NCBI GenBank assembly: GCA_963965975.1
Contig: OZ014412.1
Span: 5,086,501-5,150,500 of the forward strand
Direction of reading: 5' to 3'
Length of the DNA stretch: 64,000 nt
DNA from: Xestospongia bergquistia
Taxonomy: Eukaryota > Porifera > Demospongiae > Haplosclerida > Petrosiidae
Shown here: positions 1 to 64,000 of the stretch, one piece after another
How the letters are laid out: every line of letters begins with the position of its first letter
How positions within the stretch are numbered: position 1 is the stretch's first letter
The notes under the pieces: model-generated
The model's database searches: none
Seen by the model: the letters and a program-made list of their open reading frames with translations, nothing else
What the model was told of the DNA's origin: nothing
Translations under genes and position numbers: made by a program

Positions 1-1767
1 TTTTAAATGAGACTAGTATCAAAGTCAACTGGACTATGTCATCACAGACTAATGGATATGTCATTGTCATTAATTCTACTACTGGAGTAGGTACTAACAA
101 GATATTATCTACTACAGAAGATGAAGTTATAATCAATGGACTAACATTGAGTACATATTATGAGATCAGTGTGTATTCATATAAAGATCTTCCTTCAATT
201 AATAGTACACAAACATTGTTAAGATTTAATAGTGAGTTCATATTTGTATAAACACAATGTGACTTTATTTGATTGTCTAGTTCCTACAACAGTAACTGGT
301 CTGTCGGTGAGTGATGTCTCAACCACTACTATTACAGTAAACTGGACTAGTCCCAATAGTAAAGATGGTAACTATATAACATACTACAACATTTCCTATA
401 GTTCATCTTGTACTGAGTTATCATCAGTTAATGTAACATTGGTCTATGTTACTCCTCATCAGTTCACTACAACATTCAGTTATACATTAAGAGAATTGTC
501 CAATGGTATGAACTATACAATCACAGTGAGAGCTGGTAATATACTAGGAGAGTCTAGTCCAGTGATGATATTAGTTGAAACAATACCAACAACAGGTAAA
601 TAATACCTTTAATATTTTAATATAAACTTAATATAACTTTAGAACCTATGGGATCACCAAAGTTGATCATGGTTTCATCTGTTAGTTTGACATCAAACAA
701 AATTACATGGGAAGAAATTGATTGTCATCTACGTAATGGTAGAATCATTGAGTATATTGTGATCATTAGTAACAATAGTATCACATACAACCTCACCACT
801 ACTGAGAGATATGTCATTGTGAATGATCTAGTATTTGGTAATATATATAACATTAGTGTAGCTGGTGTGAACTCTATTGGAAGAGGTCCCTTCAGTGATC
901 CTGTTGAAGTACAGATTGGAACTAGTAAGTACATTATCAATTTTAATGAACAATAGTTAATTAATAATAATTGTTTATACTTTCTACTTAGTTCCTGGTC
1001 CAGTTAGTACACTAACCAGTTTGATGTCTATTACATGGGCTGTTATCTCATGGAGTGTACCTAGTTATATTCCTGTAGACTATCCTATTATCACATATGA
1101 GATAGGGTACACTATTCATTTGTTTGATGGTAGTTGTTCTCCTAGTAACGAGTTTAATCCAATGATAAAAACTAATACAAGTAGTAGAAATGTGACTATA
1201 AGTGATTTGAAAGGTAACACCTATTATCTGTTTGGTGTACGTGGTTACACTGTTAATGGTTATGGAGTATGGAGAGTGATTGGTAATATAACAGAACAAG
1301 AATGTACTATTAGTACTAATGAAGGTAATTGTAGACAATCTAGAAATTATTATTATTAACTTGTATTATTTTTAGTCGCTTCATATAACACTAGTACTAT
1401 TACTGGACTGGGTGTACTAGTTGGTATACTGTTGATTGTAGTGATAGTTAGTGTTATTGGGAATATACTGTTATTATTACTATATGTCAGACAGTATGTG
1501 AAATATGTAATGTTTTTAGTTATCAACATATTCACTTCTACAGACTCAAATCATTGGGAACTAATACAATTAAAGGAACAGACAGTGGGTAAGTTATCAT
1601 ATTTCTGTTACCTTGTGTTACTTCATATAATGTCTATCTATAGACCTGATGAAAATATTGAAATGAAAGTCTGTGAGCCCTACAGTCTACATCAGTCTAA
1701 ACCAACTGATGATATTTATGATGAGTGTCAACCACCAGTAGATACCAGTGTATATGAGTGTATGTAA
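1..1767 (+). CDS. Ig/FN3 single-pass receptor, copy A (5' end outside window)
   Basis: Exons 1-231, 281-595, 643-924, 992-1324, 1376-1493, 1544-1588 and 1644-1767 are joined by GT-AG introns of 47-67 bases and give 481 open codons before TAA. They encode four FN3 domains (one per exon, each starting near a W and ending in an N-Y-x-I-x-V strand), then a membrane helix (GVLVGILLIVVIVSVIGNIL) followed by YVRQ, then a tail with EPYSLH, DIYDEC and the C-terminal SVYECM. The frame is set by comparison with copies D and E, which have the same exon sizes. The protein should sit in the plasma membrane with a glycosylated ectodomain (many N-x-S/T sites) and signal or dock through tail tyrosines; ligand unknown. 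Everything upstream (signal peptide, Ig domains, first FN3) lies outside the window, so integrity of the whole gene cannot be judged. Confidence 0.8.
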
Positions 1768-2910
1768 TATATTAGTAACATGTTGTTAATTGTTATATTT
1801 TTAGTTTTATACAGAGTTGTTATAGTTAATGTATCAAAACATAACGTAGTTTATTAGTAGTAAATTATGTTAGTTTCATTAAAAAATTAAACATTTTAGT
1901 GTTCATCTAATCACATAGTTACATGATATCAAATGTAATCCTCTCAGCTCAAGGATTCACTCTCTCTCTCTTTTGCTCTGGTCAACAAGACAGCTACCAC
2001 TATCACTGTCAGATGGACACCTTTTCCATCTGATGCTGATGGATATGTAGTCAATGCCACCAGTGACACACACACTGTGACACAACAGGTAAAGGGAGGT
2101 AGTCAAAATGAGATGACACTGAAAGTTTGTCATGGTGATCTTTATTGAAGTCATAATGTGTATGGTAAATATAACAACAATATATAGATGACATCACTTG
2201 TTACTATATTTAGATATATGTGGTTACCTCCTGTCAGTGGTTCATGTACTAGATATATCACTTGTTGGTACTTTAATTGTATATTAAGAAAATGTCATTC
2301 ATTTATATATAGTGGATACGAGGGTAACAGTAATAAATAATTAACAAATAAAGTGAAAACATTTGCAACATTGAATTGGTAGCATATAACAGACTTCCTT
2401 ATGTCATCTCAAATGGCATAGATCTGAGAGACAATTTAATATTGCTGTTAAAATCACTTGGTTTAATTTCTTTAAAGTGGATAGTTCATTTCAGATTGTG
2501 CTGAATCTGTGAAAACAGTGGTAAATCTTCTTTTACTTACATAATTGTTGTGGACAAAAAGAAGAAGAAACAAGAACATTTAAGTATTTTAACCAACATC
2601 TACAATGATGCTTAGAAACTTGCTTTAGCCTAACCAGTCACAACATAGGTATTATCCTAGGGAGGAAGACTGACAAGTATTGAGATGTTCATGTCTTTTG
2701 GTGTTTGGGTGAGATATTCTGTGTTCTGTCAATATGTTTTAAATGGAGAATCTGTAGTGTTTTTCACATGTCTGGCACAATGTATGTAGTACTATTATGT
2801 AAGTATGTGTCTTATGAAATGTGTGAATTGAAAATGTTTATATTTGTGGATGTAAGTGTATATCATCAATGTGATGTTTATACTTTGTAGAAGTTATAAG
2901 AGTATAGACT
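1768..2910. repeat. Inter-receptor repeat module with FN3 exon relic
   Basis: No intact gene. After the stop of copy A come AT-rich 3' sequences, then a relic of the first FN3 exon (about 1944-2135) whose reading frame is lost and whose end runs directly into unrelated sequence, then about 750 bases of non-coding sequence. The same order recurs after B2, near 8.2-10.2 kb, at 17.3-19.0 kb, 19.8-20.55 kb and 24.2-25.4 kb, so it is part of the unit that was duplicated. Up to about 2722 it is almost identical to 6897-7851. Confidence 0.75.
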
Positions 2911-2959
2911 AAGTATATTGGTCAGAGAGAAGTGTTCTGTTAAGTTACATTGTAAAACA
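2911..2959 (+). promoter_or_regulatory. Conserved block before the start codon (copy B1)
   Basis: The stretch around TATATTGGTCAGAGAGAAG followed by TGTTCTGTTAAGTTACATTG sits immediately 5' of the ATG. Nearly the same block is found before B2, the 19.1-kb copy, D and E. It contains an inverted CCAAT core (ATTGG). Its position suggests a core promoter plus short 5' UTR. Function is inferred from conservation and position only. Confidence 0.5.
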
Positions 2960-3620
2960 ATGTCTGTACTACTACTGACTACTATCTTCTTGTTATTTGT
3001 CAGTGAAGTTATGAGTAACTGTCCACCAGACTCAGGTAAGTGACTTAATGAGAATTACATCATTTATTAACAATGTTCTAGGTATCTACCTGATGTTTAA
3101 TGAAGATTGTTATCCTAATGGCTCCTACATCAATCATCTTTACATCACACCAAACACACCAGACACATCATACTATATATCACATCTTCAATGTGTGTTA
3201 CCTAATTCTACTTTGTCTGGAGGAGAATGGGTCTATCCCAATGGACAACCTGTAAATTGTAACAATAGTACTAGAAATAATCCTCTCAGTTGTATTAAAT
3301 CTAATACTCCATCTAACATCACTCTATACAGACCTGATGGAGACAATTTTCATGAATCTGATTTTGGTGGTAATAAGTTCAAGTGTTGTCTACCCAGTAA
3401 TTGTTCTGATCCTACTACCAACATCATCACTGTTCATATATTCAGTAAGTTATATCTCATTGTACTAGTACACACTGTCATTTGTTACTGATCTACTATA
3501 GGACATGTAGAGATCATAGACTTCAGTATTGTTAAACTTCCTTCTAATATGACAGTTGTTCCACAACAATACATACTTCATTGTGTATATAGTGGATGGT
3601 ATCAAGAATTCAGGTAGTAT
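2960..3620 (+). pseudogene. Receptor copy B1, truncated after Ig-like domain 1
   Basis: Exon 1 (2960-3035) encodes a signal peptide starting MSVLLLTTIFLLFVSEV and ending SNCPPDSG. Exon 2 (3082-3444, 121 codons) is a complete first Ig-like domain. Exon 3 starts at 3502 but hits TAG where the other copies have TGG (the W of the FRWYN motif, about 3614), and the homology ends a few bases later. The sequence then jumps to the upstream region of the next copy, which begins at 3816. This looks like the product of unequal crossing over. If transcribed it could give only a short secreted Ig protein. Exon 2 is closest to that of copy E (same N-T-P-D-T-S-Y-Y insertion), not to C or D. Confidence 0.75.
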
Positions 3621-3763
3621 AATAACAAAATGGATACAGCTGTAGTACTTGTGGAGTACAAACCATAAATCATAAATTAAGATTGTGTGAATGGGAAACA
3701 TTTATCTACATTGATGTAGGTGTATATCATTAATCTGATGTTTATATTGTATAAAAGTATAAA

Positions 3764-3815
3764 CTTAAGTATATTGGTCAGAGAGAAGTGTTCTGTTAAC
3801 TTACATTGTAAGGCA
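3764..3815 (+). promoter_or_regulatory. Conserved block before the start codon (copy B2)
   Basis: Same block as before B1 (TATTGGTCAGAGAGAAGTG, then TTACATTG), ending at the ATG of B2. Its conservation among copies makes it the best promoter candidate; no expression evidence is available. Confidence 0.45.
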
Positions 3816-6800
3816 ATGTTTGTACTATTACTGGCTACTATCTTGTTATGTGTCAGTGAAGTTATTAGTAACTGTCCACCAGACTCAGGTAAGTGACTTG
3901 ATATGTAGTACATCATTTAGTAACAATGTTCTAGGTATCTACCTGATGTTCAATGGAAGTTGTTATCCTAATGGCTCCTACATCAATCATATTTACATCA
4001 CGCCAGACACATCATATTATATATCATATCTTCAGTGTGTGTTACCTAATTCTAATTTGTCTGGAGGAGAGTGGGTTAATCCTAATGGACAACCTGTCAA
4101 CTGTGGATCCAGTACTAACAATAATCCTCTTCGCTGTATTAAATCTAATACTCCATCTAACATCACTCTATACAGACCTGATGGAGACACTTTTCATGAA
4201 TCTGATTTTGGTAGTAATGAGTTCAAGTATTGTCTACCCAGTAGTGGTTCTGATCATCCTACTAACATCATCACTGTTCATATATTTAGTAAGTTATATC
4301 TCATTGTACTAGTATACACTGTCATTTGTTATTGATGTACAATAGGACATGTAGAAATCATAGACTTCAGTGTTGTTGAACTTCGTTATCTTAAAGTAAC
4401 TGGTAAGTACTTTTACTACTATATTTACATGATGTCAAATGTAATCCTCTCAGCTCCAGGATTCACTCCCTCTCCGCTTACTCTGGTCAACAAGTCAGCT
4501 ACCACTATCACTGTTAGTTGGACACCTGTTCCATCTGATGCTGATGGATATGTAGTCAATGCTACTAGTTACACACACACACTGTGACACAACAGATAAA
4601 GGGAGGTAGTCAGAATGAAATGATACTGAAGGGACTAATACCAGTAACAAATTATAACATCACAGTCAGAGCCTATCAAGATATACTGGGACCTGCTAGT
4701 AATGCAATCAGTGTACAAACTAATATAAATCTAACTACAGGTATAGATTTTAATGTATTATTTGATATTTCAATAATTTATAGCTATAGGTATATCATCT
4801 ATTAGTTGGATTTTTTTTCTTCAAAACACTATTAGTTGTATTACAACTACTGTCAATGTTACTACTGATGTTTACTGGTTAGTGAATGGAGTAATGAAGT
4901 GCAACTCACTGTATGCATTAATTGATTCTGATCTCCTCATATACAACAACACACTGCTGGTATATCCTGATCCACTGGGAGTTTCAGTTAATGTTACCTG
5001 TATAGCAATGTATAAAGAAGTGAACTACAGTGACACTGTGATATTACAAGGTATGTGAAATTTAGTTGTTCATAGTAACTAGATTTACCCTCTTCTAGTT
5101 CCAAATGGTCCTCCATCTGATGTGATGGCATATATTTTAAATAAGACTAGTACCAAAGTCAACTGGACTATGTTATCACAGACTAATGGATATGTCATTG
5201 TCATTAACTCTACTACTGGAGTAGGTACTAACAAGATATTATCTACTACAGAAGATGAAGTTATAATCAATGGACTAACATTGAGTACATATAACATCAG
5301 TGTGTACTCATATAAAGATCTTCCTTCAATTAATAGTACACAAACATTGTTAAGGTTTAATGGTGAGTTCATATTTATATAAACACAATGTGACTTTATT
5401 TCATTGTGTAGTTCCTACATCAGTAACTGGTCTCTTAGTGAGTGAAATCAATCACTACTATTACAGTAAACTGGACTAGTCCCAATAGTGAAGATGGTAA
5501 CTATATAACACACTACAACATTTCCTATAGTTCATCTTGTCCTGAGTTTTCATCAGTTAATGTGACATTGGTCTTTGTTACTCCTCATGAGTCCACTATA
5601 ACATTAAGTTATACATTAAGAGAATTGTTCAGTGGTATAAACTATACCATCACAATGAGAGCTGGTAATGTACTTGGAGAGTCTAGTCCAGTGATGATAG
5701 TAGGTGAAACAATACCAACAACAGGTAAATAATACCTTTAATGTTTTAATATAAACTTAATATAGCTTTAGAACCTATGGGATCACCAAAGTTGATCATG
5801 GTTTCATCTGTTAGTTTCACATCAAACAATATCACATGGGAAGAGATTGATTGTCATCTACGTAATGGTAGAATTATTGAGTATATTGTGATCATTAGTA
5901 ACAATAGTATCACATACAACCTCACCAGTACTAAGAGATATATCATTGTGAATGATCTAGTATTTGGTAATGTATATAACATTAATGTAGCTGGTGTGAA
6001 CTCTATTGAAAGAGGTCCTTTCAGTGATCCTGTTGAAGTACAGATTGGAACTAGTAAGTACATTATCAATTTTAATGAACAATAGTTAATTAATAATAAT
6101 TGTTTATACATTTTATTTAGTTCCTGGTCCAGTTGGTACACTAACCAGTTTGATGTCTATTACATGGGCTGTTATCTCATGGAGTGTACCTAGTTATATT
6201 CCTGTAGACTATCCTATTATCACATATGAGATAGGGTACAGTGTTCATTTGTTTGATGGTAGTTGTTCTCCTAGTGATGAGTTTAATCCAATGATTAAAA
6301 CTAATACAAGTAGTATAAATGTGACTATAAGTGATCTGATAGGTAACACCTATTATCTATTTGGTGTACGTGGTTACACTGTTAATGGTTATGGAGTATG
6401 GAGAGTAATTGGTAATATAACAAAACAAGAATGTACTATTAGTACTAATGAAGGTAATTGTAGACAATCTAGAAATTATTATTATTAACTTGTATTATTT
6501 TTAGTCGCTTCATATAACACTAGTACTATTACTGGACTGGGTGTACTAGTTGGTATACTGTTGATTGTAGTGATAGTTAGTGTTGTTGGGAATATACTGT
6601 TATTATTACTATATGTCAGACAGTATGTGAAATATGTAATGTTTTTAGTTATCAACATATTCACTTCTACAGACTCAAATCATTGGGAACTAATACAATT
6701 AAAGGAACAGACAGTGGGTAAGTTATCATATTTCTGTTACCTTGTGTTACTTCATATAATGTCTATCTATAGACCTGATGAAAATATTGAAATGAAAGTC

Positions 6801-6896
6801 TGTGAGCCCTACAGTCTACATCAGTCTAAACCAACTGATGATATTTATGATGAGTGTCAACCACCAGTAGATACCAGTGTATATGAGTGTATGTAA
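3816..6896 (+). pseudogene. Receptor copy B2, Ig-like 2 deleted, two frameshifts
   Basis: Exons: 3816-3888, 3935-4288, 4346-4402, 4454-4740, 4790-5050, 5099-5362, 5412-5724, 5772-6053, 6121-6453, 6505-6622, 6673-6717 and 6773-6896. Exon 3 has only 57 bases instead of 366, so the second Ig domain is deleted in frame. In FN3-1 (exon 4) an AC repeat is two bases longer than in the paralogs (near 4567-4583), and the frame then meets TGA. The Ig-like 3 exon lacks nine bases (in frame), and exon 7 lacks two bases near 5443-5450. The +2 and -2 changes cancel in total length but leave everything between out of frame. All splice sites and the 3' half are intact. Either a young pseudogene or a gene with assembly errors. 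The 3' half and flank are almost identical to copy A. Confidence 0.7.
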
Positions 6897-7861
6897 TATA
6901 TTAGTAACATGTTGTTAATTGTTATATTTTTAGTTTTATACAGAGTTGTTATAGTTAATGTATCAAAACATAACGTAGTTTATTAGTAGTAAATTATGTT
7001 AGTTTCATTAAAAAATTAAACATTTTAGTGTTCATCTAATCACATAGTTACATGATATCAAATGTAATCCTCTCAGCTCAAGGATTCACTCTCTCTCTCT
7101 TTTGCTCTGGTCAACAAGACAGCTACCACTATCACTGTCAGATGGACACCTTTTCCATCTGATGCTGATGGATATGTAGTCAATGCCACCAGTGACACAC
7201 ACACTGTGACACAACAGGTAAAGGGAGGTAGTCAAAATGAGATGACACTGAAAGTTTGTCATGGTGATCTTTATTGAAGTCATAATGTGTATGGTAAATA
7301 TAACAACAATATATAGATGACATCACTTGTTACTATATTTAGATATATGTGGTTACCTCCTGTCAGTGGTTCATGTACTAGATATATCACTTGTTGGTAC
7401 TTTAATTGTATATTAAGAAAATGTCATTCATTTATATATAGTGGATACGAGGGTAACAGTAATAAATAATTAACAAATAAAGTGAAAACATTTGCAACAT
7501 TGAATTGGTAGCATATAACAGACTTCCTTATGTCATCTCAAATGGCATAGATCTGAGAGACAATTTAATATTGCTGTTAAAATCACTTGGTTTAATTTCT
7601 TTAAAGTGGATAGTTCATTTCAGATTGTGCTGAATCTGTGAAAACAGTGGTAAATCTTCTTTTACTTACATAATTGTTGTGGACAAAAAGAAGAAGAAAC
7701 AAGAACATTTAAGTATTTTAACCAACATCTACAATGATGCTTAGAAACTTGCTTTAGCCTAACCAGTCACAACATAGGTATTATCCTAGGGAGGAAGACT
7801 GACAAGTATTGAGATGTTCATGTCTTTTGGTGTTTGGGTGAGATATTCTGTGTTCTGTCAA
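6897..7861. repeat. Inter-receptor repeat module, near-identical to the one after copy A
   Basis: No gene. It repeats 1768-2722 at a constant offset of 5129 bases with almost no changes, including the FN3 relic. It stops abruptly inside TGTGTTCTGTCAAT, where the sequence jumps into a transmembrane exon (next entry). This breakpoint marks the edge of a second duplication event. Confidence 0.8.
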
Positions 7862-8205
7862 TTGGTATACTGTTGATTGTAGTGATAGTTAGTGTTGTTG
7901 GGAATATACTGTTATTATTATATGTCAGACAGTATGTGAAATATGTAATGTTTTTAGTTATCAACATATTCACTTCTACAGACTCAAATCATTGGGAACT
8001 AATACAATTAAAGGAACAGACAGTGGGTAAGTTATCATATTTCTGTTACCTTGTGTTACTTCATATAATGTCTATCTATAGACCTGATGAAAATATTGAA
8101 ATGAAAGTCTGTGAGCCCTACAGTCTACATCAGTCTAAACCAACTAATGATATTTATGATGAGTGTCAACCACCAGTAGATACCAGTGTATATGAGTGTA
8201 TGTAA
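7862..8205 (+). pseudogene. Orphan transmembrane/tail exons of the receptor family
   Basis: A partial third copy of the last three exons: 7862-7931 (transmembrane part and YVRQ), 7982-8026 and 8082-8205 (tail, ending in SVYECM and TAA), with both small introns preserved. No signal peptide or ectodomain exon precedes it; the left end is fused to intergenic module sequence. The tail differs from copies A and B2 by a single D-to-N change, so the duplication is recent. It could matter only as a splice acceptor for an upstream copy, for example B2; otherwise it is a pseudogene fragment. Confidence 0.8.
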
Positions 8206-10195
8206 TATATTAGTAACATGTTGTTAATTGTTATATTTTTAGTTTTATACAGAGTTGTTATAGTTAATGTATCAAAACATAATACAATTTTTTAGTAGTA
8301 AATTTTGTTTTTTTTAAAATAAACATTTGGTGTTTATCTAACTACATGGTTACATGATATCAAATGTAATCCTCTCAGTTCCAGTATTCATTCCCTCTAT
8401 CACAACAGATAATGAGACGTAGTTGGATGAGATGACACTGAAAGGTTGTCATGGTGATCCTTGTAATACATGTACATGTACTACTAGGTACTACAATCAG
8501 TTTATTGAAGTTATTAATGTGTGTGGGAAATATAGATGACATCACTTGTTACTATATTTAGATATATGTGGGTTACCTCCTGTCAGTGGTTCATGTACTA
8601 GATATATCACTTGTTGGTACTTTAATTGTATATTAAGAAAATGTCATTCATTTATATATAGTGGATACAAGAGTAACAGTACTAAATAATTAACAAATAA
8701 ACTGAAAACATTTACAACATTACATGGATAGAATATAACAGACTTCCTCATCTGAAAATGACATGCACACACACACACATTGTGACACAACAAGTGAAGA
8801 GAGATAGTCAGAATGAGATAACATTGAAGGGACTAATACCAGTAACAACTTATAATATTACAGCAGAGCCTATCAAGATATACTGGAACCTACTAGTAAT
8901 GCAATCAGTGTATGAATTAACACGAATCTAATTGCAGGTATAAATTTTGATTGGTAACTTGTTTTAATTTTCCATGGAGATGCTTCATTATAGCCTCATC
9001 TCCAACACTAGTCCTTGTAAGGGGAAATACTTTTTAAAATTATAATTTATGTTTATGATGTACAATTGTCACTAGGTGTCTTTTTTATAATTAATCACGA
9101 TAATTAATAATTTATAATTAATCTTATTAATTGATGGTCTTATTTATGTATTACTTACAGGAATGATACTACAAACAATAGAAAAATCATTATCATATCA
9201 TGGACTTAGCATACAGATAGCTGAAGCTTAAATATGTCAAACAGTTGGTCAAGTGTTACTGAACTGGACAATTATGAAAGACAATATTGACAGTTTTACA
9301 TCATTCTTATATGAGTTTTTTAAGAATATCACTGCTTCCATAGAGAAGTCGCCGTTGTTGTCTCTAGTAGTGAAAAAATGTGTGTGGGTACATATAATTT
9401 CATCTCATCAACACAACATCACTCACTGTGGGAAAGCATCCTAACTCATGTTGGAGTACCTACCTCTATCATATTGCCTTTTATATCACCAATTGCATTT
9501 TTGAGGCATTGCTTAAATGTAACTACTCAACAGACATCAAGATTTGATCCTTCTACTCTAATATCTATACTTTAATTGCATGTTAAGAAAACGTCAGTCA
9601 TTTATATATAGTGAATGTAATAGTAAAAAAATAATTAACCCATGGACAGTATATAACAGATTTCCTTATGTCATTCGAAAATGGGATAGATCTGAGAGAC
9701 AATTACATTTTGTTGTTAAAATCACTTGGTTTCTTGATGAATCTGTGAAAATGGTAAGTGGCAAATCATCTTTTACTTACAGAGTTGTTGTTGTGGACAA
9801 AATAGAAGAAACATGAACAATTTATCATTTTCACCAGCTTTTACTGTGATCCTTAGAAACAGTGCTTTAACCTATAAACTAGTCACAACATGGGTATTAT
9901 TCTAGAGAAGTAGATTGACAAGTATTGAGATGTTCTGATGTCGTTTGGGTGAGATATTCTGTGTTTCCTGTCAATACATTTTAATAGAGAATCTATACTG
10001 CTTTCACCTTCCTGATACAACCAACATGTGTAGTACTACTATATAAGTATGTATGTCTATTTTGTTGTAGCTTGTGTTCAATAAGTATGTATGAATGGGA
10101 AATGTTTAGATTCATCAACATAGGTGTATATTATCAATCTATTGTTTATAGTTATAAGAGTATAGACTAATAATATCAAAGAGAGTGTTCTTTTA
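8206..10195. repeat. Degenerate inter-receptor modules with FN3 relics
   Basis: No intact gene. It holds two decayed pieces of the first FN3 exon (about 8360-8440 and 8765-8938, the second with an internal deletion but still ending at a GTATA donor-like site), a copy of the intergenic module at 8530-8740, an AT-rich palindromic stretch near 9090-9145, and an older, diverged module at 9550-10195. The last part ends in a decayed version of the block normally found just before a receptor start codon. Short ORFs at 9253-9816 show no recognisable domain. Confidence 0.6.
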
Positions 10196-11685
10196 AATAA
10201 GCATAATTCACCTAGACACTATTTAAAACCACATGTTCATTAATAATTAGCAAAAAGCATGGCAGCATGTGGTTCTTATCAAACAAAGTTAAAGGTTAGT
10301 ATATCACACAAAAATATTGTATATAAAAAAATTTTAAAATGATATTCTGGTTAAAATAGAATATCAAGAGAACCCTCCATCAGCTTTTTAAAAAGATTTT
10401 AAAGACCTCATGGATAAATATCCTGACAAAAATTTGTAAGTTCAAAGGTAGAACAATCTGAGGAATCTGCCAAAATGAAAAGAAATAATAAAGATAAACA
10501 AACGATTCAAGATATGAAATAGTTTGTATCTAGATATTAGTGGATATGAAGACATCCATGATGTGTGTTATGTCCACACTGCTTTCTTTGTCAATGTGTC
10601 ATTGTACAGCCTCCCAGCTGACTATTTATTACCTTCCTGAAAGAAAAAGAACAATTGTGTAATAGGCATTGGAAGTCGAATTATGTTGTGCATCAGTTAT
10701 GACCAACTATAAACTAATTAGTGAGAATTGTCCAAAAGTACGTCTATATTACCTAGATTGCTTAGCACAATATCTCACAATTTCAATATATTTTTGCAAT
10801 TTATAAACTACAGTTAAAATACACTAAGAGTTCTGTGACTTGTTACATAATATACATGATCTGATGTACTACTTGCCAATGGTTCCAATGCCAGAAAAGC
10901 TGCTAAAATGAATGTACTGGCTAGATAAATTGCAGCACACATAAAAGCATGAACACATCTACTGAACAAAGCATTAAACTGTTACATTTTAATAAGTACT
11001 GACTTTTGGTTGACCAAAAAATGTCCTCCAAACACTCTTGAACTGGCCCACCATTGTTGGCTCTATTGGTCTGACATTGAAACTCAACTCGTAATACATG
11101 TCCAATCTATGTGAAAGATAAATGATCCAATATTGTAATATTCATGAAATTGTTGTATTTGAAATACAGATGATGTTGCCCAAGTTATAGTACAACAATC
11201 ACATGGTTGGATCAATCTTATTGTCAATTCATGAAAAGTCTTTGTTCACAAACAAACAGAGACTAATGGATATTCATTTTGTATCATTGCAATTACCTAA
11301 ATAATTCAACATAGTCTTTATAAAATCTCTCTGAGATCTACCACTACTGTTATTATCAGTTTCTTTGCCACCATTGTCACCTTCATCCATTATGTCCAAA
11401 GTATATCAAGGAGCTCACGATTTATCGGGTGATTGTGACTTTTTTGGCAACATTGTTGACTTTACTTGTTCTAAGGTTGAATAAAATTTTTTTGTCAACC
11501 TCAGTGGAAAAATTCAGCTCCATATGGTATTGAACTCCATGTCTCACAAGCTTCTTCTTGGGAGGACAAATCTCACAAGAAGTAGGCATTTTCATTTTTT
11601 AAATGTGAATAACGTTCATACGACGTCTTTTAGACTTTTACACATAATAGGTACTGATTCAAACACATGATCTATTGTCATAGCA
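10196..11685. other. Left part of inserted foreign block; weak minus-strand coding traces
   Basis: This sequence has no counterpart between the other receptor copies. On the minus strand, 11390-11297 is open from ATG (MDEGDNGGKETDNNSSG) to a GTAATT donor. About 11106-11010 is open in two frames, and about 10965-10820 encodes a hydrophobic stretch (MCAAIYLASTFILAAFLALE) ending in TAA. The splice phases I tried do not join these pieces into one frame, so this may be a decayed membrane-protein gene or chance. On the + strand a tiny exon-like piece (ATG at 10259, donor GTTAGT near 10295) is equally unsupported. Confidence 0.25.
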
Positions 11686-13233
11686 CTAACATGATAGTTG
11701 AGAGTTATCATGTTCAGATCCACTTTTTTCTTGCGATTGTTCACTGGTGTTGACTTGCACACTCGTAGGCTTGGTGTATACCTTGATATGAGCTCCACTC
11801 ACACTCCTTATCTTTGATGGATCATTGAGTAAAGATATCACATAAATACCCTTAGGAAGGGTCTTCTCAATTTTGTATGGCCCCAACCACTTCTGGTCTA
11901 ATTTGCCACCTTTTCGTTTCTTTCTCATGAAATCTTTCACTAACACAAAGGTACCCACTGCATGTGGGGTAACTATTGCCCTCTTCCTATCGTAGGTCTC
12001 TTTTTGCTTTTTCTGAGCAGCTAATATGTTGTTCCTCTAACTGCTGCAATTGTTTCTCCTTTCTGTGATGATCAATATTATCTTTACTCTCAAAGTAATT
12101 TGTCAACACTTCTGATGGTTCCTTTTTTCATACATTTATATCTACTGGCAATGTGGCTTTTCTACCAAACATTAATTCAAATGGTGTAAACTTGGTGGAT
12201 TCTTGTCTTGATGTGTTATATACAAAAACACATGTGTCAAGGTAGGAACTCCAATGAGTCTTCTTTGAATGAACAAACTTTACCAACATGCTTTGGATTG
12301 TTTGATTGAAACGTTCATCAAGACCATTTGCCTAAAATCAGAGTATTTTAAAATTCCTAATGAGAATTTGAACATTACCTGAGGATGATAAGGTGTAGTT
12401 AGTCTGTGCTCTATTCCTAATAGGTTCATTAATGTCTTGTCCAGTCTATTATTGAACTCTTTGCCCTGATCTGACGTAATTACACTTGGTAGTCCCATAC
12501 GCATAAATAACTAGAGAGGTATGGGAATAATGATGACAATTATATAAAAATAATAATATCTATACCTTGAATAACGTAATTGCAACAGTACTAGCAAGTT
12601 TATCAGGTGTTCCCACAGCTTCTACCCACTTTGTGAAATAATCAGATATTGTTAGTATGTATTGGCTGCCATCTTGTGCAACTGGTGTCAATGGACCAAT
12701 GAAATCAATACCAATATGGTACCATGGTGATTTAACTGGTACAGGATGTAGCTGTGGAGCACCAGTTGTCATCTTCCTATTCATTCGTTGACAAACATCA
12801 CATGTTGCAATCTAATTATTAGTATTAATAAATTATGTCTAAAAAATTAATGCTGACCATTCCTTCAACATCTTTGACAATTCCATGCCACATAAATCTT
12901 TCCTTAATTCTGTATATGGTCTTTGTTTTTCCCATATGCCCTGAGGTTGGGTCTATGTGACAACTCAATAAAACCTTCTGTTGTTCTTCTTTAGAAAAGA
13001 TAAACCTTAGAAGGCAGTTATCCTATACACATAGGTTAATAAATTTAAAAAAAATTAGAAATGTCACATCAAACCTGATTTTTCCTCTGCACATAGTACA
13101 ACTCTCCATTCTCAACAACGAACCTTTTAGACTTCTTCCTGATCACACGTTTTCTGCTTTCTGTGCAATTTGGATACCTTCCTGTGGTAATATATGTGTA
13201 AACTTGTTCAACGAGCTCGTTCTCCATCAGCAT
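11686..13233 (-). pseudogene. Intron-bearing retroelement-type integrase gene (GIN-like), frameshifted
   Basis: Exons on the minus strand: 13233-13075, 13022-12858, 12811-12566, 12510-12379 and 12331-11686, with four GT-AG introns of 46-55 bases. The product has an N-terminal HHCC zinc-binding segment (C-H-I-D ... G-H-M, then CDVCQ), a DDE integrase core (D of GIDFIGPL, D of TSDQG, E of DERFN) and a C-terminal basic/SH3-like segment (WLGPYKIEK). This matches integrase genes derived from Gypsy/Ginger-type elements, which are often single-copy and spliced in animals. No reverse transcriptase, LTR or inverted terminal repeat is seen next to it. The last exon carries at least two frame breaks (near 12128 and near 12035), so the present copy is probably dead. 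It lies inside a block inserted upstream of receptor copy C. Confidence 0.75.
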
Positions 13234-13261
13234 CTTGAGATATTAAACGTGTTAAAACGTG

Positions 13262-13381
13262 ATGTCATGCGCAGACTGTAGCGGACTAATTTTTTTATCG
13301 CCGGACCAAAAATTTTATGTCACTGGATCATTTTTTATGGCCTGTCGGACCGTTTTTTTTACCGGACCAGTGACAGGCCGC
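13262..13381. repeat. Short GC-richer inverted repeat
   Basis: A local island with CGGACC repeated several times. GGCCTGTC (13339-13346) faces GACAGGCC (13372-13379), and GTCACTGG faces CCAGTGAC in the same segment, so the region can fold. It lies at the right edge of the inserted block, directly before the start of copy C. It could be the end of a transposable element or a decayed regulatory element; I cannot tell which. Confidence 0.45.
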
Positions 13382-13416
13382 AACCTCCTCATTTAATTAA
13401 GTTATATTGTAAAACA

Positions 13417-16400
13417 ATGTCTGTACTATTACTGGCTACTACTATCTTGTTATGTGTCAGTGAAGTTATTAGTAACTGTCCACCAGACTCAGGTAAGTGA
13501 CTTGATATGTAGTACATCATTTATTAACAATGTTCTAGGTATCTATCTGATGTTCAATGGAAGTTGTTATTCTAATGGCTCCTACATCAATCATAATTAC
13601 ATCACACCAGGAATTACCTATATATCACATCTTCATTGTGTGTTACCCAATTCTATTTTATCTGGAGGAGAGTGGGTCTATCCTAATGGACAACCTGTAA
13701 ACTGTAACAGCAATAATGACAGTGATCCTCTTCGTTGTATTGTCTCCAATAATCCTGCTAACATCACTGTATATCGACCTAATGGACAACAATTTTATGA
13801 AGTCAGTATAAATAGTTCACAGAATATAGGTGGTGATATGTTTAAATGTTGTCTACCCAGTAATTGTTCTGATCCTACTACCAACATCATCACTGTTCAT
13901 ATATTCAGTAAGTTATATCTCATTGTACTATAGTCTGTTTGCGTTCACCTTGCTGCTGGAAATTAGTAGTGGGTATAAGTAGTATACATAACACATACCA
14001 CAGATCATAAATTAAATACTTGTGATATTATTCTTATATCACATGAAAATAAAAGCCCATGTGTCTGTGTGTATAAATTTTTTTCTTGTAGAGTTGATTT
14101 TCTTAGCTACAGTAGTGCAGTACTTTTACTTTTATGTCTATTTTATTAAAATTTTACAGTTGGAATGTATTTCTGATCATACTGATTTCTCTCTTCAAGT
14201 GCCAGCCATTTTATTGATTAATGAAATTCATGAGATCACATTTCTCACGGTCAATGGCATCTCCTGTACTTTGCTTATGGAAAGTACAACAAATCTTGTT
14301 TTTGTAGTCCTATCATATAAAAAATGACGTCAAGAGAACTAGATGGTCATCAGGAAATCACTTGACTTTGAAATTTTGAATTTTGTCAAGTTATTAGAAA
14401 GTCATGATAATTTTTTTACTGGCAAGGTGAACGCGAATAGACTATAGTATACACTGTCAGTTGTTATAGATCTATTATAGGACATGTAGAGATCATAGAC
14501 TTCATTATTGTTGAACTTCCTTCTAATATGACAGTTGTTCCACAACAATACACACTTCATTGTGTATATAGTGGATTTTATCAAGAATTCAGGTGGTATA
14601 ATAGCAATACTGAATTAAACTGTACATTACTGCAAAATGGATTTAGTTGTGACATTAACCCAACACCAATTCAAAACTTTAACAACCCAATAACGATAAG
14701 ATCTTCATTTACATTTACTGTTACTTGGTATGCAGAGGAGATCAATAGTGGAATATTTAGTCAGTCAAACAATAATGGTGATCATGTACATAGATGTTAT
14801 GGAAGAGTAGAGGAGATTATAAGAAATCATTATCTTAAAGTCACTGGTAAGTACTTTTACTACTATAGATACATGATGTCAAATGTAATCCTCTCAGCTC
14901 CACAATTCACTCCCTCTCCTCCTACTCTGGTCAACAATACAGCTACCACTATCACTGTCAGTTGGACACCTGTTCCATCTGATGCTGATGGATATGTAGT
15001 CAATGCCACTAGTGACACACACACTGTGACACAACAGGTAAAGGGAGGTAGTCAGAATGAGATGACACTGAAGGGACTAATACCATCAACAACTTATAAC
15101 ATCACAGTCAGAGCCTATCAAGATATACTGGGACCTGCTAGTAATGTAATCAGTGTACAAACTAATATAAATCTAACTACAGGTATATATTTTAATCTAT
15201 TATTTGATATTTCAATAATTTATAACAATAGGTATATCATCTATTAGTTGGATTTTGTTAACTACTACACTTCAAAACGCTATTAGTTGTATTACAACTA
15301 CCATCAATGCTACTACTGATGTTTACTGGTTAGTGAATGGAGTAATAAATTACAACTCAATGTATACATTACTTGATTCTAATCTCCTCACATACAACAA
15401 CACACTACTGGTATATCCTGATCCACTGAGAGTGTCAGTTAATGTTACCTGTATAGCAATGTATAAAGGAGTGAACTACAGTGACACTGTGATATTACAA
15501 GGTATATGAAATTTAGTTGTTCATCTTAACTAAGATTATTCTTTTCTAGTTCCTATTGGTCCTCCATCTAATGTGATGACATACATTTTAAATGAGACTA
15601 GCATCAAAGTCAACTGGACTATGTCATCACAGACTAATGGATATGTCATTATCATTAAATCTACTACTGGAGTAGGTACTAACAAGATAATATCTACTAC
15701 AGAAGATGAAGTTATAGTCAATGGACTAACATTGAGTACATATAACATCAGTGTGTACTCATATAAAAATCTTCCTTCAATTAATAGTACACAAAGATTG
15801 TTAAGGTTTAATGGTGAGTTCATATTCCTGTAAACACAATGTGACTTTATTTGATTGTCTAGTTCCTATACCAGTAACTAGTCTCTCAGCATGTGATGTC
15901 TCAAACACTATTATTACAGTAAACTGGACTAGTCCCAGTAGTAAAGATGGTAACTATATAACATACTACAACATTTCCTATAGTCCATCTTGTCCTGAGT
16001 TATCATCAGTTAATGTAACATTGGTCTCTGTTACTCCTCGTCAGTTCACTACAATGTTCAGTTATACATTAAGAGAATTATTCAGTGGTATGAACTATAC
16101 CATCACAGTGAGAGCTGGTAATGTACTAGGAGAGTCTAGTCCAGTAATAATATTAGTTGAAACAATACCAACAACAGGTAAATAATACTTTTAATGTTTT
16201 AATATAAACTTAATACAAATTTAGAACCTATGGGATCACCAAAGTTGATCATGGTTTCATCTGTTAGTTTGACATCAAACAATATCACATGGGAAGAGAT
16301 TGATTGTCATCTACGTAATGGTAGAATCATTTAGTATATTGTGATCATTAGTAACAATAGTATCACAAACAACCTCACCACTACTGAGAGATATATCATT

Positions 16401-17347
16401 GTGAATGATCTAGTATTTGGTAATGTATATAACATTAGTGTAGCTGGTGTGAACTCTATTGGAAGAGGTCCCTTCAGTGATCCTCTTGAAGTACAGATTG
16501 GAACTAGTAAGTACATTATCAATTTTAATGAACAATAGTTAATTAATAATAATTGTTTATACTTTCTACTTAGTTCCTGGTCCAGTTGGTACACTAACCA
16601 GTTTGATGTCTATTACATGGGCTGTTATCTCATGGAGTGTACCTAGTTATATTCCTGTAGACTATCCTATTATCACATATGAGATAGGATACACTGTTCA
16701 TTTGTTTGATGGTAGTTGTTCTCCTAGTGATGAGTTTAGTCCAATGATTAAAACTAATACAAGTAGTATAAATGTGACTATAAGTGATCTGATAGGTAAC
16801 ACCTATTATCTGTTTGGTGTACGTGGTTACACTGTTAATGGTTATGGAGTATGGAGAGTAATTGGTAATATAACAGAACAAGAATGTACTATTTGTACTA
16901 ATGAAGGTAATTATAGACAATTTATAAATTATTATTATTAACTTTTATTATTTTCAGTGACTTCATCTAACACTAGTACTATTACTGGACCGGGTGTACT
17001 AGTTGGTATACTGTTGATTGTAGTGATAGTTAGTGTTATTGGGAACATACTGTTATTACTATATGTCAGACAGTATGTGAAATATATAATGTTTTTAGTT
17101 ATTAACAATGTTTACTTTTATAGACTCAAATCATTAGGAACTAATACAATTAAAGGAACAGACAGTGGGTAAGTTATCATATTTCTGTTACCTTGTGTTA
17201 CTTCATATAATGTCTATCTATAGACCTGCTGAAAATATTGAAATGAAAGTCTGTGAGCCCTACAATCTACATCAGTCTAAACCAACTGATGATATTTATG
17301 ATGAGTGTGAACCACCAGTAGATACCAGTGTATATGAGTGTATGTAA
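13417..17347 (+). pseudogene. Receptor copy C, complete exon set but one nonsense codon
   Basis: Exons: 13417-13492, 13539-13907, 14481-14846, 14898-15182, 15232-15501, 15550-15813, 15863-16177, 16225-16506, 16574-16906, 16958-17072, 17124-17168 and 17224-17347. The total of 2844 bases equals that of intact copy D. The only disabling change is TAG at 16332-16334 (codon 685, GAG in the paralogs), inside the fourth FN3 domain. A product ending there would have the signal peptide, three Ig-like and three FN3 domains and part of the fourth, but no membrane anchor, so it would be secreted. Everything after the stop is still open, so the change is recent, allelic or a sequence error. Intron 2 holds a 514-base transposon. 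The usual promoter block is missing because foreign DNA was inserted just upstream. Confidence 0.75.
13931..14444. mobile_element. Non-autonomous TA-target DNA transposon in intron 2 of copy C
   Basis: The 514-base insert starts TAGTCTGTTTGCGTTCACCT and ends in its inverted complement (AGGTGAACGCGAATAGACTA), about 24 of 26 positions matching over the longer terminal repeat. It is flanked by TA on both sides (13929-13930 and 14445-14446). Copies B2, D and E have the empty site in the same intron with one TA, which proves insertion and defines the duplication. A TA target and short inverted ends fit a Tc1/mariner-class miniature element. A 101-codon ORF inside (14022-14327) shows no transposase motif. 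Confidence 0.85.
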
Positions 17348-19029
17348 TATATTAGTAACATGTTGTTAATTGTTATGTTTTGTTTTATATAGAGTTGTTA
17401 TAGTTAATATATCAAAACATAATACAATTTTTATTAGTAAATTTTGTTTTTTTAAAAAACTAAACATTTGTTGTTGTTTTTAATTACATGGTTACATGAT
17501 ATCAAATGCAATCCTCTCAGCTCCAGTATTCATTCCCTCTATCACAACAGGTAAAGAGAGGTACTTGGATGAGATGAGACTTAAAGGTTGTCATGGTGAT
17601 CTTTGTAATACATGTACATGTACATTATATCTTTGTATCTTTATAAACAGAGATCTAGTTTATTTATTAATTACATACAGTATGATTATAGCAGTAGTGT
17701 TTTAATTCAAATTGAGTTGTATCTAATCCTTTATAACAACACCTACCTTAGTTATAATTATTACTACAAGAGATCTAGTTTATTTATTAATTATATACAG
17801 TATGATTATAGCAGTAGTGTTTGAACTCAAATTGAGTTGTATCTATTCCTTTATAACAACACCTACCTTAGTTATAATTATTACTAGAAACTTTATTTAT
17901 ATTTTATAACTGAATTATTGATTTAATCTCAAGTTAAATGTTGTTCTATTTTAAAAAAAAATTATATATTTAATCATTACATAATAGGTTGTATTGTTAG
18001 TGCTTTAATGTGTTGGCATGGTGATCATTGTAATACATGTACATGTACTACTAGGTACTACAATCAGTTTATTGAAGTCACTAATGATTGTTGTAAATAT
18101 AACAACAATATATAGATGACATCAACTTGTTACTATATTTATATATATTGGAGGGGGGGGGGGAGGGGTTATGTCCTGTCAGTGGTTCATGTACTAGATA
18201 TATCACTTTGTACTTTAATTGTATATTAAGAAAAATGTCATATAGTGGATGTCTGGGAAACAGTAAAAAAAAATTTTTTAAAAATAAAGCGAAGACATTT
18301 GCAATATTTGTTGGATAGTATATAACAGATTTCCTTACGTCATATAGCTTACAATAGATATTAAAGTCTAGATCTACTCTAATAACTATGAGCTTATATA
18401 CCTAACATTCCAAACTAGGATAAGGCGTGTTAATTAGGTGATAACTGTTGAGTTTCTTATCCTTCAATTGTATGTTTAGAAATTTCAGTCATTTATATAT
18501 AGAGGATGTGAGGTTAATAAATAAAAAATAATTAATAATAGCATGGACAGTATATAACAGATTTCCTAATGTCATCTGAAAGTTGGATACATCTGAGAGA
18601 CAAATAAATGTTGTTAAAATTTCTTGGTTTTGTCTTGAGTCTGTGAAGACAGTGGCAAATCTTCTTTTACTTACAGAGCTTTTTATTGTGGGCAAATAGA
18701 AGAAATTCATCATTTTCTTCAACTTCTACTGTGATGCTTAGAAACATTACTTTAACCCATAAATCAGTCACAATATAGATATTATTCTAGAGAGGAAGAC
18801 TGACAAGTATTGAGATGTCCGGTGTCTTTTGGGGGAGATATTCTGTGTTTTCTGACAGTATATTTAAAATGGTGCCTACAAAGGTATTGCTACCATGGGC
18901 CCAATATAACATGTGTAGTACTGATGTGTATTAATAATCAATTAACATTGTGTAAATGGGAGAGTTTACTTATGTTATGTAGGTGTATATCAACTGTGTC
19001 ATGTTTATACTGTGTAATTATAGGAGTAG
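17348..19029. repeat. Inter-receptor modules and a 120-base tandem duplication
   Basis: No intact gene. A short FN3 exon relic lies near 17495-17590. The segment 17651-17770 is repeated at 17771-17886 with a period of 120 bases and few changes. A G-rich run lies near 18151-18167. From about 18110 the usual intergenic module follows, more diverged than the one after copy A. Small ORFs here are fragmentary and not conserved among modules. Confidence 0.65.
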
Positions 19030-19083
19030 AGACTACCTATATTGGTCAGAGAGAAATTTTCTGTTATGTTACATTATAAGACA
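19030..19083 (+). promoter_or_regulatory. Conserved block before the start codon (19.1-kb copy)
   Basis: A slightly diverged version of the block seen before the other receptor starts (TATATTGGTCAGAGAGAAAT, then TTACATTATAAG). It ends at the ATG. Role inferred from position and recurrence. Confidence 0.4.
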
Positions 19084-19790
19084 ATGTTTGTACTACTACT
19101 GACTACTATCTTGTTGTGTGTCAGTGAAGTTATTAGTAACTGTCCACCAGACTCAGGTAAGTGATTTGATATGTAGTACATTATTTATTAGCAATGTTCT
19201 AGGTATCTACCTGATGTTCAATAGAGATTGTTATCCTAATGGCTCCTACATCAATCATATTTACATCACACCAGGTGTGATGTATATCATATATATCACA
19301 CCTTGAGTGTGTGTTACCTAATTCTACTTTGTCTGGAGGAGAGTTGGTTAATCCTGATGGACAACCTGTGCATTTGCCAACACAAAATTAAAATCTAGAC
19401 AATCTAATGACAATAAGTTCTTTATTTATATTTACTGCTACTTGGTATGGAGAAAAGATCAGTAGTGGTATATTTAGTCAGTCAAACAATAATGGTGATC
19501 ATGTACATAGATGTTATGGAAGAACTGCAGAGATAAAAAGAAATTGTTATCTTATAGTAACTGGTAAGTACTTTTACTACTATAGTTACATGATGTGAAA
19601 TGTAATCCTCTCCTCCTACTCTGGTCAACATGACAGCTACCACTATCACTGTCAGTTGGAGACCTGTTCCATCTGATGCTGATGGATATGTAGTCAATGC
19701 CACTAGTGACACACACACTGTGACACAACAGGTAAAGAGAGGTAGTCAAAATGAGATGACACTGAAAGTTTGTCCTGGTGATCTTTATTG
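19084..19790 (+). pseudogene. Receptor fragment: signal peptide, fused Ig pieces, FN3 relic
   Basis: Exon 1 (19084-19156) and the start of exon 2 (from 19203) are intact, but the frame meets TGA near 19303. A deletion then joins the middle of Ig-like 1 to the middle of Ig-like 2 (about 19370-19390). The donor after Ig-like 2 remains, but the acceptor before FN3-1 is deleted (TCCTCTCCTCC instead of CTCAG-CTCCAG). The FN3 relic at 19615-19760 runs into module sequence. No functional receptor can be made from it. Confidence 0.75.
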
Positions 19791-20550
19791 AAGTCATAAT
19801 GTGTATGGTAAATATATCAACAATATATAGATGACATTAACTTGTTACTATATTTAGATATATGTGGTTACCTCATGTCAGTGGTTCATGTACTAGATAT
19901 ATCACTTGTTGGTACTTTAATTGTATATTAAGAAAATGTCATTCATTTATATATAGTGGATATGAGGGTAACAGTAATAAATAATTAACAAATAAAGTGA
20001 AAACATTTGCAACATTGGATTGGTAGCATATAACAGACTTCCTTATGTCATCTCAAATGGCATAGATCTGAAAGACAATTTAATATTGCTGTTAAAATCA
20101 CTTGGTTTCATTTCTTGAAAGTGGATAGTTCATTTCAGATTGTGCTGAATCTGTGAAAACAGTGGTAAATCTTCTTTTACTTACAGAATTGTTGTGGACA
20201 AAAAGAAGAAGAAACAAGAACATTTAAGCATTTTAACCAACATCTACAATGATGCTTAGAAACTTGCTTTAGCCTAACTAGTCACAACATAGGTGTTATT
20301 CTAGGGAGGAAGACTGAAAATTATTGAGATGTTCATATGTCTTTTGATCTTTAGGTGAGATATTCTGTGTTTGTCAATATGTTTTAAATGGAGAATCTGT
20401 AGTGTTTTTCACATGTCTGGCACAATGTATGTAGTACTATTATGTAAGTATGTGTCTTATGAAATGTGTGAATTGAAAATGTTTATATTTGTGGATGTAA
20501 GTGTATAATCAATGTGATGTTTATACTTTGTAGAAGTTATAAGAGTATAG
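19791..20550. repeat. Inter-receptor repeat module upstream of copy D
   Basis: No gene. It is the same non-coding module as at about 2140-2900 (it shares, for example, the stretch with AAAAAGAAGAAGAAACAAG and the TAGTACTATTATGTAAGTAT segment), with scattered substitutions and small deletions. It presumably travelled with each receptor duplication. Confidence 0.7.
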
Positions 20551-20602
20551 ACTAAATATATTGGTCAGAGAGAAGTGTTCTGTTAAGTTACATTGTAAGA
20601 TA
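20551..20602 (+). promoter_or_regulatory. Conserved block before the start codon (copy D)
   Basis: ATATTGGTCAGAGAGAAGTG and TTCTGTTAAGTTACATTG directly precede the ATG of intact copy D. The same block lies in front of intact copy E, which supports a real core-promoter or 5' UTR role. Confidence 0.5.
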
Positions 20603-23600
20603 ATGTCAGTACTACTACTAGTTACTATCTTGTTATGTGTCAGTGAAGTTATTAGTAACTGTCCACCAGACTCAGGTAAGTGACTTGATATGTAGTACAT
20701 CATTTATTTACAATGTTCTAGGTATCTACCTGATGTTCAATGGAAGCTGTTATTCTAATGGCTCCTACATCAATCATAATTACATCACACCAGGAAGTAC
20801 CTATATATCACATCTTCAGTGTGTGTTACCCAATTCTATTTTATCTGGAGGAGAGTGGGTTAATCCTAATGGACAACCTGTAAACTGTAACAGCAATAAT
20901 GACAGTGATCTTCTTCGTTGTATTGTCTCCAATAATCCTGCTAACATCACTGTATATCGACCTAATGGACAACAATTTTATGAAGTCAGTATAAATGGTT
21001 CACAGAATATAGGTGGTGATATGTTTAAATGTTGTCTACCCAGTAATTGTTCTGATCCTACTACCAACATCATCACTGTTCATATATTCAGTAAGTTATA
21101 TCTCATTGTACTAGTACACACTGTCATTTGTTACTGATCTACTATAGGACATGTAGAAATCATAGACTTCAGTGTTGTTGAACTTCCTTCTAATATGACA
21201 GTTGTTCCACAACAATACAGACTTCATTGTGTATATAGTGGATTTTATAATGAATTCAGGTGGTATAATAACAATACTGAATTAAACTGTGGATCACCAC
21301 AAAAAGGATTTAGTTGTGACATTAACCCAACACCAATTCAAAATATAGAAAGCCTAATATCTATAAAATCTTTATTTACATTTACTGTTACTTGGTATGG
21401 AGAGAAGATCAGTAGTGGAATATTTAGTCAGTCAAACAATAATGGCGATCATGTACATAGATGTTATGTAAGAACTGTGGAGACTAAAAGAAATCGTTAT
21501 CTTACAGTAACTGGTAAGTACTTTTACTACTATAGTTACATGATGTGAATTGTAATCCTATCAGCTCCAGGTATCACTCCCTCTCCTCCTACTCTGGCCA
21601 ACAAGACAGCTACCACTATCACTGTTAGTTGGACACCTGTTCCATCTGATGCTGATGGATATGTAGTCAATGCCACTAGTGACATACACACTGTGACACA
21701 ACAGATAAAGGGAAGTAGTCAGAATATGATAATACTGAAGGGACTAATACCAGTAAAAACTTATAATATCACAGTCAGAGCCTATCAAGATATACTGGGA
21801 CCTGCTAGTAATGTAATCAGTGTACAAACTAATATAAATCTAACTACAGGTATAGATTTTAATGTATTATTTGATATTTCAATAATTTATAACAATAGGT
21901 ATATCATCTATTAGTTGGATTTTGTTAACTACTACACTTCAAAACACTGTTAGTTGTATTACAACTACTGTCAATGTTACTACTGATGTTTACTGGTCAG
22001 TGAATGGAGTGATGAAATACAACTCAATGTATACATTAATTGATTCTGATCTCCTAATATACAACAACACACTACTGGTATATCCTGATCCACTGGGAGT
22101 GTCAGTTAATGTTACCTGTATAGCAATGTATAAAGGAGTGAACTACAGTGACACTGTGATATTACAAGGTATATAGCCATTCATCTATTCATCTGATATC
22201 ATATACTAATTTACAAACTACTTGTAGGTTTTTTATAATTTTGTTATGATATTTTAACTAATAAACAAAACATTATTAGTTTATTTGTTACTAATTACTT
22301 AACTAGCAAACAATAAATTCCACATATTATATATATTACTTTGTTGTAACTGTGATCATTGGTCCATATGACCACAAAATAGATGATACTCTATTAATTA
22401 ACAATTCATCTTCTAGTTCCCAGTGGTTCTCCATCTAATGTGATGACATATATTTTAAATGAGACTAGTATTAAAGTCAACTGGACTATGTCATCACAGA
22501 CTAATGGATATGTCATTGTCATTAACTCTACTACTGGAGTAGGTACTAACAAGATATTATCTACTACAGAAGATGAAGTTATAATCAATGGACTAACATT
22601 GAGTACATATTATAACATCAGTGTGTACTCATATAAAGATCTTCCTTCAATTAATAGTACACAAACATTGTTAAGGTTTAATAGTGAGTTGATATTTGTA
22701 TAAACACAATGTGACTTTATTTGATTGTCTAGTTCCTACAACAGTAACTGGTCTATCAGTGAGGGATGTCTCAACCACTACTATTACAGTAAACTGGACT
22801 AGTCCCAGTAGTGAAGATGGTAACTATATAACATACTACAACATTTCCTATAGTCCATCTTGTCCGGAGTTATCATCAGTTAATGTAACATTGGTCTCTG
22901 TTACTCCTCATCAGTTCACTACAACATTCGATTATACATTAAGAAAATTGTCTAGTGGTATGAACTATACCATCACAATGAGAGCTGGTAATATATTAGG
23001 AGAGTCTAGTCCAGTTATGATATTAGTTGAAACAAAACCAACAAAAGGTAAGTAATACCTTTAATGTTTTAATAAAAACTTTATATAACTTTAGAACCTA
23101 TGGGATCACCAAAGTTGATCATGGTTTCATCAGTTAGTTTCACATCAAAGAATATCACATGGGAAGATATTGATTGTCATCTACGTAATGGTAGAATCAT
23201 TGAGTATATTGTGATCATTAGTAACAATAATATCACATACAACCTCACCACTACTGAGAGATATATCATTGTAAATGATCTAGTATTTGGTAATGTATAT
23301 AACATTAGTGTAGCTGGTGTGAACTCTATTGGAAGAGGTCCCTTCAGTGATCCTGTTGAAGTACAGATTGGAACTAGTAAGTACATCATCAATTTAAATG
23401 AACAATAGTTAATTAATAATAATTGTTTATACTTTCTACTTAGTTCCTGGTCCAGTTGGTACACTAACCAGTTTGATGTCTATTACATGGGCTGTTATCT
23501 CATGGAATGTACCTAATTATATTCCTGTAGACTATCCTATTATCACATATGAGATAGGGTACACTGTTCATTTGTTTGATGTTAGTTGTTCTCTTAGTGA

Positions 23601-24216
23601 TGAGTTTAATCCAATGATAAAAACTAATACAAGTAGTAGAAATGTGACTATAAGTGATTTGATAGGTAACACCTATTATCTGTTTGGTGTACGTGGTTAC
23701 ACTGTTAATGGTTATGGAGTATGGAGAGTAATTGGTAATATAACAGAACAAGAATGTACTATTTGTACTAATGAAGGTAATTGTAGACAATCTAGAAATT
23801 ATTATTATTAACTTGTATTATTTTTAGTCACTTCATATAACACTAGTACTATTACTGGACTGGGTGTACTAGTTGGTATATTGTTGATTGTAGTGATAAC
23901 TTGTTTTGTTATCATTATACTGCTATTACTATATGTCAGACAGTATGTGAAATATATAATGTTTTTTGTTATTTACATATTCACTTCTACAGACTCAAAT
24001 CATCGGGAACTAATGCAATTAAAGGAACAGACAGTGGGTAAGTTATCATATTTCTGTTACTTTGTGTTACTTCATATAATGTCTATCTATAGACCTGATG
24101 AAGATATTGAAATGAAAGTCAATGAGCCCTACATTCTACATCAGTCTAAACCAACTGATGATATTTATGATGATTGTCAGCAACCAGTAGATACCAGTGT
24201 ATATGAGTGTATGTAA
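20603..24216 (+). CDS. Ig/FN3 single-pass receptor, copy D (intact)
   Basis: Exons: 20603-20675, 20722-21090, 21148-21513, 21565-21849, 21899-22168, 22417-22683, 22733-23047, 23095-23376, 23444-23776, 23828-23942, 23993-24037 and 24093-24216. They sum to 2844 bases with no internal stop (947 codons). Domain order: signal peptide (MSVLLLVTILLCVSEV, 1-18), Ig-like 1 (about 25-147, many cysteines), Ig-like 2 (148-269), FN3 (270-364), Ig-like 3 (365-454), FN3 x4 (455-853), membrane helix (about 866-886) and a 56-residue tail with EPYILH, DIYDDC and SVYECM. YECM fits the YxxM pattern bound by PI3-kinase SH2 domains when phosphorylated; kinase and ligand are unknown. Ectodomain exons 2-9 are all multiples of three in phase 1. 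Intron 5 is 248 bases, about 200 longer than in paralogs. The start is chosen from the conserved block and the signal peptide. Confidence 0.88.
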
Positions 24217-25374
24217 TATATTAGTAACATGTTGTTAATTTTTATGTTTAGTTTTATATAGAGTTGTTATAGTTAATGTATCAAAACATAATGTAGTTTA
24301 TTAGTAGTAAATATTGTTAGTTTTATTTAAAAACTAAACATTTTAGTGTTCATCTAATCACATAGTTACATGATATCAAATGTAATCCTCTCAGCTCAAT
24401 GATTCACTCCCTCTACTTTTGCTCTGGTCAACAAGACAGCTACCACTATCACTGTCAGATCGACACCTTTTCCATCTGATGCTGATGGATATGTAGTCAA
24501 TGCCACCAGTGACACACACACTGTGACACAACAGGCAAAGGAAGGTAGTCAAAATGAGATGACACTGAAAGGTTGTCTTTATACATGTACTACTAGGTAT
24601 TACAATCAGTTTATTGAAGTCATAATGTGTATGGTAAATATAACAACAATATATAGATGACATTAACTTGTTATTATATTTAGATATATGTGGTTACCTC
24701 ATGTCAGTGGTTCATGTACTAGATATATCACTTGTTGGTACTTTAATTGTATATTAAGAAAATGTCATTCATTTATATATAGTGGATATGAGGGTAACAG
24801 TAATAAATAATTAACAAATAAAGTGAAAACATTTGTAACATTACATGGATAGAATATAACAGATTTCCTTATGTCATCTCAAATGGCATAGATCTAAGAG
24901 ACAATTTAATATTGCTGTTAAAATCACTTGGTTTCATTTCTTGAAAGTGGATAGTTCATTTCAGATTGTGTTGAATCTGTGAAAACAGTGGTAAATCTTC
25001 TTTTACTTACAGAATTGTTGTGGACAAAAAGAAGAAGAAACAAGAACATTTAAGTATTTTAACCAACATCTACAATGATGCTTAGAAACTTGCTTTAGCC
25101 TAACTAGTCACAACATACGTGTTATTTTAGGGAGGAAGACTGAAAATTATTGAGATGTTCATATGTCTTTTGATCTTTAGGTGAGATATTCTGTGTTTGT
25201 CAATGTTTTAAATGGAGAGTCTGTAGTGTTTTTCACATGTCTGGCACAATGTATGTAGTACTATTATGTAAGTATGTGTTTTATGAAATGTGTGAATTGA
25301 AAATGTTTATATTTGTTGATGTAAGTATATATCATCAATGTGATGTTTATACTGTGTAGTTGTAAGAGTATAGA
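24217..25374. repeat. Inter-receptor repeat module upstream of copy E
   Basis: No gene. Includes the receptor 3' flank, a decayed first-FN3 relic (about 24396-24575) and the recurrent non-coding module, closest to the one before copy D. The relic is always the same exon, which suggests the ancestral duplication breakpoint lay inside or next to it. Confidence 0.7.
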
Positions 25375-25425
25375 CTAAGTATATTGGTCAGAGAGAAGTG
25401 TTCTGTTAAGTTACATTGTAAGACA
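25375..25425 (+). promoter_or_regulatory. Conserved block before the start codon (copy E)
   Basis: The block TATATTGGTCAGAGAGAAGT with TTACATTGTAAGACA ends at the ATG of copy E. It is almost identical to the block before B1 and D. Confidence 0.5.
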
Positions 25426-28400
25426 ATGTCATTACTATTACTGACTACTATCTTCTTGTTATTTGTCAGTGAAGTTATTAGTAACTGTCCACCAGACTCA
25501 GGTAAGTGACTTAATGAGAATTACATCATTTATTAACAATGTTCTAGGTATCTACCTGATGTTTAATGAAGATTGTTATCCTAATGGCTCCTATATCAAT
25601 CATCTTTACATCACACCAAACACACCAGACACATCATATTATATATCACATCTTCAATGTGTGTTACCTAATTCTACTTTGTCTGGAGGAGAATGGGTCT
25701 ATCCCAATGGACAACCTGTAAACTGTAACAATAGTACTAGAAAGAATCCTCTCTGTTGTATTAAATCTAATATTCCATCTAACATCACTGTATATAGACC
25801 TAATGGAGACAATTTTTATGAATCTGATTTTGGTGGTAATGAGTTTAAATGTTGTCTACCTAGTAATTGTTCTGATCCTACTACCAATATCATCACTGTT
25901 CATATATTCAGTAAGTTATATCTCATTGTACTAGTACACACTGTCATTTGTTACTGATCTATTATAGGACATGTAGAGATCATAGACTTCAGCGTTATTG
26001 AACTTCCTTCTAATATGACAGTTGTTCCACAACAATACACACTCCATTGTGTATATAGTGGATTTTATTATGAATTGAGGTGGTATAATAACAATACTGA
26101 ATTAAACTGTACATCACCACAAAATGGATACAGTTGTAACATTAACCCAACACCAATTCAAAATTTAGGCAACCCAATAACAATAAGATCTTTATTTACA
26201 TTTACTGTTACTTGGTATGCAGAGGAGATCAATAGTGGAATATTTAGTCAGTCAAACAATAATGGTGATCATTTACATAGATGTTATGTAAAAGTTGATG
26301 AGATTATAAGAAATCGTTATCTTACAGTAACTGGTAAGTACTTTTACTACAATAGTTACATGATGTGAAATGTAATCCTCTTAGCTCCAGGATTCATTCC
26401 CTCTCCTCCTACTCTGATCAACAAGACAGCTACCACTATCACTGTCAGTTGGAGACCTGTTCCATCTGATGCTGATGGATATGTAGTCAATGCCACTAGT
26501 GACACACACACTTTGACACAACAGGTAAAGGGAGGTAGTCAGAATGTGATGACTATGAAGGGACTAATACCAGTAACAACCTATAACATCACAGTCAGAG
26601 CCTATCAAGATATACTGGGACCTGCTAGTAATGTAATCAGTGTACAAACTAATATAAATCTAACTACAGGTATATATTTTAATCTATTATTTGATATTTA
26701 AATGATTTATAACAATAGGTATATCATCTATTAGTTGGATTTTGTTAACTACTACACTTCAAAACACTGTTAGTTGTATGACAACTACTGTCAATGTTAT
26801 TACTGATGTTTACTGGTTAGTGAATGGAGTGATGAAGTACAACTCAATGTATACATTAATTGATTCCGATCTCCCCATATACAACAACACACTACTGGTA
26901 TATCCTGATCCACTGGGAGTGTCAGTTAATGTTACCTGTATAGCAATGTATAAAGGAGTGAACTACAGTGACACTGTGATATTACAAGGTATATGAAATT
27001 TAGTTGTTCATCTTAACTAAGTTTACACTTTTCTAGTTCCAAATGGTTCTCCATCTAATGTGAAGTCATATATTTTAAATGAGACTAGTATTAAAGTCAA
27101 CTGGACTATGTCATCACAGACTAATGGATATGCCATTGTTATTAACTCTACTACTGGAGTAGGTACTAACAAGATATTATCTACTACAGAAGATGAAGTT
27201 ATAATCAATGGACTAACATTGAGTACATATTATGACATCAATGTGTACTCATATAAAGATCTTCCTTCAATTAATAGTACACAAACATTGTTAAGGTTTA
27301 ATGGTGAGTTTATATTTCTGTAAACATAATATGACTTTATTTGATTGTCTAGTTCCTACACCAGTAACTAGTCTCTCAGTGAGTGATATCTCAATCACTA
27401 CTATTACAGTAAACTGGACTAGTCCCAGTAGTAAAGATGGTAACTATATAACATACTACAACATTTCCTATAGTTCATCTTGTCCTGAGTTATCATCAGT
27501 TAATGTGACATTGGTCTCTGTTACTACTTATCAGTTCACTACAACATTTAGTTATACATTAAAAGAATTGTTCAGTGGTATGAACTATATCATCACAGTG
27601 AGAGGTGGTAATGTACTAGGAGAGTCTAGTACAGTGATGGTATTAGGTAAAACAATACTAACAGGTAAATAATACCTTTAATGTTTTAATACAACTTTAG
27701 AACCTATAGGATCATCAAAGTTGATCATGGTTTCATCTGTTAGTTTGACATCAAACAATATCACATGGGAAGAGATTGATTGTCATCTACGTAATGGTAG
27801 AATCATTGAGTATATTGTGATCGTTAGTAACAATAGTATCACATACAACCTCACCACTACTGAGAGATATATCATTGTGAATGATCTAGTATTAGGTAAT
27901 GTATATAACATTAGTGTAGCTAGTGTGAACTCTATTGGAAGAGGTCCCTTCAGTGATCCTGTTGAAGTACAGATTGGAACTAGTAAGTATATCATCAATA
28001 TTAATGAACAAAAGTTAATTAATAATAATTACTTATACTTTCTACTTAGTTCCTGGTCCAGTTGGTACACTAATCAGTTTGATGTCTATTACATGGGCTG
28101 TTATCTCATGGAGTGTACCTAGTTATATTCCTGTAGACTATCCTATTATCACATATGAGATAGGGTACACTACTCATCAGTCTAATGGTAGTTGTTCTCC
28201 TAGTGATGAGTTTAATCCAATGATAAAAACTAATACAAGTAGTAGAAATGTGACTATAAGTGATCTGATAGGTAACACCTGTTATCTGTTTGGTGTACGT
28301 GGTAACACTGTTAATGGTTATGGAGTATGGAGAGTAATTGGTAATATAACAGAACAAGAATGTACTATTTGTACTAATGAAGGTAATTATAGACAATCTA

Positions 28401-28822
28401 GAAATTATTATTATTAACTTGAATTATTTTCAGTGACTTCATGTAACACTAGTACTATTACTGGACTGAGTGTACTAGTTGGTATACTGTTGATTGTTGT
28501 GATAGTTAGTGTTATTGGGAATATACTGCTATTACTATACGTCAGACAGTATGTGAAATATATAATGCTTTTAGTTACGAACATATTCACTTCTGTAGAC
28601 TCAAATCATTGGGAACTAATACAATTAAAGGAACAGACAATGGGTAAGTTATCATATTTCTGTTACCTTTTGTTACTTCATATAATGCCTATCTATAGAC
28701 CTGATGAAGATATTGAAATGAAAGTCTGTGAGCCCTACAGTCTACATCAGTCTAAACCAACTGATGATATTTATGATGAGTGTCAACCACCAGTAGATAC
28801 CAGTGTATATGAGTGTATGTAA
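25426..28822 (+). CDS. Ig/FN3 single-pass receptor, copy E (intact)
   Basis: Exons: 25426-25501, 25548-25910, 25968-26333, 26385-26669, 26719-26988, 27037-27303, 27353-27664, 27701-27982, 28050-28382, 28434-28548, 28599-28643 and 28699-28822. They sum to 2838 bases (945 codons) without a stop. Same layout as D: signal peptide (MSLLLLTTIFLLFVSEV), Ig-like 1, Ig-like 2, FN3, Ig-like 3, four FN3, membrane helix, tail with EPYSLH, DIYDEC and SVYECM. Ig-like 1 belongs to the B1 subtype, while the rest resembles C and D, which points to mosaic copies. Intron 7 is only 36 bases, one of the shortest here. Expected in the plasma membrane; role in recognition or adhesion is inferred from domain content only. 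Confidence 0.88.
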
Positions 28823-29221
28823 TATATCAGTAACATGTTGTTAATTATTATATTTTTAGTTTTATATAGAGTTGTTATAGTTAATGTATCAAATGTAATG
28901 TAGTTTATTAGTAGTAAATTCTGTTAGTTTTAGTAAAAAACTAAACATTGGTGTTCATCTAACCACTTAATAATTATTATTATGTTAATTGTTATGTTTA
29001 GTTTTATATAGAGTTGTTATAGTTAATGTATCTAAATGTAATGTAGTTTATTAAATGTGTTAGTTTTATTAAAAAAACTAAACATTTAGAGTTCATCTAA
29101 TCACATAGTTACATGATATCAAATGTAATCCTCTTAGCTCCAGGATTTACTCCCTCTCCTCCTACTCTGGTCAACAAGACAGCTACCACTATCACTGTCA
29201 GTTGGACACCTGTTCCATCTG
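28823..29221. repeat. Duplicated receptor 3' flank and terminal FN3 relic
   Basis: No gene. The 3' flank of copy E (about 28840-28965) is repeated at about 28985-29105. It is followed by an intron-end-like sequence and the first 80 or so bases of the first FN3 exon (29141-29221), which stop after TTCCATCTGA. This is the right edge of the receptor array. Confidence 0.7.
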
Positions 29222-29807
29222 AATACCTTATTACTGGCAAATGTGAGCACTGTAATTATTCATGACAAATCAACTCTCATCCACAACCCACCAATCTACA
29301 ACGACAAATTCATATTTGTTTTGTGCTTGAAAAATTGTCTTTACCTCACCTCAGTAGGATCCTTAATAAACAATCTTTAATTTACAATCATTTTAGTAAT
29401 AGTACAGTTAGTTAACTTATAAGACTCAATTGTTAAAATTACAAAGTTACCACTACTAGTACAAACACTATTTACTATACCACAAGATACTTAACTAAGC
29501 ACTTCATCTTATACATTGTTAACTAATCCCCATACTGATAATCTAGGAGTGTTAAGTCATCATGCTAACCAAATAAATTATTCATTATTCTCCAAACTGA
29601 CTGGAGATATCATATTCTTAACGCCATTATCAATATAGAGTAATAGAAGAGTTTGAATCTGTCTATAAACTGTGATGCTCTTCACTAAAGTACTGACGTC
29701 CAGCCTAATTATTATTCATAGCTTTCAATAATTATTTTAGCCACACCTACTTCTGAACATAGGGAAGAGCATTATTTAGAGAACTCTGGGTGGACTTCTG
29801 GCTCACA
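29222..29807. other. Intergenic, no feature seen
   Basis: About 590 bases between the receptor array and COG8. No open frame of note, no repeat shared with the array. The last 100 bases presumably hold the COG8 promoter and 5' UTR; I see no clear TATA box at a convincing distance. Confidence 0.5.
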
Positions 29808-32800
29808 ATGGCTGAAGATATAGCTTTATTTTCATCATTATTTCAAGGAGCTTTTCCAGGTAATAAACTAGATTGTACTGTTATGGTAATATTAATGATC
29901 CTACATGAATAATCACATGACTGTCATATAGAAGAATGGAAGAGAGATCCTGAATTTACCAAATACCTATCAGAGCTGACCTCATTCTCAATAAGTCGAT
30001 TAAGTGAGTTAAAACAATGCACCTGTTTCATTCTCTAATCTCTCATGTCCATTTTGATGTTAGCACGGGAACCAGTCTTGATCAAGGAGGAACAGGAATG
30101 TGTCTTAAACTCAACTCAGAAACTAGCATTTAACAATTACAAGACATTTATACAGACAGCTGAATGTTCAAGAGAAGTATTTAGAGATGTAAGTAAAGAA
30201 TCATTTTTCTCTGTTGACTATATTTTTCTTTAGTTCATAGCAGTTGAGAGTCATGTTGGTCAGTTAGTTGAAAAGATACCAGATTTTATATCATTTTGTA
30301 AGCAGTTTGGTAAAGATGCTCAGGACATTAGTACTAAGTAAGTCACAAGAACTTTATGTGACTTATATACTACCACAGCATTATGTCACATGACTATAGT
30401 ATACAATATTTTAATTATAGAAATGCTTAAATTCAATTTGTCTCCTTTTAGACGTAAATTGAACTCATTAGCGTTATCTCATCACACCCAGTTACTGGAG
30501 GTTCTGGAAATACCTCAGTTGATGGAGACCTGTGTTCGTAATGGGTACTATGAAGAGGCATTGGAACTGAGTTCTCATGTTCGTAGAATGGAGAAAAAAC
30601 AAACAAACATTCTTATCATAAAGGTATAATGTGATGTCATGATTATATGTCCATTTATTTGTTTTATATGTCCATTTACTAGTTCTATATATCTATTTAC
30701 TATTTCTATGTGTCCATTTACTAGCTCTATGTGTCCATTTACTAGTTCTATATATTCATTTACTATTTCTGTTTGTCCATTTACTATTTCTATGTGTCCA
30801 TTTACTAGTTCTATATATCTATTTATGATTCTATGTGTCCATTTACTATATCCTTTTACTGATTCTATTTATTTATTGATTCAATTTACTTTATTCATAT
30901 AGTTTGTTTACTCTATTACCTTATATGGTAATATATATCCATTTATTGACTCTATACATCCATCTATTTGTTCCATTCATTCATCCATAAATTTGCTTAC
31001 ATCCATTTTTCTCATATACATCCATTTCCCATCCCAATATATCCATCTACCTGCTTTATTCATCCATTAAGCTGCTTTTACTTCCATTTACCTGCTTTAT
31101 GTTTCCATTGTTAGAATATTGCAGAAGACACTGAACGATGTTGTAATCTAATGTTAAACCAGCTGGTACAACAACTCCAAGGAAACTTACAACTTCCAGC
31201 ATGTCTAAGATTTGTTGGTCTTTTAAGACGAATGGGAATTTTCTCTGAAACGCAACTTAGATTGAAATTCTTACAAGTAAGTATGCTGCATAAGTCTGTA
31301 TGGTTGCTATGGTAACTATGTCTACTACAGGCTAGAGATCATTGGTTGCAATCAGTTTTGTCAACCATACCAAAAGATGATTGTAAGTCATGTGACCTTC
31401 ATGTGATAACCACATGATCACATTTCTTTTATAGCTTACATGCATATTAGTAAAACAATTGAGGCTTGTCGAGTTCACTTGTTTGATATTGTCACACAAT
31501 ATAAAGCTATTTTCCCTGACGATGACTCCATCTTAGTTGGTATCCATGGCAACACTGGAAAACAAGCAGATGGAGCTCTATTTTGTGGGTGGTTGAATAG
31601 CAAAGTATGTGAAAATGAAGTTGTGTATCCATTTTGTTCCCTGTGTATCTATTTTGTCGACCTTCTATTTCATTACCATATTATCTGTCCATTTATCAAT
31701 ATAGTGTCAGTATGTGTGTGTCCATTACATCAACTAATTATCTGTCCATTAATCTAGATATGGCAGTTCCTTCATCTATTAGAGTCAGATTTACGTCGTG
31801 GTGTAGGAGGCCGTACCGACTCATTACTCAATCAATGTATGTACTTTGGACTCTCGTTTAGTCGAGTGGGCGCTGACTTTAGAGCTCTCATTATGCCAGT
31901 ATTTATCAGAGTTACCCTCCAGTCCTTCCAGCTGTCAGTTAGAAATGCAAAACATCAGTATGTTATTATGTACATGTATATATGGGTGTGTCCCTTTAAT
32001 GTGGTATATAAGATGGGTGTGTCTTTAGGTGTGTTCCATAATCATTATTACAGATAAGCATGTCCCTTGTAGCTAAATGTGGGCGTGTCTCTTTCAATTT
32101 CTGTTTTTGCTATATTTATGTTTCACTCTATTTCTTATCTCTCTCTGTAGTTTTCATGACGCTATGAAACACTTCACCCTCACACAACCCATCTCCTCCC
32201 TCTCCTCCACTCTCCCTACTTCCACTTCATTCCTCTCCCCTCCTCACTCTCTTTTACCCTTCCAGCCTCTAGTCATCCTAACTAATACACTTATAACATC
32301 TTTTAATGAGCTCCGATCTTGTACACCTGTTGCTCTAGGACCAGAAGTTAGTAGAGAAATAGAGAGACTAATGCAAAGCACAGTTCATGATGTCATAGAA
32401 TATCACAGGTACGAAAACACAGTGTATATTACAAATATTGAACTATAAGTATTACTGTTTATATTTTGGCTTTATTTCTACCCTGTTAATGGTTAAGTAC
32501 CAGATTGTCCTATTCTATAGTTGAGCCTCTCTTTCATGAACACTATTATGTCTAACTTAATTATTCTAATTGAAGGGATGTCCTTTTGAAATTGAAATAT
32601 TTTATTCCCATTCTACTATAGGATTGAGAATGGGACCTTTACTAAGAATGAGACTGAGGCCTTCAAGTATCTCTGTAGAGTAATCATTGTAGATTTCCTT
32701 CCATTTATTGAGCGATGTCTAAACACCATGTTTCCTGAAGAGACAATACAAAAGATAGCATCAAGAACTCTCTTAGTTACCAAATCATTACCTTGTCAAG

Positions 32801-33348
32801 AGAAGGGGAAACCCTCATCATCACGACAGAGAGTGGTGATTAAAGTAGGCATTAATGCTAAGTCATTAGCAGAACCTCTTCGTGAGTTAGTTCCTGAGGT
32901 TTTTGACGAAATTGAAAAGGAAGAAATGATTAAATCAATGACGCAGCTACAGAACTCACTCTTAGAACCAACCACACCTACGATGACATCATCACTTCCT
33001 ACAACACAAGAAACAATAGCATTGACCACACCTACTATGACATCATCATTACCAGGAACGATCCAAGATGTAGAAATTACTGAGAGATCAGAAGAACAAA
33101 CTTTAACAACCAAGATAGGAGATATAGTTAATGATACTCATAGTAGAACTCCGATAACACAAGTTAACAAACCATCTCATGTTAGTTCTAGTCTACCAGC
33201 TGTTCTATCAAGTAACGCTGGTTCACATCCTCTTCCTATTACCTCATCGTTATCTGGTTGGGAAGAGTTTGGTGCAGGTCATAATGTATTCTCATCAGAG
33301 TTAGGTACTAATTCATTAATAGGTGATAATGATAATACCACTAGCTAA
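29808..33348 (+). CDS. COG8: Conserved oligomeric Golgi complex subunit 8
   Basis: Exons: 29808-29859, 29932-30003, 30064-30188, 30234-30337, 30452-30623, 31115-31276, 31331-31382, 31435-31604, 31758-31957, 32151-32408 and 32622-33348, summing to 2094 bases (697 codons) without a stop. The protein carries the COG8/Dor1 signature from the N terminus: FSISRL then [36 protein letters not shown] with [30 protein letters not shown], and [22 protein letters not shown]8 is part of lobe B of the COG tether, which acts in retrograde transport within the Golgi. The length exceeds that of vertebrate COG8 (about 610) because of a Ser/Thr/Pro-rich C terminus after about residue 520, containing a repeated T-P-T-M-T-S-S-L-P segment. 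Housekeeping gene; it separates the two expanded families. Confidence 0.93.
30640..31110. repeat. Imperfect minisatellite in COG8 intron 5
   Basis: Degenerate units built on TCCATTTACTAGTTCTATAT, about 20-22 bases long, fill most of this 491-base intron, well above the usual intron size here. The repeat creates a spurious open frame in one reading (30639-30902), which is not a gene. Related TCCATTTA words also occur in intron 8 (31625-31755). Confidence 0.75.
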
Positions 33349-33687
33349 TATTAATATTTATAATTATTATGAAATTTGTTTTTTTCATTTTCTGACTATT
33401 ATAAATATTATAATAAACAAATATTAACTAGCAATTAATTTTACTACAGGATATAGATAATGCTCCATTAATAAAATTTACTGCTAGTACCGTGTGTAGC
33501 AAAACGTTAACTTATAATAACTAAATTGTTTTTATAGTGGCATTCTCCTCCTTTAAATCAACTCTGATTGTGGAGACAAAGCTTTTGCTATATATATTCT
33601 ACTTCTAGCTAAATAATACAGCAATCAAGTCCAGGTATGTGAATTTCTTTTATCATTTTATTATGTACTTTTTATTGTCAGTACAGA
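33349..33687 (+). promoter_or_regulatory. COG8-F intergenic region with 5' UTR intron of gene F
   Basis: Short AT-rich spacer. A likely 5' UTR exon ends at about 33634 (CAAGTCCAG before GTATGTGAAT), and an intron runs to TTGTCAG at about 33681, just before the ATG. The same arrangement and similar sequence (CAGCAATCAAGT) recurs before gene J at about 53985-54058, which supports a conserved promoter and leader. Confidence 0.5.
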
Positions 33688-36402
33688 ATGGTGGATCATG
33701 ATGTCAATGATCTTCCAAGTGTAGCAGCTATATTTGAGTCACTCATTCATGAAGAGAGCAAAAATCCGTCAGCTTCTTCAAGTCAAATGATATCTGGTAT
33801 TGAAAGAGTGGGAGAATTATTTGATGTCAAGCCTTTTCAGGCAATGAAAGATGTAACTATTACTGAGTCTACTACACCATATGCAGGTACTACTTTAGAA
33901 AAATGCAAATAATCTCACACTGTATATGTTTTATACTATTTAGGGTATCCTCTTGACTCCATTTCCCTAAAAGATGTGATATGCAATCCATCAAATAAAA
34001 CCAAAATTCGTCCACTTCTATTGTCATTTGGTGGCATTCCAGACAGTGGCAAAACGAGAGCAGTCTCTCATCTTTTGAACAACTACATTGACCAAAGTCC
34101 TTTTGAACCAATGACAAAGATAAATGAGAGATTAGAAGCGGAAGGAATCACTTATTATGAGCTAGTAGCCGCTGGATTCCACCCTTTGAGAAATCTAACT
34201 ATCACCGAAGTTACAAAGGAGTCAAGTTGTGCTTTTGGCATATTGTCTGCTTTCAGAGAAGAACTTTTGACAAATGGTGTAGTACCACTCTTCAACTTTT
34301 ATCCTGAAGGACCTCTCCCTATTTTTGGAGATCCAGGTTTAGATGATCATCTTTATCATACCTTCAAATATCTATGCCAGCATGACCACACTCCTAAAGG
34401 CTCTGTGGTTACTTCTAAGGAGCAACAATATGCTACACGTTTAAAGAAGTTGCTTCCAGAAGGTATTGCACTTATTAACATTTGGGATATTGCTATTAAT
34501 AAAACTGTTCGTCATTTTTTGACTTCATTACGTGGTTTTCTTTACAACAGCTATACTTGGCTTTTTCTGGATATTGAGCAAGATCTAGAAAATCTCGACA
34601 AACCACCAGAAATTCCTGAAGAACCTGATCAAACTGCTTTTAATAGAGATTGGTCTGTTCTGATGAAGTGGCGCCCACGCCTTCATTATTTGCTTCGTTT
34701 GAGTAGAATGGGAGTAAGCATCAAAGATCCCAGGAAGAGAGTGTGTACTATATTTGCTAAGCACAAAGGAGTTTACGACAAACAGTTAAAGCAAAAGGTT
34801 ATAGAGCTTGAGGGTAAAGCTCAACAAGCTGCTAAACAAATCGGTGTGGCTGCTCTTATAGAGCCAAAAGTTGTATCAATCAATTTCAATGATTCTAATA
34901 ATTCTCGTATTCACGATGATCATTCACATCATCTATACCAGAAGTTCCAACAAGTCATTTATGAAACCCCATACAAAGATGTTCCTCTCTCTTGGGTTTT
35001 TCTTTGCAGTTTGTTTTACAGATCACAAGAGAAATTTATATTGAAATCAGAGCTAAGAGAGAAGGCTATCAAATGTGGTATGAATGATGACTCGCTTACA
35101 AAGTTTTGTGAATTCTACGCTTCCTTTGGCAGTATATTTGATCTTAGTCTCATTAATCCAAAATATCCCTATGTCATTGTAAAACCAATGTGTTTTCTAA
35201 AGTCTTTGGATAAATTTATGTGCCCTGATGATAGCACCTGTAAAAAGTATCCAACATTAGTCAATGGCATTATTTCAGAGAAAGCTTGCAAAGAAGCTTT
35301 TGGAAAGAATTGGTCAGCATACATGGAAGCTTTAGTATCTGTCAATTTGGCTACAAAAGTGGCTGGTTCCCAAATAGAAGCACCCAACCTCGACAGTGAT
35401 ACATATTACTATATCCCTTTAAGCCGTAATGAAAGCCATGTAACAGAAGCTGATCCTACAGCAGTTCATCTCATTACCAGTATTAATACACCTCATGTCT
35501 TCAAACAAGCCACATTTGCTAAGTACCTCTTACAATTATTGCAAGAACCAAAGCTCGTACCATGTAGTAATATTAACCAGACAATTATCAAAGAGTGTTC
35601 TACTGGTACTACCATTAGTCTTGTCTCTCACAGTCCTGCTACTAAAATAGCTGTCGATCAAGCCAATTCTGAAGTATGCTCTCTCATTGTTAAAGTATAT
35701 AGCAACATTGCTAAGACATGTATAATTGGAACTACAAAATACAAATTTGTCATAATATGTGCCAAAAATGGAGTTCCTGATGCAAAGGATATCCCATCTT
35801 GTCAGTATCATGTTCTACCAAATGAAACACTCTGTGATAAGTGTGAAGAAGCTGGAAGAGTCAATGATCAATTACAAGCCTGGAATCAAGCATTGAAAGA
35901 GGTTAGTGACTACATTTGCTAGAGTAAATTAATAAAGATTAATTTCAGTGTCCAGTTCCTTCAAAATGTGTACCAAATAGAAGTAAGCTTATACATTTTT
36001 ATTTTGTTCTAGCATAATACTTATTCTTTTAAAAAGAGGTAAAGTTGTCTGAGCTTGCCCACATTGCTGAACAGATTGCTACATCATATGATCCAGCTGT
36101 TGTTGCTGAAGCACTTGGGTTAAAGGATTCTAGGCAATTTAAAGGAAAAGAAGAGGAATCAATGCTAGAAGTATTACTTGCTTGGAGAAGAGAAAAACAT
36201 TCACACATTGAACCCAGACAAGAGCTAGCAAGGAAACTACTGGAGTTAGATACAAAGTATAATGGAGTACTAGAACAGAAGCCTGACTTTAAAACTCTTG
36301 CACAAGAACTAGATATTCATGGTATGTTGTGTGTAGTATGTCTTAGTTTATTAATAACTTTACATTTTTTCTTTCTTATCTGTAGCACGACCGACAAATT
36401 AA
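33688..36402 (+). CDS. P-loop/COR-like NTPase with C-terminal Death domain, copy F
   Basis: Exons: 33688-33886, 33944-35901, 35949-35982, 36037-36321 and 36386-36402 (2493 bases, 830 codons, open). Residues 1-66 are a linker with RVGELFDVKPFQ. A P-loop domain follows with Walker A GIPDSGKT (about 97-104) and a hydrophobic strand ending in D (WLFLDIE, about 272-278). The block from DVPLSWVFL to the strand YVIVKP resembles the COR winged-helix region of Roc-COR proteins. CQYHVLPNETLCDKC (to about 700) has a CxxC. Exon 4 is a Death domain (ELAHIAEQIA, EALGL, MLEVLLAW, ARKLLELD). The usual GTPase specificity motifs are degenerate (WDIA instead of DxxG, FAKH instead of THxD), so nucleotide choice is uncertain. 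By analogy with other Death-fold P-loop proteins it may act as a cytosolic signalling switch; this is inference. Confidence 0.85.
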
Positions 36403-36825
36403 GTGAACCAGTAGTCACTATATCTCAGAACTTCACTATTATTACAATATTTAATAAATTGCTAAAGAATTTAATTCTGTAAACAACCTGATTTGATAGT
36501 GCATATATTGTTCCTCCAATATGTCTAAGGATATTATATGTGTGAAGACCCACCCTTAGTTGTTATATGAGGAAAATGTGTAGATACAAGAGGTGTTATG
36601 TTATCATAAGAACATTGACTAGAGGGCTGTGTACCTGTTCTACTCTATTACACAGAAGTTATTTTAGTTTCTAGACTATCGTAAGTAACAGTTTTTATGA
36701 AGTGTTATTTTATTATAGGAATCACTGACTACAGGACTGTGCACATGTTCCTAACAGTTTGTATTGTAAGTAACAGTTTGTATTGATAAAATTATATTAG
36801 TAATCCTCCATTTTGCAGCCTGAAC
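36403..36825. other. Spacer after gene F, related to the spacer after gene J
   Basis: No gene. The segment from about 36480 to 36825 (containing GAAGACC-CACCCTTAGTTG and AGAGGGCTGTG) closely resembles 56875-57020 and 57285-57470. The spacer was therefore duplicated together with the genes. Confidence 0.55.
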
Positions 36826-37345
36826 AATGTCCTATCAAGTAAAAGAGACAGATTCAACATGTTCTTTGCTATTGTCTGGTGTCAGTCAAGTTGATGTTTT
36901 TGAGCCAAAACAAAAGGTTATAGAGCTGAGGCTGAGCTGCTAAACATATTTGAATGTATGATCAGTGAACTCTAATAGAAACAAATCAATAAATCAATGA
37001 TCTATTAAAAACCTGGAATGTAGCTTTGAATTGAATAAGGTTAGCAACTGTTTTATTTGAATTTTCTATCTTGTCAATTCCTCCTTTATTTTTATGTTGT
37101 ATTCTGTCCTTCAAAAAATTTTCCTGATAGAAGTAAATATTGTGTTTTTATTTGTTTAGTCATGATTATAACTCTACACAATAGAAGTAAATCTAACAGA
37201 GCTAGCTACATTGCTGAACAGATTGTATCATGTGATTCAACTGGTGTTGCTAAAACACTTGGGTTCCAGGATTTGACTCCATTTCAAGAATGGAAGCAGA
37301 GAGGCTTATTAATGAAATGCTATTTGTCTGGAGCATAGGAGACCA
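36826..37345 (+). pseudogene. Collapsed relic of a Death-domain NTPase copy
   Basis: Starts with an exon-1 relic beginning MSYQVKETDSTCSLL (like gene K), which runs straight into a piece of the P-loop exon (words matching KVIELEG, then a piece matching the W-N-x-A-L end near 37012-37040). It ends with a decayed Death exon (about 37195-37340: SYIAEQIVSCDS, KTLGFQDLTPFQE), broken before the conserved ARKLLELD helix. Almost the whole 1.95-kb exon is missing. Cannot encode a functional protein. Confidence 0.75.
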
Positions 37346-38110
37346 GTAGTCACATATTGATCATATATTGTCCATATGTGTTTATTGGTTTTTGGCCTCT
37401 AGTGAAAGCCACTTTGTTTATGAAGGTACGACTATTGTACAGAATAATGCTAATTATGAAGATTAATTAAGTAATGGTACCTTTGGTCATAAGTTGTTTC
37501 ATGCCAACTATCATTTGTCTTTGAAGATTTCTTGTTAAATAAACTCCCCTCTGAATGGCACTCTCAAGACTGTCAGCACTATTTGTCTGACTCTGTCTAC
37601 ACAGAACCTAATGCACAAAAGACGAGTGCAATGAAGGTACATCTACAAGTTTCTATATAATTAAATGCTTTTGTAAGTAGGTGGAACTATACAGCTGTTA
37701 CCGATGGGAACCTCACTGGAGGTAGAACCTTAACTTATTTTAACTTGTTATGGCAACCCAATTACTTGTACATGTACAAATAAACATGTACACGTTTATT
37801 CTATTGTCTCTTATTGTAGTATATGACATTGTAATATCATAGTATCAAGAGATGAAATCTATAATTTTTTCTTACTATCTTTTTTCAAACCTGACCAGCA
37901 AAAAATGAACAGCAAATACATGTAAATGTATTTATTTCATAAATAAAAAGAAACATGAAAAGCAACGTTATTAATTTCGCATAAAAGTATGGTGTTTCTT
38001 TACAGGCTGCCTAAAGTATAAATAATGTAAATATTAATTGCTCCTAAAAATAAAATAAAATCTATATTAATGGTCAGATATTATGACTTCAATCATAATA
38101 ATACTGATGT
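37346..38110. other. Intergenic, no feature seen
   Basis: AT-rich sequence with frequent stops in all frames and no similarity that I notice to the surrounding families. Nothing supportable. Confidence 0.4.
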
Positions 38111-38114
38111 ATCT

Positions 38115-39000
38115 AAAATATCATGTCTTTGATTTTTTATTAGATTCTCAATATCAGGATTTCAATGTATCTATTAAACCAGTCAAACCAATTGAAAACA
38201 TCAATGGTCTGAAGAACTTCACCACAGCTTCCAGCTAAATTTATATTATATTTAACATAAGGGCAAATCTATGACTGATCTTGTCAAATAACAGGATTAT
38301 AGGAGCATACCCTTCACAAATGTAGTCTAGAATATTGTCTGAATCATGTAACTCATCAAAGTCAAGTGGTGAAGGTATAGATTTTCTTGTTACCCTGTTC
38401 AATATAATATTGAGTATCACTCTTAATATCATTACTAACATGTATTTTCAATACAAGCACACACTACTAGTCTGTGTCTTACTGTTGCTGTAATTGCATT
38501 TGTAAAATGTCACTGTGATAAAAAGAGTGAGATAGCTGATAAAAATATTACTGAATTGTAACCTGTTTCCATCCAGTCATAATAAAATTTTGTTCTACTA
38601 GTTGTTTTGTTCTGTAGTCAATAATAAACATTTTAAAATGTGATCAAAGGCTTACCCCGCATCAAATAATTCAATTACATTACTGACTAGTGGAACATAA
38701 TACTCATGACGATCTTGATTCATGCATATCTGTTTTCAATAATAAACGCTGTGTGTTTCTTTTTACTTGATAGAGTTTGAACAAGTGTTGTTATACCACT
38801 GCTATACCTGTACATGCTGTATAAATTTAGAAATACCTTCAGTAAACATACTCCTGTGTGACAGCATAAGTTTGTATTAATTTGAACTTTTTTAACTTTA
38901 AATTTACAATATTTATACCTGACTTTGTACATTCATAACATGCCTGTTTGCTTGTTAATTGCAGGAGTTCTAAGAAATAGAGTGGTTCAGCAGAAACTGG
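38115..39000 (-). other. Possible minus-strand multi-exon gene or decayed gene
   Basis: Several minus-strand pieces are bounded by plausible splice sites and read sensible protein: about 38991-38942 (LLQLTSKQACYECTKS), about 38869-38810 (GVCLLKVFLNLYSMY), about 38730-38660 (CMNQDRHEYYVPLVSNVIEL ending FDAG), about 38613-38565 (TKQLVEQNFIMTGWKQ), 38538-38484 (LSHSFYHSDILQMQL) and about 38398-38312 (SIPSPLDFDELHDSDN). The joins from FDAG to TKQL, KQ to LSHS and QQ to VTRKS keep frame with GT-AG sites. The join into the piece near 38730 and the 3' end do not. It looks like a helical-repeat protein, but I recognise no family. Either a real gene with exons I misplaced or a pseudogene. Confidence 0.35.
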
Positions 39001-39945
39001 AGGACACTACCAGTATAGCAATTGCTAGCTGAGGGATTTTGTTCCTCTTTCAATGTTGGAATAGATTTTCTGATCTTAAACTTTCTCTCTTGCCTTTAAG
39101 TCAAACTGAATAACAGTGAAGTGGAGCCATCAACTATAATCTAATAAATGTTTAGTAAATATTAATTAAATTTTATGATGAATTCAACATTTATAATTAA
39201 TTTTTTGAGCAGCTCATAAAATACAGTTCAAATTCGAAAATTTCAATGCAGTTTGAGTTATAAATAAGAATGGGTGGATAGGATGTGATGGAGATCGTAT
39301 GTAACAAATGGTACCATTACTGATGTGCTGGGTTCAAGATAATGCCAACTAGGAGACGACAATTTCTTTGCCAGTACTGTAAAAAAGGAGCAACATCTAA
39401 TCAATAACACAGTTAGCTGCATGTTATAATTATAATTACGTAACATCCTAAATTAATTTGTATTCATATTTTACACTTTATATTATATTATGGAAATATA
39501 TTATTAGTATATACTTTTATATCTCACCATCCATTTAGAGTTTAATCACCAGAAATAATTTTCTGCCAATAGTAATTACCTAGAGGCAAAATTTTAACTA
39601 GTGTCCGGAAACCACGCCCTCGGCTATTTAGAGTAGTAGTGGCATTCCAAGCTGTATTGACTAAATACGAAGGAAGAATTACTTGAGATTTTATATCAGT
39701 ATAGTATAATAGTTCTATTATCCAACAATATCAAAAGAAAATACTGAAAAGTTAGGCGATAGGTGAATAGCTACTCGAAAAAAGTTTGTCCGGATACCTC
39801 CGCCTTTACTCTAACCTCAATTGCACTCCAATATTCATCAGTAAAATTCGAGTAAACAATTTCGTTGTGAACATAACTGATCACATGTTTAGAGAGAGAT
39901 TAAAGAGAATTAGAGAGCAGAACCTTCGACATCACAACCTAAACG
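39001..39945. other. Intergenic region upstream of gene G
   Basis: A minus-strand ORF at 39258-39446 (LAKKLSSPSWHYLEPSTS) may be another piece of the uncertain minus-strand gene, but no splice join supports it. The part from about 39600 (the CCGGAAACCACGCCCTCGGC stretch) has a higher GC content than its surroundings and precedes the start of gene G, so it is a plausible promoter. Confidence 0.35.
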
Positions 39946-42900
39946 ATGTCCACTCAACGACAGGAAACTAACGCTCGAAATGAAGCTATGGATCACTCTA
40001 CTACCGTAGTAGAGAGTCAGAAGTTAACTTCAACTAAAATTATATATGATCATCAACATGTTGGAGGATTATTTGGTGTCAAAACCCTTCAGTCAACTGA
40101 GGACATGACAGCTACAGATCTCCCTACTCAATATGAAGGTACTACAACATTCACATGAAATAAATCATGTCCAGTATTGTTATTATATATATATATATGG
40201 GCTGCTAAAACCCAAATAAATTTATGCAGTGGGTATCTGCCTTGCAGGAAGGCAATACTTATAGCCAATGTTTAGGGGGTAAGGATCAGTATCATAATGA
40301 TGTATGGACTTCTTGCCAGGCAAACAACCATTGCCATAAATTTAACATGGTTAACTTTAACTATGAAATGTAGATTGACTTGAACTGAGTAACAATCTTG
40401 CAGGACATTAGCATCTAGGCAATATCCTATGAATCAGTGATATATTTAAATCCCATATAGCTTTTATGATGGATTACTATGGAATGCACAATTTATGTCG
40501 TGTTGTATAGTTTAACCACTTACTATGGTTGGTATCCTATACTATTACTAAGTGCAGGCTATAGGAAGCCAAACATAGCTCTGAAGTACCAGTGTGCTGC
40601 AAATTTTGAAGTTAATTAATTTTCATGAGGGTTATGGCCTTAATTTATGACATGAAGCAATGACTGATAGCAATTAGAAAATGAAAGAAGATAGAATATT
40701 ATCGTAACAACTAATCATGACATGTACTTGAACTTAATTTGTGTGTGCATTCCATAGTAATCCAGCTACATTAGCTACAAATTAGTGCCAATAATGGTTT
40801 ATTGCATAATTACAACCTTTCTAGACAATACTGCCAAGTTTTGGTTTTAAAATGGCTTCCAGTCACACTTGAATATGTTAGTGATTAAAAGAACAAAAAT
40901 GTACCAGGCAATTGTAATGGCACGTGTCCTTGCCACTTATAATAATGACTCTTGTTACTTTATCAAAAAGAACCTAATTATGACAAAGTCATCTTTAAGT
41001 AGCAGTTGTATTAAAGGCTGGAATTTGAGTAGTAGTAGCCACTTAGTAAACACTATTTGTTTTCAGGTTTTCCTATTGACCCCAACTACCTCAAAGGGTT
41101 AATACTCAATCAGTCCAATAAAGCAAAGATACGTTCAGTCTTGTTGTCTCTTGGTGGCATTCCAAAAAGTGGTAAAAGTAAAGCAATTTCTCATCTTTTA
41201 AAACATTATGTTGATGCAAATTTTTTTAACCCTATGACAAAAAAGAGTGAGAGATCAGAAGGAATCACTTATTATGAACTGATTGTCACTAGTTATCATT
41301 CCAAAAGAAATCTCACCATCACTGAAGTTACTAAAGAGTCCAGTTGTGCATTTGGTATATTATCAGCTTTAAGAAATGAACTTCTAGCAAATGGTAAAAT
41401 GCCACTCTTAGACATCCCTGAAAGACCCTCTCAATACTTTGCTGACCTAGAATTAGATAATCTTCTTTGCCATATGTTCCAATATCTGCATGACTATGAG
41501 CATACTCCCAGAGGAAATGAAGTCACTGATGATGGACAAGAATATGCTCGACATTTAAATAAGTTGCTTCCAGAAAGCATTGGACTTATCCACATTTGGG
41601 ACATTGCCTCTAATAAAGCTGTCCATCATTTTTTGAACTCATTACATGGTCTTATCTACAACAGTCACGTGTGGCTCTTTCTAGATATCGAGCGAGATCT
41701 AATAGATCTTGAAAAACCACTAAATTTTCTTGATGAAACAAGAATTGGCACTTCTAGCAGTGGTAGTAGTAGACCTGATCAGTCAGTTCTCATGAAACGG
41801 AGTCCTCGTCTTTGTTACTTATTCCGTTCAAGTAGAATGAGTGAAAGTAAACATGGCCCTAGGATAGGTACATGTACCATATTTGCTAAACATGAGGGTG
41901 CTTATAACAAAGATTTAAAACAAAGAGTCAAGATACTTGAGGGCAAAGTAAAACAAGCTGCTAAACATTATGGTGTATCTTCTCTCATAGAGCCAAAAAT
42001 TGAGACCATTGACTTCAATGTCTCAGATGTTTCTGATGACTCCTCTCTTCATCTTTATCAGAAGTTCCTACAACTAATATACCAGACACCATATGAAAAT
42101 GTTCCTCTTTCTTGGGTGTTTCTTCGCAGTTTGTTTTACCATTCAAAGAAAAAATTCATAGCTAAATCAGAGCTAAGAAAGAAAGCTAATGAATGTGGTA
42201 TAGATGATAACTCATTTACCAAGTTTTGTAAATTCTATGCTTCCTTTGGCAGTATATTTGATCTTAGTCTCATTGATCCAGATTATCCCTATGTCATAGT
42301 GAAACCAATGGGTTTTCTAAAATCTTTAGATAAATTTTTATGCCCTGATGATATCACCTGTCAACAATATCCAACATTAATGAATGGGATGATTCCAGAG
42401 AATGCATGCAAAGAAGCTTTTGGAGAGAATTGGTCAGCATATATGGAAGCTTTAGTATCTGTCAATTTGGCCGCAAAAATACCTAGTTCACAATTAGTTG
42501 TACCTAATTCTAATCCCGACGATACTTATTACTTCATCCCTTTAAGTCGAAAAGGAAGTCTCATAATGGAACCTGACCCCTCAGCAGTACATCTTATTAC
42601 TAGTGTCAATACTCCTGATATTTTCACACAGGCCATACTTATAAAGTACCTCTTACGATTATTGCCAGAACCGAAACTTGTACCATGTAGTAATGTTAAC
42701 CAAACAATTATCAAAGAGTGTTCTACTGGTACTATCATCACTCTTGTCTCTCACAGTCCTGCCACTAAAATCTCTGTTGATCAACCCAGCCCCAGAGTTT
42801 GTTCTCTCATTATAAAAGCTTACGATGAGATTGCAGAAATGTGTAAAATCGGAATTCCAAAGTATAAATTTGTAATTATATGTGCTAAAAGTATAGTTCC

Positions 42901-45900
42901 TACTGTAAGAGATATTCCATCTTGTCAGTACCATGTACTACCAAATGACACACTCTGTGATGAGTGCATGATAGCTGAGAGAGCCAATAGACAGTTACTA
43001 TCATGGAATATAGCTTTGAGAAAGGTCAGTAGCTGTTTTTGATGTAGTCATTACAAGTCATTGTATTTTTTCAGTACCCAATTCCAAGAAAATGTATACT
43101 AAATGAAGGTTAGGTAATTATTTTTTTACTATAGAGATATTCACTTTTTTGTAGAACTAAAAAGTTCAGAGCCTACCCAAATTGCTGAGAAAATTTCTTC
43201 CTATACTTTGGAGGTCATTCCATATCTTGCTGAAGCACTTCAACTAGATCCATCTCAAAGCTCTAGTGTCAGTGCAATGATATCTTCATGGAATGAGAAG
43301 CTTGTCAAAAGTAGTCTTGCCAATACTATAGAACCAAGACGCATTTTAGCAAGGAAACTGGTGGAGGTATGTGCTAAGTTGTGTAGTTTGTTGGATTATG
43401 GCCGTAAAGTTGAAGCAGAATCTACTTTTGAAACTCTTGCTAAGGAGTTAGATGTTCATGGTAAGTGTAGGAACTAAATTATTTTAATAATTATATTATT
43501 ATGTTATATAGCTCCATCAATTAAACAATTGCAAGCTATGGCTCCACATCTAACTGAACAAGGTAATTAACAAACCTTTTTTATGATTTTGCTTGAAATT
43601 ATTGTTCCAACCATTAATATTAGCAAATAACACAAAAACATTGCTTTTATTTATCAATTTCACACTATCACTTAACATGTATTATGTTATTCTAACCACA
43701 TCTTGTTTGGTATATGTTATCTAAGGAATGTTTTGTGACTAATATATACAGTAAATGTGTGCTCCATTGTTACTATGTGCTTAATTAGGTTTTCCATTCA
43801 ATAATTATAAGAATATCACTGTTAAAAGTAGGGTGGTTGTTTAACTAAGTCATGCATGGTCAAGTTTAGCTACTTAATTGTTGGAACACTAATACAGAGA
43901 CTATTTTAAAGGCACAGTGATAATTCAATATTGTAGCAATGCTCTGTTAGCAAGCACTGACTTATCTCACATGATATTGCTTTTCAAACAAGTACATTAT
44001 TTAAGTAACCATCAAGTAGTTAACAAGAACTCAATTTTACTGAGATGATGATTCAAGAATATGATGGCTGTTTTGCATTTGTCTTATAGATAATGAAATC
44101 ACAAGAGATATCTATGAGAAATACTCTCAAGAAGATGGTGTTATTCCATTCAAAGCTGTTAAATGGATACTTATTGGACCACCTCAAGTTGGTAAACTAC
44201 CACTAAAATGCGTCTTCTTAATGAAATTCATAACATAAAAAGTGAAAGCATTAATAAAAAACCTGATAGCACAGGAATTGAAAAACCAGTAGAAGTTATG
44301 AGTGCTACAATGATTTCTGGAAATGAATCTAAGCATATTTTGTACTGGAAATCATTGAACGAAACACAGTTAGATAATGCTTCACTTTGCTACATCAATT
44401 CACATTCAACATTTGCTAAAGAGCATTCACCTATCCAGACTCGCAAGCAATCTCATTTATCTGAATGTATAGATGCTATGCTTAAGGAGCCAGCTAAAAA
44501 TGACGAAAATGATTTGGTGCAAAACAATGGAGACATTGTTAAAGAGGATTTGTCAATGCAACGTTCTCATGACTCAGATTCCTCTGATATAGTATTAAAA
44601 AAGCCTACATGCTCTGATGAAAATGATTTTGCTCAGCACTACAAAGGTAGTGTTGAAGAGCACTTTTCAATTTTTCAGTCTCGCAAACGTTCCCACTCAT
44701 TTGATTCTATGACAAATTCAGTCTTTAAGAAACCAGCATATTTTTTTGAATATGACAAGAAAGATTTTGCCCAAAATTCTGAAGAATTCCAATATGATGA
44801 CATTACTATGGATACTGCATGTCTGTCAGAATCATCATCTGATATGGAAGTTGACTATTCTAATGCTTCACTGGTTTCTGTACAATTGTCAAAGAAGGAA
44901 GAGAAGGTTGCAGTAATGAACTTTATAAAAAGACATTGCAATGATGAAAACTTTTTAGAACTTTTTGAAGAGGTGAAGGACTCGATATTTGGTAGTACAT
45001 TCATCTATATTACAGATACTGGTGGTCAACCCGAGTTTCTTCGCTTACTTCCAGTAATTCTTTCTAAGCCAGCATTTTATTTTGTTTTCTTCAGCTTGGC
45101 TCAGCATCTTGATCAAGCATATGCTGTACAGTTCACCAAAGGTGGCGAGACTCAAACGCTTTACCAATCGACCCAAACTGTCAAGGAGGTTTTAGTTCAA
45201 TTGCTATCATCTCTTCATATTCACACAGATGATGACAAGTATTCTAAAGTCAAATCAAGAGCCTTGTTATTTGGTACTAATGCTGATCATCCTTATAAGG
45301 ATGTCAATGAAATAAGTGATGAGTTAAAAGAAATCTTTCTTTCAGATTCAAATTATGTCACCAGTGTTGAGTCAAAATTTGAAACCGTTTTTATTCCAGT
45401 AAATAACATGAGTGGCACAGAAGATGAAATCATTAGTGTTAGACAATACCTTGAAGAGCTTATCAAAGATATTGAGTCTGTTGATATACCTGTTCGTTGG
45501 CTTATATTTCATCTTTTGCTTCGCAAAAGATTTAAAGATGCTAAAGTCTGTTCCTTGGAGGATTGTGAACGACTTGCTAGTAAATGTTCTATTGCTAAAC
45601 ATCATGTTAAAGGAATTATTACCTATATCCATCAACATTTAGGAACTATTCTTTATTACAATAAAGTTGATGAAAATGTCATTATATGTGTTCCTGATGT
45701 TCTTCTTAAGATTATATCTGAACTCATTGTTGTTTGTGTTACTGAAAGTGCAGAGGACAAAAGTCTAGAGGCAAGTACTCATGGAGAGATTCATGAAGAT
45801 TTTCTCAATTTTCTCATGAAAGACAAAGAAAAATATGGAATGTTAGATTCACAGTATGTCATTAAAGTCATGAAGCATTTTCAATTGATGACAAAACTCA

Positions 45901-48253
45901 CAGACAAAGATGAGATTTCTAGTGATAGCAATATTAAAGATAGTGCACCACTCTTTTTTCCAGGGGTCCTTCGTCCTGACTACAATAATAATATGGCTCC
46001 TAGTGATCATGATATTCATACAACATTACTCATCTCGTTTGGAAATGATGAAATGCCACCTCATTTATTTCAAAACTTGATTGTTGCTCTCAGAGCTCAG
46101 AGTATGGAATTGGAATCACGATTAATGTGGACCCTCTCACATGATCATTCTCGCTATAGTGATCATATTTATTTTAAAGTTTCATATTGTAATCAAGAGT
46201 GGATTGTTGAGCTTCAGTTAAGGAAATGTGAGACAATTTTCATAGAAGTTCGTTGTGAACCCACAAAAATTACATTCAATGAAAGTATACATCATATTGT
46301 GTTTAAAAACATAAGGAAAGTATTAAATTTGGTTTGTGATATTTTTCCTCACACTCGTCTTCTCGAACCAATGTATGGAGCTTACTGTCAGTCAGATGAT
46401 AGTCTACATTTCTCTGAATATGATGAAGAAAAGTCTACTTTTTTATGTAAAAACTGTGACTGGGATTATAGTCAAGCAATGCATTGGTTTCAACCTTCTG
46501 AAATGGTTTGAATGACATTCAATGTTTATTGATGTTTGATCTGTCATATAGATGGATGACATTCAGACCAAAGATGGTGAAATTCAATTTGAATCTGTAA
46601 CCAACGATGCTATAGTTCAGTTTGACAACTTCGTTCCCTTGATAGGTATGTATATTTTCTATGTTTGTGTTTGTAACAATTAAAACAACATCATTTTATT
46701 ACCTTACAGACAGTCTACCTAATGCCTACATAGCTGGACAGAGACTTTTTGTTATTCAAGGAGACCTTTTTCAGTCATTTAACTGGAATGAGTGTGGTCT
46801 GAGACTGTCTTGTCCTCAAGGAGCTTTATCATCAGCAAATGAGAAATGTGAGGTTGCTATAGTAGCACTAGCTGGTGGTCAGTTTAAACTTCCAGAGAGA
46901 ACTAAACTAGTTAGTGCTGTTTATGCCATCTCTGTTAGCAAGACATTGCTTAAACCATTGACTCTGGAATTACAACACTGTGTAGCTTTAGAGACAAAAG
47001 CTCAAGCTGACTGTCTGAAATTTGTAAGAGCTCCTGTGTCATGTGAAAAATTTTCAATAATGGAAAGAGAAGGAGGCAAGTTTTATCCTGGTAGTTGGTA
47101 TGGTTCAATTACTCGTTATCACTTTTGCAAATGTGCAATAGTGCAAGAGGAAAACCAGTCTATTGAGCAACACATAGGTATCAGCATATTATACAATATG
47201 TTTAACACACATAATTTATTTCAATATAGATACTGATCATCAATATGTAATTGCTGATCGTATTGCTTATTTTTGCAAAGTATATTACGAAAATGTCGCT
47301 TCTTTGGAGTGGTCAGTAAAGTTAAGTATTGTGAGACGTCTCAAGGCTCTTGAAGAGGTACATTTTAGCAGATAAGTATGTTGTCAATACTTGTCTTAAT
47401 TTAGTATATGAGACAAAAACATCCTGAAGCTGTTGCTTATTGTTTTGATACAGTGTTGCCATCAGGAAACTCTTTTAATTTTGTTCTTAACAACAAGCCT
47501 CCTCGAGGATGGTCTATATATCAACTAACTACAAATTCTGAGGTCAGTATATGTTATTACAACATAATTGTTTTATTGTTTACATTCATATTCTTTGTAG
47601 TTTGAGTATAAGTTCATTGATAAATTTGTAAGTGATGAACTGCCTGAACCACCATCTTGTTCAATGATAATAAAAGCAAAATGTGATGCTGACACAGAAG
47701 AGGTTTTTCATTATCCAGTTCCATTGGATGGCGTTGACAAACCACAACAAATATTTATTTATTTATCACTGAAAATTAATAATATATCAACTGCAGGTAT
47801 ATCTGCATGTATTTTCTCATATTTCAAATCTGCATAATTATATTGATCATTTTTGTAGGTCCTCCAGCTGTTCTAGAGACAGAAAATGTAACTTTTGATG
47901 TAGAGAAAGCTAGTAAAATAGCAAAGGGAATTCTAAAAAAATATTTTGCTTCATTGGGTGGTCTATTGCATAAAGATCCGTTAGAAAAAGTGATACAAAG
48001 AATGTATGGAGAAAACTTGGTGTCAGAGTCTGTCAATAATTCACCAGATTACAAAAACATGATGAGTGAATATAATGCTTCATTAGAATTATGTAGAGAT
48101 GTTTCTGAGTTTATGGATCATTGTAAAACGTTTATAAGAATTCTTTCTGATCAAAGCGGCCCTTTAGTAAAAATTAGTAACCGAATAGCTGCTGACTGGA
48201 CCAAGGAAATTGCAAAACAACTTCATGTAAATTTAAAATTCACTGCTGAGTAA
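39946..48253 (+). CDS. Double P-loop/COR protein with Death, ZU5 and UPA-like domains, gene G (one frameshift)
   Basis: Exons: 39946-40138, 41067-43024, 43075-43108, 43155-43460, 43512-43562, 44090-46505, 46552-46645, 46710-47177, 47230-47357, 47405-47542, 47601-47796 and 47859-48253. The first four mirror copy F (N-terminal VGGLFGVK, Walker A GGIPKSGKS, COR-like, CxxC, Death), with an identical 1958-base second exon. Instead of ending, the Death exon splices in frame (APSIKQLQ...) to a second module: GPPQVGK Walker A, DTGGQPEF switch, COR-like region and LCKNC. Then come ZU5 (about 46750-47000), a UPA-like region (VYYENV ... RGWSIYQL) and an unrecognised helical domain. The total is 6377 bases, one short of 2126 codons. 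The frame breaks right after GK in the second Walker A (near 44196). Probably a fusion of two neighbouring genes; the deletion may be an assembly error. Confidence 0.7.
40471..40763. repeat. Inverted-repeat pair in intron 1 of gene G
   Basis: GGATTACTATGGAATGCACA at 40471-40490 is matched perfectly by its reverse complement at 40744-40763. The ends enclose 253 bases without coding capacity. Intron 1 is 928 bases, far above the usual size, so a miniature transposon relic is likely. I see no clear target duplication. Confidence 0.55.
44208..46505 (+). other. Roc-COR module of gene G (open segment after the frameshift)
   Basis: This segment is open from ATG at 44208 to the donor at 46506 and would be predicted as a separate gene if the frameshift were taken as real. 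It has a long acidic insert (about 44430-44810) made of three imperfect repeats, then FIYITDTGGQPEFLRLLPVI (G3), LLFGTNADH (G4-like), a COR-like part (VDIPVRWLIFHLLLRKRF, LGTILYY), LFFPGVLRPDY and the C-terminal LCKNC. The Walker A lies just upstream in the shifted frame. A protein starting at 44208 would lack the P-loop and could not bind nucleotide in the normal way, so I favour the joined gene model. Confidence 0.6.
46552..48253 (+). other. ZU5-UPA-like and terminal helical domains of gene G
   Basis: Six small exons after the Roc-COR module. The ZU5 part has GLRLSCPQGALSSANE, VYAISVSKTLLKPLTLELQH and C-V-A-L, with the spacing known from UNC5, PIDD1 and ankyrins. The UPA-like part has YFCKVYYENVASLEW, a two-helix segment and PPRGW. 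The last exon (47859-48253) is helical (GILKKYFASLGGLLHKDPLE ... WTKEIAKQLHV) and may be another Death-fold domain, but I cannot assign it. ZU5-UPA-Death is a known autoinhibition and assembly unit, so the order here suggests a scaffold or sensor. Confidence 0.6.
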
Positions 48254-48529
48254 TGACGATAATTATTATAATTGTAGTTCTGTTTGAAACAATATTTTTA
48301 GTGCTATTAAATAATTGTTTCCTTCCTGTACAAATACTATAATTTAGCATTTTTGTATTTATTATAATGTTGTAATTCAATAATTTTTACTACTGTTGTT
48401 TTGCTTTATTTATTATCATAATCAACTGAACATACATATAACACATAGTATGTCAATGGTATTACAAGATGGGCTTCTCTTCCAGTAACATTTATACCTG
48501 GATTGTTCTGTACTGAGATTGGTGTGCCT
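48254..48529. other. 3' flank of gene G
   Basis: AT-rich, contains AATAAT- and TTTATT-rich sequence compatible with a polyadenylation region. No coding signal. Confidence 0.4.
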
Positions 48530-48990
48530 CTTCTAGCTAGGCATGCCCCTTTAATATCTGTTTATTGTTGTATCTGTAATTCACTTAATTTCTCATTTCT
48601 TTCTCTAGTTTCTATGATTATATAAAATGCTTCACCCTCACTTAACCCATCTCTTCCTTTCTTAGTCACCAAATCATTACAGCACCAAGAGAAGGGAAAA
48701 CCCTATCATTATCATGATCATGATCATCATCATTGTCATTGTCATCGCAACAGAGAGCGGTTATTAAAGTAAGCATTAATACTAAGTCATTTGTAGAACT
48801 TCTTCATGAGTTAGTTCCTGAGGTTTTTAATGAAATTGAAAAGGAAGAAATGATTAATCAATGTCGAAGCTACAGAACTCTCCTATATAGCTAGAATCAA
48901 CCACACCCACAATGATACCATCACTTCCTACAACATAACAGTGTTGACACACTGTGATAATGATAATATTACTAATTAATATTTAAGGTA
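48530..48990 (+). pseudogene. COG8 3'-end fragment 1
   Basis: Matches COG8 from the end of intron 9 and the start of exon 10 (CTTCACCCTCAC), then jumps to exon 11 (ACCAAATCATTA, then GAGTTAGTTCCTGAGGTTTT, then GAAATTGAAAAGGAAGAAAT). Most of exon 10, intron 10 and the start of exon 11 are missing. A TCATGA/TCATCA simple-repeat expansion is inserted near 48705-48748. Frame is broken and no start is present. Confidence 0.85.
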
Positions 48991-49216
48991 AATTTCTGAT
49001 TTTATAAACATTTCAATAATGAAATAGATTATAAAGAGCAATAAATCATTATAAGTGTTATTATATAGTAAGTAATGTTATTAAATTAAAGTGGCTGCCT
49101 CCAACAATTGTTATGATAACTAATTGAATTAAGACATAACAAAGACTTGATCATTTAGACTTAAGGTGTGCTAAGTTTGTCCTTGAGAGTTTACTGTTGA
49201 TCCTCATAGATTAATC

Positions 49217-49415
49217 CTGTCTTCTGAAATGTTTCTATGACTCCTGGTGACATATATAAACAACCTATTAAAGTAGAGAGTAAAGATTTAAGCTCCAGTG
49301 AATGGAGTCTGACCTTGCAAATGAAAAGGTTGGAGGTTCATTTGGTGTCTTACCCTTTCAGTCAATGAAGGAGTATTCAATGCCAATAGTTTCACCCATT
49401 CCATATGAATGCACC
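49217..49415 (+). pseudogene. Orphan copy of exon 1 of gene I
   Basis: Nearly the same as 49919-50114, including GGTGTCTTACCCTTTCAGTC and CAATGAAGGAGTATTCAATG. The start codon position reads CTG (49217-49219), the frame is altered near AGTGAATGGAGTCTG, and the splice donor is lost (GAATGCAC instead of GAAGGTAC). It is followed directly by COG8 fragment 2. Confidence 0.8.
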
Positions 49416-49416
49416 T

Positions 49417-49600
49417 CTAAAAGTCATTAGTAGAACCTCTTCATGAGTTATATAGTCCCTGAGGTTTTTGATGAAATTAAAAAGGAAGAAATGATTAAAT
49501 TAATAATGAAGCTACAGAAATCTCCCAGCTAGAACCAAACCATACCCATGTCACAATGACAGCATCACTTCCTACCACAATATTAGTAATTAATATTTAA
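49417..49600 (+). pseudogene. COG8 3'-end fragment 2
   Basis: Begins AAGTCATTAGTAGAACCTCT and continues through GAGGTTTTTGATGAAATTAA to CACTTCCTACCACAAT, matching part of COG8 exon 11 (about 32860-33005) with insertions and stops. Together with the orphan exon it shows a tandem duplication of a unit made of COG8 tail, spacer and NTPase exon 1; the spacers 48990-49216 and 49600-49918 are also similar. Confidence 0.8.
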
Positions 49601-49918
49601 TACAAATTTCTAACTTTCATTAACATTTTGATAACAAAATTACATTATTAAGAGCATAAATTATTATAAGCACTGCCCAATAGTAATGTTATTAAATTAT
49701 AGTAACTGCCTCCAACATTTGTTATGATAACTAACTGAATTAAGACATAACAAGACTTGACCAATTAAACATAAGGAATTTGTCTCTGAGAGTTTACTGT
49801 TGATCTTCATAGATTTATACCCACTTTTGGATACTAGAAGCAGCAGTGAAGTCATCAGGACACAAGGTATATATATTGAAATTAACTTTATGTTTAGAGC
49901 TCTCATAGTGGGTTAATC

Positions 49919-52655
49919 ATGTCTTCTGAACATGTTTCTATGACCCCTGGTGGCATACATAAACTACCTGTTAAAGTAGAGAGTGAGGATTTAAGCTCTA
50001 GTCAAATAGTGTCTGGTCTTGCAATTGAAAAAGTTGGAGGTTTATTTGGTGTCCTACCCTTTCAGTCAATGAAGGAGTATTCAATGCCAATAGTTTCTCC
50101 TACTCTATTTGAAGGTACTTCATATTACTTTAAATATTTCAATGATAGGTAATGTATTTTTTTGTTCACAGGTTATCCTATTGATCCCAAATATCTGAAA
50201 GAGTTAATATTCAACCAATCAAATACAACCAAAATACGTCCAGTCTTGTTGTGTTTCGAAGGCCATCCAGAAAGTGGTAAAACAAGAGCAGTCTCATATC
50301 TTTTAGACAACTATGTTGATTCAAGTCCCTTTCAACCCATGACAAAGAAAAATGAGAGGTTATAAGCAGTAGGAATCACATATTTTGAGATTGTTGCTGC
50401 TGGATTCTATCCTTTGAAAAAACTCACCATCACTGAAGTGACTAAAGAGTCCAGTTGTGCATTTGGTATTCTATCAGCTTTTAGAAAAGAGCTTTTGCAA
50501 AATCATAAAGTACCTCTCTTCAACTTTGATTCGAAAGGGCCACTTTCCAGTTTTGAAGACCACGAATTAGAAGGTCATCTTCAGTACATATTCAGCTATA
50601 TTTGTCAATATGAACACACTCCTAAAGGTACAGAGGTCACCCCTAAAGAACAAGAGTATGCTGCACAGCTGAAGAATTTACTTCCAGAAGGTATTGCCCT
50701 TATTAACATTTGGGATATTGCCATCAACAAAACAGTACATTACTTTTTGACTTCACTGTGTGGTCTGCTTTATAACAGTCATATGTGGCTCTTTATGGAT
50801 ATGGATCAAGATCTAGAAAACCTCGACAAACCTCCAGAAATTCTTAAAGAAACTACCGGAGTTGCAGTTACTACAAACCATAGTGGTAAAGGAGAGCAAT
50901 CAGTTCTCATGAAATGGCGTCCTCGTCTTCATTACTTGCTTCGTTCAAGTAGAATGAGCGAAAGTATACATGGTCCCAGAGAAGGTGTGTGTACTATATT
51001 TGCCAAGCACAGGGGTACATACAGTGAAAATCTAAAGTTGAAAGTCTCAGAACTTGAAATCAAAGTAAAACAAGCTGCTAAACATATTGGTGTGCATTCT
51101 CTTATAGAGCCAAAAATCGAAACCATTGATTTCAAGTGTAATGATCTCAATGATAAGTCTCTTCATCTTTATGAAAAGTTCCAACAGGTTATCTGCAAAA
51201 CACATTATAAAGATGTTCCTCTCTCCTGGATATTTCTTCGTAGTCTATTTTTCAGGTCAGAAAAAAAATTCATAGCTAAATCAGAACTTCGAAAGAAAGC
51301 TGAAGAATGTGGTATGGATGATGAGTCACTTACAAAGTTTTGTGAGTTTTATACTTCATTTGGAAGTATATTTGATCTTAGTCTTGTTAATCCAGAGTAT
51401 CCCTACATCATAGTAAAACCAATGGGTTTTTTGAGAACACTGGACAAGTTATTATACCCTGAGGATAGTATCTGTCAAAAGTATCCATCAATAGTAAATG
51501 GCATCATTCCAGAAAAAGCTTGCAAAGATGTTTTTGGAGAAAGCTGGATGGTCTTTATGGAAGCTTTAGTATCTGTCAATTTGGGCACAAAAGTGTCTAG
51601 TTTACATTTAGATATACCTGATCTTGATCCCAATGATATATACTACTTTATCCCTTTAAGTCGTAAAGGTAATCTAATAATGGAAACTGATCCCACAGCA
51701 ATTCATCTGATTGTTAATATTGATGCCCCTCATGTCTTTCAGCAGACAACCTTTGCCAACTACCTCTTGAAATCATTGCAAAAGCCAAAGCTTGTACAAT
51801 GTAATAATCCCAATCAAACCATCATCACAGAGACTACTACTGGTATTACTATCACACTTGTTTCTCATAGTCCAGCTACTAAAATATCCATCAGCCAAGC
51901 CAATCCTGATGTTTGCTCTCTCGTCCTCAAAACCTATGCCAAAATAGCTGAAAAATGTAAAATTGGAACTGTAAAATATAAATTTGTTATGTTATGTGCC
52001 AAAAGTGGAGTTCCTGATGTACGAGATATCCCATCTTGTCAGTACCACATACTACCAAATGACACACTCTGTGATGAGTGTATAAATGCTGGGAGAGTGA
52101 ATGATCAGCTGAAAGGTTGGAATGAAGCATTGAGAAAGGTTAGGGAGTTTATATGTAGTTGTCATGACTTATAATATCGTTTTTTGCTTCTCTTTTCAGC
52201 ATCCAATTCCTTCAAAATGTCAACCAGACAGACGTGAGTGCTTGTTAAGATATTAGACTTGACTTTTTAATCTATTATAGGTTTAAAACCTTCAGAGCTT
52301 GCTTACATTGCTGAGAAGATTGCATCATTCAATCCAAGCATTGTTGCTGAAATATTTGGTTTCAAGGATTTAAGTCAATATCAAGAAATAAAAGGAGCAA
52401 AACTTTTTAATGCAATGCTGTTAGAATGGGATAGAGTAAACCAGTCACAAACAGAAATCAGGCAAATTTTTTCAAGGAAACTTTTAGAATTAGATGAATC
52501 ATATAATGGCCCACTTGAACAGAAGCCAGACTTTAAAACCCTTGCAAAAGAAATAGATATTCATGGTATGTTGTGTATAAACTTTAAAGACATATTTTAT
52601 GTGTCTCTTATCTATAGCACGACCTACAAATACAATGAAACAGAACACTTCGTAG
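49919..52655 (+). pseudogene. P-loop/COR-like NTPase with Death domain, copy I (one nonsense codon)
   Basis: Exons: 49919-50114, 50172-52138, 52200-52233, 52281-52565 and 52618-52655 (2520 bases). The only defect is TAA at 50363-50365 (codon 130, where F has GAA), 80 bases after the Walker A (GHPESGKT). All other features are kept: KVGGLFGVLPFQ in exon 1, ITEVTKESSCAFGILSAF, MWLFMDM, the COR-like region, LCDEC, a Death domain (ELAYIAEKIA, SRKLLELDE, LAKEIDIH) and a last exon ending TMKQNTS. Re-initiation at a downstream ATG (50414) would lose the P-loop. A single in-frame stop in an otherwise open 839-codon gene suggests a very young null allele or a sequence error. Walker A starts GHP rather than GIP. 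Confidence 0.75.
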
Positions 52656-53555
52656 TTGAGAGCTTCCACATGGTACTTTTGTTATTTAGTACACTATATT
52701 TATAAATTAACAGTTAATAGTATTTCGGTATTGTATTTTTTTTGTAATTATTACCACATTCCAATTTACTAGCATTCTTTTCCCTTCAAAAATTGATTGA
52801 CATTGTCATCAGATCTGAGTTTCTGTGTAAACTCACATGTTAAGTGTTCTGTTAAATTAAGTCGCTTAAAATAGCATTTTGTCATTTCAACTGTTGTCTT
52901 CATTACCAGAATTTCATGATGTAAGCCCAATATTGAGTTATCACAAAGCCATAACTGGTATGTACAAAGCCAACTAGAAGTTGAAACTTTATGCATATTC
53001 TGTTACACTAGTTTTGGTCTTGTAGCAGCAACTCAGAATTGGGCTTACATCACATTGATGAAACTGTGGTAACGAAGACCTCGGTTATAATGACAAAATG
53101 CTTTTTTCAGTGAGTTAATCACCAATAACTATGTATTGAGAGAGAATTGGTGGAGTCAATTGAAGGAGATTCAATATGATATGTCAACTGATAAAATGTG
53201 TTATTTCAATCTAAATACACTTGTGCAAAAAAACATGTACAACACAAATAGTTGATCACAATAATCAGTGTTTTTAATTAGCAGAAAGAACTTTGTTTAT
53301 AAAATTTGAGTAAATCTTAGTCTGTACATTAATATTGTACAACAATGTGTTGACAATTGTTTTGATAAATGCTTCTAGCTCAACTAACTTAGATCAACAT
53401 TGGAAGCTTATATAAAGATATGTAATTAAATGATAACAACAATTGTCATAAGGTCATAACTTTGACCTTTGTTTTTCTATTATAACTTTGTGTTTTCTTG
53501 CTCATTTTCTAAGTATCAGATCATCCTAATAGTATTTCCCATTAGAAATCTGATA
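52656..53555. other. Intergenic with foldback element
   Basis: AT-rich spacer between I and J. The only structure I see is the 230-base foldback at 52873-53102 (separate entry). No open frame with recognisable content. Confidence 0.5.
52873..53102. mobile_element. Foldback (MITE-like) element
   Basis: The left arm starts AGCATTTTGTCATT and runs through GTCTTCATTACCA to GATGTAAGCCCAAT (about 60 bases). The right arm (53038-53102) is its imperfect inverted complement, ending AATGACAAAATGCT-like. About 105 bases lie between the arms. There is no ORF, so this is a non-autonomous inverted-repeat element or its remnant. Target duplication not identified. Confidence 0.65.
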
Positions 53556-53830
53556 ACACACAGGTTAACAAACTTACTCATATGTTAGTTCTAGTTGTCA
53601 TAACGTATAGTGAGATCAAAAGTGTTTTTTTATAGCTATAGCAGCAGTACAATAATATATAAATAACATATTGTTAGATAATGTAATAGATATAATAATA
53701 TTGTTTGGTCAGTAGCCCAATTGTATAACACTAGTCTACCACCTGTTATGTCAAGCAACACTGCCTTCCACCTATCACCTTGTTATTAGCTTATAATATT
53801 GTCTATCATAACAACTGATTAAATTCTATT
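53556..53830 (+). pseudogene. COG8 3'-end fragment 3
   Basis: ACACACAGGTTAACAAAC, TGTTAGTTCTAGT, and later CTAGTCTACCACCTGTTATG and CCACCTATCACCTTGTTATT match the last 200 or so coding bases of COG8 (about 33160-33255), interrupted by about 120 bases of other sequence. As in the COG8-F pair, it is followed by a spacer and the leader of an NTPase gene (J). Confidence 0.65.
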
Positions 53831-54061
53831 ATAAACAATAAATGAATCTAATTATGTGTGTAGTATACACAAACTCTAATACCTAAATTATTTTTATAGT
53901 AGGATCCTCCCTCTTTCCATATGTCAATTTATATTAGAAACAAAAACCCTTGCCACGCATAATCTACCTCTAGTTACATAACACAGCAATCAAGTTCATT
54001 TTATGAGAGGTATGTGAACTTCCATCATTTTTATCCTATCTGTTATTCTCTACATAGAGTG
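53831..54061 (+). promoter_or_regulatory. Leader region of gene J with 5' UTR intron
   Basis: Parallels 33500-33687 upstream of gene F: TTTTTATAGT, CTAGTTACATAACACAGCAA and TCAAGT, then a donor (GTATGTGAAC at about 54010) and an acceptor (CTACATAG at about 54057) four bases before the ATG. The shared leader and intron identify the translation start in both genes. Confidence 0.5.
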
Positions 54062-56802
54062 ATGGATCGTGATGTCAATGAAGTTTCTAATGGACCAGCC
54101 ATGTATGAGTCACCTATTGATGAAGAAAGCAGGGAATCAGCTTCTTCAACTCAATTGATATCTGGTCTTCAAAAAATTGGAGGATTGTTCGATATCAAAC
54201 CTTTTCAGGGAATTAAAGAATCCACTGAAGCTACTACTCCATATGAAGGTAATAAGCTTGCCCTTCTTTGACACATAAAAATTATACCTTAGATATGTGT
54301 CATAGCTTCATGTATTTTCCTCAGGTTATTCTATTGATTCCAATTACATCAAAAAAGCAATATGCAACCAATCAAATAAAACCAAAATACGTCCAGTCTT
54401 ACTGTCATTTAGCGGGATTCCAGAAAGTGGTAAAACAAGAGCAGTCTCGTATCTTTTAGACAACTATGTTGATTCAAGTCCCTTTGTACCCATGACAAAG
54501 AAAAACGAGATGAAATTAGGGGCAGATGGAATCACTTATTATGAGCTGGTAGCTGCTGGATTCCATCCGTTGAGAGAGCTCACTATCACCGAGGTCACTA
54601 AAGAGTCCAGTTGTGCTTTTGGTATTCTATCAGCATTTAAGGAAGAGCTTTTGGTAAATGGCCTGGTGCCACTCTTCAACTTTAATGCTGAAGAATCTTC
54701 CCACATTTTTGGTGATCCTGAGTTAGATGATCATCTTCGTCATACATTTAATTATCTGAGTCAGCATGAGCATACTCCTACTGGTTCTGTGGTGACATAT
54801 AATGACCAACAATATGCTAGACGATTAAAGAAGCTGCTTCCAGAAGGAATTGCACTAATCAACATATGGGATATTGCCATTAATAGAATAGTACTTCACT
54901 TTATGACTTCACTGCGTGGTCTTCTTTACAACAACCATACTTGGCTCTTCCTGGACATTGAGCGAGATTTACAAAATCTTGAAAAACCACCGAAAATTCC
55001 TGAAGGAAATTGTGAAGCTGGTTTTAGTAGAGATGGTTCAGTTCTTATGAAATGGCGTCCTCGTATTCATTATTTGGTTCGTTTTAGTAGAATGAGTGAA
55101 AGTAAGCATGGTCCCAGGAAAGGTGTATGTACTATATTTGCTAAGTACACAAACTCTTGCAAAAACTTAGAGCAAAAGGTTGTAGAGCTTGAAGATAAAG
55201 TAAAGCAAACTGCTAAACACATTGGTGTGTCTTCTATTATAGAGCCTCAAATTGTTCCAGTCAGTTTTGATTGCTCTGATATTCATGATGATCGATCTCT
55301 TCGTCTTTATCAGAAGTTTCAACAGGTTATCTACCAGACACCATATGAAGATGTACCTCTCTCATGGGTATTTCTGCGAAGTTTGTTCTTCAGGCTACAA
55401 AAGAAATTCATAATGAAATCTGAGCTAAGAGAGAAAGCTAAAAAATGTGGTATGGATGAGGACTCCCTTACGAAATTTTGTCAGTTTTATATGTCCTTTG
55501 GCAGTATATTTGATCTTAGTCTTGTTAACTCAGATTATCGCTATGTTATAGTAAAACCAATGGGATTTCTAAAATCTTTGGATAAGTTTTTATGTCCTGA
55601 TGATAACACCTATCGGCAGTACCCAAAATTAGTGAATGGTATCATCCCTGAGAAAGCATTCGAAGAGGTCTTCGAAGAGAACTGGTCAGCATTTGTGGAA
55701 GCCCTATTATCTATCAACCTAGCCACTAAAGTGCCTAGTTCACAGTTAGATATATCTGATCTTGATCCTAATGATACATATTACTATGTTCCTTTAAGCC
55801 GCAAAGGTGATCCCGTAATGAAAGCTGATCCTACAGCAGTTCATCTCATTACTAGTATCAATACACCACATGTCTTCAAACAAGCCACATTTGCTAAGTA
55901 CCTCTTACAATCATTGCCAGAGCCAAAGCTCGTACCGTGTAGTAATATTAACCAGACAATAATCAAAGAGTGTTCTACTGGTGCTACCATTAGTCTTGTC
56001 TCTCACAGTCCTGCTACTAAAATAGCTGTCGATCAAGCCAATCCTGAAGTCTTTTCTCTCATTGTTAAAACATATAATGAGATTGCAGAAACATGTAAAA
56101 TTGGAACAACAAAATATAAATTTGTCACAATATGTGCCAAAAGTGGAGTTCCTGATGTACGAGATATTCTATCTTGTCAGTACCATGTTCTACCAAATGA
56201 TACACTCTGTGATGAGTGCAAGAAAGATTTAAGAATTAATGATCAGTTAAAAGCCTGGAATGAAGCTTTGAGAAAGGTCAGCAATTCTCTTTTTTCCAAT
56301 TGAGTTGTATATTTTATTGATTCCTCCATTATTTTTTTGTAGCATCCTGTTCCTTTTAAAAGTTTACCTGATAAAAGTAAATATTATGTTTTTATCTAAT
56401 TAGTCATGATTATAATTCTACATGATAGAAGTAAAGATAACAGAGCTAGCCTACATTGCTGAACAGATTGCATCATGTGATCCAACTGTTGTTGCTGAAA
56501 CACTTGGGTTCCAGGATTTGACTCCATTTCAAGAAACGGAAGCAGAGAGGCTTATTAATGAAATGCTACTTGTCTGGAGCAGAGGAGACCAGTCACACAT
56601 TGAGCCCAGACAAGATCTAGCAAGAAAACTACTAGAGTTAGATACAAAGTATAATGGAGTACCAGAACAGAAGCCTGACTTTAAAACTCTTGCACAAGAA
56701 CTAGATATTCATGGTATGTTGTGTGTACTATCCCATAATATGTTATATATATTCATTTTTTTCTTATCTGTAGTGCGACCCACAAGTTCAGTGAACATGT
56801 AG
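54062..56802 (+). CDS. P-loop/COR-like NTPase with Death domain, copy J
   Basis: Exons: 54062-54248, 54325-56276, 56343-56376, 56429-56713 and 56774-56802 (2487 bases, 828 codons, open). Exon 1 carries KIGGLFDIKPFQGIKE. Exon 2 has Walker A GIPESGKT, ITEVTKESSCAFGILSAF, TWLFLDIERDL, the COR-like segment (EDVPLSWVFLRSLF, SFGSIFDLSL, YVIVKPMGFLKSLDKFL) and LCDEC. Exon 4 is a Death domain (ELAYIAEQIA, ETLGF, MLLVW, ARKLLELD, LAQELDIH). The product ends VRPTSSVNM. It is the closest relative of F in this window, and its promoter region and upstream COG8 fragment are also shared with F, so the whole COG8-tail-to-NTPase unit was duplicated. Presumed cytosolic. Confidence 0.87.
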
Positions 56803-57471
56803 TATTTATACTTTAGAATTCCTTCTATAAAAATCAAATTCAATTAGATTTGCACTAATTAATAAATTCTTTAAACAACCTATTTTGATAGTGCATACAT
56901 AGTTCCTCCCATATATATCCAAGGATATGTGTGTGAAGACCACCCTTAGTTGTTATGTAAGGGGGATGTGTACATATAGGAGGTGTTTTGTTATTATAAG
57001 AACACTGGCTGGAAGGCTGTGGACTTGTTAGTATAATGGAGTACCAGAACAGAAGCCTGACTTTAAAACTCTTGCACAAGAACTAGATATTCACAGTATG
57101 TTGTGTGTACTATCTCATAATATTTTTTATTCTTTCTTATCTGTAGTGGGACCCACAAATTTGGTGGACTAGTAGTATTTATACTTTAGAATTGCTTCTA
57201 CAATGATAAATCATTTTTGATCTATACTAATTAATCATAATTATACAAACAACCTAGTGTATATACTCACATATTCAATGATTTATATATGAAGACCACC
57301 CTTAATTGTTATATGAGGAGGATGTTATGTTATCATAAGAACATATGAATAGAGGGCTGTGGACCTGGTCTAGTATATTACTTGGAAGCTATTTTAGTCT
57401 CTAAACTATCAGTAAGTAACAGTTTTTATTGATAAAATATATTAGTAAACCTCCATTTTACAGCCTGAACA
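56803..57471. repeat. Spacer after gene J with a duplicated Death-exon end
   Basis: The segment 57030-57180 repeats the end of Death exon 4, the following intron and the last exon of J (GGAGTACCAGAACAGAAGCC to ATCTGTAG-TGGGACCCAC), about 370 bases downstream of the original. The remainder repeats the spacer found after gene F. Since the duplicated last exon has an acceptor, it could serve as an alternative 3' end, but its donor-side sequence (CACAGTATG) lacks the normal exon end. Confidence 0.65.
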
Positions 57472-60376
57472 ATGTCCTATCAAGTATCTCATCATGAAGA
57501 GACTGATGCAACACGTTCTTTGCTAGTGTCTGGTGTCAATCGAATTGGACAAAGTTTTGATTTTTTTGTGCCAAGCCAAGGAATACGACTCTCACCAGTG
57601 GCAAAAACTGATTCAATTGTTTCATTTTCAGGTATATATTTTTAATGTATACAAATATAAACTGTTTACATGGATGTGTTGCCATATTATTTGCTAATTT
57701 ATTGCCTATTTTTACAATTGGGTTCTTTTGTCCAAAGTGTTAACCTAATTATCTGATGCTAAGTAGTTGGAATCAATACACATAAGTTATATTACATTGT
57801 TAATGTCTGTGTGTTTTTGTTCAATAGGAGTTAATGTTAATCCTGAATATCTCAAGAGTGTTATACTCAATCAAGAAAACAAGACAAAGATACGTCCTAT
57901 CTTACTTGCGTTTAATGGCCTTCCAAAGTCTGGGAAAACAAAGTCAGTTTCTCATCTTCTAAGGAATTATGTTGATTCAAATCCTATTACACCTATGACC
58001 GATAAAAATGATGAACAAAGGAAAGAGAATATATCGTATTACGAGCTAGTAGCTGCTGGTTTTCACCCTTTGAGAGAACTCACTATCACTGAGGTCACAA
58101 AAGAGTCCAGCTGTGCTTTTGGCATACTATCTGCTTTTAGAAAAGAGCTCTTAGCAAAAGGTGAAGCGCCTCTATTTAATGGCAACCCGGAAGGTCCTGT
58201 ACAAGTTTTTGATGATTCTGATTTAGATGGTCATCTTCAGTATACATTCAGATATCTTCATAAAAACAATCCTAAAGGATCTGACTTGAGTAAAGAAGAA
58301 GAAGAGTTTGCTCAAGGAATGATAAAGTTGCTCCCAGAAGGAATAGCACTCATCAATGTCTGGGATGTCTCAATTAATGCAAGAGTTTTACATTGCTTGA
58401 GTGGTTTCTTTGGTCATCTTTATAACTGCCACTCATGGTTGTTTCTGGATATCGAGCGAGATCTTAAAAATCTTGATTGCATTCCTGAGGTTGATTTTAA
58501 TGATATCAAAAAGAATGAATCAGTTCTAATGACAACTCGTCCACGACTTCATTATCTTCTTCGATCAAGTAGAATGAGTCAAAGTAATAAATATAACAGA
58601 AAAGATGTCTGTACAATATTTGCAAGACACACTACATCTCTTAATGTCAATTCATTAAAGCACATGGTCACAGAGCTTGAAAACAAAATAAAGCAAGCTA
58701 CCAAACATGTTGGTGTGTCTTTTATTATAGAGCCAAAAATTGAGACCGTTGTTTTAGACGATTCTGGAATTTCTAATGACATTTCACATCATCTTTATCA
58801 GAAGTTCCAACAGCTAATCTATCAGACACCATATGAAGATGTTCCTCTTTCTTGGGTGTTCCTTCGTAGTTTGTTCTACAGATCACCAAAAATATTTATA
58901 TCCAAATCAGAACTAAAGAAGAAAGCTAAAGAATGTGGTATGGATGATGACTCGTTCGGCAAATTTTGTGAATTTTATACTTCATTTGGCAGTATATTTG
59001 ATCTTAGTCTCGTTGATCAAAAATATCTGTATGTAATTGTGAAGCCTATGGGATTTCTAAGAAGTTTAGACAAGATCTTACACCCTGATAAATCCATTCG
59101 TCACAAATACTCAGCTATTAATTGTGGTATCGTTTCTGAGAAAGCTTGCATGGAAGTTTTTCAAGAGATTTGGTCAAGATTCATGGAAGCTTTAGAAGCA
59201 ATTTGTTTAGCAACAAAGGTCACAAGTGCATGCATAGACATATCTGATCTCAGCCAAAGTGAGATATATTATTATGTACCTTTAACTTGTACAGATTTAA
59301 TTATAACATCAGTCAATCCAAAAGCTTTGTACTTAATGACTAGCCTCAATATGCCACATATCTTTCAGCCTGCTATCTTTGCTAAACATTTGTTGGAATT
59401 GCTTCCAAATGCTAAACTTATACCTTGTGCTGCACCCAACAAAACGTTGATTAAAGATTATTCTACTAGTACGACAATCACTATTGTGTCTCATAGTCCA
59501 ACAACAATGATTCAAGTAGATCAAGTCGATCCAGCTGTATGTTCTCAAATAATTCAAGCTTGCCATAAAATTGCAAACGCTTGTAATGTTGGGCCTACAA
59601 AGTATAAATTCATTGTTATATGTGCCAAGAGCCGCAATGTTACTAATGCGAAATGTATTCCTTCTTCTCAATATCATGTTCTACCTAACAATGTTCTTTG
59701 TGATGTCTGTGCACAAAATGATAGGATTACTGAGACATTAAAGGCGTGGAATAAAGCTGTAACTGAGGTCAGTAAAAAATTTTAAAACTTTACATTTTAC
59801 TCTAATTATCCTTTTAGTTTCCTGTTCCTGAGGAATTTATGCCTAATGAAGGTAAGCCCTATGAAGGTCCATAACCTATAAGGATCTTTACTTTTTTTAC
59901 AGAAATAACTATTTCAGAATTTTCTATTATTGCTAAAAAGCTTGGTTCCTTTTCATCGGATGATACATTCATCCAGAAGTTTGCTAGAGTACTAGGAATT
60001 GAGGATGCTGCTCAGTTTAAAGGCTCTAGTGGAGAAAAGACTGTCATGCAAATTCTGTTAGCCTGGGATAAATCAGCTCATTCTAATCAAAGTCAGTCAA
60101 AACTTGAACACAGACAAGAGTTAGCAAGGAAGCTGCTAGAGTTTGGTGCTAAACTCTGTTCTTCGGATGAAACGGTATCAGACAAAAGCCTTCAGCCTCA
60201 TGCACCATATAAGATGTCAGTTTTTGAAAATCTGGCTAGAGAACTCGATGCCTATGGTATGTACCAGTATACTAACTAATAAACTGACTTTTACTATTTA
60301 TACAGCTGTGCTGGAATCAGAAACAGAAGATGAGCCAGAGTCAGACTGTGACATGCCACAGAGTTTGCAGCCATAG
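57472..60376 (+). CDS. P-loop/COR-like NTPase with Death domain, copy K
   Basis: Exons: 57472-57631, 57828-59767, 59818-59851, 59903-60256 and 60306-60376 (2559 bases, 852 codons, open). This is one of the more diverged copies. Exon 1 has RIGQSFDFFVPSQGIRL in place of the GLF-VKPFQ motif. Walker A is GLPKSGKT, the hydrophobic strand SWLFLDIERDL, the COR-like segment EDVPLSWVFLRSLFY, and the CxxC CDVC. The Death exon is longer (118 codons; EFSIIAKKLG, RVLGI, ARKLLEFG, ARELDAYG), and the last exon adds an acidic tail (ESETEDEPESDCDMPQSLQP). The acidic tail and longer Death domain suggest a partner different from that of F, I and J. Confidence 0.86.
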
Positions 60377-61094
60377 TAATGACATCATTGAACATCTTTT
60401 TTATGTACTCTTTACTATCTTGTAGTGTAGTTCAAACATTAGAATTTTATAATAATATTTTTATATTGAAATATAGAATTTTATTTGGTTGGTTAAATTG
60501 TCTTTGGCTTTTATAATGAATTGAAAGCTTTGCAATTTTTAAAATTGACAGTGCCCGTCTAAACATTAATATTATAATTATGTAGTATTATTGTCTCCAT
60601 TCCAAATGATATGTTAATATAATTTCATAATGTCCGACTTAAATAATAATAACTCAAAAAGCATGAATAGGAGAATGGTTTTAAGTATATATATATATTA
60701 TATAATTTGTTTCATTCATTGAACAAAATTCTGTATTTTTGCACATAAACTATATTATAAATCGTGAGTTGTTAATATTTTACAATAGTGCCATACTAGT
60801 TATCTATTATAATTATTAATATCATTCATTACTAGACTAATATTGTTATATTATATTCATTAGTTTTGTTTAGCTCGTATTGTTATTACACGAAGCATGC
60901 ATAATAACAATAATTATACTATAGCTTTAACTGTAAAGAATATTTTGTAAGCTACACAATAATAAGTTAGATTTAATTACAAATGTGGTATATACTGTAC
61001 ATCAATCTTGGTATTTGTTGTCGCTCATCTGGCGGAAGCTTATGAAATAATCATACATCTAATTAAGGGCGGGGTAAACAATCTCAAAAACGAG
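60377..61094. other. Intergenic between K and L
   Basis: Very AT-rich with an (AT)n run near 60690. No coding signal. The last 100 bases (GGCGGAAGC, GGGCGGGG) are more GC-rich and precede gene L, so a promoter is likely there. Confidence 0.45.
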
Positions 61095-64000
61095 ATGGCC
61101 GAGTCGAGGGGTGACTATCCAAGTCCTGATACGGCAAGAAGTGAGGGAACAAAAGGTGACCTGGTCGTGGCAGATGTTTCTACTGTTGCGGAATTTATTG
61201 GGGTCAAACCTAAACTTGAAAAACCAGGACTAAAGAAGGAAGAGTTATATTCATACCAATGTTCAAATGACACACCTGTCCAAATGCAAGGTGAATTATG
61301 TATGAATGAGTTATATATGTCAAGGCTTGTTTGGAAATTTAGTCTCATATTAAAATGGCCTTATATGTTTGAAAGAGATTAGTCAGCTTTAAATAAGGGG
61401 CAGTCCCCAGTTGTACGAAACTCACTTTGTGTCTAATCTAATATATAGAGCCTATCTAAACACTGGCTAATTGTGTAGAGGTTCTCAGAATGTTGTGCCA
61501 TCATTCCTACCTTGTTTGTTAGCTTTGGCATTGCCATTCTTATATTCTCTTTCCTTTTTCATAATGATTTTTATTATATTTAAGCAACTGATTGATCTTT
61601 ACACAGCTAGTAAGACATGGAAGAATGTTTTAAAGTGTTGGTAAAGTGAAAAACTAAATAGACTTTCTTTTTCCTTTTCCTGGACTAGCATAATGTTGTA
61701 TCAAATTTTCACAATGGGTTAATTTTGGACTACAGGAAGACATTTTACAAGTGCCAGGAACATGTTACTTAGCTTCTTCATAAGTCAAATTTGTTCATGG
61801 AGTGATAGTTTCTTACAAACTGGTGCCTTAATTTCAGTCGAGTGACAGTTTATCCAATTATCCATGATAATTATTCATCAACAATTGATTTATGACTGAG
61901 CATGTATATTACTATGTGGTAATGATTATCTAAACACATGGTAATATCTGTATAGTTTCTATCATTTCATTGACTTGTTCCTATTTGCTTCCAGGCTTAG
62001 ATAGTTTTTAGTTCATTGTTAAAATGGATTGGTTGTTATTCATAGTTACTAGAGTTTCATGTATCCCTAATTAAAAATACATTGAAAAGTATTAACAACA
62101 TTCATTGTTTTGATTAGTATTTACTATTGAACAGACTTAAAGGACTTCTCAAAAGGGCATGTATGTGTTTAGGGATGTCCTATAATTTCATAGTGTAATC
62201 AATTAATGAGAGCTATTATACATAAGAACAGCAATGCTACCACAGATTTCATTATGACAGATTACATAGGTCCAGTACCCATGAAGATTATTTTGTCTAA
62301 CTGATGTGACAGATGTTGAACAAAATCATTGTTTTGACAATTAGCTACCTGTACATATATCACTATCACTGTGTATGAACAGACATCATTAAAATAAGTA
62401 GAATGATAAAAATCAATTATAAATGAGAATAATGATGTATGAATGTCAATGCCAAATTACCAAAATTTACTGAAACGAGACAGAGGAACGTATCTACATA
62501 TGTAGTGGTTACAAAAAAGATAAATTGTGAATAGTTTGATTGTATGAAGCATTGGCAAATATATAAGTTTTGCTACATTTCTACCTATATTTCAGGTAGA
62601 GGTATTTTCTGAAATACTAACTATGTAAGTCAGTAAATTGTTTAATGCTTAACTTATATAAACTAAAGTCCTCATGTGTAATCATTGTAATGTTATTTTT
62701 AGTTTAAATAGTGTCCATGAAAAACATTCTTTTATTATTATCCTATATAAGATATTTAAGTACTATAGTGGTCTAAAATATTATTTTAGTTACTTTCAAC
62801 TTTAATTCATTATTGGACAAGATATCAGTTTGAATATATTTTATTAATTTACAGGTTCTCCATTTGATCATGAGGACCTCAAAAAGCTGATATCTAATCA
62901 AAATCATTTGACAAAGATTCGACCAGTTTTGCTTACATTGACTGGTCTACCAGATTCTGGTAAGACAAAAGCAATTAAACATCTTCTAAATCACTATGTT
63001 GATGAAAGTCCATTGCCTCCAATGTCAAGGAAAAGCTACAGTCGCGATCATGAAGCAGAAGGAATCACATATTATGAACTTGTTGCTGCTGGTTTCCATC
63101 CTTTAAGAGATCTTACAATTGCTGAAGTCACTAATGAAACTAGTTGTGCATTTGGAATACTATCAGCTTTTCGCAAAAGTATTCGAGTTCACAAGAAAGT
63201 GCCACTGTTTCTTAAGGAGTCAGAGGTTGATTCTGAGCCATGTTTTGAAGACCCAGATTTAGAAGACCATCTTCAATACATATATAAATACCTTTGTCGA
63301 TATGAGCGAATGCCAAAAGGGCCTAATCTTAGTGACAATGAAAAGAAAATTTTTGCTGAGCCTCTTTGTAAGTTGCTTCCACGGGGCATTGCACTTATCA
63401 ACATTTGGGACGTGTCTCTAAATAAAACAGTTCTATATGTTTTGAGAGCTCTCTTTGGTCAATTTTACAACAGCCATACTTGGTTGTTTTTAGACATTGA
63501 ACGTGATTTTGATAATCTTGACCAACCTCCTCAAGTCACAGAAACAACAACCAGTGGTGCTCATAAAGATGATGCGGTTTTAATGAAGTGGCGTTCTCGT
63601 TTTCAGTATTTGCTTCGTTCTAGTAGAATGAGTGAAAGTAAATATGGTCCCAGAAAGGATGTGTGTACAATATTTGCTAAGCATAGCAGTTTGTCTAATG
63701 GTAGTCTAGCACAAAAAGTTGCAAAGATTGAAGAGAAAGCACAACAAGCTTCTAAGCATGTTGGTGTGGCTTCTCTTCTTGAATCTAAAATTGAGCCTAT
63801 CAACTTGACCGAAAATGCTATGGATGACTATAATGATTATTCTCATCGTCTATATCAGAAATTTCATCATGTAATTTGTGAAACACCCTACACAGATGTT
63901 CCTCTATCCTGGGTCTTTCTCCGCAGCATGTTTTACAGAGATCGTCATAAAATGTTTATACTGAAATCTGAGCTTAAACAAAAAGCAAGTGAATGTGGCA
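61095..64000 (+). CDS. P-loop/COR-like NTPase, copy L (3' end outside window)
   Basis: Exon 1 is 61095-61290 (65 codons plus one base), with TVAEFIGVKPKLEKPGLKKE in the place of the family N-terminal motif. A 1564-base intron ends at 62854. Exon 2 starts at 62855 and is open to the window edge. It encodes Walker A GLPDSGKT, YYELVAAGFHPLRDLTI, ETSCAFGILSAF, TWLFLDIERDFDNL, VCTIFAKH and the COR-like start DVPLSWVFLRSMFY. The phase of the join (G then GTTCTCC) is the same as in all other copies. Its sequence is distinct from F/I/J. The Death exon, if present, is beyond the window. The start is chosen because the ATG gives an exon of the family length; a longer upstream frame (61008) is open but less likely. 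Confidence 0.8.
61291..62854 (+). other. Long intron 1 of gene L, nothing else seen
   Basis: About 1.56 kb, roughly thirty times the usual intron size here. No open frame, tandem repeat or inverted repeat that I can recognise. As in gene G, the first intron between the N-terminal motif exon and the P-loop exon is the long one, where regulatory elements would be expected. Confidence 0.5.

Follow-up and report, generated by a model that had tools for sequence, protein, structure and literature searches.

The 64,000-nt stretch of Xestospongia bergquistia contig OZ014412.1 analysed here (the window) raises the question of whether two gene families that lie side by side also work together. Both are tandem multigene families on the forward strand, with COG8 between them (Table 1), a layout that a sequence-only reading of this DNA had recognised and that the gene models and the Dor1 match bear out. 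The left cluster (positions 1-28,822, where its final receptor exon ends) is the right end of a receptor array of ~160 kb; the right cluster begins with its first gene at ~33,688 and extends ~110 kb past the window.

Table 1. Coordinates of the gene models and partial copies in the window.
Feature	Position	Strand	Basis or remarks
Receptor gene D, 3′ part (within F2 to tail)	1..1767	+	exon matches, splice sites, full model
Receptor fragment with signal peptide, V and a truncated, stop-containing Ig2	2960..3635	+	exon matches
Broken receptor copy: without Ig2, F1 split over two frames	3816..6896	+	exon matches
Partial receptor copy comprising the tail alone (TM plus cytoplasmic exons)	7861..8205	+	exon matches
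Full-length receptor copy, one in-frame stop in F4	13417..17347	+	full model
Partial receptor copy, 5′ end only, containing a stop	19090..19767	+	exon matches
Receptor gene G, intact, 923 aa	20603..24216	+	full model
Receptor gene H, intact (918 aa), the final full unit of its array	25426..28822	+	full model
COG8 (Dor1 family)	29763..33345 (approximate extent)	+	between both clusters; Dor1 E 3.2e-70, computed on manually joined exon pieces
Roco-related (B) gene 1	33688..36321	+	exons: N-terminal; P-loop/COR-like (~655 aa); C-terminal, helical
Roco-related (B) gene 2	39946..43567	+	
Canonical Roco gene (R): Roc with DTGGQPE, COR-A, ZU5	44196..48250	+	profile matches, alignment
Roco-related (B) gene 3, in-frame stop	49919..52652	+	
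Roco-related (B) gene 4 (modelled, and used in searches)	54062..56713	+	
Roco-related (B) gene 5 (fused to gene 4 by the gene finder)	57527..60373	+	
Roco-related (B) gene 6, continues past window end	61095..64000	+	

The receptors have a type I architecture: a signal peptide, three Ig-like exons, five FN3 exons, a transmembrane (TM) segment and a tyrosine-bearing tail. The gene models comprise 12 exons, and six of the seven units selected as complete, on which the full models and the divergence figures are based, are intact and encode 915-924 aa; an eighth unit, nearly complete and lying at -39,507, outside the window to its left, carries stops in Ig2 and F4. Eight units fall within the window, three of them intact (entering at position 1 and starting at 20,603 and 25,426) and five broken or partial. 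The intact gene D (916 aa) has its start codon ~1.6 kb left of the window, and the broken copy at 3816 lies in a tandem duplication, positions 1-2733 and 5135-7862 being 97% identical. All three tail tyrosines are retained in each of the 13 complete tails found in the 79 kb read. The full models stop after this short tail, without a tyrosine-phosphatase (PTP) domain, and no PTP match falls within the window array (C2:4.95-5.12 Mb) among the matches listed. The family had been described from the sequence as Ig/FN3 receptors, and the FN3 half of that description is confirmed in Pfam (E 3.1e-31, four stretches), but the Pfam scans gave no Ig family match for the Ig-like exons. Their fold model has a pLDDT of 34, and we call the outer exons Ig-like on the C...W...C pattern common to V and Ig2.

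Over 21 pairs among the seven genes, mean divergence is 0.129 in V and 0.102 in Ig2, against 0.04-0.07 in the adjacent introns and 0.035-0.076 in F2-F5; divergence in this outer pair of Ig-like exons exceeds that of the introns next to them. Among copies at 90% coverage without stops, exons of broken units included, dS is 0.03-0.22 and dN/dS mostly 0.5-1. Duplications, broken copies, divergence and gene models together support the earlier proposal of a variable surface-receptor family under birth-and-death evolution.

The same ectodomain, followed by tandem PTP domains, occurs on contig C9 and also on C2, at a distance of 1.7 Mb from the window array. The short-tail form occupies the window array and C9:2.15-2.73 Mb and the phosphatase form C9:1.99-2.15 Mb, while C2:6.83-6.96 Mb carries both. 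Short tails form 25, 27 and 12 hit groups in the three arrays, tail and PTP units alike being counted after merging matches within 0.6-2.5 kb, with weak and broken ones included. The PTP domain is matched in Pfam with E 5.8e-99 (C2:6.8-Mb gene) and 1e-57 (C9 gene), and the catalytic motif HCSAGVGRTG is present in L036 and L043. The PTP search gave at least 194 matches; among those listed, from which positions were drawn, 15 of the 18 forward-strand units on C9 are preceded, 3.0-5.5 kb upstream, by a V exon, as are six of the seven units at C2:6.8 Mb (3.0-6.0 kb upstream), and one additional reverse-strand unit lies at C9:2.149 Mb, outside the 18. Between ectodomain and PTP domains, the short-tail TM query gave no match of length and the gene finder placed no TM segment.

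The DNA identity between short-tail genes of C2 and PTP genes is 0.878 in V, 0.875 in Ig2, 0.911 in F1, 0.922 in Ig3, 0.920 in F2 and 0.898 in F3, falling to 0.578 in F4 and 0.689 in F5 (two PTP genes contributing to V-F2, one to F3-F5). Inside the C2 array no exon is better conserved than F5 (0.965), yet it reaches only that 0.689 between the two forms; the within-array value of F4 is 0.957 for seven genes as against 0.853 for eight rows, the eighth being a clipped locus that may be a cross-hit. Three introns of the shared ectodomain part are 96-98% identical. In the tree, the ectodomain of the C9 phosphatase gene L043 groups with that of the short-tail gene L012 (100/99), the labels of L012, L015 and L016 as short-tail genes and of L014 as a PTP gene being taken from the nearest downstream matches. 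One phosphatase gene at C2:6.8 Mb retains short-tail-like F4-F5 (88-91% DNA identity), a second junction.

The near-identity of V-F3 (0.875-0.922, with the drop at F4), together with the switch of tail, gives the layout of paired receptors with putatively opposed outputs: nearly the same ectodomain on two signalling parts. We read the left cluster as one arm of a multi-array paired-receptor family, a variable Ig-like/FN3 ectodomain on two outputs, and put the probability of this reading at roughly 55%. One variable ectodomain would be mounted either on a short tyrosine tail or on tandem PTP domains, the V-F3 and phosphatase exons presumably forming one transcript with a TM segment. The outer Ig-like domains may bind ligand, the short tail would become phosphorylated and the phosphatase form would act in opposition to it; the receptors may serve self/non-self or microbe recognition, and exchange of ectodomain exons between arrays would hold both forms matched while the outer domains vary. 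An allorecognition role is possible on this evidence. The fuller version, self/non-self paired receptors whose inhibitory partner is a receptor phosphatase kept matched by V-F3 exchange between arrays and contigs, is a tentative proposal that we would back at clearly less than even odds.

The same paired layout could instead belong to variable pathogen receptors, an account that falls only a little short of an even chance and that the present data do not separate from allorecognition. At least 150 Death-domain matches (150 of 983 candidates scored) and at least 146 COR-A matches (150 of 171), lower bounds like the other genome-wide counts with 150 candidates scored per search, suggest a heavy investment in innate immunity and cell death. 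It seems unlikely that these are adhesion molecules or receptor phosphatases with an ordinary function in tissues, expanded into a lineage-specific array by unequal crossing over and with the short tails as truncated or decoy forms. An FN3-rich ectodomain with tandem PTP domains does match known adhesion receptor phosphatases, recent tandem duplication is evident at junctions such as that at 7,862, and broken copies are numerous; however, the short tails are open in six of the seven full models with their tyrosines conserved, they recur in all three arrays in the numbers given above, and the outer exons vary more than the adjacent introns. Nor do we put much weight on the near-identical tandem copies being partly uncollapsed haplotypes or assembly artefacts, which is improbable: some copies are 97% identical, but exon loss and stops tell copies apart, and a second contig carries the ectodomain with a different 3′ end.

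The right cluster consists of what its sequences identify as Roco (Roc-COR) relatives, a family with a degenerate G3 (B) interleaved with a canonical Roc-COR-ZU5 family (R). The R gene of the window matches COR-A with E 1.6e-6, under the curated cut-off (28.5 vs 35.3 bits), and ZU5 with E 1.7e-4; COR-A is above the cut-off in three of seven R copies of the same cluster, and the G3 motif DxxGQ reads DTGGQPE in all four aligned copies. The B genes have the P-loop GxxxSGK[ST] in six of six rows covering the site. In their alignment G3 DxxGQ is absent, with WD(I/V/L) or WNI without GQ at the expected place, and we have therefore filed them as Roco-related with a degenerate G domain. That they carry a COR domain is indicated by relatives matching both the B protein and COR-A: those at C2:15,920,366 (E 8.9e-65), C1:12,610,010 and C1:12,661,170 overlap same-strand COR-A matches (E 7.7e-4, 2.5e-8 and 1.6e-5). 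The first Foldseek matches for the low-confidence model of B gene 4 are Roco COR structures (E 8e-6). No LRR or kinase was seen in the Roco-type genes of the window. Of the sequence-only label "Death-domain P-loop proteins", the P-loop stands; the Death domain was not confirmed, with no Death match in Pfam for eight B C-terminal exons and a weak match to the Death profile (E 0.0034) as the best of 23 comparisons. These proteins probably act inside the cell as switches in immunity or cell death.

Fresh nonsense, frameshift and partial copies had been ascribed to both families. The claim holds for the receptors, with five of eight units affected; in the right cluster stops or frameshifts break one of six copies in the window and two of ten close copies across the whole cluster, and there is at least one partial fragment (36,992-37,360, 84% identical to 56,234-56,603). 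It is chiefly the receptor family that shows recent decay. For the right family, dS is 0.68-2.1 and dN/dS 0.17-0.35 (seven of the ten close B copies, two broken and one unfetched copy being omitted); the cluster is older and under purifying selection.

Do the two clusters, then, form one functional locus, with receptors outside the cell and Death-domain/P-loop signalling proteins inside? They adjoin within 5 kb, with COG8 between, but this adjacency exists at one of three receptor loci. C9, like the 1.5 Mb to either side of the C2:6.8-Mb array, is free of the at least 146 COR-A matches (150 of 171 candidates scored); the at least 66 matches to the right-hand family, close copies and remote relatives alike (from 67 scored of 96 candidates), also include none on C9 or in the neighbourhood of C2:6.8 Mb, and five 10-kb stretches at or near the array ends have no B, R, ZU5 or COG8 match. 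One such adjacency would arise by chance with a probability of ~12% under a rough placement model of 40 random 60-kb clusters, and the two families are in different regimes of age (dS 0.03-0.22 vs 0.68-2.1) and selection. As the linkage was not seen at the two other receptor arrays, the functional link proposed earlier is not supported; we consider a single locus very improbable, and the place of the Roco cluster beside the receptors is most likely incidental. The linkage of interest is that of one ectodomain with two kinds of tail, not that of the two clusters.

A literature search of partial coverage found nothing on this receptor family or on a sponge Roco expansion, and in the literature searched no receptor genes are established for self/non-self recognition in sponges. 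By term search, immunoglobulin, fibronectin and phosphatase are absent from the main text of an Amphimedon graft transcriptome study (PMC5450542). If the paired-receptor reading is true, these genes are candidates for sponge allorecognition receptors, and their variable outer part with two exchangeable outputs makes the loci open to direct tests of polymorphism and graft segregation. Paired receptors as known from vertebrates would then have arisen independently, with an enzyme replacing the ITIM. The COR-A count marks a very Roco-rich animal genome, which bears on the origin of LRRK2/DAPK-type proteins.

The right-cluster genes share P-loop and COR with the Roco family (LRRK2, DAPK1, MFHAS1, C. 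tepidum Roco); unlike these, the B genes lack DxxGQ, the R genes add ZU5 and COR-A matches are so numerous in one genome. Brown-algal ROCO genes, likewise expanded and proposed as immune receptors, are described in the text available to us as having LRR exons and being mostly dispersed (PMC11378527), whereas the sponge genes carry either ZU5 or a C-terminal exon that is helical, and form tandem clusters. On the receptor side, an FN3/Ig-like ectodomain with one or more PTP domains is shared with receptor-type tyrosine phosphatases (LAR and R3 types). A sponge R3 receptor phosphatase has been published (PMC5336234, whose reference list includes a 1999 paper on multiple sponge PTPs). The R3 type has a single PTP domain and no ectodomain modules but FN3; here, the PTP domains are in tandem, the arrays hold at least 25 units and a PTP-less sister set exists. 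The Hydractinia Alr family of the allorecognition complex, as far as the accounts available to us describe it, is similar in the clustering of its single-pass receptors, in the variability of their extracellular Ig-like domains and in its many pseudogenes, a likeness in described features; those accounts mention no phosphatase members, and the sponge ectodomain adds five FN3 exons.

Vertebrate paired receptors (KIR, Ly49, PIR) combine near-identical ectodomains with opposed signalling tails in clusters of fast turnover. The sponge receptors resemble them in near-identical ectodomains on two tails, in clustering and in fast turnover, the opposition of outputs being putative in the sponge; they differ in that their second type bears the PTP itself, not a phosphatase-recruiting ITIM.

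The receptor exons follow the order signal peptide, V, Ig2, F1, Ig3, F2, F3, F4, F5, transmembrane (TM), short juxtamembrane and tail. From the splice positions, which were set by alignment and a local AG/GT search, intron phase 1 is common to the exons from the signal peptide through F5, in which they resemble exon-shuffled modules. Of seven units chosen as complete, six have an ATG-to-stop open frame (915–924 aa) and the other carries a single stop; stops in both Ig2 and F4 interrupt a near-complete unit at position −39,507, and three of the eight units within the window are intact. The three tail tyrosines are retained in all 13 complete tails (79 kb read), and the tail of gene D, the unit entering at window position 1, terminates in EPYSLHQSKPTDDIYDECQPPVDTSVYECM. 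The sequence-only reading had described Ig/FN3 receptors with tandem, broken and partial copies: the FN3 part holds, as these exons match Pfam fn3, but the Ig assignment is unproven.

Among seven receptor genes, V (12.9%) and Ig2 (10.2%) diverge more than the intron 5′ of V (6.9%) and the V–Ig2 intron (4.3%), so that the outer exons exceed their flanking introns, whereas most inner exons do not (F2, F4 and F5: 3.5–4.7%); high values (5–17%) are likewise seen for F3, the TM exon and a number of 3′ introns, and this makes the exon/intron contrast uneven. The dN/dS ratio is 0.50 in V, 0.71 in Ig2 and 1.02 in F3, and reaches 2.17 in the very small tail exon. We read this pattern less as simple positive selection than as swapping between several V lineages.

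The genome (G000; 146.46 Mb, 21 contigs), in which the window occupies C2:5,086,501–5,150,500, was searched as a whole. Reading extended 50 kb leftward from the window and 80 kb past its right end, and a small spliced gene finder was built for the locus with long exons as its training set. V-exon matches occur chiefly in three arrays on contigs C2 and C9. At L036, near the edge of the second C2 array, an FN3 gene continues into two tyrosine-phosphatase (PTP) domains (Pfam E 5.8e-99). Among the genome matches listed, PTP matches lie in register with V exons: a V exon is found 3.0–5.5 kb upstream in 15 of 18 plus-strand PTP units on C9 and 3.0–6.0 kb upstream in six of the seven PTP units at C2:6.8 Mb, where short-tail groups and PTP units are interleaved; no PTP is among the matches listed for the window array.

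Features of the receptor arrays and the Roco-type genes
Feature	Location	Remark
Window receptor array, V-exon matches	C2:4.95–5.115 Mb	extent about 4.954 to 5.115 Mb; at least 25 short-tail match groups
Second C2 array, V-exon matches	C2:6.84–6.96 Mb	at least 12 short-tail match groups (C2:6.8 Mb)
C9 array, V-exon matches	C9:1.99–2.73 Mb	at least 27 short-tail match groups in 2.15–2.73 Mb
Short V-exon fragments	C9:3.3–4.2 Mb	few
Left end of window array (L038)	C2:4,946,001–4,956,000	several copies of one gene, presumably kynureninase-like, interleaved with receptor exons
Retroelement integrase-like fragment	window 11,689–12,772, minus strand	only gene-finder gene on this strand; inside receptor array
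COG8 3′-end fragments	window 48,742–48,938; 49,421–49,579	within right cluster
Gene copies beside R genes, which we take to be guanine-deaminase-like	70.8–72.5 kb (L022); 107.1–108.5 kb (L026) from window start	first copy matches Pfam Amidohydro_1
ZU5-like gene beside B/R genes (L024)	84.6–88.8 kb from window start	N-terminal Death match 19.6 bits against a cut-off of 22.6
ZU5-like gene (L025–L026)	102.5–104.1 kb from window start
COR-A tandem clusters	C10:1.40–1.70, C11:6.37–6.47, C12:5.39–5.54, C15, C6:7.0 Mb
Three COR-A genes	C8:7.277–7.298 Mb	open frames 1,639–1,871 aa, also matching a protein kinase domain; layout like LRRK

On C9, phosphatase gene L043 was read over most of its length, its second PTP domain running past the fetched stretch; of a second such gene, L014, the 5′ part was read, its label coming from a downstream PTP match, and one short-tail gene (L045) was read. 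From V to F3, the phosphatase genes have a DNA identity of 0.875–0.922 with the C2 array (F3 from L043 alone), close to the 0.88–0.95 seen within that array, and three introns of the shared ectodomain part are 96–98% identical. In L043, the one gene compared here, identity is 0.58 in F4 and 0.69 in F5. A fast-evolving 3′ half is ruled out as the cause of this drop, since F5 otherwise shows the strongest conservation of all exons (0.965 within the array). We infer probable recombination, with a junction near F3/F4. Over the final ~97 bases of F5, identity between the two forms returns to 90%, which points to a mosaic history. In L036, F4–F5 sequences that share 88–91% identity with those of short-tail genes precede the PTP part, which gives a second junction. 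One and the same outer part thus seems to be attached to two outputs, through two distinct junctions. In a V+Ig2+F1 tree of 13 genes, with six of ten inner branches open, L043 is sister to L012, a short-tail gene on C2 (100/99). Ectodomain and phosphatase exons would share one transcript; a TM exon could not be placed in the phosphatase genes. The predicted F5-to-PTP stretch of L043 (C9:2.028 Mb) contains VVYANV and LTYEVI, which we take to fit the ITIM consensus.

The receptors combine a variable outer part with two kinds of 3′ end. The outer Ig-like domains may bind ligand, perhaps one another; the tail tyrosines would be phosphorylated and recruit SH2 proteins, the phosphatase form would engage the same ligand and reset phosphorylation, and the balance would set the response. 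Exchange between arrays could keep the two forms matched in specificity. The role of the family could be allorecognition or microbe recognition.

A functional link with the right-hand cluster, earlier proposed from linkage and domain content, finds no support: Roco-type genes adjoin one of three receptor loci, that in the window, and B, R, ZU5 and COG8 gave no match in the five 10-kb stretches read close to or at the ends of arrays. Under a rough model, the probability of a single chance adjacency among six edges is 12%. The array-end stretches hold predicted genes presumed to be dynein-like, plexin-like and V-ATPase-like, and kynureninase-like copies. At L035 and L044 on C9, what we take to be plexin-like/IPT-repeat surface genes lie beside or between receptor copies, and L044 has a receptor-like tail fragment in the vicinity. 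The COG8 fragments suggest joint duplication of a B copy and the COG8 3′ end, starting beside COG8; the guanine-deaminase-like copies were apparently duplicated along with R genes. With at least 146 COR-A matches genome-wide, the Roco expansion is very large.

The original observation is thus confirmed in part. The receptor family is of more interest than first reported because its ectodomain is common to two signalling types across contigs. In logic, vertebrate paired receptors are nearest to it. Our search of the open-licence literature turned up no report of either a receptor family sharing an ectodomain in this way or a sponge Roco expansion. Published accounts describe a sponge R3 receptor phosphatase (PMC5336234), vast TRADD-N/Death-fold expansions in Amphimedon (PMC8195603) and a Roco expansion in brown algae (PMC11378527). 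In anatomy, the nearest known kind is the Alr genes of Hydractinia (PMC11067881).
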